Assembly: GCF_003610535.1 (NCBI RefSeq)
Contig: NZ_RAPN01000001.1
Coordinates: 310,001 to 374,000, forward strand
Reading direction: 5' to 3'
Length of the DNA: 64,000 nt
Source: Mangrovibacterium diazotrophicum
GTDB taxonomy: Bacteria; Bacteroidota; Bacteroidia; Bacteroidales; Prolixibacteraceae
Part shown: positions 1-64,000 of the stretch, one piece after another
Position numbering within the stretch: position 1 is the stretch's first letter
How the letters are laid out: every line of letters begins with the position of its first letter
Translations under genes and position numbers: made by a program
The notes under the pieces: generated by a model
The model's database searches: none
What the model was told of the DNA's origin: nothing
The model's input: only the letters and a program-made list of their open reading frames with translations

Positions 1-439
1 AGCAGTCATTTGCGCTTCGAAATTGTTTACTCTTGGAATCTCAGCCAGGAAAAAGATGTGTTTGGAAATTTGAACAGGAGTGGCTGAAACCTGCAGATCA
101 AACTGTTTTTCAACTTCCTGGCGGCTCATGCGCAAGCCTAAATTTGTGTGATCGTGTTTCCGAAAACGCTTCATAAACGATTTTGGATGCGTCAGCAACG
201 GCTTATTTTGAATGTATCTCAAGCCGTCCCCGTGATCCCAATGACCATGGCTGAGAACGATCTGATCAACTTGCTCATTCAAATTGAAGCCCAAACGACT
301 GGCATTTTTCAGGAACACATCACTGTGTCCGGTATCCAATAGGATGGTTTTTTCATCATGCTCAATCAGGTACGACAGTCCGTGTTCCGCACAAAAGCTG
401 CCTCCGGCAACGTTTTCAGTTAATACCGTTAGTTTCATG
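1..439 (-). CDS. MBL-fold metallo-hydrolase, C-terminus cut off by window edge
   Basis: Reading the minus strand from ATG at 439 gives an open frame to base 1 without a stop, so the 3' end lies outside the window. The visible 146 residues begin with a strand pattern typical of metallo-beta-lactamase-fold proteins (TILLDTGHSD near residue 31) and carry the metal-binding motif SHGHWDHGDG at about residues 63-72 (HxHxDH). This variant is typical of the subgroup often annotated as dihydropterin/RFA-P synthase-like MBL hydrolases. The substrate cannot be told from the sequence. The start overlaps the stop of the upstream thioesterase by a few bases, so it is probably the last visible gene of the ORP/Mrp operon. 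Family assignment is firm, function is open. Confidence 0.85.
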
Positions 440-854
440 CCATTTTTACAGCAAAGAGTTGATCGAATTTTTCTTTTACAAATTCCGGAATTCGCATGGG
501 CTTCCGGGTCTTACTGTCAACAAAAACAACGGTTGAGTCAGCCGAACACACCAACTGGTTTTGCTCGTTCCGTGCTTCAAACTGAAAATTCAACCGAGTG
601 ATGGGCTCTTCAGCAATAATGGTGTGAATTGTCAGCAGTTCGTCGTAACCGGCAGGTCGATGATATTGCAAATTCATACTGATGACCGGCATCATAACTT
701 GTTGTGCCTCCAGTTTACTGTCTTCAATTCCCAATTCGCGCATCAATTCGGTACGAGCCTGGTGAAAGTAATTGACGTAGTTCCCATGGTACACGTAGCC
801 CATTTGGTCGACTTCGCCGTAACGAGGGCGCAGGGTTATTTCTCCTTTAATCAT
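435..854 (-). CDS. acyl-CoA thioesterase, hotdog fold (4HBT family)
   Basis: A 139-residue single hotdog domain, the usual length for 4-hydroxybenzoyl-CoA thioesterase/YbgC-type proteins, which hydrolyse acyl-CoA thioesters in the cytoplasm. The family signature GEVDQMGYVYHGNY lies at about residues 13-26, with the probable catalytic Asp at residue 15. A longer frame opens at 953, but its first 33 residues overlap the end of the Mrp gene and look nothing like the family. ATG 854 follows the purine-rich GGAAGG and begins exactly where the family begins, so it is chosen. It lies 10 bases after the Mrp stop and is probably cotranscribed. The acyl substrate is unknown. Confidence 0.85.
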   Translation of the reverse strand: MIKGEITLRPRYGEVDQMGYVYHGNYVNYFHQARTELMRELGIEDSKLEAQQVMMPVISMNLQYHRPAGYDELLTIHTIIAEEPITRLNFQFEARNEQNQLVCSADSTVVFVDSKTRKPMRIPEFVKEKFDQLFAVKMA

Positions 855-864
855 TCCTTCCAAT

Positions 865-1707
865 TCAATTTTGTTTGATGTATCTGAAGCCCCAGGCTTT
901 ATCCGACACCGATTTTTGAATCGATTCGGCCAAGGCTCTGAATTTTTCAACAATAATCGGGTTCTTGCTTATTTTGAAGGTTTCAGGCGAATTCACTTCA
1001 TTTTCACAAATTAGCGGCAGTTGAGCCAATAATGGAACATTGAGTTGGTTCGCCAGTAGCTGGCCGCCCCCGTTCCCGAATACAAAATAGCGCTCGTCGG
1101 GGTGTTGTGCCGGTGTAAAATAGGCCATGTTTTCGACCACACCCAAAAGTGGCACATGGAGGTGCTCATTTTCGAACATATCAGCTGCTTTCTCCGCATC
1201 TGCCAGCGACAATTGCTGTGGTGTGGTCACGATTAGTGCTCCTGAAATCGTTAGTTTCTGGATGGCGGTTAGCTGAATGTCGCCTGTCCCCGGAGGAAAA
1301 TCCAGGATCAAGAAATCTGTTTCGCCCCACTCGGTCGACGATAATAGTTGCGTCAGTACGCCGGATGCAGCTGGTCCGCGCCAGATCAATGATTTTTTCT
1401 TCGTAACGAAGAACCCAACGGACATGAGTTTGACGCCATATTTTTGTACAGGGATATATTTTTCACCTTCCGGATATTTAAAAACCTGTGGCTTTTCATC
1501 CTGAACATCAAAAAGAATCGGGCTTGAAGGTCCATACAGATCGGCGTCGAACAGCGCTGTTTTGTAGCCTTCAGACGCCAATGCGACCGCGAGATTGGCA
1601 GCCACAGTTGATTTGCCGACGCCGCCTTTCCCGGATGCTACAACGATGATATTTTTTACACCGGGAAGTTTTATTTTTTCGATTGTTGCTTGCTTATTCA
1701 TTATCAA
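865..1707 (-). CDS. Mrp/NBP35-type ATP-binding protein
   Basis: A 280-residue P-loop ATPase of the Mrp/ApbC/NBP35 group, which assembles or carries Fe-S clusters. A deviant Walker A (SGKGGVGKST) lies at about residues 25-34, followed by the switch regions DADLYGPSSP and DFPPGTGD and the Mrp stretch VVENMAYF. It has no N-terminal DUF59/MIP18 domain, and the CxxC pair that many Mrp proteins use to hold a bridging cluster is not visible. The start could be ATG 1707 or ATG 1701. The gene overlaps the upstream ferredoxin-ATPase by 14 bases. Context (two MinD-ferredoxin ATPases, NifX-like proteins) matches ORP-type clusters, so the role is probably metal-cluster handling there. Family is certain, partner is inferred. 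Confidence 0.9.
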   Translation of the reverse strand: MIMNKQATIEKIKLPGVKNIIVVASGKGGVGKSTVAANLAVALASEGYKTALFDADLYGPSSPILFDVQDEKPQVFKYPEGEKYIPVQKYGVKLMSVGFFVTKKKSLIWRGPAASGVLTQLLSSTEWGETDFLILDFPPGTGDIQLTAIQKLTISGALIVTTPQQLSLADAEKAADMFENEHLHVPLLGVVENMAYFTPAQHPDERYFVFGNGGGQLLANQLNVPLLAQLPLICENEVNSPETFKISKNPIIVEKFRALAESIQKSVSDKAWGFRYIKQN

Positions 1708-2563
1708 TTAATTTTTTCCAAATAGCTCTGATTTGATCACTTAATTCTGATTCAGGTGCCCAGTCGACAATGCTTTTACAGTTGATCATGGCTTCTACCC
1801 AAACCTGAGAGAAAGGGATTTTACTGATTACCGGAATTTGCTTTCCAATAGCCCATTTTTCGATTTCCTCCGTCATTTCCGGGTTGATGTCGCATTTGTT
1901 GATCACCAGGAATACTTCCAGTTTGTATTGACTGACCAACTCGGTGATGCGTTTCAGATCGTGCATACCTGATACAGTCGGTTCTGTTACCAACAGCACT
2001 TTGTTGATTCCACTCAAGGTTGAAATTACCGGGCAGCCAATTCCCGGGGGACCGTCGATTAAAATGAGGTCAGACTGAAGATTGTGCGCTTCTTTGCGCG
2101 CATGGTCGCGAACGAGATTGACTAACTTTCCCGAATTATCTTCGCCTGGTGCCAAACGAGCGTGCACCATTTTTCCGTTCCGAATATCACCGGCAAACCA
2201 TCGGCTTTCGTTTTGATCAATCATCGTGATGGCGCCAGTTGGGCAAACGCGCGCGCATAATTTGCAACCATCACAAGCTGTTTCGACAACCGAATATTCC
2301 CCGTTTGCTAATTTGATGGCATCAAAACGGCAGTAGTCCATGCATTTGCCGCAGCTCACGCATTTTTCGACGGCGACATGAGCCTTTTGCCCGGAGGTAT
2401 AAACCTTTTCGAGGTAGTTGCGTGGTTCCAGAATGAGGTGTAAGTTCGCGGCATCAACGTCGCAGTCGGCAACAACTACTTTGGGAGCTAAAGTGGCCAA
2501 AGCTGCGCTGATCCCGGATTTTCCGGTGCCTCCTTTCCCGCTTAAAATTGCGATTTCTGTCAT
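1694..2563 (-). CDS. MinD-type P-loop ATPase with inserted ferredoxin domain (ORP-like, copy A)
   Basis: A 289-residue MinD/ParA superfamily ATPase carrying a two-cluster ferredoxin insert. Walker A LSGKGGTGKS is at residues 7-16. The inserted domain has two CxxCxxCxxxC motifs (Cys 68/71/74/78 and 97/100/103/107), which should ligate two [4Fe-4S] clusters. The switch II-like motif LIDGPPGIGCP follows at about residue 168. Homologous pairs sit in Desulfovibrio ORP clusters (family knowledge), where they associate with a small NifX-like metal protein. The 3' end overlaps Mrp by 14 bases and the start overlaps copy B by 4 bases, so translation is probably coupled. A cytoplasmic role in redox-linked metal-cluster assembly is inference. 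Confidence 0.9.
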   Translation of the reverse strand: MTEIAILSGKGGTGKSGISAALATLAPKVVVADCDVDAANLHLILEPRNYLEKVYTSGQKAHVAVEKCVSCGKCMDYCRFDAIKLANGEYSVVETACDGCKLCARVCPTGAITMIDQNESRWFAGDIRNGKMVHARLAPGEDNSGKLVNLVRDHARKEAHNLQSDLILIDGPPGIGCPVISTLSGINKVLLVTEPTVSGMHDLKRITELVSQYKLEVFLVINKCDINPEMTEEIEKWAIGKQIPVISKIPFSQVWVEAMINCKSIVDWAPESELSDQIRAIWKKLIDNE

Positions 2564-3417
2564 CTCTGTAGTTGTTTCGTAATATTCTGATGCAACTTCT
2601 CGAACAATTCCCTGTACTGCGGGATTTTATCTGTAATCAGGTCGCCTTTAGCATAAGTCTCTGCGATTCGCTTGTCGAATGGAATATGACCTAAAACGGC
2701 GATTTCTTCCTTGTTTAAATAGTCTTCAATCAGTTCTTTTCCAATACCGAACCGGTTAATCACGACGCCAAATTCTATTTTCAGTTTGCGAAGTGTTTCA
2801 ACCGACAGCTTTAAGTCGTTTAAACCAAATGGAGTTGGTTCGGTCACCAGGACAACGTAATCCGCCCGTTCAACAGTTGCAATAAACGGACACGATGTTC
2901 CCGGAGGTGAATCCAACAAGGTCAATGTATCTGCTTCGGCCATGTTAATCGTTTGCCCGATAATCGAGACTGGCGAGTAAATGCCGATTTCCGTCTGACT
3001 TTCGAGCACATCTGCATTGGCGCTGATGGAATATTGCGTAATACTACCGGTAACTTTTTCTTTTTCGGTAATGGCGTCGTACTGGCAGGCGTAAACACAA
3101 GCCCCGCAGTCGTGGCACGAATCCTCAATCACCCGGATTGTTTTGATTGTAGGAAGCATGATGATGGCATTATAACTGCAATGCTCCTGGCACTTGCCGC
3201 AAAAAGCGCATTTGTGTGAGTCAATGAGTGGAATGTGCGTCATTGTGAGCGTTTCCTCTTCAACATTTCCCCGAATAAATTCACAAACATTGGGTTCCTC
3301 GGCGTCGCAATCGATTAGACTTACTTTTTGTCCTTGCCGGCTAATCACATTGAAGAGGTTTGTCGAAACCAGCGTCTTGCCGGTCCCGCCTTTGCCGCTG
3401 GCAATAGCTATTTTCAT
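2560..3417 (-). CDS. MinD-type P-loop ATPase with inserted ferredoxin domain (ORP-like, copy B)
   Basis: A 285-residue paralogue of the neighbouring gene, with the same order of parts: Walker A ASGKGGTGKT at residues 6-15, two CxxCxxCxxxC motifs (Cys 70/73/76/80 and 101/104/107/111), then LLDSPPGTSCP at about residue 168. Such ATPases occur as non-identical adjacent pairs and may work as a heterodimer. Its 3' end overlaps the next gene by 4 bases. A 207-base gap separates it from the upstream NifX-like gene. The deviant Walker A with its signature Lys places it in the MinD/Mrp group rather than among ordinary ABC-type ATPases. Function is inferred from family and context. Confidence 0.9.
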   Translation of the reverse strand: MKIAIASGKGGTGKTLVSTNLFNVISRQGQKVSLIDCDAEEPNVCEFIRGNVEEETLTMTHIPLIDSHKCAFCGKCQEHCSYNAIIMLPTIKTIRVIEDSCHDCGACVYACQYDAITEKEKVTGSITQYSISANADVLESQTEIGIYSPVSIIGQTINMAEADTLTLLDSPPGTSCPFIATVERADYVVLVTEPTPFGLNDLKLSVETLRKLKIEFGVVINRFGIGKELIEDYLNKEEIAVLGHIPFDKRIAETYAKGDLITDKIPQYRELFEKLHQNITKQLQR

Positions 3418-3624
3418 TGATTTATAGGATTGTCATTTTTCGAACAACGGGTGTTTGCCCGGTGCTTTGGAGAAATACAAACTTCATGTAGCAACCTGAT
3501 CAATTTCTTAGCAATACAAATCGGGCAGGGTAGAAGGAGCTTCACCCGTTTGATTTGTGCGGAATAAGCCCTTCCTCCTGCCGATTTTGCTTCAGTTATG
3601 GTAAGATCTCTACAAAGCGTGAAT
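3418..3624. other. gap inside the ORP-like operon, no convincing gene
   Basis: About 207 bases between the NifX-like gene and copy B of the MinD-type ATPase, unlike the tight spacing elsewhere in the operon. A 73-codon minus-strand frame with a GTG start (3414-3635) fills it, but its product is basic, Cys- and Arg-rich and matches no family I know. It may be a decayed repeat or a leader. No hairpin followed by T-residues was seen. Confidence 0.4.
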
Positions 3625-3960
3625 TTAATGATCACAAGCGTTAGTTCCTGTCATCAGCCTTTTGTCAATTAAATCACGAACCAACTCAATAGCCGGTTTA
3701 TTGGGTGCTCCGGCATGAATGATGATATTGTTGGATTTGAACAGGTTAATTGCTTTTTGGCCGATGCCGCCAGATATAATTTCTGTAACACCTCTTTCTG
3801 CCAACCACTTGGGCAGTAAGCCGGGTTCATGAGGTGGTGCTTCAACAACGATTTCGTTGCCGATAGAATCATTCTTTACTTCAATTAAAGTAAAGTGTTT
3901 GCAATGTCCGAAATGAGTACTCAAAATACCGCCTTCGGTTGGGATAGCTATTTTTCTCAT
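3625..3960 (-). CDS. NifX/NifB-domain dinitrogenase Fe-Mo cofactor family protein (ORP-like)
   Basis: A 111-residue protein made of a single Fe-Mo cofactor-binding (NifX-like) domain. Visible marks are the N-terminal IAIPTEGG, the conserved HFGHCKHF at about residues 16-23, and a Gly-rich strand near EIISGGIGQKA. In nitrogen fixation this fold carries FeMo-co precursors. In anaerobes without nitrogenase it includes ORP, which binds a Mo-Cu-S cluster. No nif structural gene is in the window, so an ORP-like role is more likely. It follows the DUF5320 gene by 14 bases. It is one of two NifX-like paralogues here. Confidence 0.85.
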   Translation of the reverse strand: MRKIAIPTEGGILSTHFGHCKHFTLIEVKNDSIGNEIVVEAPPHEPGLLPKWLAERGVTEIISGGIGQKAINLFKSNNIIIHAGAPNKPAIELVRDLIDKRLMTGTNACDH

Positions 3961-3974
3961 TTTTAGTTATTTAT

Positions 3975-4211
3975 TTATCTGCCTCTTCTTCTTCCACCTC
4001 CGAATTCACCTCCGTTAGATTGAAAGCGTTGTTTTCCGCGGCCTCTGTTCCTAAACATTGGTCTCATTTCCATTTGTTCCAGATTGTTTTCTGTTGGTGT
4101 CACAGTGTTCTCTTCTCCAAAAATCCGGTTTGGTTTGTTTCCGCATTTTCCCATCGAACGACCTGTCATCGGTCCTTCGCCTTTGGGGCCTTTTCTGTTA
4201 AATCCTGGCAT
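3975..4211 (-). CDS. DUF5320-type small Gly/Arg-rich protein
   Basis: A 78-residue protein starting MPGFNRKGPKGEGPMTGRSM, the recognisable N-terminal signature of DUF5320 proteins, followed by KCG, a Met/Gln-rich middle and a C-terminus of Gly and Arg only (GGEFGGGRRRGR). Proteins of this kind repeatedly accompany NifX/ORP-like and MinD-ferredoxin genes in anaerobes. Their function is unknown. It sits between the two NifX-like genes with gaps of about 11 and 14 bases, so it is probably cotranscribed. A role as metal-binding or scaffold partner of the cluster protein is a guess. Confidence 0.8.
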   Translation of the reverse strand: MPGFNRKGPKGEGPMTGRSMGKCGNKPNRIFGEENTVTPTENNLEQMEMRPMFRNRGRGKQRFQSNGGEFGGGRRRGR

Positions 4212-4222
4212 GGCTTCTGTTT

Positions 4223-4543
4223 TTAATTTCGACTAATTTGATTCACTATTTCTTCGATGGTAATGTCGTTTTTACCGTGAATAATCATCTGGATATTTAA
4301 TCCACTAAGTATATCCTTCACTTTGCCACCGAATTCGCCCGAAATTATCCGGTGCACACCCTGTGATGCAATAAATTGAACGGATGCAGGGCCGGCTCCT
4401 TCGTTGCTGGCTTGCCCTGGGTTAGAAAGGAACTCTGTTTGTTTCAGTTCTGTGTCGTAAATGGCAAAGAAAGAGCATCTTCCAAATCGATTATCCATTT
4501 TCGATTTAATGGTTTGGCCAGTTGCTGTTATTGCTATTTTCAT
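4223..4543 (-). CDS. NifX-like Fe-Mo cofactor family protein, second copy
   Basis: A 106-residue NifX-like domain starting MKIAITATGQTIKSKMDNRF, with the conserved DNRFGRCSFF stretch at about residues 17-26 and a Gly-rich IISGEFGGKV near residue 68. The open frame reaches back to 4765, but its first 74 residues do not resemble the family. ATG 4543 starts exactly at the family boundary and is chosen. It is the first gene of the ORP-like operon. A -7-like TATATTTG on the minus strand (4615-4622) lies about 70 bases upstream. It differs from the other NifX-like copy in lacking HFGHC, so the two may have distinct partners. Confidence 0.85.
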   Translation of the reverse strand: MKIAITATGQTIKSKMDNRFGRCSFFAIYDTELKQTEFLSNPGQASNEGAGPASVQFIASQGVHRIISGEFGGKVKDILSGLNIQMIIHGKNDITIEEIVNQISRN

Positions 4544-4614
4544 TTGCTTTGTGTTTTTGATTGAATTGAAAATGATTAGTATAATTTCATCAGTAAAGAA
4601 CAAATGTTCATTTG

Positions 4615-4622
4615 CAAATATA
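4615..4622 (-). promoter_or_regulatory. candidate -7 promoter element for the ORP-like operon
   Basis: The minus strand reads TATATTTG here, an exact match to the Bacteroidota -7 consensus TAnnTTTG, about 70 bases before the first NifX-like start. The best upstream TTG (4638-4640) is only 15 bases away, shorter than the usual 19-21, so the -33 element is doubtful. Confidence 0.4.
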
Positions 4623-4771
4623 AAGAAGATATCATTGCAAGAACCAGCAGGGCCTGTTAAATTTTTCATGAATGGATAGGATTTGTAGTTAATGGGTTGG
4701 TTTCTAGTAGGATGAAAACAAATAATAAATGATCGGTCATCATTGAAGAATAATGACAAATACAAACAGAA

Positions 4772-4791
4772 GACACTTTAGATAAAGTGTC
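4772..4791. promoter_or_regulatory. 20-bp inverted repeat GACACTTTA-GA-TAAAGTGTC
   Basis: Two perfect 9-base arms separated by two bases, in the gap between the end of the LacI-type gene (4838) and the ORP-like operon. The 2-base loop and AT-rich arms fit a dimeric regulator's operator better than a strong terminator. On the minus strand it is followed by TTCTGTTTGT, so a weak terminator for the LacI gene is the alternative. Confidence 0.45.
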
Positions 4792-4837
4792 AAATGGCTT
4801 ATCTTAAAAGTTGAAAAGGGGACTGTAAAAAATACTA

Positions 4838-5866
4838 TTATTTCTTTCTCGAAGACGATTCCCGCTGAATCAGTTCAGTTGGAACAGTGTACGTAACGTG
4901 TTCTTTCAGACGCGTTTTCGATTCAATTTCCTGGATCAGCAATTCACCGGCTTTTACCCCCATATCGAAGGCAGGTTGTTTCAATGTTGAAATAGAAGGC
5001 GTAACGACTTCCGAGAAAGGTTCGTCACTGAAGCCGATGATTCCGAAGTCTTCCGGAATACGCACGCCGATTTTCTTCAGGTAAACGATCATACTCAAGG
5101 CTGACGTGTCGTTACCGCAGAAAACTGCGTCGGGAGGTTGGGGGAGTGCCAATAGTTGTTTAATCGCATCCTGCCCATCAATCCGAGTCAACCGGTTATG
5201 AATAATCAGGTTTTCGTCGATTTCGAAATTGTATTTTTCCAATGCGGCACGGTAACCATTCATCCGGTCGCGGTAGGTGTGCAGCACAGTTGGTCCAGCC
5301 AGGTGTGCAATCCGTTTGTAGCCCTGCTCAATGAGGTGTTCGGTGGCTTTAAATCCGACTCCAAAATCGTCGACAACTATTTTGTGAGCCTCCAGTTCCG
5401 GAACCACACGGTCGAAGAATACGATTGGAATTTTCTTTTTGGAGAACAGCTGGTAATGGTCAAATTCATTTGTCTGCATACTCAGGGATGCAATCAGCCC
5501 ATCGACACGGTTTGAGAACAACGAGTGCACAATTTGCTTTTCTTTTTCCAGCAAATCGTTCGATTGTGAGATAATTACGTTGTAACCCTTTGCAAAAGCA
5601 ACTTCTTCAACACCGCTAATAAAGGCCGAAAAGAAATGTCGATTAATCAGCGGAACAACTATTCCAATGGTATTGGTTTTTTGGTTTCGGAGGTTCGATG
5701 CAATCGTATTGGGTTGGTAGCCCATCTCCAGCGCCTTTGCCTTAATTCTGTCCTTCGTTTCTTTGCTAATCCTTGGATTATTGTTTAGCGCTCTTGAAAC
5801 AGTTGATGCAGAGATGTTTAATTCTCTTGCAATATCGTGTATTGTTATTGATGCTTTTGTATCCAT
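4838..5866 (-). CDS. LacI-family transcriptional regulator
   Basis: A 342-residue LacI/GalR regulator of normal length. The helix-turn-helix is at about residues 9-30 (IHDIARELNISASTVSRAL), followed by the hinge helix region with PNTIASNLR, then a periplasmic-binding-protein-like effector domain (TIGIVVPLINRHFF, DGLIASLS, DAVFCGNDTSAL, IGFSDEPFSEVVTPSISTL). It is divergent from kduI-kduD, with a perfect CG-centred palindrome between them at 5931-5942. It is therefore the likely repressor of pectin uronate catabolism, with a sugar acid or derivative as inducer. This is inference from position. The same palindrome in front of the transaldolase gene suggests a small regulon. Confidence 0.93.
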   Translation of the reverse strand: MDTKASITIHDIARELNISASTVSRALNNNPRISKETKDRIKAKALEMGYQPNTIASNLRNQKTNTIGIVVPLINRHFFSAFISGVEEVAFAKGYNVIISQSNDLLEKEKQIVHSLFSNRVDGLIASLSMQTNEFDHYQLFSKKKIPIVFFDRVVPELEAHKIVVDDFGVGFKATEHLIEQGYKRIAHLAGPTVLHTYRDRMNGYRAALEKYNFEIDENLIIHNRLTRIDGQDAIKQLLALPQPPDAVFCGNDTSALSMIVYLKKIGVRIPEDFGIIGFSDEPFSEVVTPSISTLKQPAFDMGVKAGELLIQEIESKTRLKEHVTYTVPTELIQRESSSRKK

Positions 5867-5930
5867 ACCGTGGGTTTCAATGCAAAGATGCTAATATTTT
5901 TGAAAATCAAGCTAAAATACAACTTTTTGC

Positions 5931-5942
5931 GCAATCGATTGC
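5931..5942. promoter_or_regulatory. LacI-type operator GCAATCGATTGC upstream of kduI
   Basis: A perfect 12-bp palindrome with the central CG typical of LacI/GalR operators, in the divergent gap between the LacI-type gene and kduI. It overlaps the TTG that serves as the probable -33 element of the kduI promoter, so binding would block RNA polymerase. An identical site occurs at 59716-59727. Confidence 0.7.
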
Positions 5943-5969
5943 ATATTTCTGATTTTAATTTTATATTTG
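5938..5969 (+). promoter_or_regulatory. candidate kduI promoter
   Basis: ATTG at 5938-5941 and TATATTTG at 5962-5969, separated by 20 bases, match the Bacteroidota -33/-7 pattern (TTTG, 19-21 bases, TAnnTTTG). The transcript would carry a leader of about 120 bases. The -33 part overlaps the LacI-type operator. Confidence 0.6.
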
Positions 5970-6094
5970 CCCTGAATTAATATGCGGGAAATTCCACATT
6001 TGGATGAACCATTTGCCCGATTCTTGTTTGTAAAAGAAAGGTCGCGTATTATTATCGATCGGATTATATTATAAATCAATAAAAATAGGACATT

Positions 6095-6937
6095 ATGGCT
6101 ATCATTTTCGAAGAGCGTTATGCTTATAATCCTCAGGATTTCAAAACTTATGATACAGAACGAATTCGTAAAGAATTTTTGGTTGAGAAATTGATGGAAG
6201 AGGGTAATATTCACATGGTATACTCTCATATCGAACGTTATATTACCGGTGGTGCAGTACCCGGTGCAGAGCCATTGAAACTGGATACAGTTGACGCATT
6301 AAAATCAGAATATTTCTGTAAACGTCGCGAAGTAGGTATTATCAACGTAGGTAATACCGGTTCGGTGACTGTTGACGGTACCGAATATGTATTGGAATTT
6401 AAAGATGCACTTTACATCGGTCGTGGCGCAAAAGAGGTGGTTTTCAGTTCGAAAGATGCTTCTGCTCCGGCTCGTTTCTATTTCAACTCGGCTCCGGCAC
6501 ACAAAGAATATCCAACAAAACACGTGACTATGGGTGATGCGAATGTGCTTCATTTGGGCGCGTTGGAAACTTCAAACGAACGGAATATCAACCAGTTGTT
6601 GATCAACACAGTGGTTGAAACCTGCCAGTTGCAAATGGGGATGACTGAATTGAAACCGGGTAGTGTTTGGAACACCATGCCGGCACATACGCACAGCCGT
6701 CGTAACGAAGTGTATTTCTATTTCAATGTACCGGAAGGTCAGGCTGTTTGTCACTTCATGGGACAACCGTCAGAAACACGTCACCTTTGGATGCACAACG
6801 AACAAGCGGTTATTTCACCAAGCTGGTCAATCCACTCGGCTGCCGGAACAAGCAACTATATCTTCATTTGGGGTATGGCTGGTGAAAACCTGGATTACAC
6901 CGACATGGATGTTATTAAACCCACAGAATTGAGATAA
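6095..6937 (+). CDS. kduI: 5-dehydro-4-deoxy-D-glucuronate isomerase
   Basis: A 280-residue cupin-type isomerase, close in length to the known enzyme. It converts 5-keto-4-deoxyuronate, produced from unsaturated pectin oligosaccharides, to 2,5-diketo-3-deoxygluconate in the cytoplasm. Metal ligands are visible in [15 protein letters not shown] (His, His and Glu at about 197, 199 and 204) and in [13 protein letters not shown] (His at about 246). The family N-terminus with [16 protein letters not shown] is intact. kduD follows after 33 bases and supplies the next step. A pectate lyase and SusCD locus lie 40 kb away in the window. Regulation by the divergent LacI-type protein is likely. Confidence 0.96.
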
Positions 6938-6970
6938 TCTAATCTATCTATATCACTAAAAACATTTAAA

Positions 6971-7765
6971 ATGAACGAGTTATTTGATTTGTCAGGCAAG
7001 GTAGCTTTGGTTACTGGCGGTACTCACGGTATTGGTATGGCTATCGGTAAGACTTTGGGTGCTGCCGGAGCTAAAATTTGCGTGAACGACCTTTCAGACG
7101 AAAAATTGGAGCAATGCAAAGAAGAATATAAAGCGGCCGGAATCGACGTGTTCACCGTTAAATTCAATGTAACCAGCGAAGAAGACGTTGATCGCGGTAT
7201 TACTGAAATCGAAAACGCCGTTGGCCCGATCGATATTTTGGTAAACAACGCCGGTATCATCAAGCGTATTCCAATTCTGGATATGCCTGTTGCCGACTAC
7301 AAACAAGTAATCGATGTTGACTTGGTTGCTCCGTTGATCGTTGCAAAACGTGTTGCTCCGAAAATGATTGAAAAACGTTTCGGTAAAATTATAAACATGT
7401 GTTCAATGATGAGCGTTTACGGTCGTAATTCAGTTTCTGCTTATGCATCTGCTAAAGGTGGTTTGAAATTGTTGACCGCAAACATGTGCTGCGAGTGGGC
7501 AAAATATAACGTTCAGATTAACGGTATCGGACCTGGTTACATTGCGACTTCGCAAACGGCTCCGATTCGCGAAGGTGGTCACCCATTTAACGACCTGGTA
7601 ATGATGCGTACGCCTGCCGGTCGTTGGGGAGAACCTGAAGATATCGGTAATGCTGCGTTGTTCCTGGCATCGAAGGCTGCTGACTTCGTGAATGGTCACA
7701 TCCTTTATGTTGACGGTGGTATTTTGGCAAACTTCGGCTACGTAAAAGGCGAAAACGATATTTAA
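6971..7765 (+). CDS. kduD: 2-dehydro-3-deoxy-D-gluconate 5-dehydrogenase (SDR family)
   Basis: A 264-residue classical short-chain dehydrogenase. It reduces 2,5-diketo-3-deoxygluconate to 2-keto-3-deoxygluconate (KDG) with NAD(P)H. The coenzyme motif TGGTHGIG is at residues 15-22, NNAG at about 91-94, and the catalytic Ser-Tyr-Lys in CSMMS and YASAK (Tyr 158, Lys 162). The C-terminus ends in the usual YVDGGILANFGYV. It is directly downstream of kduI in a two-gene operon closed by a hairpin terminator. The enzymes that take KDG further (KDG kinase, KDPG aldolase) are not in the window. Confidence 0.95.
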   Translation: MNELFDLSGKVALVTGGTHGIGMAIGKTLGAAGAKICVNDLSDEKLEQCKEEYKAAGIDVFTVKFNVTSEEDVDRGITEIENAVGPIDILVNNAGIIKRIPILDMPVADYKQVIDVDLVAPLIVAKRVAPKMIEKRFGKIINMCSMMSVYGRNSVSAYASAKGGLKLLTANMCCEWAKYNVQINGIGPGYIATSQTAPIREGGHPFNDLVMMRTPAGRWGEPEDIGNAALFLASKAADFVNGHILYVDGGILANFGYVKGENDI

Positions 7766-7833
7766 TTATTGGACGATAGTTGAGTAATCCCATTGTTGTT
7801 ACGATTCAATAATTACTTTTTTCTTGAAAAACG

Positions 7834-7867
7834 GAAAGGTTACCCTTGTGGTAGCCTTTCTTGTTTT
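7834..7867 (+). terminator. rho-independent terminator after kduD
   Basis: GAAAGGTTACC and GGTAGCCTTTC form an 11-bp stem (one G-U pair) around a 5-base loop and are followed by TTGTTTT. Confidence 0.8.
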
Positions 7868-7932
7868 CGGGCTGTTCTAGTTTGTTCCATTTTTTGTAGA
7901 TTCACAACCTCGTAACCCCTTACAACCCCATT

Positions 7933-9165
7933 ATGGCTTTAAACTACATTTGGATTTTCTTCTTTCTCATTGCCTTTGTGGTCGGTTTGGTTAAACTCAT
8001 ATTTTTGGGCGACACCGGAATCTTCACCGACATGATGAACTCGACCATGGAGATGGCAAAAACCGGTTTTGAGATTTCACTCGGTTTAACCGGCGTTTTA
8101 ACATTGTGGATGGGGATTATGAAAATTGGTGAAGACGGCGGCGTTGTGCGGGTTTTCTCGAAGGTAATCGGCCCGTTTTTTCGCAAGCTCTTTCCCGAAC
8201 TGGATGAAAATCACCCGGCCAATGCCTCGATCATGATGAACATTGCCGCGAACATGCTGAACCTGGATAACGCTGCAACACCAATGGGTTTGAAGGCCAT
8301 GCAGGAAATGCAGGAGACCAACCCGAATAAAGATACCGCATCGAATGCGCAAATTATGTTTCTGGTGCTGAACACGTCCGGTTTGACTCTTCTGCCAATC
8401 AGTATTATGGTTTACCGGGCACAACTCGGCGCGGTTAACCCCAGCGATATTTTCATCCCGATCATGCTGGCGACCTTTTTTTCAACCCTGGCCGGTTTGC
8501 TGGCAGTTGCCTATTATCAAAAAATCAATTTGCTGGATAAAGTTATTTTAGCCTACTTGGGAGGATTGACCGCGATAATCGGGGCAATCATCTGGTACTT
8601 TTCATCCATCCCTCAGGATCAAATAACGCTAGTCTCAAGTGTCGCCAGTAACCTCATACTTTTTTCTGTTATCATCGGCTTTATTTTGCTTGGACTCCGG
8701 GCAAAAATAAATGTCTACGAATCCTTTATTGATGGAGCCAAAGATGGCTTTAAAGTGGCAATCAAGATCATCCCGTATTTGGTGGCTATTTTGGTCGCTA
8801 TTGGCGTTTTCCGTACTTCCGGGGCAATGGATTGGTTTATAGAGGGAGTTGCCTGGATTTTGACGCAAATTGGCTTAAATACTGATTTTGTACAGGCATT
8901 GCCAACGGCGTTGATGAAACCCTTGAGTGGGAGCGGGGCACGTGGTATGATGGTGGATGCGATGAAAACTTACGGAGCTGATTCGTTTATCGGTCGTGTT
9001 GCCAGTACCGTACAAGGTGCTACCGACACTACTTTTTATATTCTAGCAGTTTATTTTGGATCAGTGGGCATCAAGAAAACGCGACATGCGCTGGTTTGCG
9101 GTTTGTTTGCCGACTTGGTTGGTGTTATTGCCGCAATTACAATGGCCTATCTTTTCTTCCATTGA
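7933..9165 (+). CDS. nucleoside-recognition (Gate domain) membrane protein, SpmA-SpmB-like fusion
   Basis: A 410-residue integral membrane protein with about nine or ten hydrophobic segments. The N-terminal half has the SpmA-type signature NLDNAATPMGLKAM (about residues 117-130). The C-terminal half has the SpmB-type signature with PLSGSGARGM and STVQGATDTTFYI (about residues 335-370). In Bacillus, SpmA and SpmB are separate spore maturation proteins. In non-sporulating Bacteroidota they occur fused, with unknown substrate, probably an ion or small solute. It is monocistronic with a shared terminator against kdsA. The name is family-level only. Confidence 0.85.
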   Translation: MALNYIWIFFFLIAFVVGLVKLIFLGDTGIFTDMMNSTMEMAKTGFEISLGLTGVLTLWMGIMKIGEDGGVVRVFSKVIGPFFRKLFPELDENHPANASIMMNIAANMLNLDNAATPMGLKAMQEMQETNPNKDTASNAQIMFLVLNTSGLTLLPISIMVYRAQLGAVNPSDIFIPIMLATFFSTLAGLLAVAYYQKINLLDKVILAYLGGLTAIIGAIIWYFSSIPQDQITLVSSVASNLILFSVIIGFILLGLRAKINVYESFIDGAKDGFKVAIKIIPYLVAILVAIGVFRTSGAMDWFIEGVAWILTQIGLNTDFVQALPTALMKPLSGSGARGMMVDAMKTYGADSFIGRVASTVQGATDTTFYILAVYFGSVGIKKTRHALVCGLFADLVGVIAAITMAYLFFH

Positions 9166-9187
9166 GAAAGAAATTATATAAAAATAG

Positions 9188-9223
9188 AAAAGGGTAGGAA
9201 GCAGATCTTCTTACCCTTTTTAT
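9188..9223. terminator. bidirectional terminator between the Gate-domain gene and kdsA
   Basis: AAAAGGGTAGGAAG and CTTCTTACCCTTTT form a 14-bp stem (one G-U pair) with a 5-base loop. A- and T-tracts on the two sides allow it to work in both directions between convergent genes. Confidence 0.85.
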
Positions 9224-9244
9224 TTCATCAGTCGGCTTTAAGTT

Positions 9245-10051
9245 CTAAAGCGAATCGACTGTTTGTTTCAATTTAACCAGCTTGGTTAATAATCCTTCCA
9301 GCAAGTCTAATTGCAGCATGTTGGCACCATCTGATTTGGCAACTGCCGGATTTGGATGTGTCTCGATGAAAATACCATCGGCTCCAACAGCAATCGCTGC
9401 TCGGGCAATTGTCTCAATCAATTCTGGCTTTCCTCCGGTAACGCCGCTGCTTTGGTTGGGCTGTTGCAACGAGTGGGTAATATCCATAATTACTGGGCAG
9501 TTGTTTGCTTTCATAACCGGAATTCCGCGATAGTCAACTACCAGATCCTGGTAGCCGAAAGTCGTTCCGCGCTCGGTCAGCATGACTTTCTCATTACCAC
9601 AATCTTTCACCTTGTTTACCGCAAATTGCATTGCTTCAGCCGATAAAAACTGTCCTTTTTTGATATTGACAACTTTTCCCGTTTCAGCAGCAGCTATCAG
9701 CAAATCGGTTTGACGACATAAAAATGCGGGGATCTGAAGCACATCGACATATTGCGCTGCAAGTGCTGCTTCTGCAGCCGAATGAATGTCGGTAACCGTC
9801 GGGATATTGAATTTCTCGCCAACAGCTTTCAATATGCTCAACGCTTTTTCGTCTCCAATTCCCTGAAACGAGTCAATCCGGCTTCGATTTGCTTTTCGGT
9901 ATGATCCTTTAAAGACAAAAGGAATATGAAGTTTCTCGGTAATCGATAAAATCTTTTCTGCAATTTCAAAAGCCATTTCTTCGCCTTCGATAACGCATGG
10001 ACCAGCCAGTAAAAGGAAATTTTCTCCTTGAAATCTTAATTTTGGAATCAT
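9245..10051 (-). CDS. kdsA: 3-deoxy-8-phosphooctulonate synthase
   Basis: A 268-residue enzyme condensing phosphoenolpyruvate with arabinose 5-phosphate to Kdo 8-phosphate, an early step of LPS inner-core synthesis in the cytoplasm. The family start FLLAGPCVIEGEEMAFEIAE, the KGSYRKANRSRIDSFQG loop, QIPAFLCRQTDLL, and the C-terminal ETHPNPAVAKSDGANML are all present. The PCVIE region has a Cys in the position where metal-independent KdsA enzymes have Asn in some families, but metal dependence cannot be settled by eye. It is a single gene facing the Gate-domain gene. Confidence 0.95.
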   Translation of the reverse strand: MIPKLRFQGENFLLLAGPCVIEGEEMAFEIAEKILSITEKLHIPFVFKGSYRKANRSRIDSFQGIGDEKALSILKAVGEKFNIPTVTDIHSAAEAALAAQYVDVLQIPAFLCRQTDLLIAAAETGKVVNIKKGQFLSAEAMQFAVNKVKDCGNEKVMLTERGTTFGYQDLVVDYRGIPVMKANNCPVIMDITHSLQQPNQSSGVTGGKPELIETIARAAIAVGADGIFIETHPNPAVAKSDGANMLQLDLLEGLLTKLVKLKQTVDSL

Positions 10052-10396
10052 TTCGTTTTTTATTTACGCGAATATACAATAATCATCCCAAGCTTCAAGT
10101 TTACAAAATCATGTATCTCTAACAGGACTGGTTTTAGGTGTATTTGTGCGCATTAATGTACACCTCTGACGCGTTAACACATTGTAAATATTTAGTAAAA
10201 TTTTTAGGAGTGATAAACTAAAAAAAGTAAATTCGGTTTACTTTAGTGAGAAATAATAAAGCATTGTGGTCTAAATTCTACCGCTTCCTGAAGAAAAAAG
10301 GGGAGTAAACCGTCAAAAATGCACTGTTCGTCAATTAGTGATGGTTTCTTCAGGTTTAATTAATAGACAGGTGGTAAATTTGTAAAAGCACAGGAG
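10052..10396. other. divergent intergenic region between kdsA and the sensor kinase
   Basis: 345 bases without a gene. The only signal I can support is TAAATTTG at 10375-10382 on the plus strand, an exact TAnnTTTG match 15 bases before the kinase ATG. There is no clear -33 TTTG at the proper distance. No hairpin with a T-tract and no recognisable riboswitch was seen. Confidence 0.4.
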
Positions 10397-11137
10397 ATGA
10401 CTTTTAATTTGAAAGACATAGAAGATGGTGAAATTCAGTCTTTGATTCGTCAGGCTGAATTCGATTCGGGAAAGCAAGTTATTAGTTTGATCTCTCATGA
10501 AATGAGAACTCCGCTTTCAATTATCAGTTCCAATGTGCAGCTCTTAAAATCGTTCAGTTTTAACTTGGACGACAAAATGGTGAAAGACACATTTACTTTG
10601 TGTGAAGAAGCCATCAGTTCGTTGACAAAATTTATTGAGAATATTTACTTCCTGAATTCAGCCTTCAAAGGTGACGTTCGGGTTCATTGTAGTCCGGTAG
10701 ATCTGAATTCGTTTATCGACGATGTTGTTCGCCAGGTTGCAAATAGTGAATTTAATCAGAGTCGGATTTGTGTTAAGAAAGAGATATTGAGTGAGCCTTT
10801 TTTTACGGACAAAGTTTTACTAAAACGCTGCTTGGACAGCCTTCTGACAAATGCTTTGAATTTCTCGTCGGAAGATGTTCAGATGGAGGTTTTGTCTGGT
10901 AAAAATGAACTGGTAATAACAATCGCAGATCACGGAATCGGAATTCCGGAGGATGAACTGGATTTGGTTTTCGAACCGTTTAAACGCTGCAGTAATGTGC
11001 GAATGATTTCAGGCTGCGGTATCGGTTTGCCGATTGTTAAGATGTGTGTGGATTTATTAAAAGGTAGGATTGATTTTACAAGTAAAGTCAATCAAGGAAC
11101 AGAGTTCATCATTAAGATTAGTAACCATGAGTGCTAA
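10397..11137 (+). CDS. soluble sensor histidine kinase without recognisable sensor domain
   Basis: A 246-residue cytoplasmic histidine kinase. Only about 25 residues precede the HisKA domain, whose H-box ISHEMRTPLS places the phosphorylated His at 34. The HATPase domain shows the N-box LTNALNFSS, the G1 box DHGIGIPEDELDLVFEPF and the G2 box GCGIGLPIVK. There is no transmembrane segment, PAS, GAF or HAMP. It therefore probably relies on a partner for input, or takes phosphate signals through the response regulator encoded next, whose gene overlaps by 11 bases. AGGAG touches the ATG, so the ribosome binding site is closely spaced. No alternative start exists before the H-box. Confidence 0.9.
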   Translation: MTFNLKDIEDGEIQSLIRQAEFDSGKQVISLISHEMRTPLSIISSNVQLLKSFSFNLDDKMVKDTFTLCEEAISSLTKFIENIYFLNSAFKGDVRVHCSPVDLNSFIDDVVRQVANSEFNQSRICVKKEILSEPFFTDKVLLKRCLDSLLTNALNFSSEDVQMEVLSGKNELVITIADHGIGIPEDELDLVFEPFKRCSNVRMISGCGIGLPIVKMCVDLLKGRIDFTSKVNQGTEFIIKISNHEC

Positions 11138-12212
11138 AAAGATTTTAATCATAGAGGATGATCAAGCGTTGTCAATGACGTTGAAAAACGTCTTGAGCGT
11201 TAGCGGCTATGATTCACAACTGGCTAATTCAGGGGCGGAAGGGATTCAAAAAGCCTATGAATACAGTCCGGATTTGATACTGTGCGATATTAATATGTCT
11301 CCGATTGATGGCTATCAGGTATATAATATCCTGAATGATAGCTCAATCACAAATAAAATCCCATTTATTTACATTTCTGGAAAGTCAGACCTCGAAGACA
11401 TCCGTTTGGGGATGGAGTTGGGAGTCGACGATTACATTGTCAAGCCATTCAGCAACGAAGAAATGTTGAAGTCGATAAAAGTACGCTTGGCAAAATATGA
11501 AAAGCTAATGAACGCCGGGAAAAGTGATTACCAGGCTCTGGTAGAGCTGTCACCAAACGGCATTTTCCTTTTCGATGGCGATACGATTTACGAAATCAAC
11601 AAGGCATTTTCGGAAATGGTTGGTGTTCAGCCGGACGACCTGAAGCGGATGACCTTGAAAGATGTTGTATCTGAGAGCACCTATTCAGTAATTCAATCGA
11701 AAGTATTTAAATGCTCAGCTGGGCTTCTCAAGAATTTCGATGAAGTGATTGAGGTGAAAACGCCGAATCGTTCTTCAGACAAATTCAAATTATATGTCAC
11801 AACCAGCCAAAAGTACAAAGGATTTACGTTTCTGATTGGTTTGCTGGCTCCGATTGAAATGACGAAATCGAATGAGCAATTCGAGTACGACCGCTTGGTA
11901 ACGATTCTTTCGGAAGAAAAGGTTGATGTAACCGGCGAACTAGCCGTTAAATTGCAGAAGGCATTTGATTTTCCGGCAGTTAGGCACATTAGCTCGCAAA
12001 AAGCGATGCCGGAGAGCCTGTTTTCAAAACGTGAACAGGAAGTTTTGAAATTATCCTGCAAAGGATTGCCTATCAAAATTATCGCCGACGAATTATCGAT
12101 TTCTGACCGGACGGTGGAAAAGCACCGAGCCAGCTTGATGGAAAAGACGGGGTCGAAAAACATTGTAGAGGTTATTATTTACGCCCTCAAAAATGATCTG
12201 ATTGATTTATAA
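11127..12212 (+). CDS. response regulator with receiver, PAS and LuxR-type DNA-binding domains
   Basis: A 361-residue regulator. The receiver domain covers about residues 1-120 (acidic pocket IIEDD, phospho-Asp 54 in LCDINMSPIDGY, conserved Lys in YIVKPFSNEE). A PAS-like segment follows (about 135-250, YQALVELSPNGIFLF). The C-terminal LuxR/GerE helix-turn-helix is at about 295-355 (LFSKREQEVLKLSCKG, SDRTVEKHRASL). ATG 11127 is chosen over an in-frame start at 11070 because the receiver fold begins there and the extra residues fall inside the kinase gene. It forms a two-component operon with the sensorless kinase. Targets are unknown. Confidence 0.92.
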   Translation: MSAKKILIIEDDQALSMTLKNVLSVSGYDSQLANSGAEGIQKAYEYSPDLILCDINMSPIDGYQVYNILNDSSITNKIPFIYISGKSDLEDIRLGMELGVDDYIVKPFSNEEMLKSIKVRLAKYEKLMNAGKSDYQALVELSPNGIFLFDGDTIYEINKAFSEMVGVQPDDLKRMTLKDVVSESTYSVIQSKVFKCSAGLLKNFDEVIEVKTPNRSSDKFKLYVTTSQKYKGFTFLIGLLAPIEMTKSNEQFEYDRLVTILSEEKVDVTGELAVKLQKAFDFPAVRHISSQKAMPESLFSKREQEVLKLSCKGLPIKIIADELSISDRTVEKHRASLMEKTGSKNIVEVIIYALKNDLIDL

Positions 12213-12217
12213 AATAG

Positions 12218-12247
12218 AAAAGGTTGGCTTTACGGAGCCAACCTTTT
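12218..12247. terminator. bidirectional terminator overlapping the pdxH stop codon
   Basis: AAAAGGTTGGCT and AGCCAACCTTTT form a perfect 12-bp stem around TTACGG. The first three bases of the loop are the complement of the pdxH stop codon (12230-12232), and the response regulator stop lies 6 bases before the stem. Confidence 0.88.
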
Positions 12248-12868
12248 TATTTCCCATACATTTTCGCTTTTCAAGAAGTAGCGGATGCGATCGTGAAGCC
12301 GGTTAGGTCTTCCTTGCCAAAACTCAATCTCGAACGCATTTACCCGGTAACCACCCCAATTTGTTGGTTTGGTGATTGGCTCGTCCTTGAATTTTTCCGT
12401 GTAAAATTGAAAGTTTTCATCAAGTTCTGATCGTGACTGTATTTCCCGGCTCTGAGGCGATGCCCATGCTCCAATCTGACTGTCGCGGGGACGTGACTTG
12501 AAATAATCAGCCGACAAATCCTCAGGGAGTTTTTCAATTTTCCCTTTTACCCGAACCTGGCGTTCGAGTTTTGGCCAGAAAAAGTTTAGCGCCACCGAAT
12601 TATTCGCCGATATTTGTCTCCCTTTAACACTCAGATAATTGGTGTAAAACACGAATCCGGATTGTTCGATTCCTTTTAACAGGACAATCCTCGAGTCCGG
12701 TATTCCGTCAACCGCAGTTGATAGTGTCATTGCAGTCGGTTCTTCCTCATTTTTCTCGATAGCTTCCTTCAGCCAGATCTCAAATAAAATCATCGGATCG
12801 TTTCCCAACTCATTCTCATCCAAGCTGGCCTGCTCGTAGTTTTTCCTAATATCGCGTAGCATTAACAA
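12230..12868 (-). CDS. pdxH: pyridoxamine 5'-phosphate oxidase
   Basis: A 212-residue FMN-dependent oxidase of standard length. It makes pyridoxal 5'-phosphate from pyridoxine or pyridoxamine phosphate, using oxygen. Motifs include MTLSTAVDGIPDSRIVLLKG (FMN/substrate site), FYTNYLSVKGRQ, the SRPRDSQIGAWASPQS segment, and the conserved C-terminus FEFWQGRPNRLHDR-like stretch FEIEFWQGRPNRLHDR followed by the terminal RLAP. It is monocistronic. The need for oxygen suggests that the host is not a strict anaerobe, or uses another acceptor. Confidence 0.96.
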   Translation of the reverse strand: MLMLRDIRKNYEQASLDENELGNDPMILFEIWLKEAIEKNEEEPTAMTLSTAVDGIPDSRIVLLKGIEQSGFVFYTNYLSVKGRQISANNSVALNFFWPKLERQVRVKGKIEKLPEDLSADYFKSRPRDSQIGAWASPQSREIQSRSELDENFQFYTEKFKDEPITKPTNWGGYRVNAFEIEFWQGRPNRLHDRIRYFLKSENVWEIKRLAP

Positions 12869-12952
12869 ATTATTTAGAATTTCCTTTTTTGTGAACTAAA
12901 CAATGCCAGAAATCGCGTTGTTTCACAATTCATAACCAATACAATTAAGATT

Positions 12953-13555
12953 ATGAAAGGTTTATTGACAGCTTGTTTTTTATTGGTGGGGGTCCTTGCA
13001 ATGGCAGGTGGCAACCAGTTGACGCTCGGTGAAAAAGCAAGTCACACCGATGTGAAGATGACCGGAATTGCGGGTGAGGATGTTTCGTTGGCAGACCTGA
13101 AAATGGAAAACGGAATTGTGGTCATATTTTCCTGCAACACATGTCCTTTCGTATTAGCATGGGAAAATCGATATAACGACATTTTCAGTTGGGCTAAAGC
13201 TAATAATGTCGGAATGGCCATGTTGAATTCTAACTACCAAAAGCGTTCCGGAGACGATTCATTGGAAGCAATGAAGGAGCACGCAGCTGAAAAAGGTTAT
13301 AATTTCCCGTATTTGATTGATAAGGAAAGTTTGTTGGCAAACGCTTATGGCGGACAAACAACACCACATGTTTTCCTTTTTGACAAAGACTTTAATTTAG
13401 TTTACAAAGGGGCAATTGACGACAATTTTAAAGACGCATCTGCCGTAAAAGAAAACTATCTGAAAGATGCCATCAGTAGTTTGGCAAAAGGTGAAAAAAT
13501 TGCAGTTGCCGAGACCAAGCCTACTGGCTGCAGCATCAAAAGAAAGGTCGATTAA
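12953..13555 (+). CDS. secreted thioredoxin-fold redoxin (AhpC/TSA-like)
   Basis: A 200-residue protein with an N-terminal signal peptide (about residues 1-18, LLTACFLLVGVLAMAGG) and a thioredoxin-like domain. The redox motif FSCNTCPF puts Cys at 61 and 64. The cis-Pro region is TTPHVFLFDKDFNLVYKG at about 140-157. A C-terminal Cys lies in PTGCSIKRKV. The fold is closest to the periplasmic redoxin group annotated as thiol-disulfide isomerase/peroxiredoxin-like, and its CNTC motif is unlike classical CGPC. It probably acts in the periplasm as a thiol reductant or peroxidase. The partner is unknown. A single gene. Confidence 0.85.
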   Translation: MKGLLTACFLLVGVLAMAGGNQLTLGEKASHTDVKMTGIAGEDVSLADLKMENGIVVIFSCNTCPFVLAWENRYNDIFSWAKANNVGMAMLNSNYQKRSGDDSLEAMKEHAAEKGYNFPYLIDKESLLANAYGGQTTPHVFLFDKDFNLVYKGAIDDNFKDASAVKENYLKDAISSLAKGEKIAVAETKPTGCSIKRKVD

Positions 13556-13924
13556 CGCTTTTGCCTTTAATGCTTTAGCTGATTAAAGAAAGCAAGTTCT
13601 GGTTTTGCGTAAAATTGACCGAGCTTGCTTTCTTCGTTTGATAGAATGTTAAACTATATTAAACAATAAACACAACATCTTAATTTCGAAGTTTGAGGCA
13701 ACCATAATTTGGGTTGAATTGACTAAATTTGACGAGTAACGCAATTCGAATTTCTAATACATATTTCAATTTTGAGGTCGAACTATACTGCGCGACCTTG
13801 CCGCTTTAGTGCCGGAAAACCGTTGATATGTTCTTGAAAAAAATTAGAAGGATTTTGTTTTTTAAAATTAAAAAAAAGTTAACTTGTATCATCAGTTTTG
13901 GCAGTTTCGACACTGTAGTAGCAC
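13556..13924. other. intergenic region before the hybrid kinase, with a hairpin at its left end
   Basis: About 370 bases without a gene. GAAAGCAAGTTC (13588-13599) and GAGCTTGCTTTC (13621-13632) can pair over 12 bp with one G-U and a loop of about 21 bases, followed by TTCGTTTG, a possible terminator for the redoxin gene. TAAATTTG at 13724-13731 matches the -7 consensus, but no -33 element lies at the right distance. Nothing else is supported. Confidence 0.45.
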
Positions 13925-15535
13925 GTGAAAATTGTATACAATAAAGCTAAATTTACCCCATTAGGAATGGCAGATCAAAAGCATTCTCCCACAATATTAA
14001 TTGTATCTGATACCATGGAAAATACCGACCAGTTGAGATCGGTGTTGATAGGTCGCGGGTACTTGCCGGTATGGATGAATAGTGGGCAGGCTGCTGTATT
14101 GAAAGCTACACGCGAGAAGTTTGATTTGATCATTTTGGATGTTGAAATCTCGGATAAGAACGGGATTGAGATCAGCCGGAAAATTCAAAAGGAAGTTCAA
14201 ACTCCTGGAGTTCCCTTGATTTTCATTACACCAGTGGAAGAAGAAGATCGCCTGTTGAAAATGTTCAAGCCCGGCGAGTTCGATTACGTTCAGAAACCTT
14301 TCAAATATGAAGAATTGATTATTCGAATTGAGCTTCATATGACACTCAGAAAGGTGCAGGAAGAACTGAAAAAATCGAGAGACGTTGCCGAGAAAGCCGC
14401 CAATGCAAAGTCATTGTTCCTCGCAAATATGTCCCATGAAATCCGAACACCGTTAAATGGTATTGTTGGGATGGTGGACATTATGAGGCAAACCAACCTC
14501 GATAAAGAACAGCGCGAATACCTCGATATCATTGAAATTTCAGGAGAGACCTTGCTGATGATCATCAACGACATTCTGGATTTCTCGAAAATTGAGGCGG
14601 GACAAATATCATTTGAAAAAATTGCATTTAATATCCGTAACGAGATTGAAAACGTGCGGAAATTACTGGCATACAAAATACAGCAAAGCAAACTCGATTT
14701 TTCGATAACGGTGAGTGACTCGGTTCCTGTTTTAATCACCGGGGATCCGCTTCGCCTGAAACAAATCCTGATAAACCTGCTTAACAACGCGTTCAAATTT
14801 ACCGAAAAAGGCTTCGTGAAGCTCAATGTAAGCCTGGAAGGAATTACCAATAATAATTATAAGTTACGTTTTGAGATTGAAGACTCAGGAATTGGTATTT
14901 CTAATGAAAATCAAAGTAAATTGTTTAAATCTTTCACGCAAGCCGACACTTCAACAACACGCCGCTTTGGCGGAACTGGGTTGGGATTGGCCATTTGCAA
15001 ACGTCTTACCCACATGATGAAGGGTGAAATTGGCGTTGAAAGTGAACTTGGTAAGGGCTCTTTGTTTTGGTTTACATCCGTTTTCGAACCTGTGGTTTCC
15101 GGTAAGCGACCAGAAAATCCGAACGCGTTTGTCATTTCAGGTGATGGGCCGTTGCGTATTTTGTTGGCGGAGGACAACGAGATCAATGCGAAAGTTTCGA
15201 TGCTTTGTATTCGCAAGCTAGGCCATAAAGTCATGCTTGCTCGAAATGGCATTGAAGCTTTGGAATTGTTTCATGATAATGAGTTTGATATCGTTTTGAT
15301 GGACGTACAGATGCCGGGGATGGATGGTGTTGAAGCGACTCAAGAGATCAGGAGGATTGAAAAGACATCGGGCGTCGAAAAAGGGATACCGATTATCGCT
15401 ATGACAGCAAACAAATACAGTGACGATATTCGGTTGTTTTTGAAAAGCGGGATGAATGATCATTTGGGTAAGCCCTTTAAACCAACAGAATTGGATGTTG
15501 TTATAAAGAGAAATCTTAACGTTAGAGAAGTTTGA
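13925..15535 (+). CDS. hybrid histidine kinase, REC-HisKA-HATPase-REC
   Basis: A 536-residue soluble hybrid kinase. An N-terminal receiver (phospho-Asp about 72 in [10 protein letters not shown]) is followed by a coiled linker, HisKA with H-box [16 protein letters not shown] (His about 171), HATPase with [20 protein letters not shown] and GGTGLGLAI, and a C-terminal receiver (phospho-Asp about 459 in [14 protein letters not shown]). There is no transmembrane segment. The frame opens with GTG 13925. ATG 13967, 14 codons later, begins [15 protein letters not shown], just before the receiver, and is an equally good start. A single-receiver gene follows 27 bases downstream and could be the phosphate acceptor. 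The signal is unknown. Confidence 0.92.
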
Positions 15536-15562
15536 CTATATTATACTTATCTTATTTAGCGC

Positions 15563-15949
15563 ATGGTAACTACTGAATTAGACCTTACTGGGAAAAAAAT
15601 TCTGATCGTAGAGGATAATGACACTAGTAGGTATTATTATCAAACAGCACTTGGGCAGTGCAATGCAACAAGTCTTTGGGCTAAAAACGGGGTGGAAGCG
15701 GTATCGGTTTTTAAGTCAGAGCCTGGCATTGAGCTGATATTGATGGATTTAAATATGCCGGAAATGGATGGTTTCGAAGCCACACGGCAAATTAAAATCA
15801 TGAACCCATCGATCCCGATTATTGTACAAAGTGCCTTTATTTTATCAGGAGAAGAATCCAAAAGTTATGAAGCAGGTTGCGACGATTTTATTGCCAAACC
15901 GGTTCGTCTTCGAACTTTGATGAATGCGATTCAAAAGCATTTAAAATAA
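15563..15949 (+). CDS. single-domain response regulator (receiver only)
   Basis: A 128-residue stand-alone receiver. It has the acidic pair in LIVEDNDTSRYYY, the phospho-Asp in LILMDLNMPEMDGFEATRQI at about residue 60, and the conserved Lys in FIAKPVRLRTL at about 112. There is no output domain, so it acts by protein contact or as a phosphate sink. It lies 27 bases after the hybrid kinase gene and is probably cotranscribed and phosphorylated by it. Its last 9 bases overlap the end of the convergent ATP-grasp-like gene, with no room for a separate terminator. Confidence 0.92.
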   Translation: MVTTELDLTGKKILIVEDNDTSRYYYQTALGQCNATSLWAKNGVEAVSVFKSEPGIELILMDLNMPEMDGFEATRQIKIMNPSIPIIVQSAFILSGEESKSYEAGCDDFIAKPVRLRTLMNAIQKHLK

Positions 15950-17152
15950 CTCAACATAGGCTCCAAACTTACAATTTTTGTCAGCAGGAGTTAAGTTGAA
16001 AAAACCTTTACGAATAAATCCGTCAGCGAAAGTTGGTGGATTTATTTTTTTCTCGGCCTCTGCAAAAGCTTGAAAACCGCCTTTGGGGTCAAAGAAAATT
16101 TTGTAATGTCCATAGCTTTCCGGATGAATTTTTTGCTCGATTTGTTGACTTAAAAAGCCCATGGTGTACCTCGGGTTAATTTCAATACATGCATGAATCT
16201 TTAACTTATTGTCTTCGTCCAAATAGACCAACGTATCGATACCAATAATACCCTTGTAAATAGTTGAATAGGTCGATTGTGTAAGCTCTTCGCCCAGTTT
16301 TTCACTAATGAGGGTTAGCACTTTTTCGTCAATAGGCAACTTATTTCGAAGTTTGAAATTAAGGTAATGACCGGCATATTGACCATTCGAATTTGTCATG
16401 AAAACGCTGTGCCCCAAATAAGAAATACCTCCGTTCCCGTCGCTCTCAAATTGAAAAGAAAGATCCAGTTTTTTATTGAGCCACGAAGAAGCAACCAGGT
16501 ACCCCTGTTGATCGAGGTTTCCCTTGATCCATTGTCGGTTGGCATTGTTTAATTCGTTTTTGCGAAGAACGAGTAAGCCACGCCCGCTGGAACTCAGAGG
16601 GGCTTTCAACACAATCGGAGATTGCCGTTTTAAAAGGTGTTCTATTTCAGCTTCTTTGCAAATAACTAATTGATTTAAACTTCGATCAATCTCCGCGGGT
16701 AAGTCGTCCCGTTCCAGAAAACAATTTAAAAAGTCAGTGGATGTCTTTCGTTCAAAAAGTTGCTTTAGATTGTCATCCCAATGAGAGCTGTTGAGAAATT
16801 TGAACAGATTTGCTTCAGCAGGGCTTTTCCCCCACGATTGAAGGTCGAATGAGCCTGAGTTGTGCGCTGTCGTATGTTCTGTCAAACTTTCAAGTGTGAC
16901 AAATTTGCCGTTCATCAAATTCCATTTTTTCCATTCTTCAATGGTCCTCGATGACGGGATTTCACGACAAACAACGAGATCATTTTGCGATGCCAGAACA
17001 GACATCACTGTTGCCAAATCAGCCTCGAACTCACAAAGTAATGCTGTAGGGACAAAGTAAGGCGAACCATTCGCAATGGCAATTTCGCAAGTCGGATTAA
17101 AATGAAATATTCTTGTTGGTTGTGAAATCACTTTTTGCGGTAAAAATACCAA
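15941..17152 (-). CDS. ATP-grasp-like protein of unknown function
   Basis: A 403-residue cytoplasmic protein with no recognised name. An ATP-grasp fold is suggested by IVLKAPLSSSGRGLLVLRKN (about residues 188-206, nucleotide-binding Lys and Gly-rich loop), by SWLNKKLDLSFQFESDGNGG, and by the metal-site-like CIEINPRYTMGFLSQQ near residue 330. ATP-grasp enzymes ligate carboxylates to amines or thiols. The N-terminus contains FHFNPTCEIAIANGSPYFVP, which recurs in uncharacterised Bacteroidota proteins as far as I recall. No neighbouring pathway indicates a substrate. Fold assignment is by eye and moderate. Confidence 0.65.
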   Translation of the reverse strand: MVFLPQKVISQPTRIFHFNPTCEIAIANGSPYFVPTALLCEFEADLATVMSVLASQNDLVVCREIPSSRTIEEWKKWNLMNGKFVTLESLTEHTTAHNSGSFDLQSWGKSPAEANLFKFLNSSHWDDNLKQLFERKTSTDFLNCFLERDDLPAEIDRSLNQLVICKEAEIEHLLKRQSPIVLKAPLSSSGRGLLVLRKNELNNANRQWIKGNLDQQGYLVASSWLNKKLDLSFQFESDGNGGISYLGHSVFMTNSNGQYAGHYLNFKLRNKLPIDEKVLTLISEKLGEELTQSTYSTIYKGIIGIDTLVYLDEDNKLKIHACIEINPRYTMGFLSQQIEQKIHPESYGHYKIFFDPKGGFQAFAEAEKKINPPTFADGFIRKGFFNLTPADKNCKFGAYVELF

Positions 17153-17211
17153 ATCCCTGCATTTTTAGTTATTCAATAAAAGGATTTATATATTCGATGA
17201 GAGTGGATCAT

Positions 17212-17219
17212 TATTTTTG
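17212..17219 (+). promoter_or_regulatory. candidate -7 promoter element for the OmpA-family gene
   Basis: TATTTTTG matches TAnnTTTG exactly, 60 bases before the ATG. No good -33 TTTG is seen at 19-21 bases upstream. Confidence 0.4.
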
Positions 17220-17279
17220 TAAGTGGTCGTCTATCGAAAAGTTTATCCAAATCGAAATCGTAGTTAAAGCAGCTTGAAA

Positions 17280-19229
17280 ATGAATGGTATTATGCGAATT
17301 TGTGAATTGGTTGTAGTTCTTCTTTTATTGGCAATAACAACATTGCCGGCTACTGCGCAGGACAAAAAGGCCTTGAAGCTTTTTTCCGAAGCGCAGACGG
17401 ACTATCAGAATCATGACGAAGAGGAGGCTTTAGCGAAGTTAAAAGAAGTTATTCATCGCGATTCGGAATTTGTAGATGCATACATTCTGCTGGCTGATGT
17501 TTACAATGAAATGGACTCGACCGAGCTGCAAATTGCAACTTTGAAGCAAGCTATTTCTATCGATCAGGCGAAGTTCCCCAAAGCATACTATGTGCTCGGT
17601 AACGCCTGTTATCGCATTGGAGATTACAGAGGAGCTCAGAAAGCTTACCTTCAGTTTTTAAAAACCGGTACAGCCGGAAAACTGGAAGAAAAAACCCAAA
17701 AACAAATTGCCGCCTGCGAGGCAGCGTCGGAACTGGTTCAAAATGGCGTACCGTTTGAACCGGAGATTTTAGAAGGCTGTATCAATTCTGAGGGAGATGA
17801 ATACTGGCCTTCGCTGACGATTGACGGCAAAACCATGATTTTTACGCGATTGGTTTCAACTGGCAATCAGGTTAACGAATTGATGCCCCGGTTCCAGGAA
17901 GACTTTTATCAGGCGCAATTGGTCGATGGAAACTGGTGTGATTGTGAACCTTTAAATTCAATCAATACGAAGGAAAACGAGGGTGCACAAAGTGTTTCAG
18001 CGGATGGAAAACTCATCTTCTTTACCGCTTGCAATCAGCCGGGAGGCTACGGAAGTTGCGACATCTATTTTACCCGAATGATCGGCGGGGAGTGGACAAA
18101 ACCCGAGAATGCTGGAAGTCCCGTTTGCAGCACCGCATGGGAGTCTCAACCGTCGATCTCGGCAAATGGTGAGTATTTGTATTTTGTGAGTAACCGGAAA
18201 GGTGGTCGTGGTGGAATGGACATCTGGCGTTGCCGGCTGAAAGGTTTCAGCATGAGTGGCAAACCCGATTGGGGCAACTTGGAAAATCTAGGTGAATCGG
18301 TCAATACACCGGGAAACGAAAGCTCGCCCTTTATTCATGCGGATGGCGTTACGCTCTATTTTTCATCGGACAGCTGGCCGGGGCTTGGCGGAAACGACTT
18401 ATTTATAAGCCGACTCACGAATGACACGGTTTGGTCTCGTCCACTGAATTTGGGATATCCAATCAACTCCTACAAAGATGAGCAAGGGATGATTGTTGAT
18501 GCTTCGGGACAGAACGCTTATTATTCGTCGGATCGAACAGGTTCGGATGGAACTGATATTTACCGTTTTGAGTTGAATGAAAATACCCGCCCGATACCCG
18601 TTTCTTATGTGAAAGGAATCGTTTACGATCGAACCGATGGTACGCCTTTACATGCAGAAATTGAATTGTTTGATGTTGATCAGGATCAGTTGGTTGCCCG
18701 TTCGGAATCATCACCAGATAAGGGCGAATTTGTGATGTGTCTGCCGCTCGGGAAAGAATATGCTTTCAATATTTCGAAAAAAGGCTACCTGTTTTTCTCT
18801 GAAAACTACGCGTTGACCCAGGTTCGGGAGCTGACAAATCCTTTTAGCGTTGAAATTGGTTTGGAGCCAGTGAAAGTTGGCAATTCGACCATCCTAAGAA
18901 ATGTCTTCTTCGATACAGATTCCTACGAACTACTGCCTCAGTCGAAGGCGGAGCTCGATAAATTGGTTCAGTTTATGACTCAAAACGCTGGTGTTGCCAT
19001 TGAAATTGGTGGCCATACTGATAATGTAGGTTCGGCAGAATACAATTTGGCACTATCAGAAAACAGAGCCAAAGCAGTTTACCAATACCTGCTGAACGAA
19101 GGGCTGGGAGTAGATCGCCTAACCTACAAAGGGTACGGTTTTGATCAGCCGGTTGTATCGAACGACACCGACGAAGGGCGGTCACAAAATCGAAGAACAG
19201 AGTTTAAAATTATCGATGTTTCTAAATAA
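17280..19229 (+). CDS. OmpA-family protein with TPR, PD40 propeller and carboxypeptidase-like domain (PorE-like architecture)
   Basis: A 649-residue secreted protein. A signal peptide ends near TTLPATAQ (about residue 26). TPR-like helices follow (about 28-150), then PD40/WD40-like propeller repeats (about 170-430; DGKTMIFTR, DGKLIFFTA, NGEYLYFVSNRKGGRGGMDIW, DGVTLYFSSD), a carboxypeptidase-regulatory-like domain (about 440-530), and the OmpA C-terminal peptidoglycan-binding domain (FFDTDSYELLPQSKAELD, GHTDNVGSAEYNLALSENRA). This order matches PorE of the type IX secretion system, but the same architecture is widespread in Bacteroidota, so the role is open. ATG 17280 is preferred over TTG 17274. 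It anchors to peptidoglycan from the outer membrane side. Confidence 0.88.
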   Translation: MNGIMRICELVVVLLLLAITTLPATAQDKKALKLFSEAQTDYQNHDEEEALAKLKEVIHRDSEFVDAYILLADVYNEMDSTELQIATLKQAISIDQAKFPKAYYVLGNACYRIGDYRGAQKAYLQFLKTGTAGKLEEKTQKQIAACEAASELVQNGVPFEPEILEGCINSEGDEYWPSLTIDGKTMIFTRLVSTGNQVNELMPRFQEDFYQAQLVDGNWCDCEPLNSINTKENEGAQSVSADGKLIFFTACNQPGGYGSCDIYFTRMIGGEWTKPENAGSPVCSTAWESQPSISANGEYLYFVSNRKGGRGGMDIWRCRLKGFSMSGKPDWGNLENLGESVNTPGNESSPFIHADGVTLYFSSDSWPGLGGNDLFISRLTNDTVWSRPLNLGYPINSYKDEQGMIVDASGQNAYYSSDRTGSDGTDIYRFELNENTRPIPVSYVKGIVYDRTDGTPLHAEIELFDVDQDQLVARSESSPDKGEFVMCLPLGKEYAFNISKKGYLFFSENYALTQVRELTNPFSVEIGLEPVKVGNSTILRNVFFDTDSYELLPQSKAELDKLVQFMTQNAGVAIEIGGHTDNVGSAEYNLALSENRAKAVYQYLLNEGLGVDRLTYKGYGFDQPVVSNDTDEGRSQNRRTEFKIIDVSK

Positions 19230-19248
19230 GTCATGGCCTTTCAGAATA

Positions 19249-19267
19249 GTTTTAATCGATTTAAAAC
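19249..19267. repeat. small inverted repeat after the OmpA-family gene
   Basis: GTTTTAA-TCGAT-TTAAAAC, two 7-base arms around 5 bases, 20 bases after the OmpA-family stop and about 140 bases before the propeller operon. It could be a weak terminator stem or an operator. There is no long T-tract. Confidence 0.35.
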
Positions 19268-19373
19268 ACTATCCAATAATTGATTAATGTCAACTCTGAA
19301 GTTGTTAATAAATCTAATTATTTAGAAACTTAACAAATTAAGCTTCGGATTCCTGATTGTGGCAGAGGATTGA

Positions 19374-19381
19374 TAAATTTG
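19374..19381 (+). promoter_or_regulatory. candidate -7 promoter element of the propeller/Fe-S operon
   Basis: TAAATTTG matches TAnnTTTG and sits 25 bases before ATG 19406. The in-frame TTG at 19370 would lie inside or before this element, which supports ATG 19406 as the true start. The -33 element is not clear. Confidence 0.45.
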
Positions 19382-19405
19382 AGTACCAAAAATCAATTTG
19401 ACTCA

Positions 19406-20620
19406 ATGAAAACAATTACTAGCCTGTTACTAATCTGCTTAATTACAACCCTTCAACTTTCGGCACAAGAAGCTACACAATGGCGCGGAAAAAATTCAGA
19501 AGCAAAATACGCAGCACCCAATTTGTTGAACAGCTGGCCTGAAGCCGGACCCGATGTCATTTGGCATTTCGATGAATTGGGCGATGGTTTTTCCTCGCCT
19601 GTATTTGCCAACGGAAAAATCTATGTGGGGGGAATGGATAACAATGTGGGCTACATTTTTATTCTGAATACTTCCGGAACGCTTGAGCAAAAGATTGAAT
19701 ACGGAAAAGAATTCGAAGTCAACTATCCGGGGTCCCGGGCAACGCCAACTATTGTAGGGGATATGGCTTATATCTCGACTGGATATGGCGAGCTGATTTG
19801 CCTTGATTTGGAGACGGCCAAGCGAGTTTGGAGTAAAAGTCTCGAAACTGACTTTGGTGCAGAGAACCTTCGTTTTGGTTTTACCGAGTCAATTGTAGTC
19901 GATGGCGATGAACTTTATTTTACCCCCGGTGGAGCTGATTTTAATATCGTTGCGCTGAATCGGATGAATGGTGAACTAATCTGGAAAAGCAACGGGAACG
20001 GTAAACTTTCAGCTTATTGCACTCCGAAATTATTGCAAATGCAAGGCCGCCAGATTCTGGTGACTCATATGGCCGACGACATTGTTGCAGTAGACACGAA
20101 AGACGGAAAAGTATTGTGGACATACCCGCATCCGAATCAATACAATATTCACCCCAACACACCAATTTTTCAGGATGGAGATTTGCTTTGTTTTAGCGGC
20201 TACGGTCAGGGCGGTGTACGTTTGAAATTGAGCCTTGATGGGTCTTCTGTCACAAAGGTTTGGAGCACTGAAAAGATGGATAACCAAATGGGAGCCGCCG
20301 AAATCGTGAATGGCCAAATTTACGGTTCCGGACACAAAAGCCGCGGCTGGTACTGTTTGGATTGGAAAACCGGCGAGGTCAAGTGGGCTTCGGCCGAAAT
20401 GGGAAATGGTGTAATCATCATGGCTGGCGACAAATTCATTCTGTATTCCGAAAGGGGAGAATTGGCTTTGGTAAATCCGAATCCGGAGAGTTTTGAGATC
20501 ATTTCCAAAGCCAAAGTTGAACTTGGCACAGCACAACACTGGGCACACCCGGTGGTTGCCAATGGTGTTTTGTACGTTCGTCATGGCAAATCGCTGATTG
20601 CCTACAAAATATCAGCCTGA
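19406..20620 (+). CDS. exported PQQ-like beta-propeller protein 1 (BamB-like fold)
   Basis: A 404-residue protein. A signal peptide (about 1-20, LLLICLITTLQLSAQ) is followed by a single propeller starting with the TQWRGKN motif. Tryptophan-docking repeats are visible: CLDLETAKRVW, ALNRMNGELIW, AVDTKDGKVLW and CLDWKTGEVKW. The adjacent Cys pair and acidic ligand set of true quinoprotein dehydrogenases are not seen, so PQQ binding is doubtful. It is the first gene of the 19-kb operon and a close paralogue of the next gene (shared layout KAWP/NSWP, GYSS/GFSS, STPTI/ATPTI, and the ending HWAHP). It is probably periplasmic. Role unknown. Confidence 0.85.
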   Translation: MKTITSLLLICLITTLQLSAQEATQWRGKNSEAKYAAPNLLNSWPEAGPDVIWHFDELGDGFSSPVFANGKIYVGGMDNNVGYIFILNTSGTLEQKIEYGKEFEVNYPGSRATPTIVGDMAYISTGYGELICLDLETAKRVWSKSLETDFGAENLRFGFTESIVVDGDELYFTPGGADFNIVALNRMNGELIWKSNGNGKLSAYCTPKLLQMQGRQILVTHMADDIVAVDTKDGKVLWTYPHPNQYNIHPNTPIFQDGDLLCFSGYGQGGVRLKLSLDGSSVTKVWSTEKMDNQMGAAEIVNGQIYGSGHKSRGWYCLDWKTGEVKWASAEMGNGVIIMAGDKFILYSERGELALVNPNPESFEIISKAKVELGTAQHWAHPVVANGVLYVRHGKSLIAYKISA

Positions 20621-20656
20621 CAGATTCTTCAGAAAACCTAAACTAATTCCTTTCAC

Positions 20657-21898
20657 ATGAAAAAGATACTTGCTGGGCTAATTGGCTCACTGCTTTTTTT
20701 CTCTACTCATGCTCAGATTTTTCAGTTTCGGGGTCCTGCCCGCGACGGAAAGTTTGAGGAAGTCGGCTTATTGAAAGCTTGGCCCGCTGAGGGGCCGGAG
20801 CTGCTGCTGGAAATTGATAGCATTGGCAAAGGTTATTCCTCGGTTATTTCTGACGGAGAATTTATTTATGTGTCGGGCATGAAAGACACAATGGATTACC
20901 TCACTTGTATCGATTTCTCGGGAATAAAAAGATGGCAGGTGCCTTATGGCGAATCGTGGAAAAAATCATTCCCGGATACGCGTAGTACGCCAACAATTGA
21001 GGATGATCGCATCTACATTGTCAGTGGAATTGGTGAGTTAGTTTGCCTGAATAAAACGGACGGCTCGATTATTTGGAAACAGAATGTCGATCGCGATTTT
21101 GAAGCGGACTGGCATATCTGGGGAGTCTCAGAATCACCGCTAATTGTTGGTGATCTCGCAATCTGCACGCCAGGTGGAACAAAAACATCAGTGGTTGCAT
21201 TCGATAAGTTCTCTGGTGAATTGAAATGGGAAACAGCAAGTGTCGGCGGCCAGCGGGCTTACGCATCTGCAACAACGTTTGACTTGGATGGAAAGCAATA
21301 CATTCTGGCCGAGACCGCAACGAACCTGATGGTGATCGATCCGGCAAACGGTTCCGTTAAAATGACTTATCAGTACTACAATCACGACAAGTGGTCTGAT
21401 CAGCCGGGATTGATCTGGACGAATATTCCACTAATCAAGGGCGATGAGATATTTCTGTCGATGGGGTATGACTATCCCGCTAAAATGATCAAAGTAAATG
21501 CTGATAGGACGGGCTTTGAAGAGCTTTATACAGATACCATTTTCGATAACCACCATCATGGATTGATCGAGTTGGATGGCTACATCTATGGCTCTAACTG
21601 GGAAAATAACCGCAAAGGAAACTGGCTTTGTAAGAACTGGAAGACCGGCGAAATCACCTACAACGAGCAGTGGAACACCAAAGGAGCTCTGATTTATGCT
21701 GACAGCATGCTGTACGTTTATGAAGAGCAACGCGGAACGGTTGCACTGGTAAAACCGAATCCGGAGAAATTCGATGTTGTGAGCACATTTCGGTTTGAAA
21801 AAGGAGCCGGTCCTCATTGGGCACATCCATTCATCAACGACGGGAAGCTTTTCCTTCGCCATGGAGACGTTCTGCAAGTCTATAATCTGAGAGAATAA
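20657..21898 (+). CDS. exported PQQ-like beta-propeller protein 2
   Basis: A 413-residue protein with a signal peptide ending FFSTHAQ (about residue 19), then FRGPARDG, the FRG motif common to these propellers, and repeats CLNKTDGSIIW, AFDKFSGELKW and CKNWKTGEITY. It parallels protein 1 along its whole length, up to the near-identical ending GPHWAHPFINDGKLFLRHGD, so the two arose by tandem duplication. The last docking Trp has been replaced by Tyr. It lies 36 bases after gene 1, and the following gene starts immediately at its stop. It is probably a periplasmic scaffold or redox partner. No catalytic residue can be named. Confidence 0.85.
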   Translation: MKKILAGLIGSLLFFSTHAQIFQFRGPARDGKFEEVGLLKAWPAEGPELLLEIDSIGKGYSSVISDGEFIYVSGMKDTMDYLTCIDFSGIKRWQVPYGESWKKSFPDTRSTPTIEDDRIYIVSGIGELVCLNKTDGSIIWKQNVDRDFEADWHIWGVSESPLIVGDLAICTPGGTKTSVVAFDKFSGELKWETASVGGQRAYASATTFDLDGKQYILAETATNLMVIDPANGSVKMTYQYYNHDKWSDQPGLIWTNIPLIKGDEIFLSMGYDYPAKMIKVNADRTGFEELYTDTIFDNHHHGLIELDGYIYGSNWENNRKGNWLCKNWKTGEITYNEQWNTKGALIYADSMLYVYEEQRGTVALVKPNPEKFDVVSTFRFEKGAGPHWAHPFINDGKLFLRHGDVLQVYNLRE

Positions 21899-23323
21899 GT
21901 GAAGCGGAATCCTGTAAATATCATCATTGGCCTTGCTGCTTTCGCGGGTATTTCTGCCTTTGTTTTTTGGTTGGCGGTCGATCCGATGAAATCGATGGAT
22001 ATCAGTCAGCCGGGAGCCGATAACCGGGAGAAAGGAAGCCTGGTTAAAGAAATCGTCAAGATAGGTGAGAAGTTTCAGCTGTTTGGCGAGTCAAAATCAA
22101 ACAATTACACAGGCACCTGGCCTCATTTCAGGGGGCAAAACTACGATAATATTGTCAGTGAAAAACAGGATCTCAAGGACAGCTGGAGCGACGACGAGCC
22201 TGAGATCTTGTGGTCGCTTGAATTGGGCGAAGGGCACGCCGGCCCAGCAGTTTACAAGGGAATGGTGTACGTGATGGACTATGACGAAGAAGCGCGCGAG
22301 GATGCTTTACGCTGTTTCTCGTTGGCAGACGGTCACGAAATTTGGCGACGTTCTTACGGTATTCATGTCAAACGAAATCACGGGATGTCAAGAACTGTCC
22401 CTGCCGTTACCGAGTATTATGTGGTCACGATTGGCCCGCGTTGCCAAGTCATGTGTGTTGACCGAAAAAGCGGCGATTTTCTATGGGGAATCGATCTGGT
22501 AGAGGAATACGGTTCCGAGATTCCGCATTGGTACACGGCGCAGTGCCCGATGATTGATGGCGACAAAGTGATTTTAGCGCCGGCCGGCAGCAAGCTCATG
22601 ATCGCCGTCGATATAAAGACCGGCGAAAAATTATGGGAATGCCCCAATGACATTCAATATAAGATGTCACACTCGTCGATTATGCCGATGACCTTAAACG
22701 GGAAACACATGTATGTGTACAGCGCTGATGGCGGTATTTGCGGCATTTCGGCAGAGGGGGACGACGAAGGCCAGCTTGTGTGGTATTGCAACGAGTGGCG
22801 GTTCTCGGTGGTTGCTCCATCACCGGTCATTTTTCCCGACGGCAAAATCTTCCTGACTGCAGGGTACGGTGCCGGCGGAATGATGATACAAGTTATACCG
22901 AATGGAAATTCATTTGAAACGAAAGTTTTAGCCCAATATCAACCCAAAGACGGGCTGGCCTGCGAGCAGCAAACCCCGGTTTACTACAAAGGCTATTTGT
23001 ATGGCATTATGCCGAAGGATGGCGGTGCTTACCGCAACCAGCTTGTTTGTACAACGCCCGATAATGTACAGCAGTTTCGGTGGACTTCGGGAAAAGTGAG
23101 CCGCTTTGGTTTGGGCCCTTACCTGATTGCCGACGATAAAATGTACATTCTGGGCGACGATGGTACACTTACAATGGTGAAACCAGATCCGAATAAGTAC
23201 GTGCAGCTGGCGCAAAAAAAACTGTTTGACGGGCACGATGCCTGGGCTCCTCTGGCAATTGTCGATGGGCTGTTGCTTTTGCGCGATTCGAAAACGATGT
23301 ATTGTGTAAACATCAGTAATTAA
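21899..23323 (+). CDS. membrane-anchored PQQ-like beta-propeller protein 3
   Basis: A 474-residue protein starting at GTG, directly after the previous stop (no gap). One N-terminal membrane segment (about 6-26, IIIGLAAFAGISAFVFWLAV) has no SPase I site, so the propeller should be anchored to the outer face of the inner membrane. The propeller begins with WPHFRGQNYDN (about residue 75) and has repeats CFSLADGHEIW, CVDRKSGDFLW and AVDIKTGEKLW. It contains single Cys residues (GPRCQVMC, TAQCPM, EWRF region) but no vicinal pair. Compared with proteins 1 and 2 it is more distant and longer. Confidence 0.85.
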   Translation: MKRNPVNIIIGLAAFAGISAFVFWLAVDPMKSMDISQPGADNREKGSLVKEIVKIGEKFQLFGESKSNNYTGTWPHFRGQNYDNIVSEKQDLKDSWSDDEPEILWSLELGEGHAGPAVYKGMVYVMDYDEEAREDALRCFSLADGHEIWRRSYGIHVKRNHGMSRTVPAVTEYYVVTIGPRCQVMCVDRKSGDFLWGIDLVEEYGSEIPHWYTAQCPMIDGDKVILAPAGSKLMIAVDIKTGEKLWECPNDIQYKMSHSSIMPMTLNGKHMYVYSADGGICGISAEGDDEGQLVWYCNEWRFSVVAPSPVIFPDGKIFLTAGYGAGGMMIQVIPNGNSFETKVLAQYQPKDGLACEQQTPVYYKGYLYGIMPKDGGAYRNQLVCTTPDNVQQFRWTSGKVSRFGLGPYLIADDKMYILGDDGTLTMVKPDPNKYVQLAQKKLFDGHDAWAPLAIVDGLLLLRDSKTMYCVNISN

Positions 23324-23334
23324 ATGAATTTGGA

Positions 23335-24303
23335 ATGAAGACACGGAAACTCATCAATATCATTCTGATTGTCGTCGCTGTTGCGATCGCTGTCATTATT
23401 GGCCGCGACTTTATTTCGAACCGTGCGGGCAAGTCGGTTAAAAATCCCTACGAATTGGATTTAAGCCAATTTGCAAAAGTAGATTCCAGCGAGATTCTTT
23501 ACAAAGAGGTAAAAGCCATCCAGCTTAATGCGAAGGAAGTCGACGCAATTTCAATTTTTAACGATACCATTTATGTGGCAGCCGATAGTACGATATTGTT
23601 GCTCAATACTGACGGACTCATTCTGAAAAAAATAGCAATTCCCACGAAGGCAACTGCTTTGGCTGTGGATGATGCCGTTTTGGTGGCTTTAAAAAACAGG
23701 ATTATAAAATTGACTAAAACCGGCGATGTTTTAGCTGATTGGCCCGACATGGGACCGCGCTCTGTGATAACATCTCTCGCAGTGGATTCGGATCATCTTT
23801 ACGTGGCTGACGCCGGAAACCGGGTCGTGTTGGATTACACGAAAAGTGGTGCATTATCACAAATGCTGGGAGAGCGTAATGAAGAAAAAGGCTTGGAGGG
23901 TTTCACCGTTCCCAGCCCGTATTTTGATGTGGCGATTAGCGAAGAGGGCTACCTGTGGGCAGTTGATCCGGGGCGTCACAGCCTTATTAATTTTAACGTA
24001 GACGGTAGTTTGCGCACTTCCTGGCAACATTCGTCGGCCAACACCGAAGGATTCAGTGGCTGTTGCAATCCTGCCCACATGTGTCTGATGGAGGGCGACC
24101 GTTTTGTGACCAGCGAAAAGGGAATCGTCCGCGTAAAAATTTACGACCAGCACGGAAAATATTTAGGTGTTGTGGCAGCTCCCAATCAGTTCGACGAATA
24201 TAGCGAAGCCCCCGACATTTGTGTGGATAGCGAAGGCCGAGTGCTCTTGTTGGACTTCAGTAGAAAACAGATTCGCTTTTTTCAACTTAAAAAAGAAGAG
24301 TAA
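23335..24303 (+). CDS. membrane-anchored NHL-type beta-propeller protein
   Basis: A 322-residue protein with an N-terminal membrane anchor (about 6-23, IILIVVAVAIAVIIGRDF) and NHL-like repeats, for example SLAVDSDHLYVADAGNRVVLDYTKSG and the final ICVDSEGRVLLLDFSRKQIRFF. A striking GCCNPAHMC motif lies near residue 242, followed by EKGIVRVKIYDQHGKYLG. NHL propellers bind ligands or partner proteins. The Cys-Cys-x3-His-x-Cys cluster could hold a metal or haem-like group, but it is not a CxxCH motif. Its stop overlaps the ATG of the next gene by one base. Confidence 0.8.
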   Translation: MKTRKLINIILIVVAVAIAVIIGRDFISNRAGKSVKNPYELDLSQFAKVDSSEILYKEVKAIQLNAKEVDAISIFNDTIYVAADSTILLLNTDGLILKKIAIPTKATALAVDDAVLVALKNRIIKLTKTGDVLADWPDMGPRSVITSLAVDSDHLYVADAGNRVVLDYTKSGALSQMLGERNEEKGLEGFTVPSPYFDVAISEEGYLWAVDPGRHSLINFNVDGSLRTSWQHSSANTEGFSGCCNPAHMCLMEGDRFVTSEKGIVRVKIYDQHGKYLGVVAAPNQFDEYSEAPDICVDSEGRVLLLDFSRKQIRFFQLKKEE

Positions 24304-24512
24304 TGAACAGAAGAGATTTTTTCAGAAAATCCGGACGAATCGGAATACTGGCAGCGATGGGCGGAGGGGTTTTGCTTTTGGCCAATCAAAAGCAAATCGA
24401 TTGGAAATGCGACGAAAATTTAAGTTGTAGAGGATGCGTAGAGTATGCGTCCTGCGATTTGGAACAAGCGAAACAAAGCAGAACAAATGAGCAACGAGAA
24501 GCAAGAAAATAA
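24303..24512 (+). CDS. small Tat-signal protein with four cysteines
   Basis: A 69-residue protein. It begins MNRRDFFRKSGRIGILAAMG, a twin-arginine motif plus a weakly hydrophobic stretch that fits a Tat signal or anchor. The short remainder has four Cys (36, 42, 45, 51; spacing C-x5-C-x2-C-x5-C), which could ligate one Fe-S cluster or metal. It overlaps the NHL gene by one base and the next ferredoxin gene by 26 bases in another frame, so translation is probably coupled. Such a small reading frame could be missed by annotators. The Tat motif and the Cys spacing argue that it is real. No family recognised. Confidence 0.7.
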   Translation: MNRRDFFRKSGRIGILAAMGGGVLLLANQKQIDWKCDENLSCRGCVEYASCDLEQAKQSRTNEQREARK

Positions 24513-25095
24513 GCGAACCAGCCGGCGCGAGTTTATTCAGAAAAGCATGCGCATTGGTTTGGGAGTGGGCCTGACCGCCGTTGGAGGGTTGGCGGCTTTT
24601 CGTGTTCATGCTGAAGATTCGGTTTGGCAGCTCGATCCGTTTAAATGCGTTGCTTGCGGGCGATGTGCCGATTATTGTGTCATGACACCCTCGGCTGTGA
24701 AGTGTGTGCATGCTTTCGATTTGTGTGGCTATTGCGACTTGTGCGGCGGCTATCTGAAACCGAACTCGAATGCTCGTTCTACAGCAGCCGAAAATCAGCT
24801 TTGCCCAACCTCAGCCATTCGTCGCAAGTTTGTGGAGGAGCCTTATTTTGAATACGAAATAGAAGAGGATTTGTGCATTGGATGCGGCGTTTGCGTTAAA
24901 GGCTGCACGGCTTTTGGCAATGGTTCGCTGCACTTGCAGGTGCGCCATAATTTGTGTGTGAATTGCAACGAATGCTCCATCGCCCGGGTTTGCCCGGCCG
25001 ACGCATTTCAGCGCGTTCCGGCATCGAGCCCTTATCTGATAAAGGGTGAGTGGACCAAAGATTCGAAGAATAAAAAACAACCTCCAACGGAATAG
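24487..25095 (+). CDS. Tat-exported polyferredoxin, NapG/MauM-like
   Basis: A 202-residue protein beginning with a Tat signal (SRREFIQKS at 12-20, hydrophobic to about 38). Four cluster motifs follow: Cys 54/57/60/64, Cys 80/83/86 with 106 (the split NapG-type pattern), Cys 130/133/136/140 and Cys 157/160/163/169. It should therefore carry four [4Fe-4S] clusters on the periplasmic side of the inner membrane. NapG works with the membrane protein NapH to pass electrons from quinol. Here a NosR/NapH-like gene follows at once. ATG 24487 is chosen because the frame's earlier start (24445) adds residues before the Tat motif. It is probably an electron carrier of this operon. Confidence 0.88.
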   Translation: MSNEKQENKRTSRREFIQKSMRIGLGVGLTAVGGLAAFRVHAEDSVWQLDPFKCVACGRCADYCVMTPSAVKCVHAFDLCGYCDLCGGYLKPNSNARSTAAENQLCPTSAIRRKFVEEPYFEYEIEEDLCIGCGVCVKGCTAFGNGSLHLQVRHNLCVNCNECSIARVCPADAFQRVPASSPYLIKGEWTKDSKNKKQPPTE

Positions 25096-25097
25096 CC

Positions 25098-26387
25098 ATG
25101 AGTCAACGAATCATAAAAATGCTTTTAGCTGGGGTGATGTTTTGCTTGACCCTGTCCGGTTTTGCCCAGCAACAGCGCTTTCCAAAACCGGAATTTGAAA
25201 CGGGCTATTCACAACCGCCAACGCAGCAACCTTTGCCACGCGCAATTTTCCTCGAGTATCTGGATGTCGCTGTGCTAATTGGTGCACTGCTGCTGGTCAG
25301 TTGGTTTGTTTTAAAGAAGAGATCACGACAGGGAGTGCTGTGGACCTCCGTTTTTTCGCTGCTGTATTTCGGTTTTTACCGGGAAGGCTGCATTTGCGCC
25401 ATTGGATCAATCCAAAATGTGGCTTTGGCCACTTTCGATCCAACCTATGTTTTGCCGCTAACAGCCTTGCTGTTCTTCCTTATTCCGTTGATTACTGCGC
25501 TATTCGCAGGGCGAACATTCTGTGCAGGCGTCTGTCCGCTTGGAGCCATTCAGGATTTGGTGGCGTTTCGACCTATTGAATTGCCACGCTGGTTGCAGAA
25601 GGTTTTAGGCCTGATTCCTTACCTCTATTTGTCGCTGGCGGTGCTGTACGCCGCAACCAAATCCGAATTTTTAATCTGCCGTTACGATCCCTTTGTCGGT
25701 TTTTTCCGTTTCGACGGGACGTTTCAAATGCTTCTGCTCGGCGGACTCTTTTTGATCGTCGGGGTATTTGTTGCACGCCCGTATTGTCGTTTTTTCTGTC
25801 CGTACGGTGTGTTGCTGGGCTGGATGTCATCTTTCTCGAAAAAGCATTTAACAATCACCCCAACAGCTTGTATTCAGTGCAAGTTGTGCGCCAATTCTTG
25901 TCCGTTTGGCGCGATCGAAGAGCCGGATCTGGAAGAAGGAAAGCGTCGTCCCAATGTCAACCGTCTGCTGAAATATTTGATCCTGATTCCTGCCTGGATG
26001 CTGATCGGTGGGCTGGCGGGATCGATGCTGCACGGAACACTTTCAAAATTCAATAAGACCGTTTATCTGGCCGAAATGATTGTGGAGAACCCCGATGTTC
26101 GCTACGATCAGGAGAATATTGACGCGCGCACATTTATGCAGGCGGGCAAAACGATGGATCAGCTGGTGGCTGATGCACAAAAAATAAAAAGCCAGTTTTA
26201 TTGGGGCGGCTGGATTGCCGGGGCATTTATGGGCTTGGTAATCGGTTTGGTTTTGGTGAATTTGTCTTCATACAGACGCAGAAACGACTATGAACCCGAT
26301 AAAACGAATTGTTTGAGTTGCGGGCGATGCATGGATTATTGCCCGGTAAAACAAGAAACAGAACATGAAAATGACTTTAGACGATAA
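25098..26387 (+). CDS. NosR/NapH-like membrane polyferredoxin
   Basis: A 429-residue membrane protein with a signal-like N-terminus (1-24), about six membrane helices, and Cys motifs at GCICAIG (about 98), TFCAGVCPLGAIQD (Cys about 142 and 146) and RPYCRFFCPYGVLLGW (about 230 and 234). These are the CxxxCP pairs typical of NosR, NapH and CcoG. A [4Fe-4S] motif CIQCKLCANSCPFGAI follows near 258-273, and a further CLSCGRCMDYCPVK near the C-terminus (about 405-418). Proteins of this type pass electrons between the quinone pool or cytoplasm and periplasmic acceptors. It begins 2 bases after the NapG-like gene and overlaps the next gene by about 23 bases. Confidence 0.87.
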   Translation: MSQRIIKMLLAGVMFCLTLSGFAQQQRFPKPEFETGYSQPPTQQPLPRAIFLEYLDVAVLIGALLLVSWFVLKKRSRQGVLWTSVFSLLYFGFYREGCICAIGSIQNVALATFDPTYVLPLTALLFFLIPLITALFAGRTFCAGVCPLGAIQDLVAFRPIELPRWLQKVLGLIPYLYLSLAVLYAATKSEFLICRYDPFVGFFRFDGTFQMLLLGGLFLIVGVFVARPYCRFFCPYGVLLGWMSSFSKKHLTITPTACIQCKLCANSCPFGAIEEPDLEEGKRRPNVNRLLKYLILIPAWMLIGGLAGSMLHGTLSKFNKTVYLAEMIVENPDVRYDQENIDARTFMQAGKTMDQLVADAQKIKSQFYWGGWIAGAFMGLVIGLVLVNLSSYRRRNDYEPDKTNCLSCGRCMDYCPVKQETEHENDFRR

Positions 26388-28266
26388 AAAGAAACTGGCA
26401 CGCGGATTAGCATGGACGGGAGCGGTTTTCAGCCTCGTGGTAAGCGTGATGCTGATTGTTAACTATCTGCAGCTAAAATCAGTCGATCCGCTGGAAAGTC
26501 CCGCATTGAAAGCGCTGGTAGAACAATTGCATCAAAATCCAAACGATGAAGTATTGAAGGAAAACATTCGTGCGCTCGATTTCATGATTCGTAAGGCCTA
26601 CTTTACCAGCCAATGGCAAATCAAAACGGGAACGTTGATGCTGATTCTGGGCGTATTGGTGCTGATTCTGGCGCTGCGTTGGGGCAAGTCGCTTCGCAAT
26701 GAACTGGAGGAACTGGAGTCGATCAATAAAAATCCGTTTCTGGATAAGCGTCAGGCTCGACTCGGAGTCATTTATGCAGGAGTCGGAATATTTGCACTAG
26801 CGCTGCTGTCGGGCTTCTTTTCGTCCAACCTTTTGAGCGATTACGACGCATCGGAATTGACAGCGACCACCCCTGAAACTCCGGCGGTAGAGATTGTGAT
26901 GGCACAGGAAGCGGAGGCTGTTGATGTACCAAATTCAGAACCGAAAGAAGTAGAAGCACAGCTTGAATCGACTTTCGAAGAAGAGGTGCAATCGGAAGTA
27001 AAAGAGATAGTTAAAGAAGATAATCCTAAGCCTGAAAAAGTATCCGAACCGAAACAAGCGACTGCTTCATGGCCTTCTCAAGCGGAGATGCGGAAACAGG
27101 TGCCGTTCTTTCGCGGACCAGATGGCGATGGCGTAACTTATCAGAAAGGTTTTGCCAAGTCGTTCGATGGAGCATCGGGCGAAAATGTTTTGTGGAAAGT
27201 TTCGGTTCCCAAGCATGGTTACAATTCGCCAATCATTTGGGACAACAAGCTATTCCTGACGGGAGCTGACAATTCGGCTCGCGTGGTCTATTGCTACGAT
27301 AAAAACACCGGTAAACTTCTTTGGGAAGCTGCTGCAGACAACATTCCTGGTTCGCCGGCAACCATGCCCAAAGTAACGGAAGACACAGGCTTGGCCGCGT
27401 CGACGATGGCAACAAACGGCAATTCCGTATTTGCTCTGTTTGCCACCGGCGATTTGATTGCACTGGATTTAACTGGCAATCGAATATGGGCCAAAAACCT
27501 GGGAGTGCCGGATAATCACTACGGGCATTCGTCCTCTCTGATTATCTACAAAGACAAGTTGTTGATTCAATACGATACCAATCGGGGCGGAAAACTGATC
27601 GCACTTTCAACTGCCGACGGCTCTCAGAAATGGGAGACTGTCCGCGATGTGAAAATCAGCTGGGCATCTCCGGTTTTAGTCAACACAGGCAAACGCGAAG
27701 AGCTTATTCTGACTGCCGATCCGCTGGTTGCCGGCTATGACCCCGAGACAGGGAAAGAGCTGTGGAATGTAAGCTGCATGATGGGCGAAGTTGGACCATC
27801 GGTGGGCTATGCGAACGGTGTGGTGTACGCTGCGAATGAGTACGCAACAATGGCGGCTATCAAGCTCGGCGATACCCCCGAAATCATTTGGGAACAACAG
27901 GAGTATTTGCCCGAGGTATCCAGTATTCTCGCGACAAATGGACTGGCGGTGGTGGCAACCAGCTATGGCGTAATTGCAGCCTACGATGCGCAGACCGGCG
28001 AAAAATATTGGGAGCACGAAGCGTCTTCCGGCTTTTATTCGTCGCCTGTTTATGCCGATGGAAATATCTACGCGATCGACATGAATGGGAATTTGAGCGT
28101 GATAAAAGCAGGCAAAGAATTCGAGATAGTCTCAGAATCGAAACTGGGAGAAAAGGCCTTCGGAACACCGGTGTTCTCAAATGGAAAAATGTATCTCAGG
28201 GGTGTTGAAAATCTGTATTGCATAGGAGCGAATTGTAATGGAAGAAAATCTTCAACATACAAATAG
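26365..28266 (+). CDS. multi-pass membrane PQQ-like beta-propeller protein 4
   Basis: A 633-residue protein. Three N-terminal membrane helices (about 14-35, 87-108, 133-155) are followed by an acidic, Pro/Lys-rich linker (about 165-240) and a propeller beginning VPFFRGPDGDG (about 247). Repeats include CYDKNTGKLLW, ALDLTGNRIW, ALSTADGSQKW, GYDPETGKELW and AYDAQTGEKYW, a full set of Trp-docking motifs. Three helices and a long linker would hold the propeller in the periplasm. No vicinal Cys is present. The start is ATG 26365 or 26371. It overlaps the polyferredoxin gene upstream and the NuoE-NuoF gene downstream (28238) by 20-30 bases, which indicates coupled translation. Confidence 0.87.
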   Translation: MKMTLDDKKKLARGLAWTGAVFSLVVSVMLIVNYLQLKSVDPLESPALKALVEQLHQNPNDEVLKENIRALDFMIRKAYFTSQWQIKTGTLMLILGVLVLILALRWGKSLRNELEELESINKNPFLDKRQARLGVIYAGVGIFALALLSGFFSSNLLSDYDASELTATTPETPAVEIVMAQEAEAVDVPNSEPKEVEAQLESTFEEEVQSEVKEIVKEDNPKPEKVSEPKQATASWPSQAEMRKQVPFFRGPDGDGVTYQKGFAKSFDGASGENVLWKVSVPKHGYNSPIIWDNKLFLTGADNSARVVYCYDKNTGKLLWEAAADNIPGSPATMPKVTEDTGLAASTMATNGNSVFALFATGDLIALDLTGNRIWAKNLGVPDNHYGHSSSLIIYKDKLLIQYDTNRGGKLIALSTADGSQKWETVRDVKISWASPVLVNTGKREELILTADPLVAGYDPETGKELWNVSCMMGEVGPSVGYANGVVYAANEYATMAAIKLGDTPEIIWEQQEYLPEVSSILATNGLAVVATSYGVIAAYDAQTGEKYWEHEASSGFYSSPVYADGNIYAIDMNGNLSVIKAGKEFEIVSESKLGEKAFGTPVFSNGKMYLRGVENLYCIGANCNGRKSSTYK

Positions 28267-30589
28267 TGTAATCGACGAGATAGTCAGCAGGCGAGGACGG
28301 CAAAAAAGTGCACTAATTCCGATTTTGCAGGATATTCAGCATTACTTCAATTACCTGCCGGAAGATGCTTTGAAATACTTGGTTGAGATTACCGACATCA
28401 CGCCGGAGAATATTACAGGTGTGGCTACTTTTTATTCCCAGTTCCGGTTGAGACCAGCCGGAAAGCACATGATCAAAGTTTGTGTGGGCACCGCCTGTCA
28501 CGTGAAAGGGGCCATGCAGGTGTTCGACTCATTCAAGCGCCATTTCAATTTAACGCATGATTTAACCGACGCAACCGGAACATACACGCTGGAAAAAGTA
28601 GCCTGTTTGGGATGCTGTACCCTGGCGCCTGTGGTTCAGGTTGATGATGTAACATACGGGCATGTCACCTCTGACAAAGTGGCTTCTGTCGTTGCTGATT
28701 TCGAGAGCCAGGTCGGCAAACGAGGAGAGCGCAAGCAGTTTCGTAATGCTGATGGAGGCGAGTTTCAGGGCGAAGTTCGCCTTGGATTAGGATCCTGCTG
28801 TGTGGCCAGTGGTAGCGAAGAGGTTAAAAAAGAAGTTGAAAATACAATCGTTGGTACCGGTATTAATCTGCAGCTCAAAAACGTGGGCTGTGTTGGCATG
28901 TGCCACCAGGTGCCGCTTTTGGAGATCATTGACGAAAAGCAAAATCACAAACTATATGCCCGGGTGAAACCCAACGAGGTTTCAGATATTATTCAATCTC
29001 ATTTCAAACCGAAAAGTTTCTTCGGCAAATTGAAGGCAAAAACCTACAATTTCCTGGAAAAGATGCAAACCGATGAATCTTGGGAAGGTGTTGAACGCTA
29101 TGCCCTGGATGTTCGGGAAGATATGGTTTCCGGATTTCTGGACCGACAATTGCCAATCGCAACGGAACACAGGGGTGTCATCAATCCGCTGGACATCGAT
29201 GAATATCGGAATCACGGCGGTTTTCAGGCCTTGAAAAAGGTTTTAACGATGGATCGTGAGGAAGTCATCCAAACAGTTAAAGAAAGCGGCTTACGGGGCC
29301 GTGGCGGCGCGGGATTTTTGACCGGACTGAAATGGGAATTGGTTGCCAAAGAGTCTGGCGAACACAAATATTTGATTTGTAACGGAGATGAAGGCGATCC
29401 CGGAGCATTTATGGATCGAATGATCCTGGAATCGTACCCATATCGGGTTATCGAAGGGATGTTGATTGCAGCTTATGCCGTTCAGGCCACAGAAGGCTAT
29501 TTTTACATTCGGGCAGAATACCCGTTGGCGGTGATCCGTATTCGGCAGGCACTAGCCAATTGCCGCGAGAACGGTTTGTTGGGAGCAAACATTCTCGGTT
29601 CCAACTTCAATTTCGACATGCAGATTTATGAGGGAGCGGGTGCTTTTGTGTGCGGAGAGGAGACAGCATTGATGACTTCCATTGAAGGAAATCGCGGGTT
29701 TCCGACCATTCGGCCGCCTTTCCCGGCGCAAAAAGGTTTATGGGGATTTCCGACACTCATCAACAATACCGAGACCTTCGCACAGATCTCCTATATCATT
29801 CGGAACGGAAAAGAATCGTACAGCTCGGTTGGCACCGATAACTCGAAAGGCACCAAAGTGTTCTCGCTGGCCGGTAAAATTAACCGAGGTGGATTGATCG
29901 AAGTGCCGATGGGAATCACGATTCGGGAGATTGTCGAGGAAGTCGGCGGAGGTGTGCAAAACGGTAAAAAATTCAAGGCTGTACAGGTTGGCGGGCCATC
30001 CGGGGGGTGTATACCCGCCAGTTTGTGGGAAACGCGTGTCGACTACCAGTCGCTGACGGCAGTGGGGGCAATGATGGGATCCGGTGGCCTGGTGGTGTTA
30101 GATGAAGACGATTGCATGGTTGACATTGCCCGCTATTTCCTCTCGTTCACTCAAAATGAATCCTGCGGGAAATGTACTTTTTGCCGGGTGGGCACCAAAC
30201 GAATGTTGGACATTCTGAATAAAATTTGCTCCGGAAAGGGCGAATACAAAGATCTGGATGAACTGAAATACCTGGCGGACTGGACGAAAAAAGGCAGTTT
30301 GTGTAATCTGGGAAAATCGGCTCCAAACCCGATTTTAACGACTTTGACTTATTTCTACGATGAGTATGAAGCACACATCCAAGGGCGTTGCCCGGCTGGA
30401 AAATGTGCGGATATGATTACTTATTCGATTACCGACGACTGTATTGGGTGTACCAAATGTGCGCAGAAATGCCCGGTAAACGCAATCAAGTTTGAAGCGC
30501 ATCAAAAACATTCCATCAACACCGAGCTATGCATCAAATGTGATGCGTGCCGCCCGGTTTGTCCGGTGGATGCTGTGAAGATAAATTGA
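28238..30589 (+). CDS. NuoE-NuoF fusion, NADH-oxidising flavoprotein with extra [2Fe-2S] domain and C-terminal ferredoxin
   Basis: A 783-residue cytoplasmic protein. Residues 1-155 are a NuoE/HydC-like thioredoxin-fold domain with [2Fe-2S] ligands Cys 82, 87, 123 and 127 (CVGTAC, CLGCC). Residues about 180-255 are a second thioredoxin-like [2Fe-2S] domain (GSCC, GCVGMC). From about 320 comes NuoF: GLRGRGGAGF at 351-360, CNGDEGDPGAF, YEGAGAFVCGEETAL, and the N3 cluster motif ESCGKCTFC (Cys about 643/646/649). A two-cluster ferredoxin (CIGCTKCAQKCPVNAI, CIKCDACRPVCPVDAV) ends it. The arrangement matches HydB/HydC of bifurcating hydrogenases, but no hydrogenase subunit is present. It should oxidise NAD(P)H or reduce NAD(P)+. 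Confidence 0.93.
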   Translation: MEENLQHTNSVIDEIVSRRGRQKSALIPILQDIQHYFNYLPEDALKYLVEITDITPENITGVATFYSQFRLRPAGKHMIKVCVGTACHVKGAMQVFDSFKRHFNLTHDLTDATGTYTLEKVACLGCCTLAPVVQVDDVTYGHVTSDKVASVVADFESQVGKRGERKQFRNADGGEFQGEVRLGLGSCCVASGSEEVKKEVENTIVGTGINLQLKNVGCVGMCHQVPLLEIIDEKQNHKLYARVKPNEVSDIIQSHFKPKSFFGKLKAKTYNFLEKMQTDESWEGVERYALDVREDMVSGFLDRQLPIATEHRGVINPLDIDEYRNHGGFQALKKVLTMDREEVIQTVKESGLRGRGGAGFLTGLKWELVAKESGEHKYLICNGDEGDPGAFMDRMILESYPYRVIEGMLIAAYAVQATEGYFYIRAEYPLAVIRIRQALANCRENGLLGANILGSNFNFDMQIYEGAGAFVCGEETALMTSIEGNRGFPTIRPPFPAQKGLWGFPTLINNTETFAQISYIIRNGKESYSSVGTDNSKGTKVFSLAGKINRGGLIEVPMGITIREIVEEVGGGVQNGKKFKAVQVGGPSGGCIPASLWETRVDYQSLTAVGAMMGSGGLVVLDEDDCMVDIARYFLSFTQNESCGKCTFCRVGTKRMLDILNKICSGKGEYKDLDELKYLADWTKKGSLCNLGKSAPNPILTTLTYFYDEYEAHIQGRCPAGKCADMITYSITDDCIGCTKCAQKCPVNAIKFEAHQKHSINTELCIKCDACRPVCPVDAVKIN

Positions 30590-30601
30590 GTTTCGAATGC
30601 A

Positions 30602-30639
30602 AACTCGCAACTCGCAACTCATAACCCGAAACTCGAAAC
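30602..30639. repeat. tandem heptamer repeat, AACTCGC-type, about 5 copies
   Basis: The gap between the NuoE-NuoF gene and the flavoprotein gene consists almost wholly of degenerate 7-base units: AACTCGC, AACTCGC, AACTCAT, AACCCGA, AACTCGA, AAC. It lies only 8 bases before the next ATG. Confidence 0.8.
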
Positions 30640-30646
30640 AGAACAG

Positions 30647-32209
30647 ATGATTCATTTGAAGATAAATAACCAAGCCATTGAAGTTCCGGAAGGAACCACC
30701 CTGCTGGAGGCAGCACGAAAGTTGGGAATTGAAATCCCGACGATGTGTCATTTGGAGGGCACCGAGCATTTTACATCCTGCATGGTGTGTTTGGTGAAAG
30801 ATGCCCGACACGGTCGTTTGGTGGCTTCGTGCTCTATGCCGGCGATGGAGGGAATGGAAATTATCACCGATGACGACGAGTGCCGGGAATCGCGAAAAAT
30901 GTCGCTGGAGCTGCTGCTGAGTGAGCATGTCGGCGATTGCGAAGCGCCCTGCCAGTCGGTTTGTCCGGCGCATATGAATATTCCTTTGATGAATCGTCTG
31001 ATTGCAGCCGGAAAGCATCAGAAAGCGATCGAAGTGGTAAAACGTGACATCGCTCTACCGGCAATTTTGGGACGCATTTGCCCGGCACCTTGTGAAGCAG
31101 GTTGCCGTCGCAAACCAATCGACGAGGCTGTTTCAATATGCCTGCTGAAAGGATTTGTGGCGGATCATGAAATTCAAAAGGAAATTCCATTGCCAGCCGA
31201 CTCCGGACGAAAAGTAGCAATCGTTGGTGCCGGACCTGCCGGTTTAGCTGCTGCTTTCTACTTGAGCAAAGCCGGGCATGCGGTTACCCTCTTCGAGAAA
31301 AACGCTTTGGCTGGCGGGGCTTTATTAGAGATTGCAGATTCAGTTCTACCAAAAGAAGTACGGGAAAAAGAAATTAACTCCTTGTTGAACTCCAAAATTC
31401 ACGCAGAATTCAACGTTGAAATCAGTGCCGAACGGTTTATCCAGCTGCAGCAGGACTTTGATGCCGCTATTTTGGCTACCGGAGCGCTGAAAGACGATTT
31501 CAAAGATTGGGAACTGAAGCTTTCAAAATCAGGTATTGAAGTTGATAAAAAGACATACCAGACATCTTTGTCCAAGGTATTTGCGATTGGAAATGCGCTA
31601 CGGCCTTCAAAGCTGGCTGTGCGATCTGTTGGGCAAGGGAAGGACTTAGCTTTCATCCTGAATAACTGGTTTGAAACCGGTGAGTTGCATGCCTTGCCGG
31701 AACGTTTCAATTCCAAATTTGGCAAATTGCTTGAGACTGAATATGACAGTTATCTGAAAGAATCGAACCACAAAGCCCGACAAATTGCAGGCAGGGGAAA
31801 AGCAATCGGTTTTACCGCTGAAGAAGCGGAGACTGAGGCTTCGCGCTGTTTGCATTGCGATTGCAGAAACCCGGAAAGTTGCAAGTTGCGGGATTTGGCC
31901 AATCAATTCGGGGCCGAGCAAAAACGATTCCAGTACGACCAACGCATCCAGATACAAAAAGAATTTGCTGCCGGAACAGTCGTTTTCGAGCCGGGCAAAT
32001 GTATTAAGTGCGGCATTTGTGTGCGCCTGACCAAACAGCACCAGGAAGAGTTTGGATTTAGTTTTATCGGGCGCGGCTTTGACGTTCGCATTGGTGTTCC
32101 ATTTTCAAAATCTGTTGGTAAAGCCTTGGCGAAAACGGCAGTCTTGGTTGCCACAAAATGCCCAACGGGTGCTCTGGCGTTAATCGATTCTGAAGAACAA
32201 ATAGACTAA
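30647..32209 (+). CDS. NfnB/GltD-like FAD oxidoreductase with N-terminal [2Fe-2S] domain, NAD(P)-binding insert missing
   Basis: A 520-residue cytoplasmic flavoprotein. Residues 1-75 form a NuoG/hydrogenase-type [2Fe-2S] domain (Cys 34, 45, 48, 62). The GltD-type Fe-S helical domain follows (DCEAPCQSVCPAHMNIP, ICPAPCEAGC), then the FAD Rossmann motif AIVGAGPAGLAAAFYLSKAG (about 190-210) and AILATGA (about 276). After this, GltD/NfnB proteins normally insert an NAD(P)-binding Rossmann domain with a second GxGxxA/G. Here the chain goes straight to VFAIGNALRPSKLA. The C-terminus has more Cys groups (CLHCDC, CIKCGIC, KCPTGAL). It probably takes electrons from the NuoE-NuoF protein rather than from NAD(P)H directly. 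Confidence 0.9.
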   Translation: MIHLKINNQAIEVPEGTTLLEAARKLGIEIPTMCHLEGTEHFTSCMVCLVKDARHGRLVASCSMPAMEGMEIITDDDECRESRKMSLELLLSEHVGDCEAPCQSVCPAHMNIPLMNRLIAAGKHQKAIEVVKRDIALPAILGRICPAPCEAGCRRKPIDEAVSICLLKGFVADHEIQKEIPLPADSGRKVAIVGAGPAGLAAAFYLSKAGHAVTLFEKNALAGGALLEIADSVLPKEVREKEINSLLNSKIHAEFNVEISAERFIQLQQDFDAAILATGALKDDFKDWELKLSKSGIEVDKKTYQTSLSKVFAIGNALRPSKLAVRSVGQGKDLAFILNNWFETGELHALPERFNSKFGKLLETEYDSYLKESNHKARQIAGRGKAIGFTAEEAETEASRCLHCDCRNPESCKLRDLANQFGAEQKRFQYDQRIQIQKEFAAGTVVFEPGKCIKCGICVRLTKQHQEEFGFSFIGRGFDVRIGVPFSKSVGKALAKTAVLVATKCPTGALALIDSEEQID

Positions 32210-32211
32210 AA

Positions 32212-33321
32212 ATGAAGATCGGACTAATTACAATATTCTTGTTTCTATCGCTACCGAATTTGTTGTTCGCTCAGAGCGAATGGCCCATTTTCCGTGGCAA
32301 TCGAGAGCTGACGGCTTCATTGCCTACGGATCTGCCGGCCAAGTTGGATTTACTGGCGTCCTTTCAAACTGACGATGAAGTTAAAGCTTCGCCGGTGGTG
32401 AAAAATGGCATCGTCTATTGCGGATCTACTGATGGCTATTTCTACGCGTTCAACTTAAATGGCGAATTAAAATGGAAATACAAAACTGAAAATGGGATCG
32501 AGGCGCCTGCCGTTTTATTGGACGGCAAAGTCGTTTTTGGTTGTTTGGACGGCGAGTTTATTTGTCTGAATGAAAACGACGGTTCGCTGATTTGGAAATA
32601 CAAAACCGAAAACCAGATTACAGGTTCTGCGAACTGGAAAAACGTTGGAGGTAAAATCGTTTTGGCTGTGGGCAGTTACGACTACTTTCTGCACGGCGTC
32701 AACCTGTCGGATGGCGTGGGACTGTGGAAATATGAATCGAATAATTTCATCAACGGTGCTCCCGCGTTATCCAAAGACGCGGTTGTTTTCGGCGGATGCG
32801 ACGGTTTTCTGCACATTGTTAGCCTGAAAACGGGTGAGGCTGTTCGAACCATTGAATTGTCAACTTATGTTGCTTCGTCACCGGCAATCGTGGGCAACAT
32901 TGCTTACGTTGGCGATTACGACGGCCGTTTCTTTGCTGTTGATCTGGAAGCTGGCAAGGTGATGTGGACCTACGATAATCCGGACAAGGATCTTCCTTTT
33001 ATCGCTTCCCCGGCCATTAGTGGTGACTTGATTGTCCTTGGAAATGAGGACCGTCAACTTTATGCGATTAGCCGAAAAGATGGTAAATTAGTTTGGTCAA
33101 AACGTCTGAGCAACCGAATTGATTCTTCGAGTGTGATTGCCGGTAAATCGGTCTTTACCGCCACAATGGACGGAATGCTTTACCGCCACGATCTGGCAAC
33201 CGGAGAGCAATTATGGACTTATGATATTGGTAGTCAGATTGCTGGCTCGCCGGCTATTTGCGATGGAAAACTGGTAGTTGGTGCGAACGACGGCCGTATC
33301 TACATCTTTGGAAAAGATTAA
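32212..33321 (+). CDS. exported PQQ-like beta-propeller protein 5
   Basis: A 369-residue protein with a signal peptide ending NLLFAQ (about residue 20), then SEWPIFRGNRELT with the shared FRG motif. Regular propeller repeats follow: AFNLNGELKW, CLNENDGSLIW, GVNLSDGVGLW, AVDLEAGKVMW, AISRKDGKLVW and RHDLATGEQLW. It is the most regular and shortest of the five propellers and most like BamB-type/PQQ_2 proteins. It starts 2 bases after the flavoprotein stop and ends 12 bases before the glycosyltransferase. Periplasmic location is inferred from the signal peptide. No enzymatic residues can be identified. Confidence 0.87.
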   Translation: MKIGLITIFLFLSLPNLLFAQSEWPIFRGNRELTASLPTDLPAKLDLLASFQTDDEVKASPVVKNGIVYCGSTDGYFYAFNLNGELKWKYKTENGIEAPAVLLDGKVVFGCLDGEFICLNENDGSLIWKYKTENQITGSANWKNVGGKIVLAVGSYDYFLHGVNLSDGVGLWKYESNNFINGAPALSKDAVVFGGCDGFLHIVSLKTGEAVRTIELSTYVASSPAIVGNIAYVGDYDGRFFAVDLEAGKVMWTYDNPDKDLPFIASPAISGDLIVLGNEDRQLYAISRKDGKLVWSKRLSNRIDSSSVIAGKSVFTATMDGMLYRHDLATGEQLWTYDIGSQIAGSPAICDGKLVVGANDGRIYIFGKD

Positions 33322-33333
33322 AACCGAAAGTTT

Positions 33334-34617
33334 ATGAAAATTGCGCATATCATTCCGGGCTCTGGTGGAAGCTTTTATTGCGGGAACTGCCTTCGCGACG
33401 CAAAATATATGAAAGCTTTACAGGATTTGGGGCAGCAGGTTATCAAGATTCCGATGTACCTGCCACTTTTTGAAGATGCGCATGACCTGACAGAAGTGCC
33501 TGTCTTTTATGGTGCTGTGGATACTTACCTAAAGCAACGCTTTCCTATTTTTCGTTACATGCCGCCGATGGTTGATAAGATGCTGAATTCGAAGGCCGTG
33601 TTGAATCTGGCAGCTAAAAATGCGGGCTCAACACGGGCAAAAGGCTTGGAAGAAATGACAATCTCGATGTTGAAAGGCGAAGATGGCTTGCAGCACGATG
33701 AGCTGGAAAGGCTGGTTGAATGGCTGAAGGAGGAAACGAAACCGGATATTGTGCACCTGTCAAATGCTTTGCTGCTGGGATTGGCCCGAAGAATCAAGCA
33801 GAAGTTGAAGATTCCGGTTGTTTGTTCGTTGCAGGATGAAGATGTTTGGGTCGACGTCATGAGTGATCGCAACAGGGACGAGTGTTGGGAAATCATGAAA
33901 CGACGAGCCAAAGATGTGGATGCTTTCATTGCCGTTAGCCAGTTTTACGCCGATGAGATGAAACAGCGCCTGCATTTGAGCGACAAGCAGCTGTTCGTTA
34001 ACCACATCGGCGTTGATGCGAATGACTACGTAGCTAAACCGATTGGCGATAAAAAGCCTGTAATTGGCTTTATTTCACGCATGTGTGAAGACAATGGACT
34101 GGATATTCTGGTAGATGCTTTTCTGCTGTTGAAAGAAGATCCGTCTTTTGCAGATGTGGAATTGAGAATTACAGGCGGCAAGACCAACGATGATAACAAG
34201 TTTATACAGGAGCAGAAAACGCTCATTGAACAGGCTGGATTGAGTGACGCTGTGCATTGGGTTGACGAATTTGAGGGGAATGCTCGTCATCAGTTCTTTG
34301 ACACAATTTCGGTGCTCTCAGTACCCGTGTTAAACGGAGAAGCGTTTGGTCTTTATCAGCTCGAAGCTTTGGCTTCCGGAATTCCGCTGGTTCAACCCGA
34401 ATTGGGTGCTTTTCCCGAAGTTGTGAATTTGTCCGAAGGTGGAATAATTTATCATCCCAATAGTCCGAAGAAATTAGCCAAAGCCTGGAAGAGTCTGATT
34501 CTGGATAAGGGATGGTTGGAAGATCTTAGCACTAAAGGATTAGCTGGTGTGAAAAAGCATTTCGACATCCACGAACAGGCCAAAAAGTTAGTGGCGATTT
34601 ATGAAAAAATAAACTAA
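33334..34617 (+). CDS. glycosyltransferase, GT4-like GT-B fold
   Basis: A 427-residue cytoplasmic glycosyltransferase. The N-terminal half begins KIAHIIPGSGGSFYCGNCLRD, an unusual start with the acceptor-side Gly loop and two Cys. The C-terminal half has IGFISRMCEDNGLDILVDAF, the nucleotide-sugar domain, and the E-x7-E motif in EAFGLYQLEALASGIPLV. The donor and acceptor are unknown. It follows a propeller gene by 12 bases and so appears to belong to the operon. It might modify a lipid or exported component handled by the ABC exporter encoded next. That link is speculative. Confidence 0.88.
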   Translation: MKIAHIIPGSGGSFYCGNCLRDAKYMKALQDLGQQVIKIPMYLPLFEDAHDLTEVPVFYGAVDTYLKQRFPIFRYMPPMVDKMLNSKAVLNLAAKNAGSTRAKGLEEMTISMLKGEDGLQHDELERLVEWLKEETKPDIVHLSNALLLGLARRIKQKLKIPVVCSLQDEDVWVDVMSDRNRDECWEIMKRRAKDVDAFIAVSQFYADEMKQRLHLSDKQLFVNHIGVDANDYVAKPIGDKKPVIGFISRMCEDNGLDILVDAFLLLKEDPSFADVELRITGGKTNDDNKFIQEQKTLIEQAGLSDAVHWVDEFEGNARHQFFDTISVLSVPVLNGEAFGLYQLEALASGIPLVQPELGAFPEVVNLSEGGIIYHPNSPKKLAKAWKSLILDKGWLEDLSTKGLAGVKKHFDIHEQAKKLVAIYEKIN

Positions 34618-34680
34618 TAAAAAGAACAACGGAATTCGAATTTCAAAAGGTCAGGTGAGCCAAATAACTCATTTTGAGAT

Positions 34681-34704
34681 TTGGAATTTAAACATTGGAA
34701 TTTA
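34681..34704. repeat. short direct repeat TTGGAATTTA before the ABC ATPase gene
   Basis: TTGGAATTTA occurs at 34681-34690 and again at 34695-34704, in the 94-base gap between the glycosyltransferase and ABC ATPase genes. Like the heptamer repeat at 30602, it occupies an operon gap just before a start codon. Confidence 0.6.
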
Positions 34705-34711
34705 TCTACTC

Positions 34712-35386
34712 ATGCTTGAAATCAAACAACTCTGCAAAAGCTTTCAGTCCGGTTTGGGTGAAAGAAGAGTCATATTGGATAATTTGGATTTAACGGTTGA
34801 ATCGAGTGAACGTTTGGCTATTGTCGGCCCCTCAGGATCGGGAAAAAGCACTTTACTGAATCTGATCGGCGCATTAGACAAACCGGATTCAGGCGATATT
34901 TTACTGGAAAATCAATCCGTTTTAAAGCAGTTCGATAAAGAATTGGCTTCATACAGAAATCGAGAAATTGGCTTCGTTTTTCAGTTTCATCACCTCTTGT
35001 CCCAGCTGACGGTGAAAGAGAATATTTTACTGCCAATCTTGGCTCGCGAGCAGCGGGTTGATGCACAACTTTTGCAAAGAGCCGACTATCTGATGGAAAG
35101 ACTCGGAATTGAGAATCTGCATAAACAGCGCCCTTCGCAGCTTTCGGGAGGCGAGTGCCAACGCACAGCAGTGGCTCGGGCGTTAATTAATTCACCCAAA
35201 ATATTATTGGCCGATGAGCCAACCGGAGCACTGGATGAAGCATCTTCTGAGCAGCTAACAGAACTTCTTTTGCAACTAAACAAGGAGGAAGAAGTGAGCC
35301 TGATCGTTGTCACGCATTCGATGAAACTGGCTTCGCGAATGGATAAAATCTATCGTTTGACAAACGGAAAACTTCAGCAACAATGA
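34712..35386 (+). CDS. ABC transporter ATP-binding protein, LolD/MacB type
   Basis: A 224-residue ABC ATPase of LolD length. Walker A is GPSGSGKSTLLNLIG (about residues 37-51), the Q-loop FVFQFHHLL, the signature LSGGECQRTAVARAL, Walker B ILLADEPTGALDE, and the H-loop VVTHS. The frame opens at 34655, but the domain starts at ATG 34712 (MLEIKQLCKSF), and the 19 extra residues derive from the repeat-containing gap, so 34712 is chosen. It overlaps the permease gene by 4 bases. Members of this family export lipoproteins, peptides or other substrates by mechanotransmission and do not translocate through a channel. Confidence 0.93.
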   Translation: MLEIKQLCKSFQSGLGERRVILDNLDLTVESSERLAIVGPSGSGKSTLLNLIGALDKPDSGDILLENQSVLKQFDKELASYRNREIGFVFQFHHLLSQLTVKENILLPILAREQRVDAQLLQRADYLMERLGIENLHKQRPSQLSGGECQRTAVARALINSPKILLADEPTGALDEASSEQLTELLLQLNKEEEVSLIVVTHSMKLASRMDKIYRLTNGKLQQQ

Positions 35387-38300
35387 GCATTTTCCGGTAC
35401 GTCTTCAATTCACTGATTCGCTTTTGGAAACTTAACCTGACCATTTTAGTCGGAGTGGCCTTGAGCACTGCTATTTTGCTGGGAGCGTTGATGGTTGGCG
35501 ACACGGTTTCCTGGAACCTAAAAAAAATCAGCTTACAACGGTTGGGATACACACAATGGACTGTGTCGGGTGGTGAACGCTTGTTTCGGTCAAGTTTGGT
35601 CACCGAAATGGACTCGCTGAATTGCTCACCTGCATTGTTTACGCGGGGAATGGCCGTTGTTGGAGGCGGGCAGGCCCGGGCTAACCACATCCAGGTTTGG
35701 GGAATCGACAGCGGATTTAACCGGATTGCGGGTACAACAGATGTTTATACACTCTCCAATAACGAGGCTGTTTTGAACGAACAGCTCGCGAATATTCTGG
35801 GCATAAAAGTGGGCGAAGAGCTTATGCTTCGCGTGAACCGATTGAGTGAGTATCCGGCAAATACACCTTTTGTTTCGGCTGACGAAAACACGGTTGCATT
35901 TCGGGTGATAGTGAAAGCCATTGTTTTCGCGGAGCAATGCGGTAATTTCAACCTGCAGCCGATCCAGTCCGCACCGGGCAATGTTTTCGTGTCGCTCGAT
36001 TGGTTGAACCGCCAAATGAAACTGCGAGGGAAAGCCAACCTGATTCTTGGCTCGAACGCGGTAATCAATGAGCAAGAGTTTGAAGATTTGCTAAGTAAGC
36101 ATTGGACACTCGACGATATGAATCTGCAGCTTTTCGAAGATTCGGCAAACAAAACGGTTGGACTCCGTTCCGAGCGCGTTTTTCTGGATCAGGAGCCGGT
36201 TAAAAAGATTTTGAGTAGTGATTCTTTGACTTATCCGGTTTTGACCTACTTCGTCAATCAGTTTGAGCATGAAGGCCAGATAACACCTTATTCGTTCGTG
36301 TCCGGAATTCCGAGCAACCAATTGGAAATATCAGAAAATGAAATGCTGGTTAATGATTGGTTGGCCGAAGACTTAAACGTTAAAAAAGGAGATTCAATCG
36401 AACTTCACTATTTTGAGGTTGGCCCATTGCGTCAGTTGATCGAAAAGCAAACGTCACTTCGGGTGGCAGGTATTGTGCCGCTATCCGGCAAGTGGGCTGA
36501 TCAGCAGTTGATGCCGCAGATACCCGGTCTCTCGGATGCCGGCCATTGCAGTGATTGGGAAACCGGGGTGCCTGTTGATTTGTCGCTGATTCGCCCGAAA
36601 GATGAGAATTACTGGAATACATGGAAAGGAACACCAAAAGCTTTTGTGCGCCTTGAGACGGCCCAAAAACTATGGGGAAACAGCTATGGCGAGGCAACAG
36701 CTGTTTATTTCGGGAACAAGTCAGCAGAGCAAGTCGAAAAGGAGATTTTGAGTTCTGTTTCGCCTGCTGATTTGGGCTTCCAAATCAATCCGGTTCGAGA
36801 AGATGGACTGAAGGCTGCGAGCCAGGGCGTCGATTTTGGAGGCTTGTTTATCGGGCTCAGTTTCTTTGTGCTTTTTGCTGCTTTGTTGCTGGCCTGGCTC
36901 ATGTTCAAACTATACCTGAATTTCCGAACGTCGGAAATCGGAACCTTGCATGCGATCGGCTTTCGTGCTTCGTTAATACGTCGGTTGTTTTTCGATGAAG
37001 CGCTGGCGATTGTTGTTCCGGGGATTGCACTGGGAATTCCGCTCGGCATCCTGTACAATAGTCTGATTTTAGACGCCATTAATTCGATATGGCGGGATAT
37101 TGTGCGGACTTCGGTGGTTGAGCCACATCTAAGCTTGCAATCGATCCTGGTAAGCATTACAAGTATCCTTTTGATTTGTATGGGGAGTGTCTGGTTCATC
37201 CTGCGCCGGGTTGCTAAGCAATCGGTTGTCGGATCCCAGCGCGAACAAGTTGCAATCGTAAGTCTGAAAAAAAGAAATCTATGGATTGGTCTGGGCTTGA
37301 ATATTTTGGCATTCGCCTTAATGCTTGCGCAGGGAATTGGCAAGGAAATTCAACCCGAAATATTCTTTACCACCGGCTTTCTGTTGTTGCCGGGACTTCT
37401 TTTTCTGGCTGATTTTTTCCTGTTACGGCTAGTATTGAAAGAAGCGAATGGCTTATCCTTCGGGCATTTTTCAAAAACGCTGACCTTTGGCGATCGCCGC
37501 CGAAACAACCTGACGATAAGTTTCCTGTCGATCGGAATTTTCCTTGTTTTGTCGACCGGCTTATTTCGGCAGGATTTGACGAGCAACGCCGACAAAGCTT
37601 CTTCCGGGACAGGAGGCTATCCGTATTTTGCAGAAACGAGCTTTCCGGTTCTGTTCGATTTGAATACCAAAGAAGGCCGGTTTGAATTGGGATTGGAAGA
37701 GGTTCAAACCCACTTTGTGCAGTTTCAATCGCTCGATGGGACAGATGCCAGTTGTTTGAATCTGAACCGCGTTCATCGCCCGCGGGTGCTCGGTTTTGAT
37801 CCGGCAGAGTTTAATGAACGAAACGCTTTCACGTTTGCATCAACATCAGAAGAATTAGACGGATCGCATCCCTGGCTGACCTTGAAACACAAGTTGAAGA
37901 ACGGTGCGATCCCTGCAATTGCCGATGCTTCAGTTATTCAATGGAGCTTGGGAAAAGCAGTGGGAGACACCCTGGTGTATCAAAATGAATCAGGACAGTC
38001 GATCACATTACAATTAGTTGGCGGATTGGCCAATTCGGTTTTTCAGGGGAATATCTTAATCGGGGATAGTTTGTTTCGGGCTAATTTCCCGTCAGTGAGC
38101 GGGTCATCGGTGTTTCTGATTGATGCACCCGCAGATGAAGAAGCCGATTTAAAATCAGCCTTCCGTAATTATGGAATGGATCTTTCGACCACAACCGACC
38201 GCTTGCTGTTGTTTTACCAGATTGAAAACACTTATCTCAATATTTTTTTGATGCTGGGCGCTTTGGGACTTTTGATTGGAACCATCGGTTTGGCCATTGT

Positions 38301-38610
38301 CATCTTCCGAAGCCTGATGGAACAACGAAGCACTTTTGCCTTACTGGAAGCCGTCGGATTCACCCGGCAAAAAATACGGAACACGAGTCTGAAAGGTCAT
38401 TTATTCCTGGTATTTCAGGCATTGCTTATCGGCTTTATTCCCTCGCTCTTCGCCGGTTTGCCAGCAATTCTATCCGGAAATTATGGAAACCTGATTTTCT
38501 GGAGTCTTCTCGTTTTCGGCTCAGTTCTGTTTAGTGCCTGGTTTTGGACTTTTATCGGCCATCGGCTGGCGATGAGGGGTAAAGCAAGTGAAGCCCTGCG
38601 CAACGAATAG
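35383..38610 (+). CDS. ABC transporter permease, FtsX-like, double-length
   Basis: A 1075-residue membrane protein. There is one N-terminal helix (about 18-40), a long extracytoplasmic domain to about 485, a first FtsX-like bundle of three helices (about 490-610, including SEIGTLHAIGFRASLIRRLF), two further helices (about 635-690), a second extracytoplasmic region (about 715-945), and a second FtsX bundle (about 945-1060, with FALLEAVGFTRQKIRNTSLKGH). Two FtsX modules in one chain make a complete permease dimer, unlike MacB or LolC/E which need two chains. It ends the operon and is followed by a hairpin that includes its last codons. Substrate unknown. Confidence 0.9.
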   Translation: MSIFRYVFNSLIRFWKLNLTILVGVALSTAILLGALMVGDTVSWNLKKISLQRLGYTQWTVSGGERLFRSSLVTEMDSLNCSPALFTRGMAVVGGGQARANHIQVWGIDSGFNRIAGTTDVYTLSNNEAVLNEQLANILGIKVGEELMLRVNRLSEYPANTPFVSADENTVAFRVIVKAIVFAEQCGNFNLQPIQSAPGNVFVSLDWLNRQMKLRGKANLILGSNAVINEQEFEDLLSKHWTLDDMNLQLFEDSANKTVGLRSERVFLDQEPVKKILSSDSLTYPVLTYFVNQFEHEGQITPYSFVSGIPSNQLEISENEMLVNDWLAEDLNVKKGDSIELHYFEVGPLRQLIEKQTSLRVAGIVPLSGKWADQQLMPQIPGLSDAGHCSDWETGVPVDLSLIRPKDENYWNTWKGTPKAFVRLETAQKLWGNSYGEATAVYFGNKSAEQVEKEILSSVSPADLGFQINPVREDGLKAASQGVDFGGLFIGLSFFVLFAALLLAWLMFKLYLNFRTSEIGTLHAIGFRASLIRRLFFDEALAIVVPGIALGIPLGILYNSLILDAINSIWRDIVRTSVVEPHLSLQSILVSITSILLICMGSVWFILRRVAKQSVVGSQREQVAIVSLKKRNLWIGLGLNILAFALMLAQGIGKEIQPEIFFTTGFLLLPGLLFLADFFLLRLVLKEANGLSFGHFSKTLTFGDRRRNNLTISFLSIGIFLVLSTGLFRQDLTSNADKASSGTGGYPYFAETSFPVLFDLNTKEGRFELGLEEVQTHFVQFQSLDGTDASCLNLNRVHRPRVLGFDPAEFNERNAFTFASTSEELDGSHPWLTLKHKLKNGAIPAIADASVIQWSLGKAVGDTLVYQNESGQSITLQLVGGLANSVFQGNILIGDSLFRANFPSVSGSSVFLIDAPADEEADLKSAFRNYGMDLSTTTDRLLLFYQIENTYLNIFLMLGALGLLIGTIGLAIVIFRSLMEQRSTFALLEAVGFTRQKIRNTSLKGHLFLVFQALLIGFIPSLFAGLPAILSGNYGNLIFWSLLVFGSVLFSAWFWTFIGHRLAMRGKASEALRNE

Positions 38611-38626
38611 TCGGGCAGGGCTTCAC
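38588..38626. terminator. hairpin at the end of the ABC permease gene, facing pirin
   Basis: GTGAAGCCCTGC and GCAGGGCTTCAC form a perfect 12-bp stem with a 15-base loop that contains the permease stop codon. The neighbouring sequence is CTTTTG on the minus strand before and TTGCTTT after, so it may terminate both convergent transcripts, though the T-tracts are short. Confidence 0.7.
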
Positions 38627-38643
38627 CAAAAGAACTGATAATA

Positions 38644-39498
38644 TTAATGCTGCCAGGTTCCGAATTTGCCCAAGCGGTAATCCTCGTAAGCCTGAACAAT
38701 TTCCTGACGGGTATTCATCACAAACGGCCCTTGCGAAACAACAGGCTCGTTCAGTGGTTGAGCATGTCCAACCAAGAGAACAGCATCTTCCATCGCATGT
38801 AATTTTATGGCTTCAGGTTCGTTGGCGAATTCAACCAGACTTTTGTTTTCAATTTCGCGTTCGTTCACGTTCATTTTTCCGCGAATGATGTAGAAAAAAA
38901 TATTGTGATCAGCCGGAATTTCCAGTGAGAAATCGGCGTTTTTCTTCATTTCAATTGTTGTCATGTGCAGTCCGATGCCGGATTCGAAAGCTCCTTTTAC
39001 ACCTTTGTATTCTCCCGAAACCAGGTTTACTGCTGTTAATCCGTCCTCGGATACGATTTGCGGGATACTCTCTTTTTGCAAACCTTCATAATACGGTTCC
39101 ACCATTTTACTTCTAGCTGGCAAATTGACCCAAAGCTGAAGGATTTCGAGCGGACCACCATCGCGCTTAAATTCTTCGGATGAAACTTCTGAGTGAATCA
39201 AGCCGCGGCCTGCTGTCATCCATTGTACGCCGCCGGCTTCAATCACACTCTTGTTTCCGTCGCTGTCGTAGTGAGCAATGTCTCCATCCAATATAAAAGT
39301 GACGGTTTCCATGCCCCGGTGCGGGTGAGGCCCAAATGGCAATCCATTATTGCGGGGCGGGTAAATTTGTGGCCCGTGATGATTCAAAAATAAAAACGGA
39401 TCGAGGTATTCAATCGAATGGGTTGGAATAACCCGGTAAGTGACCAAGTCGGCAATAGGATCGTACACCGGCTTGTGAATTGCTTTAATTGTACGCAT
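38644..39498 (-). CDS. pirin family protein
   Basis: A 284-residue bicupin. The N-terminal cupin has the metal-binding signature FGPHPHRGMETVTFILDGD (His-x-His-x4-Glu) and the conserved QWMTAGRGLIHSE. The C-terminal cupin contains HAMEDAVLLVGHAQPLNEPVVSQGPFVMN, typical of bacterial pirins. Some pirins have quercetinase activity, most have unknown roles. The frame begins at 39537, but ATG 39498 (MRTIKAIHKPV) starts at the family boundary and is chosen. It stands alone between the propeller operon and the pectin locus. Confidence 0.93.
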   Translation of the reverse strand: MRTIKAIHKPVYDPIADLVTYRVIPTHSIEYLDPFLFLNHHGPQIYPPRNNGLPFGPHPHRGMETVTFILDGDIAHYDSDGNKSVIEAGGVQWMTAGRGLIHSEVSSEEFKRDGGPLEILQLWVNLPARSKMVEPYYEGLQKESIPQIVSEDGLTAVNLVSGEYKGVKGAFESGIGLHMTTIEMKKNADFSLEIPADHNIFFYIIRGKMNVNEREIENKSLVEFANEPEAIKLHAMEDAVLLVGHAQPLNEPVVSQGPFVMNTRQEIVQAYEDYRLGKFGTWQH

Positions 39499-39594
39499 TG
39501 TTTTCTGTTTTATTTCAACACCAAAAACAGACCACAACCGGCTTTGTTTAGCGGAACACGCGGATTCCCCAACAATAACGGACTTTTAACCATG

Positions 39595-39626
39595 AAAAAA
39601 GAGCTGCCCCAAAGGAACAGCTCTTT
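39595..39626 (-). terminator. rho-independent terminator of the pectin utilisation locus
   Basis: On the minus strand AAAGAGCTG and CAGCTCTTT form a perfect stem with an 11-base loop, followed by TTTTT. It lies 27 bases after the stop of the last gene of the SusCD locus. Confidence 0.9.
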
Positions 39627-39652
39627 GAACTATTGGTTGTTGAAGAAATGGG

Positions 39653-41254
39653 CTATTGGAAATACCAGCGTGGGTCTCCAGCCGATGTTTTCCCGTCGAA
39701 CAATTCGTCGGCGATTGAGAAGTCGCCATTGGCAGGATCGGCAAACAAGTCGGTTGAAGCACCTGAATAGCTGTTCAAACCGCCAATTGTTGCGCCACCC
39801 AATACAAAATCGCTTGTTGCGTAAGAATTGGTTACAGTCGGGCTTCCGTTGAAGCGGATACCTTTTGCGGTGTCATCCTGGGTTGATCCAAGAATACAGT
39901 TACGCATTGTGAAGCCGCTTGTCGGACCGTATGACGAGCTGTAATCGAAGAAATATCTTCCGGCAGCAACAATGTCATCAAAAGTACAGTCAGCAATCAA
40001 TACACTGTTGTTGTTGGCTTTGTTGTGCAGGAACAAACGGCCGATGTTGTAGAAGGTCGAATTTGTAATGCTGATATTGTCGATTACATGGTTCGAAGCA
40101 GACACGTTGATCACGTAATAACTGTCAGGAATATTGTATACAAGGCAATTGTCAATATTCAGGTTCCCGAAGTATTTATCAGCTGAATCCTTCAAACGCA
40201 GTGGTGTATTGTTGAAGTCGTGCAACAGACAGTTCGAGAATTCCAAGGTTGCTGTATTCGTTTCACCACTTTGATTGATGAAATAGCTGTTCGAACCACC
40301 TGTTGGCGTGCCGGTAGCATCGTAAACCAAGCCGGAAATATCAAGGTTTGTGAATTTCACGTAGTCGTGAGTCGCACCCAATTCCAATTGAGTCAGGTTC
40401 AGAATTGCTTTTGAGTCTCCCGGTAATCCGAAGAAGTTAAATGAAACACCAGCTGGTAAGGTTAATGTTTCGGCAAAAGTGAAGAACCCACCTGCAGGGA
40501 ATGTTACCGTAACAGTTGAAGCTGTGATTTCGTCAAACATTTCCTGGGTCAGCACATCGCCAGCTTGTAGACGGATGTAATATTCAGCATCCGGCACATC
40601 AGGGTAAGTTGTGAAGCTGGCAGAACCGCGTTGTTTTGTTCCGTTCATCAACAAGGCTTCGTACGAAGTTTCCGGAGAAAGGCCGGTAACTTCAAGTTCA
40701 CCAGCAGCCATTTGCTCTGCCGTAATGGTGACATTTTGTACTTCCTTGCCATCAGCATCGTTTAGTACAATATTGGTAACTGTAGCACCTGCTTCCCAAC
40801 GAAGAGTAACTGTGCGGCTGGCAACATCTCCGGCAGCAACTGTTTCCATAATTTGCTCTGCGCGGGTTTTGAAGTAAATGCTGGCCCATTCTGATTCACC
40901 TTTTGAAGCTTCGGTTGGAATTGCTTTTACTCGTAAAGAGTACTGTGTATTTCCATCCAGACCAGTCAATGTAAAGGCATTCGCTGTTGTGTCGAAAGTT
41001 GATACAATATTCTCGAACAACAGGCTGTCTGCGCTAAGTTCGAATTGATAATATTCGGTTCCCGGGATCGAAACAAAGCTAAGGTCTCCGGTAGTTGCTG
41101 TAATACTGGTAACAGCAAGGTTCGTCGGACGGAATAAACGATCGTGCGATTTATCCACATCCCAATCATTTTTGTCGACACAGGCGTTGAATACCAACAA
41201 ACCTGCAACGAAGGCAAAAAGGATTTGAATATTTATTTTTTTAATGATATTCAT
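39653..41254 (-). CDS. surface lipoprotein with fibronectin-type domains and a beta-helix (DUF4957/DUF5123-like)
   Basis: A 533-residue protein with a lipoprotein signal (FVAGLLVFNAC, Cys about 25). Two fibronectin type III-like domains follow (about 40-130 and 135-225; TGLDGNTQYSLRVKAIPTE, TGLSPETSYEALLMNG). A right-handed beta-helix region of the DUF4957/DUF5123 type completes it (about 230-533, rungs such as NLNIDNCLVYNIPDSYYVINVS and ITNSTFYNIGRLFL). Proteins like this follow SusD in pectin loci, probably at the cell surface, binding or perhaps cleaving polygalacturonan. No lyase residues can be assigned. It lies 56 bases after SusD. Confidence 0.85.
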   Translation of the reverse strand: MNIIKKINIQILFAFVAGLLVFNACVDKNDWDVDKSHDRLFRPTNLAVTSITATTGDLSFVSIPGTEYYQFELSADSLLFENIVSTFDTTANAFTLTGLDGNTQYSLRVKAIPTEASKGESEWASIYFKTRAEQIMETVAAGDVASRTVTLRWEAGATVTNIVLNDADGKEVQNVTITAEQMAAGELEVTGLSPETSYEALLMNGTKQRGSASFTTYPDVPDAEYYIRLQAGDVLTQEMFDEITASTVTVTFPAGGFFTFAETLTLPAGVSFNFFGLPGDSKAILNLTQLELGATHDYVKFTNLDISGLVYDATGTPTGGSNSYFINQSGETNTATLEFSNCLLHDFNNTPLRLKDSADKYFGNLNIDNCLVYNIPDSYYVINVSASNHVIDNISITNSTFYNIGRLFLHNKANNNSVLIADCTFDDIVAAGRYFFDYSSSYGPTSGFTMRNCILGSTQDDTAKGIRFNGSPTVTNSYATSDFVLGGATIGGLNSYSGASTDLFADPANGDFSIADELFDGKTSAGDPRWYFQ

Positions 41255-41310
41255 TCTTAAAATCGTTTAGTAAGGAATTTCCGCTTGGCAGAAACTCCGT
41301 CAATGATTAA

Positions 41311-43194
41311 TTAATTAAATCCGTATGAGTTTGAAATCGTTCCGTTTGACTGGTTTACAATCTCCTGGTAAATCGGGAAGAAGTGACGATTCGGAACTTC
41401 TGCGTCAAGACCAGAGCTATAACGATCGATGATCAGCAGTTGGTTTTGTTTGGAAGTGCTTTCATCATCCAGACCCCACAACCATTTTACGGGTTCTTCA
41501 TAACCATCGATCAAATCAGTTCCTTTATTTTCATAGAAGTTAACTTCTGAGAAATTGATGGTTTCTTCGTCATCATTGTATTTGATGTAGATTGCAGGTG
41601 GTACATCAACTGTTACTCCTGATTGGTTTACAAATTCACCGGTTGAGTACATTTGTTTCAAGGCATCACGTTGTTCTTCAATTTTAGAGCTCAACATGTT
41701 CCAACGGATCAAATCGTATTTACGGACACCTTCGCCACCAAACTCAAACATACGTTCGTTGGCTACTGCTTCAAAGAATGAATCGTGATCGTTGTGAGCA
41801 GCAATATACGCATCAACTTTAGTTGCCTGGTCAGTTTCGCTGAATGCACGGCTACGAACTTGTTTCAAAGCGTCCATCGCTTCTTGAGTAGGCCCGCCGT
41901 TCAATTCGTTTTCAGCTTCAGCAAACATCAAAAGAACATCCGAATAACGCATGATTACCCAGTTGATACCAGACCCAATTTTCGAGGTTGCGCTGATGTT
42001 GATATTCATGAATTCATCGCTCATCCAGCGTTGGTCGTATTTACCGATTGTCCATGAGAACGGGTTGCTCACAAACATCTCCATCGGAGCGTTAGCAGCT
42101 GTGGTGTTTGGACGATATTCGTAACAAGCTACCGAAATATCGCGACGAACATCTTCTGAATCGAATTGATAGAAATAGTACGGAGTAGTTGAATAAACGT
42201 TTGCGTTGTTACCGTAACCGTATTTGGTGTTGGTACGGAAGCGAACGCCAATTGAATAACCAATTTCACTACTTCGAGTCAAGCCCATCGCTACTTCAAA
42301 CATGTTTTCGTATGAAGAAGTATTCAAAGTCAGGCTACACAGGTCTTGCCAAATTTTCGAATAACTGCTTGTCAAACTGTGAGGACCTTCAGTCATCACT
42401 TTGTAGCAAGCATCGCGTGCAATTTGGTAATAGTCCAGGTAATCGGCACTGCGTTCAGTTGGGAACCCGCTCTTGTTTCGGATTGAATAACCACCTCTCC
42501 ACAAAGCAATACGAGCCTGAAGACCCAATGCAAAACCTTTGCTCACACGTTCCGGAGTTGATCCCCAGTCCATCAGGTTGGCAGCAGTTGTCAGGTCATC
42601 AATCATGTGGTCCAAAATCGTGTCGCGGTCGGCAACAGCAGGGTAGAAGTTTTCACCATCCGATTGAGTTGGATCCAGTTTGAAAGGAACATCTCCCCAG
42701 TTACGAACCAGCTCGAAATAGTACAACGCACGCAAAGTCAAGGCTTCGCCGTAATAGTTTTGCATGTCGCTTTGTGTATCCGAATTGCTGAATGCCGGGC
42801 TGTTCGGGATTTCAGTAATCGCCAGGTTGGCACGTTCAATCCCTTTGTACAAGGCTTTCCATGTCCGGTCCAGGTGACCCGACCAGCTTGGTGTAGCATA
42901 GTAGTTACTGATACCACGGTTACCTTGCTGGTTGTAGGAGTTCTGGTCGGCACCAACAACTTCAATATCCGAGTTGGTTGAGTACATCAGCGACAAACGC
43001 GAAGAATACATTTCATCATAGGTCATAATATTGTAGATCCCCATGATGGCAGAGTTGGTGTAGGCTGGAGTCGAAAATACCACGTCACTGGTATATTCCG
43101 AATCTGATGTCTGATCCAGGAAATCATCGCTACACGATGCAAAGCCCAGCGTCAGAAGAATTAATAATGCAGGTAATATTTTATTTTTAATCAT
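41311..43194 (-). CDS. SusD/RagB family nutrient-binding outer membrane lipoprotein
   Basis: A 627-residue SusD-like protein. The lipoprotein signal LILLTLGFASC is followed by the usual DDFLDQTSDSEYT start. The TPR-like SusD core has GEALTLRALYYFELVRNWGDVPF (about 150-172) and the C-terminal RagB part with LMFAEAENELNGG and ERMFEFGGEGVRKYDLIRWN. It binds oligosaccharide at the surface and forms the lid of the SusC transporter. Its gene follows susC by 11 bases. With the pectate lyase gene in the same operon, the ligand is probably pectin or polygalacturonate oligomers (inference). Confidence 0.96.
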   Translation of the reverse strand: MIKNKILPALLILLTLGFASCSDDFLDQTSDSEYTSDVVFSTPAYTNSAIMGIYNIMTYDEMYSSRLSLMYSTNSDIEVVGADQNSYNQQGNRGISNYYATPSWSGHLDRTWKALYKGIERANLAITEIPNSPAFSNSDTQSDMQNYYGEALTLRALYYFELVRNWGDVPFKLDPTQSDGENFYPAVADRDTILDHMIDDLTTAANLMDWGSTPERVSKGFALGLQARIALWRGGYSIRNKSGFPTERSADYLDYYQIARDACYKVMTEGPHSLTSSYSKIWQDLCSLTLNTSSYENMFEVAMGLTRSSEIGYSIGVRFRTNTKYGYGNNANVYSTTPYYFYQFDSEDVRRDISVACYEYRPNTTAANAPMEMFVSNPFSWTIGKYDQRWMSDEFMNINISATSKIGSGINWVIMRYSDVLLMFAEAENELNGGPTQEAMDALKQVRSRAFSETDQATKVDAYIAAHNDHDSFFEAVANERMFEFGGEGVRKYDLIRWNMLSSKIEEQRDALKQMYSTGEFVNQSGVTVDVPPAIYIKYNDDEETINFSEVNFYENKGTDLIDGYEEPVKWLWGLDDESTSKQNQLLIIDRYSSGLDAEVPNRHFFPIYQEIVNQSNGTISNSYGFN

Positions 43195-43205
43195 TGCTCG
43201 AAAAA

Positions 43206-46200
43206 TTAGAATGTTAAGTTCAGACCAACAACATACTGGCGGCTACGCGGGTAAGCCGAATAGTCAACACCCGGAGTCAGAGGTGTACTTCTTCTGGTAT
43301 CTACTTCAGGGTCGAAACCGCTGTAGTTAGTCAGGATGGCCAGGTTGTAACCTGTAAAGTACATACGCAGGGTACCTTTGTTTTCACCTTTTTTCCAGTC
43401 GAAAGGCATCGTGTAACCTACTGTCACGTTGTTCAAACGCAGGAATGAACCATCTTCAACAGCGTATGAGTGGAGAACTGTGGTTGTGTGCAATGGCATC
43501 CACATGCTCTTACCTTGGTTGATCTCTTGCAACAGGGCTGGGTTAGCGTCGTTACCGCTGTAGATGTTCAGACCAGTTGACGGATCAATTGTTGTAAAAC
43601 GGTGAGCCATGTCCATATCGGTAATCAGGTTCTGATATTTACGAGACAACAATTGGCTTGAATAATCCAATTTGTTGGCGTTGTAAACTTCGTTTCCGTA
43701 AGACCAGTTCATGAAGGCAGAAGCGTCCCAGTTTTTGTATTTCGCAGTCAGGTTGAAACCACCGGTGTGGATTGGCTGAGCTGAACCTAAAACAGTTTTG
43801 TCATTTTCGTCGATAACACCGTCACCGTTCAGGTCTTTCAGTTTTAAAGCACCAGGACCGAAATAAGCTCCGGCTGAGGTCAGGCTGCTGTTATCAGCGA
43901 TTGGCGTAACACCATCAGCATAGAATTCATTCAATTTCCAAGAGTTTGACGTGTTGTCGAAGGTGAAATCGTCGAACGAATACATGCCGTCAGTTACGTA
44001 GCCGTACATTTGACCAACTTCTTCACCTTCGCGGATGATGTAGTCAGAAGTAGGAGCTGCAGAACCGTTCCAGCCTGAAGAGTAGGTTTTGTAGTTGTAT
44101 TCGCCGTTGCTGAATTTGTCAACACGGTTTCTGTTGAAAGTAATGTTGAATGAAGCATTCAGGGTGAAATCTCTTTTGTCAACCAAAACAGCGTCCACAA
44201 CGAACTCGATACCGCGGTTTGAGGTTTGACCAACGTTCATCATTTGGGTTGAATAACCGGTACTTTCAGGAACCGGCTGGTCAATCAACAGGTCAACAGT
44301 GCGGTTGTAATAGAAGTCAAGAGATCCGTTTACGCGTCCTTCGAATAAACCGTAATCGAAACCAAGGTTAGCGGTGTGCGTGGTTTCCCATCTCAAGTCT
44401 TTGTTGGCCAAAGCCGTACTTGGAATCAACTGAGAAGCTTCGCTTTCATTTGGATAGTATGGTTTGTTGTCGTTATCTGTCGTATAGCTTGTTCTCCACA
44501 AACCGCTGTCGATACGGTTGTTACCCGAGCTACCGTAGCTGGCGCGTAATTTCAGGTTGTACAACCAGTTGTGCGAACTTTCCATGAACCCTTCTTCGCT
44601 CATTCTCCATCCAAAAGCCAACGATGGGAAGTAACCCCAACGGTTCCCTTCAGCAAATTTACTTGAGCCGTCAGCACGCATTGTCGCTGTGATCAGGTAT
44701 TTATCGTCGATTGAGTAATTTACACGCGTAAAGAATGAAGACAAGTTGTCTTTAGCGCCGATGCTGGTAACTGTAGGAATTGCTGTTCCCAGGTTGAACA
44801 TCGCCAATACGTCTTCTGCAGACATGCCGGCAGGGAAGAAGCGAGATTCATTGGTTACTGATTTTCCCCAGCTTGAAGACATTTCCTGTCCCAACAGAAC
44901 AGTCAAGTCTTGGTTTGGAAGAATGTCATTTTTGTCAAAAGTCAAGGTGTTGGCAAAACGCCAGTTTTCACCGTCATAGTTGTAGATACGTCCAACCGGT
45001 TGGCCGGCGTAGTTTTTTGCGGTACTTGTTGCTTCACCCCAAACATAGTCGGTGCGGTTTTGAGTGAACGCGTAACCCCATTCTGTCCGGAATGTCAATG
45101 GTTTCGCGATTTTCCAGTTCAACGCCGCGTTGAAGTTCATGTTCAGACGGAACTGTTTTTTGTATTCGTCAAGTACTGACTCAACCGGGTCATACAGCAA
45201 ACTAGTCGCTTCGGGGCTGTTGATGTCGTCGTTGGCAACATCACCTTGAGAGAATTCGCGCAAACCGGTTGTTGGTGCATATTTTACCGCGTTACGCAGT
45301 TTTGTATTCGCGCCTGATTTGTCAGATGAAGTTCCTGCTCCGTCAACAACGCTGTGAGACATGCGGGTGTTGAAGTCCAGACTTACATTATCAGAAATCT
45401 CTGTTTTTAATTTGAAGTTCAGGTTATTGCGTTGGAACCCTGAGGTCAACATGATCGCTTCTTCGTCAGAGCGGGTCAAACTTAAGTTGAAAGTTGTGTT
45501 TTTCGCACCTCCGCTGATACCTAAGTTGTAGTATTGCTGAGTAGCCGTGCGGCCGAATACTTTGTCTTGCCAGTCGGTACCTTTCACTGATTTGTAAATA
45601 TCCAAATCGTCGTAAACACCATAGTAGCCTTGAAAAGTTGAAGATTGATCCAATTCGTATTGGTACATCACGTATTCGTAAGGGCTCAAAACAGGCAGCG
45701 ACTTGATACGTTGACGAACACCAAAGTACGAGTTGAAGCTAACGTTGATACGTCCTTCTTTTCCACTTTTTGTTGTAATCAGGATTACACCGTTTGCACC
45801 ACGAGCACCATAAATAGCAGTAGATGATGCGTCTTTCAATACAGTGATATCTTGAATATCAGTAGGAGGGATGTTGCTGATTGAGCTTACCGGGAAGCCG
45901 TCAACAATGTAAAGCGGTGAGTTGTCCTGTGAAATAGAACCACCACCACGTACACGGATTTTCACTTCTGCATCCGGAGAACCTTCAGTTGTTACAACCT
46001 GAACACCAGCCATACGACCGGTGATGGCCTCTGAAGCAGAACTAACAGGAATGTCGCGAAGGGCATCCGATCCAACTTGAGCGACAGACCCCGTCAGGTC
46101 TTTCTTCTTCATTGTACCGTAACCTACTGCAACAATTTCTTCTACCATTTGAACTGATGCCTGCAAAGACACTTTTATACCGGTAGTTTGGTTTGCCAAT

Positions 46201-46451
46201 GAAACTTCCTGTGGCTCAAAACCAATACTACTGATTTGTAATGTTTGACTTTTAACGTCCGGAACGTTCAAGGTGAAGTTCCCGTCAAAGTCGGTCGAAA
46301 CACCAATTGTGGTGCCTTTAACAATAACTGATGCTCCGGGCAAGGTCTCTCCCTGGTCGTCGTAAACAACCCCGGTGACTTGGGTCGTCTGTGCAAAAAC
46401 ACTCAACGAAACCAAGCACATCAGTAAAAAACTAAATAGCTTTTTATTCAT
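43206..46451 (-). CDS. SusC/RagA family TonB-dependent outer membrane transporter
   Basis: A 1081-residue TonB-dependent transporter. It has a signal peptide (MNKKLFSFLLMCLVSLSVFAQ), an N-terminal carboxypeptidase-like extension (TGVVYDDQGETLPGASV to DGNFTLNVPD), a TonB-box region (VEEIVAVGYGTMKKKDLTGS), a plug with AITGRMAGVQVVTTEG and TAIYGARGANGVILITTK, and a beta barrel ending in VVGLNLTF with a terminal aromatic. ATG 46451 is chosen over 46481 because the signal peptide begins there. It works with the SusD protein. Probable substrate is oligogalacturonide. Confidence 0.96.
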   Translation of the reverse strand: MNKKLFSFLLMCLVSLSVFAQTTQVTGVVYDDQGETLPGASVIVKGTTIGVSTDFDGNFTLNVPDVKSQTLQISSIGFEPQEVSLANQTTGIKVSLQASVQMVEEIVAVGYGTMKKKDLTGSVAQVGSDALRDIPVSSASEAITGRMAGVQVVTTEGSPDAEVKIRVRGGGSISQDNSPLYIVDGFPVSSISNIPPTDIQDITVLKDASSTAIYGARGANGVILITTKSGKEGRINVSFNSYFGVRQRIKSLPVLSPYEYVMYQYELDQSSTFQGYYGVYDDLDIYKSVKGTDWQDKVFGRTATQQYYNLGISGGAKNTTFNLSLTRSDEEAIMLTSGFQRNNLNFKLKTEISDNVSLDFNTRMSHSVVDGAGTSSDKSGANTKLRNAVKYAPTTGLREFSQGDVANDDINSPEATSLLYDPVESVLDEYKKQFRLNMNFNAALNWKIAKPLTFRTEWGYAFTQNRTDYVWGEATSTAKNYAGQPVGRIYNYDGENWRFANTLTFDKNDILPNQDLTVLLGQEMSSSWGKSVTNESRFFPAGMSAEDVLAMFNLGTAIPTVTSIGAKDNLSSFFTRVNYSIDDKYLITATMRADGSSKFAEGNRWGYFPSLAFGWRMSEEGFMESSHNWLYNLKLRASYGSSGNNRIDSGLWRTSYTTDNDNKPYYPNESEASQLIPSTALANKDLRWETTHTANLGFDYGLFEGRVNGSLDFYYNRTVDLLIDQPVPESTGYSTQMMNVGQTSNRGIEFVVDAVLVDKRDFTLNASFNITFNRNRVDKFSNGEYNYKTYSSGWNGSAAPTSDYIIREGEEVGQMYGYVTDGMYSFDDFTFDNTSNSWKLNEFYADGVTPIADNSSLTSAGAYFGPGALKLKDLNGDGVIDENDKTVLGSAQPIHTGGFNLTAKYKNWDASAFMNWSYGNEVYNANKLDYSSQLLSRKYQNLITDMDMAHRFTTIDPSTGLNIYSGNDANPALLQEINQGKSMWMPLHTTTVLHSYAVEDGSFLRLNNVTVGYTMPFDWKKGENKGTLRMYFTGYNLAILTNYSGFDPEVDTRRSTPLTPGVDYSAYPRSRQYVVGLNLTF

Positions 46452-46598
46452 AGGATAATTTTTAGAAACAGTCTGAACCACTATTTTCTGATCTAACTAA
46501 AATGATTCAACTGATTAGTTTGTAATTGATTGTTTTTAATTAATAATTGATTTTTCCTTTTTCTTTTCTCTACCTTTTTACCGTTTCTATTTCATATT

Positions 46599-47975
46599 TC
46601 AGTGTTTATTTTGGTTGATAATTTGATTTAAATAAGTTTCTAATATCGTATAGCCCGACTTTGTTATTTGCTGACTGTCGGTCGGATCATTGGGATTGAG
46701 TTTGTGTTTTAGCTCCCAGTAATCAGGAATTCCGTCAAGATCGGTATCTAAAGGTGCTTCACCGGTTTTTAGCTCAGGCCATCCACCAACATCTGTTTGA
46801 CTGTCGATGATGCCGGCAATTTTTTCTTCGCCTCCGCTAAAAGTGGTTGTCCCGCTTGATGTTTCGCGGATAATGCGCTGATCAACGGCATCTCTGCGAA
46901 AAGATGCTCCAGCCGAAGCCAGGACAGATTTATAGGCTTTTTTTGCTTTCTCAATTTTCAAATCACCCAACACTTCAAAAGGGGATGCAGACTGGATGGT
47001 AGCGAACTCACCACCGTCATTCATATCGATCCCAAGGCTGTTGTCTTTGCTAATCTGAGTTTGTCCTTCGAGGATGTTGCCTGAAACGAAAAAAGAGCCA
47101 TAGCCCCGATCTTCGGCGTAAGGCTGCAGGAATTGTTCTGTGCGTTTCGATTGTGGCCCGGGTTTGTAGTAGTTGTTGACCACATTGAAATGCCCGGTCT
47201 CCCCGCCGTAGCTTGTATGGTTGTGCCAGTTGTAGATGACATTGTTGACAAACTCGACATTGCCCCGGTACTCCTGCATTTGTTCGGCTGAGTCGTACAC
47301 ACCGGGATGGTCGAAACGGGGATTGCGGCTATTGTGGTGGGCCAGCAAATTGTGGTGAAACGAAGCATTTTTGCCACCCCAAATTGCACCGTACCCGTGG
47401 TCACCTTTTTTATGTACAGAATGGTTCAAACTCTCGGAAAGAATGCACCATTGCATTGTAAAGTTTTCGTTACCATAGAAAGAAGCACTCTCATCCGTGC
47501 TCCAGCTTACACTGCAATGGTCGATGATAATTTTTTTGTGGAACTGCCCCTCTAAAGCATCCGCTTGCTGGCCATTTTCATCGCCCATCCGAAAGCGAAT
47601 GTAGCGGATGATGATGTTGTCGGCATCAAGCTTTGTTGGGTAGCCCTTCAATGTAATGCCTTCACCTGGGGCTGTTTGACCAGCAATCGTGAGGCTGTCG
47701 CTTCTGATGAGAAGTTTTTTTGTCAATTCAATTGTTCCCGAAACCTGAAATACAACCGTTCTGGGATATTTGCGAGTCACCGCCCATCTGAGAGATCCTT
47801 TTTCGCCGTCGTCACTCAGGTTAGTCACATGCAAAACCTTTCCACCACGTCCGCCATTTGTGTACATACCACCTCCTTCAGCACCTGGAAAAGCAGGCGT
47901 ATTTTGAGCCATGGTGTAATTTGTATTAATTACAATAAAGAAAACGACTAGGCTTGAAATTATGTTTGCTTTCAT
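46599..47975 (-). CDS. pectate lyase, polysaccharide lyase family 1-like
   Basis: A 458-residue secreted lyase cleaving de-esterified pectin by beta-elimination to unsaturated galacturonides. A signal peptide (1-23, ending TMAQ) is followed by the family start TPAFPGAEGGGMYTNGGRGG, parallel beta-helix rungs, DHCSVSWSTDESASFYG (Ca-binding Asp region), GKNASFHHNLLAHHNSRNPRFD with the probable catalytic Arg, and a C-terminal DLDGIPDYWELKHKLNPNDP, a calcium-binding dockerin/thrombospondin-like stretch. There is no type IX sorting domain at the end. It heads the SusCD operon; its products feed KduI/KduD after uptake and depolymerisation. Confidence 0.95.
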   Translation of the reverse strand: MKANIISSLVVFFIVINTNYTMAQNTPAFPGAEGGGMYTNGGRGGKVLHVTNLSDDGEKGSLRWAVTRKYPRTVVFQVSGTIELTKKLLIRSDSLTIAGQTAPGEGITLKGYPTKLDADNIIIRYIRFRMGDENGQQADALEGQFHKKIIIDHCSVSWSTDESASFYGNENFTMQWCILSESLNHSVHKKGDHGYGAIWGGKNASFHHNLLAHHNSRNPRFDHPGVYDSAEQMQEYRGNVEFVNNVIYNWHNHTSYGGETGHFNVVNNYYKPGPQSKRTEQFLQPYAEDRGYGSFFVSGNILEGQTQISKDNSLGIDMNDGGEFATIQSASPFEVLGDLKIEKAKKAYKSVLASAGASFRRDAVDQRIIRETSSGTTTFSGGEEKIAGIIDSQTDVGGWPELKTGEAPLDTDLDGIPDYWELKHKLNPNDPTDSQQITKSGYTILETYLNQIINQNKH

Positions 47976-48355
47976 GATTTAGACATTCAGAGGTTAATTT
48001 TTCTCGGAAACAAAAGGTTGGGAAATAGCACTTTTTGTTGTAGCGGGAAGAGTCTTTTTCTGTAGTCTTAAGAAGAAAGGGAAGACAGTGTAGCCGTCGG
48101 CGTTAACGGAATTACGGATAAAAAAATATTTTTCCGAGTAATTGCCGAAACGAAGCGTTTCAATTTTTGAAAATTGTAAGTGATTCTGGTCAGGTGCAGC
48201 CGAATATTCACATCCGTTTGCGAACACGGTGTTTCCGTGTACGACACCAGTAAACGAAATTAATCCCTCTTCTCTCATCTCTCTTCTGTTTTCATGGTTC
48301 CTAAATTAGCGAGGTTTAATGCGCGTATTTAGGCCTGTTTCCTGGTTTGGGGAGT

Positions 48356-48384
48356 CAAAAATAAACGAAAAAGCATATTAGCAA
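48356..48384 (-). promoter_or_regulatory. candidate promoter of the pectin utilisation operon
   Basis: On the minus strand TTG (48384-48382), 18 bases, then TATTTTTG (48363-48356) resembles the -33/-7 pattern. It would give a leader of about 370 bases before the pectate lyase. Confidence 0.4.
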
Positions 48385-48721
48385 GAGAGAATTTCTTAAA
48401 TAATTCCTAATGAAAAATTAACACGCGGCTGAAGTTTAGAAAAGGAGTTTTTGGTCTGATTTACCTAATGTTAATAGTCAACTGGGGTTAAGTTATTTAG
48501 AATATTTAACTAGTTTATGTCTTATTATCATAAGTGTCTATTTAGATTGATTCTATATTGGGGTTGAAAAGGATTTTTAGCTCAAATTCACAAAACTTAA
48601 CATCATTACTTAGGAAGCTTCTGCCACAAGAAGTTGCTTTCGGGAGAATGTGGAAATATCGTTCAGGCAATATAATTTGGAAGTTCGAAGGCTTGCTTGT
48701 GTGAACTGATTTTGGGGAAAG

Positions 48722-48762
48722 AAAATGGCGACAGAGAATTTTATTAACCGCTGCCGCCATTT
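48722..48762 (-). terminator. terminator of the DUF302 gene
   Basis: On the minus strand AAATGGCG and CGCCATTT form a perfect 8-bp stem with a 24-base loop, followed by TTCTTTCC, 23 bases after the stop at 48785. Confidence 0.65.
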
Positions 48763-48784
48763 GTTTCTGAGAATATTTAGAATC

Positions 48785-49171
48785 TTATAATGCTTGAATC
48801 ACGCGCTCCAATCGAGCTTTTATTTCACCGGCAATCGGAGCCAGTTCTTCATTCTGAATTGCCATCATGGAAGCAACCGGATCAACAGCTGCTACTTCTA
48901 CTTTTTTATCGTCCAATTCGCGAACAATGACATTGCAGGGAAGCATCACCCCAATATGAATCTCTGATTGTAATGCTTTGTAGGCATTGGGTGGATTACA
49001 GGCTCCCAAAATGCGATAGCGGTTAAAGTCGACTCCCAATTTGGCTTTTAACTTCTCGTCGATATTGATTTCGCTAAGCACGCCAAACCCTTCTTTTTGG
49101 AGTTCTTCTGTGGCTTTTGCTACAGCGTCGTCGAAGGAATAATTGGTAATTTTTTCAATATAATATTTCAT
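48785..49171 (-). CDS. DUF302 domain protein
   Basis: A 128-residue protein covering a full DUF302 domain. Typical stretches are the N-terminal SFDDAVAKATEELQKEGFGVLSEI, LGACNPPNAYKALQSEIHIGVMLPCNVIVRE (about 58-88), and VDPVASMMAIQNEELAPIAGEIKARLE near the end. The fold is known, the function is not; proposals include metal or redox stress roles. The gene has its own terminator and lies 108 bases after the pterin dehydratase gene. The Cys at about 61 and 82 are family features. Confidence 0.92.
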   Translation of the reverse strand: MKYYIEKITNYSFDDAVAKATEELQKEGFGVLSEINIDEKLKAKLGVDFNRYRILGACNPPNAYKALQSEIHIGVMLPCNVIVRELDDKKVEVAAVDPVASMMAIQNEELAPIAGEIKARLERVIQAL

Positions 49172-49279
49172 GTTGTCTATAAAAAATGGTTTGTATCAGT
49201 TCAAATTTACTCGAAAGCATTTAGTCGATTTTGTTTGCAATTGGATACACCTGTGGATTTTTAAACTCACATCCATCGT

Positions 49280-49618
49280 TTAGTGAAACAGCGCATCCGT
49301 TTTGGCAGCCATGATAAAATCGTTGCGGTGCAAGCCCTTGATTTTATGGGTCCACCAAGTGACCGTTACTTTTCCCCATTCAGTCGTAATACTGGGATGA
49401 TGATCTTCTCGTTCTGCCTGAAGCGCAACACGATTGGTAAAATTCAAGGCATCCAGAAAATTGTTGAAGCGGTACTCGCGTCGGAGCTTCCGAATGTTGT
49501 CTTCCGTTACAATTTTCCAATCGGGTATCTGCGAATTCAACAATTGGATCTCTTCTGCGGTCACCTGCGGAGCCCCTGCATGGCAGGCTGAGCAGCGTTG
49601 TTCTTTTAAGTCGTTCAT
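49280..49618 (-). CDS. 4a-hydroxytetrahydrobiopterin dehydratase
   Basis: A 112-residue pterin-4a-carbinolamine dehydratase of normal length. It recycles the oxidised pterin cofactor of aromatic amino acid hydroxylases. The catalytic motif is EDHHPSITTEWGKVTVTWWTH at about residues 72-92. The N-terminus CSACHAGAPQVT is a variant of the common bacterial start CEACRAGAP and is not a haem site, since the enzyme is cytoplasmic. No phenylalanine hydroxylase gene is in the window. Next gene downstream is DUF302, 108 bases away. Confidence 0.93.
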   Translation of the reverse strand: MNDLKEQRCSACHAGAPQVTAEEIQLLNSQIPDWKIVTEDNIRKLRREYRFNNFLDALNFTNRVALQAEREDHHPSITTEWGKVTVTWWTHKIKGLHRNDFIMAAKTDALFH

Positions 49619-49666
49619 TTTATTTTTATTCTAATTTCAGAAAAAATAATCAAACACCACACCATT

Positions 49667-50239
49667 TTAATTGCGAACAAAATCTTCCAGGTTGACCGAT
49701 GGGCAAAGGTATTGGTCAATATAATCAATCATATTCAGGAAGAGGGAACGAATTCGCTGTTCCATTTTCGGATTCAAACATTTCCCGTTTTCGTCAAAAA
49801 CATCACGAACATGCGGAACTGAGACTGGCCCCGGCAACACGATTCCACCAACATGGGAACAAACACTGCGCAAACTTTCGAGCGATTTTATGGCTCCGAT
49901 ATCGCCGGAGGCTACACCGAGCAGCGAGATTGGTTTTCCTGCCAATGCTGAAGGATAACCGAGGTTTTCGATGAAAAGCTTGGTGATGCTACTGAATGAT
50001 CCGTGGTATTCCGGTGTCGCGAAAATAATCCCGGTTGCTGTTTTCACGATGGCAATCAAACGAATAACATCGACAGAATCCTCATTTTGCCCGGGAAATG
50101 GTAGTTTAAAATCATTCGGATCGATTATTTGATAGGAGCAGGTGTGGTTCTTGTTGATTTCGTCGATCAAAATGTTGACGGCCATTGACGTGTAGTTGTG
50201 GGGCCGCATGCTTCCTTTAAAAATGACAATGTTTTTCAT
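49667..50239 (-). CDS. NADPH-dependent FMN reductase-like flavoprotein
   Basis: A 190-residue flavodoxin-like protein. The phosphate-binding loop GSMRPHNYTSMAVN is at about residues 8-21, followed by ATPEYHGSFSSITKLFIENLG (flavin ring contact, about 87-107) and SLLGVASGDIGAIKSLESLR. This is the SsuE/ArsH-like NAD(P)H:FMN reductase group. The frame opens at 50281, but ATG 50239 starts the fold and is chosen. The pterin dehydratase gene follows 48 bases later. The physiological acceptor is unknown. Confidence 0.88.
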   Translation of the reverse strand: MKNIVIFKGSMRPHNYTSMAVNILIDEINKNHTCSYQIIDPNDFKLPFPGQNEDSVDVIRLIAIVKTATGIIFATPEYHGSFSSITKLFIENLGYPSALAGKPISLLGVASGDIGAIKSLESLRSVCSHVGGIVLPGPVSVPHVRDVFDENGKCLNPKMEQRIRSLFLNMIDYIDQYLCPSVNLEDFVRN

Positions 50240-50426
50240 CGGTGGTAGAATTAAATATTCAACTTTCACAAGCTTTGGCAACGACGCCTCGGCCTCTTCT
50301 TATTAATTGTAAGAGAAATTAGTCGAGATGTTTTTTTGTGATTTATACGACGACCATCTTCGAACGTTATTCTCACATCGGAGTTGAATTGTAATCCGTA
50401 AAAAGGAAAGCAGAAAAGCAAAGAAA

Positions 50427-50453
50427 GTCCCCCGGCTTTGGGATCCGGAGGAC
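50427..50453 (-). terminator. terminator after the carbonic anhydrase gene
   Basis: On the minus strand GTCCTCCGG and CCGGGGGAC pair around a 9-base loop and are followed by TTTCTTT, 15 bases beyond the stop of the carbonic anhydrase. Confidence 0.75.
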
Positions 50454-50468
50454 CATATTATTTTTCAA

Positions 50469-51107
50469 TTAGAGATTCAATTGAAACGTTTCTTCCAGCT
50501 GCTCGTTGCTGCTGATATTCACTTCCATATCTTTCACAACCCCGTTGCCAACCGAGTAAACCCAGCCGTGAACGATCAAATCCTGGTTGTTTTTCCAGGC
50601 GTTTTGCACAATAGAGGTGCGTGCCAGTCCGAAAACCTGTTCTTTGACGTTGTATTCCACAAACTTATCAAAGCGCTCTTTCTCGTCTTCTATTGCATCT
50701 AACTCAGAACGGTGAAATCGGTAAACATCTTTAATGTGACTGATCCAATTGTCGATGATGCCGAATGACGAATTTCCCATAGCCGCCTGGATACCGCCGC
50801 ATCCATAATGACCGCACACTATGATGTGCTGAATTTTCAACACGTTTACGGCATAATCCAAAACGCTGAGCATATTCATGTCCGAGTGGATGACCATGTT
50901 GGCAATATTTCGGTGAACGAAAACTTCACCGGGCTCGGCACCTACAATTTGGTTTGCCGGAACGCGACTGTCGGCACAGCCAATCCACAAAAGCGGTGGC
51001 TTTTGTCCATTCGCCAATCGTGTAAAATATTCAGGGTCATCACTTAATTTCTCAGCAACCCATTTCTTATTATTCTCTAAAAGTTGTTTATATAATTTGT
51101 GTGGCAT
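50469..51107 (-). CDS. can: beta-carbonic anhydrase
   Basis: A 212-residue beta-class carbonic anhydrase of normal length interconverting CO2 and bicarbonate. Zinc ligands and catalytic dyad are visible in CADSRVPANQ (Cys 43, Asp 45, Arg 47) and HYGCGG (His about 99, Cys about 102), with EPGEVFVHRNIAN between. It lies 22 bases after a SulP transporter gene in the same operon, a pairing that suggests bicarbonate uptake linked to hydration equilibrium. Confidence 0.95.
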   Translation of the reverse strand: MPHKLYKQLLENNKKWVAEKLSDDPEYFTRLANGQKPPLLWIGCADSRVPANQIVGAEPGEVFVHRNIANMVIHSDMNMLSVLDYAVNVLKIQHIIVCGHYGCGGIQAAMGNSSFGIIDNWISHIKDVYRFHRSELDAIEDEKERFDKFVEYNVKEQVFGLARTSIVQNAWKNNQDLIVHGWVYSVGNGVVKDMEVNISSNEQLEETFQLNL

Positions 51108-51129
51108 TTATAAATTGAATTTAATACGT

Positions 51130-52716
51130 TTATGATGCTTGTACTTTGAAGATTGAGCCTAAGTGCTCTTCTTCTTTTGATTTTCCGTTCTTGCTAATAA
51201 GTAAGATCGAGATGTTTTTGTTTTTGGCTTTGGCTGAAAATTCATAAAGAATTTCAAGAATGTCGTGATCCAAATACCTGTTTTTGCTGATATCAATCTC
51301 TAAGATAGTGTTTTCCGGAATCGAATTCAACTCTTTTAAGATCGATGCTTTATTGAAAAAAGTGACTTCTTCTGCCAGCGTTATTTTCATCCGTTTTTTA
51401 CCTTCTTCTTCCTCTTCGCCTACTTTGTGTACCAGGTGGGAATTCTGATAACTTTTGAAAAGCACGATAGCAACCCCGAAGGCCAGGCCGATTCCGATTC
51501 CCCAAAGTAAATCTTTCACGATAATGAAGATCACCGTCAGGGCGAACGGCACAAATTGCTTCCATCCTGCTTGGTACATGCTAATGAACAACTTCGGCTT
51601 AGCTAACTTGTATCCAACGATGAATAGCACGGCTGCCAAAACCGACAGGGGGAGCAAGTTTAAAACGCGCGGAATTAGAATCACCGATGTCAACAGCAAA
51701 AATCCGTGGAAAATAGTCGACATTTTCGACTGCGCATTCGACTGGATGTTGGCCGAACTGCGAACAATTACCTGCGTTACAGGAAGGCCACCGATTAATC
51801 CAGAAAATAAGTTACCTGCTCCTTGCGCGATCAGCTCGCGGTTGGCTGGTGTATTTCGTTTTTTCGGATCAATTTTGTCCGTTGCTTCAACACTCAACAG
51901 TGTTTCAATGCTCGCAACCAAGGCAATTGTAGCAGCCACCAGGTAGACATCAGGATTGGTTATTGCGCTGAAGTTCGGAACACTGAACTGGCCGATAAAG
52001 GAGTCAAAATCTTCCGGTACCGGCACATTTACCAAATGCGCAGCCTGAATGCCCCAAACCGGGTGGTTTCCAAGAAAACTTTGGTATAGAATTCCCACAA
52101 CAACCGCAACCAACGGTCCCTGGATCAACTGGAAGATCCTGGCTTTCTTGACCAAAACCTGATCCCAAAGGATGAGAATTCCCAGCGAGACGATGGCAAC
52201 AAGTGTCGATCCCAATGAAATTTGGCTAACACCTTGCGCCATTTCTTTGAAGACATCTGTATTGCTCATATCAAACAGTCCCCAGTCACTTTCCGGGCTA
52301 CCGTCGTAACCAAAGAAATGTGGAATCTGCTTCATAATAATAATAATCCCGATCCCTGTCAACATTCCTTTAATAACCGATGACGGGAAATAATTACCGA
52401 TAACACCAGCCTTGGCGATACCCAGTGCGATTTGAATTAAACCTGCAAGCACGACCGCCAACAGAAAATTCTGATAGCCGCCTAAACTGCTGATGGCAAT
52501 TAACACAATCGCTGCCAATCCGGCTGCCGGCCCGCTAACACCAAGAGCTGACCCGCTGATGCTCCCGACGACAATCCCACCGATAATACCGGCAATAATT
52601 CCGGAAAAGGGGGGAGCACCACTTGCCAAAGCAATCCCTAAACACAAAGGCAGTGCGACAAAAAATACGATTACTCCTGCTGGAATATCGCTTTTAAGGT
52701 TCTTAAAAATATTCAT
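51130..52716 (-). CDS. SulP family anion transporter, possibly bicarbonate
   Basis: A 528-residue membrane protein with about 12-14 helices in the SLC26/SulP pattern: DIPAGVIVFFVALPLCLGIALASGAPPFSGIIAGIIGG near the N-terminus, GVSGPAAGLAAIV, SIETLLSVEATDKIDPKKR, and GLIGGLPVTQVIVRSSANIQ. A C-terminal cytoplasmic STAS domain follows (about 430-525, ILEIDISKNRYLDHDILEIL). SulP proteins carry sulfate, bicarbonate or other anions. The adjacent carbonic anhydrase gene favours bicarbonate, as in BicA-like systems. This is inference. Confidence 0.93.
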   Translation of the reverse strand: MNIFKNLKSDIPAGVIVFFVALPLCLGIALASGAPPFSGIIAGIIGGIVVGSISGSALGVSGPAAGLAAIVLIAISSLGGYQNFLLAVVLAGLIQIALGIAKAGVIGNYFPSSVIKGMLTGIGIIIIMKQIPHFFGYDGSPESDWGLFDMSNTDVFKEMAQGVSQISLGSTLVAIVSLGILILWDQVLVKKARIFQLIQGPLVAVVVGILYQSFLGNHPVWGIQAAHLVNVPVPEDFDSFIGQFSVPNFSAITNPDVYLVAATIALVASIETLLSVEATDKIDPKKRNTPANRELIAQGAGNLFSGLIGGLPVTQVIVRSSANIQSNAQSKMSTIFHGFLLLTSVILIPRVLNLLPLSVLAAVLFIVGYKLAKPKLFISMYQAGWKQFVPFALTVIFIIVKDLLWGIGIGLAFGVAIVLFKSYQNSHLVHKVGEEEEEGKKRMKITLAEEVTFFNKASILKELNSIPENTILEIDISKNRYLDHDILEILYEFSAKAKNKNISILLISKNGKSKEEEHLGSIFKVQAS

Positions 52717-52788
52717 GGTTTCGTTTTAACAATTCGTATGATTCCAAAAGATGCTTATGGTTTGATTAGAATTGGAAACATATGCAAC

Positions 52789-53082
52789 CTATACGAATTG
52801 CGGAGGTCTGAAAACGTCCAGGGTAAATTGAAAATTATAATGTTGCTCGAGATGACGCTCTTTCAGTTTTAGCATTTGTCGAACAAAATCTGCCACTACG
52901 AGTTGCGGAGCGTCTTTGAAATCTTTTTTGAATGATAGTTCGCCGTATTCCTCTTGTTTTTCTTCAGCCAGCGAAGCCATTTGTATCAACAATGAGGGAT
53001 TTTGATATTGGACGTAGGCGAGAGTCGCAACGAACAGTAAAAACACAAACAAGCAGCACGCGGCTTTAATTCCTGCTTGCAA
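52789..53082 (-). CDS. small single-pass membrane protein of unknown function
   Basis: A 97-residue protein with one N-terminal membrane helix (about 6-25, AACCLFVFLLFVATLAYVQ) and a polar remainder rich in Glu and Lys with no recognised domain, ending FTLDVFRPPQFV. It lies 72 bases upstream of the SulP gene in the same direction and could be its partner or simply a neighbour. Codon use looks normal. The assignment as a gene rests on the clean helix and an open frame with few shadows. Confidence 0.6.
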   Translation of the reverse strand: MQAGIKAACCLFVFLLFVATLAYVQYQNPSLLIQMASLAEEKQEEYGELSFKKDFKDAPQLVVADFVRQMLKLKERHLEQHYNFQFTLDVFRPPQFV

Positions 53083-53500
53083 TCTTCGTTTATGTTGCTT
53101 CCCTGTTTTGATATTTCGGTTGTTTGTTTGCTACGGGGAAATAACGTGAAAGAAGTTGCTGTGTTCAGCGGATGACGCGGCTTTTAGAATTATTAACAAA
53201 AATCAAATTCCTCTGATTTAAGTTTTAAAAGCAACAGTTCATTGAATTTCAGTATTGTTAGCTTTCAGTTTATCGTATTTTTAAAGTTTGTCTTGAAAGA
53301 GTAATTTTTTAGGTGAAGATGTCATGAAGACAATAGTTCCTGTCCGATTCCGGCAGATATCAAGACAGACTCTTGCATTTCAACACAATGTTTGTGCGTC
53401 GCCTGATCGTTTCGGTCTAACCTTCGGTTGCTTTTCCTATTTTTGCAGGCTGAATGCGGGCAAAGCTCGTGAACATCGACTCATTTAATACCAATTTAGT
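53083..53500. other. divergent intergenic region upstream of hrpB
   Basis: 418 bases without a gene. TATTTTTG at 53438-53445 on the plus strand matches the -7 consensus, 55 bases before the hrpB start. A TTCG at the -33 position is a poor match. Nothing else was recognised. Confidence 0.4.
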
Positions 53501-55993
53501 TTGACATTTCATTCAAAAGAAATCGATTTGCCGGTTGTGACGATTCTCGATGATATTCGCGAAAAGTTGCAAAAACAAAACACCCTAATCGTGAATGCTC
53601 CGCCGGGAGCGGGAAAGAGCACGATTGTACCCTTGGACTTGCTCAATTTACAAGAATTGAACGGCCAAAAAATCATCATGCTGGAACCGCGTCGTTTGGC
53701 CGCGAGAACAATTGCCGAGCGCATGGCTTCGCTGCTAGGCGAGGAAGTGGGAGAGACGGTTGGCTATCGGATTCGCTTTGAAAACCGGATTGGTAAAAAG
53801 ACCCGCATCGAAGTCGTTACGGAAGGAATCCTCACAAGAATGCTCCATGCCGATAATTCCTTGGAAGGTGTCGGAGCTGTCATTTTCGACGAATTTCACG
53901 AGCGAAGCATTTTTGCTGATGTTGCCCTGGCGCTTTGCCGCGAGGCGCAGCAGATTTTGCGCCCCGATTTACGTATTGTCGTCATGTCGGCCACGCTTAA
54001 TTTACCACAACTGTCGGAAATACTACAAGCGCCGGTTGTTCAAAGCCAGGGGCGGCAGTTCCCCGTTGAGATCAGTTATACCGGCGAAAACGACGTCCGA
54101 ATGCTGCCTGAATTGGCTGCACAGACCGTCATCCGGGCCATTCGCGAACAGGAGGGAGATATTTTGACTTTCCTTCCGGGCGAGGGTGAGATTCGAAAAT
54201 GTGAGAAAATATTGCAAGACGAGCGGCTGCCTGTTGAAATTCATCCGCTTTACGGGATGTTACCCAAAAACAAACAGCTGGCGGCGATTTTCCAGAGCAA
54301 GCAGGGAAAACGAAAAATCATTTTAGCCACGTCGATCGCCGAGACCAGCTTGACAATTGAAGGCGTGAAAGTGGTGGTCGATTGCGGGTATGCCAGAACT
54401 TCCCGTTTTGACCCGCGCTCAGGCTTGTCGCGTTTGGAGACGGTACAAATTTCCAAAGATTCCGCTGATCAGCGAGCCGGTCGGGCCGGTCGCTTGGGCC
54501 CCGGTGTGTGTTACCGCATGTGGTCGCGCGCAACACAGGAACAGCTGGCAGAGCACCGCACACCAGAGATTATTGAAGCCGATTTGGCCGATTTGGTGCT
54601 TGATTTAGCCCAATGGGGAATCACCGATCCCAATCAGTTGTCTTGGTTGAGCCCGCCGCCCAAAGGGGCTGTGCTGCAGGCTTCCGAATTACTTCACAAC
54701 TTGGATGCCCTAGAAGGAAGCAAAATTACACCGCTAGGAAAGGAGTTGCACCGACTGCCTTGTCATCCGCGGATTGCCCACATGCTGATTATGGCTCAAA
54801 AAGAAGGCAATGTAGCTTTGGCTACCGATTTGGCAGCTGTTTTGGAAGAACGAGATCCGTTGGGTAAAGAGGCCGGAATTGACATCAATCTTCGGATTGA
54901 AGCGTTGCGGAAACAACGGGCGGAAAATCGGTTGTCGAAAAAGCTGAACCGAATTGAGAAAGTTGCCGAATCCTATCGCCAGATTATCAATTGTAAAATC
55001 AGCAACGAAGCTGTGAATCCTTATGAAACAGGCTTGCTGCTGGTTTACGCTTACCCCGAGCGGATTGCATGCGCTCGGGTGGGTAACAACGCACAGTTTC
55101 AGCTAGCAAATGGCAGTATTGCCATGGCTGGCCATCGCGACGATCTGGCGCACGAATCGTGGCTGGCCGTTGCGCACCTGAATGCCCGAGAGGGAATGGG
55201 AACAATTTTTTTGGCATCGCCCTTAAATCCAACCGATTTGGCTCCCTTGGTGAAAACCCGGGAAGTCATCAACTGGGACAGCAAAAAGGGAACGCTGAAT
55301 GCCGTCAGCGAGTTGCGGATCGGTAGTATTGTGTTGCAGTCGAAACCGTTGCCCAATCCGGATCCCAGCTTGCTGCAGCAAGCCATTACCGATGCGATCA
55401 AAAAAGACGGCGAACACTTGCTGAATTTTTCGGAAGAAGTGGTGCAATGGCAAAACCGTATTTTGAGTCTGCGCAAATGGAACCCCGAGCAAAACTGGCC
55501 CGATGTTTCCACTGCGGTTTTACTTCACTCGAACCAGGAATGGCTTTCGCCGTATTTGCAAAACATTCGGAAAGCCGATGACCTGAAAAAAATCGATCTG
55601 TTGAATGTCCTTCAATATAGTTTGGAGACAGAACTTCAAACAAAATTGAACGAATTGGCTCCCGCGCGTCTGAACGTTCCAAGCGGATCGGCCATCAAAC
55701 TGCAATACCAACCCAATGGTGCGGCTCCGGTTTTGGCGGTGCGGTTACAAGAAGTTTTCGGGTTGGCAGATACTCCAAAAGTGAATGGTGGCAAACTCGG
55801 AGTATTGATGCATTTGCTGTCGCCCGGATTTAAGCCAGTGCAGGTAACATCGGATCTTCGCAGTTTTTGGAACAACACCTATTTCGAGGTGAAAAAGGAA
55901 TTGAAACGGCGCTATCCGAAACATGCATGGCCCGATGATCCATGGACGGAAGAAGCTGTTCGTGGAGTCAAAAGACGGAAAAACGACAATTAA
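53501..55993 (+). CDS. hrpB: ATP-dependent helicase HrpB
   Basis: An 830-residue DExH-box helicase of HrpB length. Walker A is APPGAGKSTIVPLDLL (GAGKST at 36-41), then EPRRLAARTIAERM (motif Ia), DEFHERS (motif II), MSATLN (motif III), ATSIAETSLTIEGV (motif V) and QRAGRAGRLGPGVCYRMW (motif VI). The C-terminus has the HrpB-specific tail with YFEVKKELKRRYPKHAWPDDPWT. The only start in the frame before Walker A is TTG 53501; a stop lies at 53486-53488. The cellular role of HrpB is poorly defined, probably RNA related. Confidence 0.93.
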   Translation: MTFHSKEIDLPVVTILDDIREKLQKQNTLIVNAPPGAGKSTIVPLDLLNLQELNGQKIIMLEPRRLAARTIAERMASLLGEEVGETVGYRIRFENRIGKKTRIEVVTEGILTRMLHADNSLEGVGAVIFDEFHERSIFADVALALCREAQQILRPDLRIVVMSATLNLPQLSEILQAPVVQSQGRQFPVEISYTGENDVRMLPELAAQTVIRAIREQEGDILTFLPGEGEIRKCEKILQDERLPVEIHPLYGMLPKNKQLAAIFQSKQGKRKIILATSIAETSLTIEGVKVVVDCGYARTSRFDPRSGLSRLETVQISKDSADQRAGRAGRLGPGVCYRMWSRATQEQLAEHRTPEIIEADLADLVLDLAQWGITDPNQLSWLSPPPKGAVLQASELLHNLDALEGSKITPLGKELHRLPCHPRIAHMLIMAQKEGNVALATDLAAVLEERDPLGKEAGIDINLRIEALRKQRAENRLSKKLNRIEKVAESYRQIINCKISNEAVNPYETGLLLVYAYPERIACARVGNNAQFQLANGSIAMAGHRDDLAHESWLAVAHLNAREGMGTIFLASPLNPTDLAPLVKTREVINWDSKKGTLNAVSELRIGSIVLQSKPLPNPDPSLLQQAITDAIKKDGEHLLNFSEEVVQWQNRILSLRKWNPEQNWPDVSTAVLLHSNQEWLSPYLQNIRKADDLKKIDLLNVLQYSLETELQTKLNELAPARLNVPSGSAIKLQYQPNGAAPVLAVRLQEVFGLADTPKVNGGKLGVLMHLLSPGFKPVQVTSDLRSFWNNTYFEVKKELKRRYPKHAWPDDPWTEEAVRGVKRRKNDN

Positions 55994-56088
55994 GCAGCAA
56001 ATAATTTCATCTGTAGCGAGCGAAAAAGTGGGGTAAAGCTGAGATTTATTGCTTGGGATCGGCTAACTTGTTGATTCAAACAGTCGAT

Positions 56089-57420
56089 ATGAAGACAATT
56101 GCCTTACTTATTGCATTATTGTTGAGCATATCGTTACATGCTCAGAGATTTCAGGGGATTCATACGAGCCGTTTTTTCCCGCTACAAAATATTTACAGCC
56201 AGCCTGCCGATTTGGTCCGGTCTGACTCCCGCTGGAATGTCAACTTTCTGTCAACCAATATTGCCCTCAAGGAGAACTTTGTTTTCAACGAATCCGATTA
56301 CTGGGATTTAGTAGGTAAAGTTGGATTTGGTGATCTGAAATACTTTTTCGCAACAGAAGAATCGGCCTTGGTCGCCGTGGGAAATGTGATGCTTCCATCT
56401 GTTTCGTATAAAATCAATCATCGAAACGCCGTCGCCTTAACAATGCGTTTGCGTGTTAACGGGATTTACAAATCGTCGAACAGTGATCTTTTAAAGCTAT
56501 TCACAGGAATTGACAATCCCGAAGGCCTGCAAAATCTTTCCAACGAATACTTCAAATCGCTTGTGAATCAATGGATGGAATATTCGGCCAGTTGGTCCGG
56601 TGTTTTATGGGAAAACGAAGGCCATCTGCTTACCGGCGGCTTAAACCTGAAATATTTGGTCGGCGGTGGTTCCGGCTATCTCAATATGGATGGCATTAAC
56701 GTGGATTACAGCAGCTCTGATATCGATCATTTCGATGTACAGGTGTCCTATGCCTACAACAAAAACCTGAGTAATACAATTAGCCAGGGTAAGATTGACT
56801 TGTTTGGTGACCGGGGAGTTGGTCTTGATTTTGGGCTAAGCTATTCCTACAAACCTACCGGTAACGATGCAATTCCCTACAAGTACAAAGTTGGATTCAG
56901 CATTAGCGATGTGGGCTATGTAAAACACCGTAAAGAAGTTGATCGTTCCAGCTTTCAGGTCGACATCCAGAATATTTCCTTTTCATGGTTTAGCCAAGTT
57001 GAATCGATGCGGGCATTAATCGATTCGCTGAAGAATTCAGTTGATTTTGTCGTTGTCAATCAGAATTCATACAAGATGGATTTGCCGAAAACCTTCACCT
57101 TGACCGGAGATTATTGTTTCAGCCGCAACTGGTATGTTGAAGGTTTAATTTCCTATCAGCCGGGCTATTACCGCCGGGTAAGCGATATTATCCGCAGCCG
57201 GATTTGGACATTCGCAGTGACACCTCGTTTCGAAAATCTAAACTGGGGTGTGTATTTGCCCTTCTTTCACACTTCGCTTAGCACTGATTTGGGCGCAGCA
57301 TTTCGCTGGAAATTCTTTTTCATGGGCTCCCGGAATGTACTTAGTAATATGCTCTCGAGTGGGCCACAGAACGGAGAGTTCTATTTTGGTATTAACATCC
57401 CGATTGGCAAACAAGAGTAG
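56089..57420 (+). CDS. DUF5723 outer-membrane-associated protein
   Basis: A 443-residue secreted protein. A signal peptide (MKTIALLIALLLSISLHAQ) is followed by many short alternating strands such as WNVNFLSTNIALKENFVFN, GVGLDFGLSYSYKP and WGVYLPFFHTSLSTDLGAAFRWKFFFMGSRNVL, which suggest an outer membrane barrel. Length and the final GPQNGEFYFGINIPIG fit the DUF5723 family of Bacteroidota. The frame opens at 56053, but the signal peptide begins at ATG 56089, which is chosen. A single gene. Function unknown. Confidence 0.8.
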   Translation: MKTIALLIALLLSISLHAQRFQGIHTSRFFPLQNIYSQPADLVRSDSRWNVNFLSTNIALKENFVFNESDYWDLVGKVGFGDLKYFFATEESALVAVGNVMLPSVSYKINHRNAVALTMRLRVNGIYKSSNSDLLKLFTGIDNPEGLQNLSNEYFKSLVNQWMEYSASWSGVLWENEGHLLTGGLNLKYLVGGGSGYLNMDGINVDYSSSDIDHFDVQVSYAYNKNLSNTISQGKIDLFGDRGVGLDFGLSYSYKPTGNDAIPYKYKVGFSISDVGYVKHRKEVDRSSFQVDIQNISFSWFSQVESMRALIDSLKNSVDFVVVNQNSYKMDLPKTFTLTGDYCFSRNWYVEGLISYQPGYYRRVSDIIRSRIWTFAVTPRFENLNWGVYLPFFHTSLSTDLGAAFRWKFFFMGSRNVLSNMLSSGPQNGEFYFGINIPIGKQE

Positions 57421-57513
57421 GCATTTCAACTTCCGACTATCCGATTGTTTTTTTACTTTAGCCGCTCAAAACGGTGTGGACGCATCGTACAACGATGCGC
57501 AACAAACAGCAGA

Positions 57514-58251
57514 ATGATTAGTAAAGAGAAGCAAATCCAAATTGTGAGCCCTGGCCCCAACGGGCAATTACTAAATGAATACGGCATGCCTGTCAAGCCG
57601 CCTGCAGGCTGGAATTTTCTACCGGCAGGTGACGCAAGTGTTACCCGCAAAGTAACGGCGCAGGGAAAATATTGGCGTGTGCAATACAAAAAGGGACGGA
57701 AAACAATCTCGAAAGGTGTTTGGGCTCCGGCAGAAACCATTTCGATGGCGCAACAGGATGTAGTAGCTACACGCCAAACTGAAACATACCAAAAGAAACG
57801 GGTCGCAGATTTGCAACGTCGCGAAAAAAAGCAGCAAGTGTACGAGGGCGAATTCCTGTCGGCTGTGGAGCAGTACCTCAATTTTCACCCCGAGTATAAA
57901 GAAGCGGAACGGTTGATGGCTTTGGCGATTACCGAACATGCCACGCCAGTGGGCAGCGGCACCGTTGCCCGCACACAAATGATTCCGTTGGAGGAACGTG
58001 CTGCCAAAGCCGTGATTGCCTGGATGCGCCACCAAACAACAGCCTACGATAACATGAAAATCGCCCGCATAAAAGGCGAACGACGGGCTGTTCGCAGAGA
58101 TTTGGCGAAACAGTCTGTAGAACTTTTGAAAGCTTACCGGAAAGGAATGGCACTTGCCGAAAACTGTCCTTTACGATCGGCTCTTCGAAAACAAACAAAA
58201 GAAAAGTCAGCTACTTTGAATAATCAACCACCGATAAAAACGACACTTTAA
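57514..58251 (+). CDS. DUF2293 domain protein
   Basis: A 245-residue, basic, soluble protein. The C-terminal part (about 130-220) has ERAAKAVIAWMRHQTTAYDNM and IKGERRAVRRDLAKQSVELLKAYR, the pattern of DUF2293, a domain of unknown function. The N-terminus (GWNFLPAGDASVTRKVTAQG) is shared with its bacterial homologues as far as I can tell. The frame reaches back to 57445, but ATG 57514 is the likely start. Its stop overlaps the ATG of the YchJ-like gene by one base, so the two are cotranslated. Confidence 0.75.
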   Translation: MISKEKQIQIVSPGPNGQLLNEYGMPVKPPAGWNFLPAGDASVTRKVTAQGKYWRVQYKKGRKTISKGVWAPAETISMAQQDVVATRQTETYQKKRVADLQRREKKQQVYEGEFLSAVEQYLNFHPEYKEAERLMALAITEHATPVGSGTVARTQMIPLEERAAKAVIAWMRHQTTAYDNMKIARIKGERRAVRRDLAKQSVELLKAYRKGMALAENCPLRSALRKQTKEKSATLNNQPPIKTTL

Positions 58252-58646
58252 TGAGTAATTTATGCCCGTGCGGCTCTCAAAAAGAGGCTGAACAATGTTG
58301 TTTGCCAATTATTTACGGGAAAAGAGATGCCGAAACAGCCCTGCAGCTGATGCGTTCGCGCTACACGGCCTTTACGAGAGCCGATGGAGCTTACCTGATG
58401 CGCAGTCATCACAGTGCAACACGGCCGGTAAAAGACCGGAAGAACATCGAAAACTGGGCTCGTTCGGTGGAGTGGATGGGGCTGGTGATTCTCGGTACAA
58501 AAGCAGGCGAAGCCCCCGACAATACTGGCTATGTCGAATTCCGGGCACTTTACCTGGAGCAAGGTGTCCTGCACGAGATTCATGAAAAATCGCTTTTCAA
58601 ACGCGAAAACGGGAAGTGGGTTTATCACTCCGGTGAGCACTTCTAG
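58251..58646 (+). CDS. YchJ-like protein with SEC-C motif (UPF0225)
   Basis: A 131-residue protein with an N-terminal zinc-binding SEC-C motif (CPCGSQKEAEQCC at about 5-17) and an NTF2-like domain: LMRSRYTAFTRADGAYLMRSHHSATRP at about 32-58, then VEFRALY and HEKSLFKRENGKWVY at the end. This matches the YchJ family, function unknown. It overlaps the DUF2293 gene by one base and is followed by a bidirectional terminator. Confidence 0.9.
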   Translation: MSNLCPCGSQKEAEQCCLPIIYGKRDAETALQLMRSRYTAFTRADGAYLMRSHHSATRPVKDRKNIENWARSVEWMGLVILGTKAGEAPDNTGYVEFRALYLEQGVLHEIHEKSLFKRENGKWVYHSGEHF

Positions 58647-58651
58647 AAACG

Positions 58652-58683
58652 AAAAAAGCAGATCAAATTTGACCTGCTTTCAA
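58652..58683. terminator. bidirectional terminator between the YchJ-like and transaldolase genes
   Basis: AAAGCAG and CTGCTTT pair at the base of a stem whose inner part (ATCAAATTTGAC) can extend it with one mismatch. An A-tract lies before it, so it also terminates the minus-strand transaldolase transcript. Confidence 0.75.
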
Positions 58684-58702
58684 AATATAGATTGATGTAA
58701 CG

Positions 58703-59659
58703 TTAGAGTTTCTGGCTGATTTTTTCTTCCAGTTTAATAATGTCAGCCGCAAATTTCCGAATACCTTCGGCCAGTTTTTCGGTAGCCATAGCATCTTCAT
58801 TCATCATCCAGCGGAATGCCTTTTCGTCCAGCGAAATCTTCGGTTGATCGTAACCACCCAAATCATCAGCGTTCAGTTTTTGCTCCAATGTACCATCCAT
58901 TTCAGCCAATTCTTTCAACAGATTCGGCGAAATGGTCAGCAAATCGCAACCGGCAAGCTCCGTGATTTCGCCCGCTTTACGGAAGCTGGCACCCATCACT
59001 TCAGTTTTATAGCCGTATTTTTTGTAGTATTTATAAATTTCGGTCACCGATTCCACGCCCGGATCTTCACTGACAGGAATATCATCAACACCACGATCTT
59101 TTTTATACCAGTCGTAAATACGTCCAACGAAAGGAGAGATCAGCTGTACTTTTGCTTCGGCACAGGCAATGGCTTGAGCCATGCTGAATAACAAAGTCAG
59201 GTTACAGTGAATGCCTTCTTTTTCGAGGATTTCAGCTGCTTTAATACCTTCCCAGGTCGAAGCGATCTTAATCAGGATTTTCTCCTTTGGGATACCTTCG
59301 TCTGCATATAATTTGATCAATTGGTGTGCTTTGTTCACGGTTGCTTCCGTATCGAACGACAGACGGGCATCCACCTCTGTCGAAACACGTAGCGGAACAA
59401 TTTTCAATATTTCGGTACCAAAATTCACAGATAATTTGTCCATGCAAAGGCTCAGCTGCTCTTCCTTCGAGCCTCCTTTGGCCTTGGCATATGCCACCGC
59501 CTGATCAATCAGGTGTTGGTATTTGGCGTCTCCGGTTGCCGCAAAAATCAGCGAAGGGTTTGTCGTGGCATCGCGCGGAGTAAATTTTTTCATCGATTCA
59601 AAATCGCCAGTATCGGCAACTACTACAGTCATTGTTTTTAATTGATCAAGCAAACTCAT
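58703..59659 (-). CDS. tal: transaldolase, TalB-type
   Basis: A 318-residue transaldolase of the TalA/TalB length class. It transfers a dihydroxyacetone unit between sugar phosphates in the pentose phosphate pathway. The start [18 protein letters not shown] matches the family; earlier in-frame starts (59767) add 36 residues that do not. [12 protein letters not shown] lies at about 33-44. The Schiff-base Lys is in [18 protein letters not shown] (about 130-147), and [13 protein letters not shown] at about 178-190. A GCAATCGATTGC palindrome lies 56 bases upstream, identical to the one before kduI, so the LacI-type regulator may control it. Confidence 0.95.
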
Positions 59660-60237
59660 AATCGTATAATTTTTAAGTTCGATCATATAAACAGAGCAGA
59701 AGCCAGAGAGTTTATGCAATCGATTGCTTTTAAGTAAAGTTAACATGAAGATTCGAATAAGCCGCAATGAAAAATCAATCCAATACTCAGTCGTTTACCC
59801 GTTTATAGAGAAATTGCGGCATTCTCGAAAAATGTAGATTTTTTTGCAATACCATAGCTGTTGCAAAGGGGTGGCTCAGGATAAATTTCACTACGGGCAA
59901 AACTGTTCTGTTATTTGTGCGGAACTGAATTCTCATTTTTTTAAGAAGAATTGATTGATGCGAATTCCATTTTCGGCTCAAAAAACAAGAGAACAATTTA
60001 TGGATATGTTTTGCCAGCAGTCGACCGGATACATGGAAAGCAAGTGCATTTTATCTTCATTTCACATCTTGTTGTCAGAGAAAGCGTTCAATAAAAAATG
60101 ATGAATCTTGGGCCTTTTCAGTAAACAAAAGGCATTCGAGAACGTTCAAAAAGTGAAATTTTGTAAGGTGAACGCAAAAACTGCTGACTGCCGAGTAACA
60201 AAGAGCAGGACAATATATTCAATCAAAATACGCCAAA
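59660..60237. other. divergent intergenic region upstream of transaldolase and the 471-aa unknown
   Basis: About 580 bases. It holds the palindrome at 59716-59727 and, on the minus strand after it, a poor -7-like TCTGTTTA. A 69-codon frame (59787-59996) looks spurious. I see no clear promoter for the plus-strand gene at 60238. Confidence 0.45.
59716..59727. promoter_or_regulatory. LacI-type operator GCAATCGATTGC upstream of transaldolase
   Basis: Identical to the 12-bp palindrome at 5931-5942. Read in the direction of the downstream gene both sites extend to GCAATCGATTGCATA, 15 identical bases, which makes a common regulator more likely than chance. Confidence 0.65.
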
Positions 60238-61653
60238 ATGCTTAGTACGAAAGAAAAATCAGTACACATTAATATTGAATCAAATTATTATGGCTCAATC
60301 GCTGAAATCGGGGGCGGACAGGAAACAGCCCGACACCTTTTTCAGGCTGGTGGGGCATCAAATACGGTTGCCAAAACCATTTCCGCTTACGATAAAAGCT
60401 TTAGCGACCATTTTTATAACAATGGTCAGCCATCCCGTTACGTGGCCGAGGATCGTGTGAAAAAGATGGTGGAATACGAGTATATGGAATTGCTGAAAAT
60501 TCTGGATGAAAAGATCAACCAGAAATTCTTCGCTTTCGCCAATACCGTTGAAACCCTTAATTACACGAAGACAAATCAGGGAAGTGGCTGGTTGGGAATT
60601 GCACTTGAAGGAACTGATCGATACAATCCCAATAAAATATTCATTCACGTTAAACTGCATGAACGCGACACTTTGTTACAGCAATATTCTCTGGGAGACC
60701 TGGGGATTAACCTGATTTACGGTGCGCTGTTTCAATGGGAAGATCCCCGAAAAATCCTACTGCAATTGCTTGATAACCTGGATGCCGAAAGGGTAGAGGT
60801 TGACTACATTTACGTAGAAGGTCCGGATTTAACCTGGGTCGATAACCGCATTCTGAACCTGATGTTGGTCAGCAACAATATGACACCGGCGATCATGTTC
60901 GATCCGCAGGGAAACGTGCAGCAACCCGGCGATATGCTCTACAAGAAGAATGTGCTGCTAATGCGCGGCTATTTCCGGCCGGTAAACAACCTGGTGATCG
61001 AATTCCTGGAGAATAGTCTGGAAGTATTTAAGCGCGACGAGGATTACAAACCCGATAACACCATCGCATTCTGCGAAATATCGCTCAACAACCTGATGCA
61101 CGACCGTAAAGTTGACGAATCGGATTTTCTGCACCGCGTCGATCTGCTGAACATGGTCGGACAAAGTGTAATGGTTTCGAATTTCAGCCGCTATTTCGAA
61201 TTGGTGAATTATTTCGGGCAGTTTAAAATGATCAAATTGCGTGTGATCATGGGGATGCCAACCTTCGACCTGATTCTGGATGAATCACTCTATCCCGATT
61301 TGCGGGGAGGCTTGCTGGAATCGGTCGGTAAACTGTTCCACAACAACGTAAAACTGTACTTATTCCCCTACATCGATACCAAAAGCGGGCGGGTCATTTC
61401 TCCGGATACCGATCACTTTGAAGGATCCAAAAAACTACTTTGGCAGTACCTGAATGAAACCAAAAAAATATTGATGCTTGAACTCAAATCGGAAGATCTG
61501 ATCAAGCAAACAACAGAACAACTTCGTGATTTGATTCGAAACGGCGATCCCCGGTTAAAAAGCTTGCTGCCGGAAAAGGTTTATTCTCACATCCAAGAAA
61601 ACAAGCTGTTCGACTACAATTGCAATAACAGTCAACAAACAGATTTAATCTGA
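60238..61653 (+). CDS. conserved protein of unknown function
   Basis: A 471-residue soluble protein with no signal peptide, membrane helix or motif I can name. Regions that look conserved are SIAEIGGGQETARHLFQAGGAS and TVAKTISAYDKSFSD near the N-terminus, FFAFANTVETLNY, GDLGINLIYGALFQ, and VLLMRGYFRPVNNLVIEFLENS. I recall close relatives in Bacteroidota under unconvincing labels such as TonB-dependent receptor or nucleotide adenylyltransferase. Neither fits: there is no barrel and no HxGH motif. A single gene with its own terminator. Confidence 0.75.
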   Translation: MLSTKEKSVHINIESNYYGSIAEIGGGQETARHLFQAGGASNTVAKTISAYDKSFSDHFYNNGQPSRYVAEDRVKKMVEYEYMELLKILDEKINQKFFAFANTVETLNYTKTNQGSGWLGIALEGTDRYNPNKIFIHVKLHERDTLLQQYSLGDLGINLIYGALFQWEDPRKILLQLLDNLDAERVEVDYIYVEGPDLTWVDNRILNLMLVSNNMTPAIMFDPQGNVQQPGDMLYKKNVLLMRGYFRPVNNLVIEFLENSLEVFKRDEDYKPDNTIAFCEISLNNLMHDRKVDESDFLHRVDLLNMVGQSVMVSNFSRYFELVNYFGQFKMIKLRVIMGMPTFDLILDESLYPDLRGGLLESVGKLFHNNVKLYLFPYIDTKSGRVISPDTDHFEGSKKLLWQYLNETKKILMLELKSEDLIKQTTEQLRDLIRNGDPRLKSLLPEKVYSHIQENKLFDYNCNNSQQTDLI

Positions 61654-61676
61654 TAATTAAAGAGAAAGATACTTAG

Positions 61677-61708
61677 AGGCGCGGTTACGACTGCGCCTTT
61701 TGTTTTTG
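61677..61708 (+). terminator. terminator after the 471-aa conserved unknown
   Basis: AGGCGC and GCGCCT pair around a 10-base loop and are followed by TTTGTTTTTG, 23 bases after the stop. Confidence 0.8.
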
Positions 61709-61803
61709 TTTGCCGTCCGTCTTTTTTGCAATACCAATCTGGTTTACAACGCGTTTGCTATTTCACAACCAGCATTGATTTGATCCGTTCTAAAATCATC
61801 TAA

Positions 61804-64000
61804 TTATTTCTCTGAATGTTTTAGCCAGGCCTGAACCATGCGCAGTTCCCCAAAGCTGAATTCATTGTCCAGCGCGGTTCTGGCTTCGGTCAGGCTGCTA
61901 TCGGGATGTTCGAGCATATAGTTTTCAATTTTGTCAATCTTTTGGGGATCGATCAATCGACTCAGTTCCAGCTCTCCGGTTTCGATGTAGTGAGCGAGAT
62001 GTCCCTCGATGGTACTAACGGCCATATTGCGCTCGGTGGCAATGCGGTCAACGCTTTGTCCTTCGAGGAAAAGCTGGTAGCTTATTTCGTGCGACGGCTG
62101 CTTCGGCTTTTGCGTTTCTGTTTCCAGTTGCGTCTGAACCTCAATATTGAGTTTGCTGTCGCGGGCATAATCGGCAATAAGTTTCAGAATATCGCTGCCA
62201 TATTGTTTCACGGTTTTCTTACCGACCCCCTTAATTTCCAATAATCCTTTGGGTGTGATCGGTAATTCGTTTACAATCGAAACCAACGCTTTGGTCGTGA
62301 GAACCTGGTAAACGAGCAAATCCCGCTCTTCGGCCATCTCACGCCGCCAAACCGAAAGTCTCCGGTACAGTTCGGGATGCCTGCTACCGACTCCGCCTTG
62401 ACTCGCTGTAGCTTCCCGTTCCTGCTTTGGCACACTCAGCAAGGCCTTCGCACGGGCTGGCAGGTATTCCTGCACATTCAAACCGTTCTGGCACAATTGC
62501 CAGCAAGCCAGTTTGACATACAGAATTTCATTCATCTTGTTCAGCCGTTCCCGGATGTCTTTTTTTAGGGCATGGTTGTCGGTTTCAAACGAAGCCTCGT
62601 CAAGCGCTTGCTGCCATTCTTTTTTGAGCTTGTCATAGAAATAATGGCTGGCCTTTTTGAGGCGTTCCTGCAGTTCCGTATTATGCTCCACATCGTCAGC
62701 TCGCGATGCCAGACTGTGCACCTGACGCATGAACTTGGCCGACAGCGGAATCAACTCATTCGTACACTGCGACGAGATTGCTGTCAGCTTTTCGCCAATT
62801 GTTCCAAGCACCGATCCCGCATTCTCACTGAAAATCTTCACTGCTTGCCGAACCTGGTATTCATAGGTTTTAAAGTTGAACAATTCTTCCAGCAAAGCAA
62901 GCTGATAGGCCTTTTGCGATTGTTGCAGGTCTTTTTGTTCGGGCTGATTGTCGGCCATGCGGCTATTGAAACCATTCACTTCGCGGTCGCAAATCACGGC
63001 CTTATCTGATAGTGGACTGCTCAATACCAGCCCCTCCATGCTTTTGCAGCGACTCAGGGCGACATAGGTTTGTCCGTGCGCAAAAGCAGCTTGTGCATCA
63101 ATAATAGCCCGCTCAAATGTCAATCCCTGGCTTTTGTGGATGGTAATGGCCCAGGCAGGTCTCAGCGGGTATTGCAGAAAAGAGCCTTCAATTTTTTCCT
63201 CCAGCTCTTTCGTATCTTCATTCAGCACATATTTCACATTGTTCCAAAGCTCCTTATCCACCGGAATGGCCGCAAAATCACCCGGACAACGCACAATGAT
63301 CAGATCTTCCTCAAAAGCTTCCACCGTGCCGATTTTGCCGTTGAAATAAAGCTTGTCCTGCGAGCTGTCGTTTTTCACGAACATCACCTGTGCACCTTCT
63401 TTCAGCACCAGCTTTTCAGCAGTCGGGTAGGCATGCTCCGGAAAAACACCTTCAACTTCGGCCTTAAATTCGTGTGGCGAAGCAGTCAGCTTGTCCATTT
63501 CGCGGCCATTGACCTCGTCGGCAACAGAATTGTGGGTCGTGAGGTGAATATAACCTTCTTCCTTTTTCGGGCTGAAGCCGGGCTGGTAGCGCCTGTTCAG
63601 AATTTCGAGCGATTGCGATGTAAGCTTATCTTCGCGAATCTCATTCAGAATTTGAATAAAGGCATCATCCGACTGCCTGAAGATTTTCTTTAACTCGATG
63701 CTGATAACCTGCGCCTGCTGAAAGGCTTTGCTGCCAAAGAAGAACAGGCTGTTGTAGTGTGATCGCAACAGGCTCCACTCATCGTTGCGGACAACCGGAG
63801 CCAGCTGCTGCAGGTCGCCAATCATGAGGAGTTGCACGCCTCCAAAAGGCTGAAATCGGTTGCGGTATTTCCGCAGCACTCGGTCGATGCCGTCCAACAA
63901 ATCGGCACGCACCATACTGATTTCGTCAATGATCAGCAGGTCGAGTGAGCGGATGATATCAATTTTGCGCTTGGTAAACTTGTGACTGTTGTGTTCTTTC
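61804..64000 (-). CDS. PIF1/RecD-like helicase with HRDC and helix-turn-helix C-terminus, N-terminus cut off
   Basis: The frame stays open to the right edge, so the start and Walker A lie outside. The first visible residues include LLIIDEISMVRADLL (Walker B, DEIS), then IGDLQQLAPV (motif III), FFGSKAFQQ and ELKKIFRQSDDAFIQILNEIR. WAITIHKSQGLTFERAI and QTYVALSRCKSMEGLVL (motifs V and VI) follow, all typical of PIF1-like SF1B helicases. A long middle part is followed by an HRDC domain (YQVLTTKALVSIVNELPITPKGLLEIKGVG) and a C-terminal helix-turn-helix (QLFLEGQSVDRIATERNMAVSTIEGHLAHYIETGE). It probably acts on DNA in replication or repair. 732 residues visible. Confidence 0.92.
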   Translation of the reverse strand, partial: KEHNSHKFTKRKIDIIRSLDLLIIDEISMVRADLLDGIDRVLRKYRNRFQPFGGVQLLMIGDLQQLAPVVRNDEWSLLRSHYNSLFFFGSKAFQQAQVISIELKKIFRQSDDAFIQILNEIREDKLTSQSLEILNRRYQPGFSPKKEEGYIHLTTHNSVADEVNGREMDKLTASPHEFKAEVEGVFPEHAYPTAEKLVLKEGAQVMFVKNDSSQDKLYFNGKIGTVEAFEEDLIIVRCPGDFAAIPVDKELWNNVKYVLNEDTKELEEKIEGSFLQYPLRPAWAITIHKSQGLTFERAIIDAQAAFAHGQTYVALSRCKSMEGLVLSSPLSDKAVICDREVNGFNSRMADNQPEQKDLQQSQKAYQLALLEELFNFKTYEYQVRQAVKIFSENAGSVLGTIGEKLTAISSQCTNELIPLSAKFMRQVHSLASRADDVEHNTELQERLKKASHYFYDKLKKEWQQALDEASFETDNHALKKDIRERLNKMNEILYVKLACWQLCQNGLNVQEYLPARAKALLSVPKQEREATASQGGVGSRHPELYRRLSVWRREMAEERDLLVYQVLTTKALVSIVNELPITPKGLLEIKGVGKKTVKQYGSDILKLIADYARDSKLNIEVQTQLETETQKPKQPSHEISYQLFLEGQSVDRIATERNMAVSTIEGHLAHYIETGELELSRLIDPQKIDKIENYMLEHPDSSLTEARTALDNEFSFGELRMVQAWLKHSEK

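Follow-up and report, generated by a model that had tools for sequence, protein, structure and literature searches.

What function unites five propellers of the PQQ_2/BamB type and one of the NHL type, a ferredoxin with an RR (Tat-type) motif, a membrane protein resembling NapH, a NuoE/NuoF protein, a flavoprotein with Fe-S sites, a GT4 glycosyltransferase, a large FtsX permease and an ABC ATPase in a single plus-strand block of Mangrovibacterium diazotrophicum (Prolixibacteraceae)? The block occupies positions 19406-38610 of the window, the 64,000-nt stretch of NZ_RAPN01000001.1 that was analyzed (Table 1). A preliminary description of this DNA had counted 14 genes. The plus-strand run stands but the number is 13, since NuoE and NuoF form a single open reading frame (ORF); the five propellers, the glycosyltransferase and the ABC exporter are each confirmed by domain matches. 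The spacing, described as overlaps or gaps mostly below 60 bases, is overall as stated (0-57 bases or overlap), with the exception of 141 bases between the NHL and NapG genes (183 if NapG starts at 24487) and of 94 bases 5′ of the ABC gene if its start is 34712. Sigma-70-like promoter sites occur at chance level (25 against 23.6 expected), and a Bacteroidota-type promoter pattern, drawn from general knowledge, gives 4 matches against 3.2 by chance, none of them 5′ of the operon. Terminator-like sites exceed chance (36 against 24.6, sd 4.2), and the plus-strand ones listed all lie inside ORFs; no structured RNA was found in the window at gathering threshold.

Table 1. Genes of the plus-strand block, with window coordinates and the evidence for each assignment.
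Feature	Coordinates	Strand	Evidence
Propeller 1 (PQQ_2/BamB-like), N-terminus signal-like; ORF opens at 19370	19406..20620	+	PQQ_2 E 4e-23
Propeller 2 (PQQ_2), N-terminus signal-like	20657..21898	+	PQQ_2 E 1e-19; hydropathy
Propeller 3, core gene, single N-terminal TM-like segment	21899..23323	+	PQQ_2 E 3e-17
NHL propeller, core gene, single N-terminal TM-like segment, motif F-x-G-C-C-N-P	23335..24303	+	NHL E 6e-06
NapG-like Tat-type ferredoxin, core gene; ORF opens at 24445	24487..25095	+	Fer4 domains
NapH-like membrane protein, core gene, proposed transmembrane wire	25098..26387	+	Fer4_5 E 3e-14
Propeller 4, core gene, three N-terminal TM-like segments	26365..28266	+	PQQ_2 E 2e-31; hydropathy
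BfuC-BfuB fusion (NuoE + NuoF + 2x4Fe-4S), core gene, 783 aa	28238..30589	+	Pfam; PDB matches
BfuA/StnC-like Fe-S flavoprotein without NADP(H)-binding domain, core gene	30647..32209	+	Alignment to 9bov_A
Propeller 5, N-terminus signal-like	32212..33321	+	Beta-prop_ACSF4 E 4e-58, PQQ_2 E 1e-36; hydropathy
GT4 glycosyltransferase, conserved C16-x2-C19	33334..34617	+	Glycos_transf_1 E 3e-20; co-occurrence in family
ABC ATPase; likely start is the later ATG at 34712	34655..35386	+	ABC_tran E 2e-37
FtsX-like ABC permease, 1075 aa, two FtsX stretches	35383..38610	+	FtsX E 5e-15; hydropathy

About seven genes, propeller 3-NHL-NapG-NapH-propeller 4-NuoEF-flavoprotein, form the core. At loci with at least 7 kb of upstream sequence, all five core genes upstream of NuoEF lie on its strand in 31/31 Bacteroidota loci and 16/18 others; the remaining per-gene counts refer to loci with enough flank or a match. 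One exception, L049, belongs to a genome that keeps propeller 3-NHL-NapG-NapH-propeller 4 about 92 kb from NuoEF. Expected upstream genes are missing from some loci with less than 7 kb upstream (L045, L058, L059 for propeller 4 only, L065, L075 and L086), and others carry no downstream flavoprotein despite enough flank (L015, L016, L042, L058, L061, L063, L069 and L077). The core is present in Bacteroidota, Planctomycetota, Verrucomicrobiota and other groups, many represented by metagenome bins only, while the GT4-ABC-FtsX genes are separable from it, as in L062 and most Planctomycetota loci. Among 120 family genomes, searches that scored the best 4 to 18 first-look candidates per genome placed NuoEF in 86, NHL in 89 and GT4 in 91, with all three in 83 and none in 26. 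Across 247 genomes of the phylum, the NHL marker occurs once, in M. diazotrophicum itself. The gene set is also present, in diverged form, in a genus-mate. The NuoEF fusion forms one clade in a quick tree (SH-aLRT 100), and the pairwise distances of 11 families correlate with r of 0.58-0.96 in a mirror-tree comparison, in which shared descent is not separable from coupling. Family alignments leave out L001-L008, from the organism's own genome, and the clostridial L088, with its different gene order; row lengths were filtered to 0.75-1.4, 0.8-1.25 or 0.8-1.3 of the query, the latter two filters also dropping rows with internal stops. Conserved gene order had been named beforehand as the check on the operon, and rather than being absent it recurs across phyla, which makes the operon more than a chance arrangement. 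These comparisons support the core as one conserved unit.

The NuoE-NuoF protein had been described as an NADH-linked Fe-S/flavin module. The NADH link holds, but the protein does not appear to be a plain dehydrogenase: judged by its sequence, it has the ligand set of an electron-bifurcating Bfu core. Its best PDB matches are the B subunits of Nfn/Stn/Hyd-type Bfu enzymes, 9n5u, 9bov and 8oh5 being closest for the system. The C1 ligands of the NuoE-type [2Fe-2S] cluster are present in 77/80 rows (C82, C87, C123) or 78/80 rows (C127), the remainder being gaps, and the thioredoxin-like [2Fe-2S] site at the N-terminus of BfuB has C188 and C218 in 80/80, C187 in 74/80 and C222 in 73/80. The 4Fe-4S cluster that is taken here to be B1 is bound by C643, C646 and C689 (80/80) and C649 (79/80), and the presumed pair of C-terminal 4Fe-4S clusters by eight Cys in 79/80 rows. 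For B2, C626 is found in 80/80 rows and H713, C718 and C723 in 79/80 (a single gap), while residue 664 is C in 44, T in 28, S in 5, R in 2 and A in 1. These five positions were assigned by residue spacing to the published B2 ligands, not by structure overlay (PMC9304861). The same source gives Thr at the residue-664 equivalent in about two thirds of its sequences and describes the diagnostic B2 His as absent from non-bifurcators (PMC9304861). The complete set of Fe-S motifs noted earlier is thus borne out in more specific form, Bfu-core ligands included, and this set makes ferredoxin a likely second cytosolic partner.

The adjacent flavoprotein is indeed an Fe-S flavoprotein, but its initial designation as NfnB-like gives way to a BfuA/StnC-like protein without the NADP(H)-binding domain. 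Relative to 9bov_A, about 150 residues are absent between query positions 283 and 286, and all 58 aligned rows have 6-22 residues between positions 280 and 300, where 9bov_A has about 150 more. The domain is missing from 62/62 copies examined, a count that excludes those cut by contig ends (L029, L035, L051, L064 and L075). In L054, L065, L082 and L094 the entire FAD/NADP region is gone, with the [2Fe-2S] and C-terminal Fe-S ligands retained; the first three of these fall outside the alignment length filter. StnC, for comparison, has an NADPH/FAD site (PMC10482914). Loss of the domain makes NADP, as far as sequence can tell, a very unlikely third substrate of the Bfu-like core. A role in defense was considered and rejected: in a PADLOC scan of the flavoprotein and nine other proteins (all but NapG, NapH and the ABC ATPase), only the flavoprotein was matched, by two models of Rossmann type.

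NapG is an exported four-cluster ferredoxin. Its counterpart here has 16 Cys conserved at 1.00 in 49 rows, in a pattern of four 4Fe-4S clusters. The NapH-like protein contains two CX3CP motifs and two Fer4 domains, with C142/C146, C230/C234, C258-C268 and C405-C415 invariant in 55 rows and further conserved Cys at C98xC100 and C194. Its AF2 model reaches pLDDT 82 (68-82 over five models) and pTM 0.82, and a PDB fold search with the model returned no match at E <= 0.001. The protein scores 46 bits against NapH NCBIfam cut-offs of 213-234, and a NapH/MauN family model likewise matches below its cut-off. The earlier comparison of these carriers to NapG and NapH stands; the resemblance to NosR does not extend to the FMN domain of NosR, and no FMN_bind domain occurs in the 13 genes.

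Hydropathy agrees with most of the signal peptides and anchors that had been proposed: propellers 2 and 5 have signal-like N-termini and propellers 3, NHL and 4 TM-like segments, whereas the signal-like N-terminus of propeller 1 is below threshold. Propeller 3 is predicted (AF2 pLDDT 90.8) to adopt a fold of the BamB/tetrathionate hydrolase/PQQ dehydrogenase type, and C139, C216, C384 and C469 are invariant in its 50 rows. In the NHL protein, the motif residues F240, G242, C243, C244, N245 and P246 are kept in 50/50 rows. Propellers 1, 3 and 4 score 53, 20 and 77 bits against the PQQ-dependent dehydrogenase cut-off of 480 and also miss the BamB cut-offs (propellers 2 and 5 were outside the NCBIfam scan). 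No cofactor-binding family exceeds its cut-off in the propellers scanned, so that none of these matches offers a carrier for the last step. A search of the organism's own genome for PqqC gave no match, as did the control searches. The propeller 5/GT4/ABC/FtsX block may be accessory to the core, acting in assembly, in export or on glycans. GT4, ABC and FtsX have no evident electron-transfer role.

Taken together, the gene set suggests, at about even likelihood, a transmembrane system in which a Bfu NADH-ferredoxin core exchanges electrons with the periplasm rather than with a soluble third substrate. Electrons from NADH and reduced ferredoxin would merge at the FMN at about -400 mV and leave through the third subunit, in which FAD would be dispensable, to the clusters of the NapH-like protein. 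This protein would carry them over the inner membrane to the NapG-like ferredoxin and then to a periplasmic complex of propeller 3, NHL and propeller 4. Export is favored on the ground that inward flow opposes the membrane potential. The fuller proposal, in which NADH and ferredoxin are confurcated and electrons of about -400 mV are exported by a quinone-independent NapH wire to the periplasmic Fe-S/propeller complex, is tentative and stands at somewhat less than even chance. No terminal reductase is found among the 13 genes, and the recurring extra ORFs beside the core, each at no more than 7 loci and seemingly unrelated by eye from their N-termini, include no recognizable missing terminal enzyme. 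The path first sketched, from NADH through NuoEF and the flavoprotein to the membrane, ferredoxin and propellers, survives as a unit of module, carriers and propellers; cytosolic ferredoxin has been added, and the identities of the flavoprotein and of the NosR-like protein have changed.

The same genes could be read differently. The NapH-like protein might instead be a menaquinone site, in which case the complex would be an NADH plus ferredoxin:menaquinone oxidoreductase, and menaquinol would feed NapG and the propellers unless these serve as scaffold. NapH of nitrate reductase has been termed a putative quinone-binding subunit (PMC8238504) and a menaquinone-linked Nuo-Bfu is predicted (PMC9304861), yet NapG, propeller 3, NHL and propeller 4, which mere quinone reduction would not need, are conserved alongside the cytosolic genes, and the low NapH score also speaks against this unlikely but substantial alternative. 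Electrons might also flow inward, the propeller complex oxidizing a low-potential periplasmic donor and the cytosolic core bifurcating to NADH and reduced ferredoxin, for instance for nitrogenase. Reversibility is a described property of Bfu enzymes (PMC9304861). The system occurs in 32/33 nifH-positive against 62/87 nifH-negative family genomes, kinship being ignored and one of the 33 (G111) lying below the family cut-off. With electrons moving inward to ferredoxin this association would be compatible too, which keeps the direction of transfer tentative; conversely, 62/94 system-positive genomes have no nifH match, no donor dehydrogenase is present among the 13 genes, and the membrane potential would probably oppose such flow, which is accordingly rather improbable. 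Rnf is also able to reduce ferredoxin. It is present in the organism's own genome (RnfC lies elsewhere, and no Rnf subunit is among the 13 genes) and its distribution is independent of the system (Fisher p 0.40), which weakens the case for inward flow and separately rules out the system as an Rnf replacement.

A role as maturation reductant has been proposed for MauM/MauN. By analogy, the low-potential electrons reaching the periplasm might serve exported proteins only, in the assembly or reduction of their cofactors or cysteines, with the GT4 and ABC exporter handling the product. The sub-cut-off NapH/MauN match, the conserved Cys of propeller 3, NHL (CC) and GT4 (CxxC), and the presence of an exporter and GT4 in the operon are consistent with such maturation or repair, but no client gene recurs among the extra ORFs, and this account, too, seems improbable. 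That the block is an accidental neighborhood of unrelated units is hardly credible: separable GT4-ABC-FtsX genes and the divided cytosolic and membrane parts in the L049 genome would fit, but the order kept across phyla contradicts it for the core, as do joint presence and absence within the family and the diverged set in the genus-mate.

The proposed export system has partial counterparts. The StnABC (Sporomusa-type Nfn) transhydrogenase and Nfn-Bfu have the same B/C core, and their third subunit likewise combines [2Fe-2S], GltD-type Fe-S and FAD domains; the operon differs in fusing C to B, in lacking both the NADP(H) Rossmann domain and the long C-terminal part, and in adding membrane and periplasmic partners. 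Nuo-Bfu and Mbh-Bfu are predicted Bfu cores attached to membrane proteins, using complex I-like or hydrogenase proton-pumping subunits (PMC9304861). None of these subunits is among the 13 genes, which instead encode the NapH-like protein, Tat-type ferredoxin and propellers. NapGH, NosR and flavinylated NapH-like systems resemble the operon in the CX3CP pairs and Fer4 clusters of their NapH-like protein (PMC8238504), whereas the operon lacks FMN_bind, scores far below the NapH cut-off and has a cytosolic Bfu input. Finally, propeller 3 shares its fold with BamB, tetrathionate hydrolase and PQQ dehydrogenases, although propellers 1, 3 and 4 reach neither the BamB nor the PQQ dehydrogenase cut-offs. 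As first suggested, no characterized system with such a gene set was found in searches of one open-access library; the modules are known, and their combination did not turn up there.

The third substrates proposed for Bfu include H2, H2O2, pyruvate, CO, aldehydes, aryl-CoA, NADP, F420, formate and quinones, and none of these lies in the periplasm (PMC9304861). If the proposal is true, Bfu would have a third redox partner across the inner membrane, and the periplasm would gain a reductant of much lower potential than the quinol pool. The core is also found in the cultured Mangrovibacterium lignilyticum and Sunxiuqinia species, which makes the system amenable to test. It would constitute a new route coupling both cytosolic carrier pools, NADH and ferredoxin, to envelope chemistry, and would provide a first role for some PQQ-like propeller proteins.

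The operon lies in a 5.8-Mb genome whose closest named relative among the genomes scanned is Mangrovibacterium lignilyticum (Prolixibacteraceae; 88% identity in NuoEF). It encodes, in order, propellers 1-3, an NHL propeller, a NapG-like ferredoxin, a NapH-like membrane protein, propeller 4 with three TM-like segments, a NuoE-NuoF fusion (NuoEF), an Fe-S flavoprotein, propeller 5, a GT4 glycosyltransferase, an ABC ATPase and a 1075-aa FtsX permease. The preliminary description correctly placed this run on the plus strand, but its count of fourteen genes falls to thirteen; NuoE and NuoF, a single ORF, were presumably taken separately. A polysaccharide-utilisation-like locus adjoins the operon, and elsewhere in the window a row of P-loop ATPase ORFs is accompanied by a small ORF that we take to be NifX/NifB-like from its appearance.

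Coordinates of the operon, its neighbors and loci in the compared genomes (G000, own genome; G014, same genus; G299, other genome)
Feature	Location	Strand	Remarks
Operon	19406-38610	+	13 genes
Propeller 1	start 19406	+	start chosen by reading of translations
NapG-like ferredoxin	start 24487	+	start chosen by reading of translations
NuoEF	28238-30589	+	
Fe-S flavoprotein	30647-32209	+	
GT4 glycosyltransferase	33334-34617	+	
ABC ATPase	start 34712	+	start chosen by reading of translations
Polysaccharide-utilisation-like locus	39653-46481	-	SusD-like, TonB-receptor-plug and DUF5123/beta-helix genes
P-loop ATPase ORFs	865-3960		consecutive, the small ORF beside them
P-loop ORF	865-1707		ParA/Mrp-type (scanned)
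P-loop ORF	1694-2563		judged by eye
P-loop ORF	2560-3417		ParA/Mrp-type (scanned), also Fer4 domains
L054, third subunit	12332-13348		FAD-less
L054, ABC-FtsX	18-5143		
L094, diverged operon	G014:C10:134000-153500		
L095	G299:C110		Stn-type contrast case
L099	G000:C5:19000-36000		Nqr neighborhood
L100	G000:C3:246000-260000		FeFe-hydrogenase

The best PDB matches of the B half of NuoEF are Bfu-type subunits (9n5u, 9bov, 8oh5 of Stn, 7t2r and 7q4v). According to PMC9304861, the B2 cluster of the NiFe enzyme is bound by C438, C476, H525, C531 and C536; all but 8 of 1558 BfuB proteins have the His, which is absent from non-bifurcating homologs. By residue spacing the ligands in NuoEF are C626, C664, H713, C718 and C723. 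C626 is conserved in 80/80 aligned sequences and H713, C718 and C723 in 79/80; position 664 is occupied by C (44), T (28), S (5), R (2) or A (1). The four Cys of the NuoE part are kept in 77-78 of 80. Together, the PDB matches, B2 ligands and NuoE Cys identify NuoEF, by every sequence feature tested, as a BfuC-BfuB fusion.

The flavoprotein aligns with the third subunits of 9bov, 9n5u and 8oh5 over the [2Fe-2S], GltD-type Fe-S and FAD parts, yet its alignment to 9bov_A skips from residue 290 to 440, a gap present in all 58 aligned sequences. In StnC, NADPH is bound between two Rossmann folds (PMC10482914), and from the GltD layout the gap would correspond to the NADPH domain. GxGxxG, the FAD motif, remains in 57-58 of 58 sequences and an acidic residue at 217 in 58/58; the Asp of the GD motif survives in only 3/58. 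Four more copies of 335-359 aa have lost the entire FAD region while retaining the [2Fe-2S] and C-terminal Fe-S ligands: L054 (Planctomycetota), where three GltD-type Cys are also gone, L065 (no phylum), L082 (FCPU426) and L094. They occupy at least three places on the NuoEF tree; five further copies running into contig ends were left out of these counts. The gap and the FAD-less copies make it very unlikely that NADP(H) is the partner; the subunit probably serves as an Fe-S conduit. This strengthens one step of the transmembrane pathway proposed below, whose overall likelihood depends on others.

From the genome contigs scanned, 80 loci were retained (L088 was excluded). Loci with the core order prop3-NHL-NapG-NapH-prop4-NuoEF-flavoprotein come from Bacteroidota, Planctomycetota and Verrucomicrobiota, and also from candidate division FCPU426 (L082) and bins with no named phylum (L053, L057); the Fidelibacterota locus L087 starts inside prop4. 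Where at least 7 kb lies upstream of NuoEF, the five upstream genes are complete and on the same strand in 31/31 Bacteroidota and 16/18 other loci. The two exceptions are L049, whose genome has the prop3-NHL-NapG-NapH-prop4 block about 92 kb away on the same contig, and L061, in whose genome NapH and prop4 sit side by side and no prop3, NHL or NapG was found on the 16 kb examined. Among loci with less than 7 kb, six lack genes for which there was room: L045 (Bacteroidota), L058 and L059 (Planctomycetota; L059 prop4 only), L065 (no phylum), L075 (Verrucomicrobiota) and L086 (Lentisphaerota). The L058 genome has NapH on a 10-kb contig, with no further match there. Of 73 loci with sufficient flank or a match, 65 have the flavoprotein downstream of NuoEF; it is missing in L015, L016, L042, L058, L061, L063, L069 and L077. 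Recurrent lineage-specific ORFs, Gfo/Idh/MocA- and ThuA-like by eye, occur upstream in L009, L011, L012 and L025, and between flavoprotein and prop5 in L018, L019, L022, L030, L032 and L036.

The prop5-GT4-ABC-FtsX block lies downstream in most Bacteroidota loci (prop5 32/35, GT4 24/30, ABC 20/27, FtsX 19/26, with enough flank or a match). It is also found in L087 and L057, up to the contig end in L082, and as prop5-GT4 in L053. Downstream on the same strand, each of the four was found in none of the eight verrucomicrobial loci (0/8), although L062 has the block on the opposite strand; the planctomycetal counts are prop5 0/13, GT4 0/13, FtsX 0/9 and ABC 2/11. ABC-FtsX directly precedes prop3 in L054, and an FtsX end lies upstream of prop3 in L064, so the exporter is sometimes linked in Planctomycetota too. 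A C-x2-C near the N-terminus of GT4, apparently unusual in such an enzyme, is kept in 29/29 sequences.

Of 120 family genomes, 86 gave a match to NuoEF (E <= 1e-200), 89 to NHL (1e-60) and 91 to GT4 (1e-100); 83 have the complete trio and 26 lack it entirely. Of the 11 partial sets, eight come from genomes less than 90% complete; the others are G014, with its diverged operon, G072 and G119. Across 247 genomes of the phylum, an NHL profile (1e-20) matched the own genome alone. The NuoEF query (1e-190) matched seven other genomes of the phylum sample, six of them with matches starting no earlier than about residue 163; the seventh, G299, has BfuC and BfuB as separate genes adjoining a 1209-aa Stn-type subunit. 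In contrast to the flavoprotein, that subunit matches Pyr_redox_2 over the domain's full length, and it also has a molybdopterin-type domain. Fused NuoEF proteins form one clade (SH-aLRT 100; 84 rows, quick method, three outgroup rows, midpoint root). G014 carries the same gene set, strongly diverged: identity is 57% for NuoEF and 24-54% for the ten other families compared, against 69-89% in the L084 comparison (NapG of L084 absent from the rows). Its GT4 and prop2 genes are at the far end of the set, and of its two NHL genes, both with GCCNP, one has an RR-type start. It looks as if the whole operon was replaced by a distant copy.

NapH contains two CX3CP pairs, two Fer4 clusters, C98, C100 and C194, all invariant in 55 sequences. 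The helices of its AF2 model (pLDDT 82) and the positive-inside rule would place C98, C100 and C194 on the periplasmic face and the CX3CP pairs and Fer4 clusters on the cytosolic face. A NapH-like paralog in the Nqr neighborhood of the own genome shares C98, C100 and the four CX3CP Cys and lacks C194. In that locus the Nqr genes precede the paralog, a 469-aa ORF with no Pfam match, a polyferredoxin and an ArsP-type permease; it may be a further uncharacterised system for electron transfer. Sixteen Cys of NapG are fully conserved (49 sequences), F-x-G-C-C-N-P occurs in 50/50 NHL proteins, and the prop3 model (pLDDT 90.8) resembles BamB, tetrathionate hydrolase and PQQ dehydrogenases.

These conserved parts would form a transmembrane pathway. 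Electrons from NADH (near -280 mV) and from reduced ferredoxin (near -500 mV; PMC9304861) would merge at the FMN of BfuCB and emerge near -400 mV; the third subunit would hand them to NapH, from which they would cross the membrane to NapG and the propeller complex. The parts and their conservation are observed; from them we infer the order of transfer, its outward direction and a route without quinone. Electrons might instead flow inward, as the presence of the system in 32 of 33 nifH-positive family genomes would suggest, but 62 of the 87 genomes without a nifH match also carry it, and the association ignores kinship. Rnf presence is independent of the system across the family. RnfC and an Nqr locus are also encoded in the own genome, as are an FeFe-hydrogenase that has Bfu-type subunits and a second Fe-hydrogenase-like protein.

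The Bfu core, Stn-type subunit, NapGH-like carriers and BamB-like propellers are already known. Searches of one open-access library gave no description of the fusion, of the missing NADP site or of a connection with a Tat-type ferredoxin and propellers. PMC9304861 mentions 17 BfuB clades without assigned function, and the fused NuoEF clade may be one of them.
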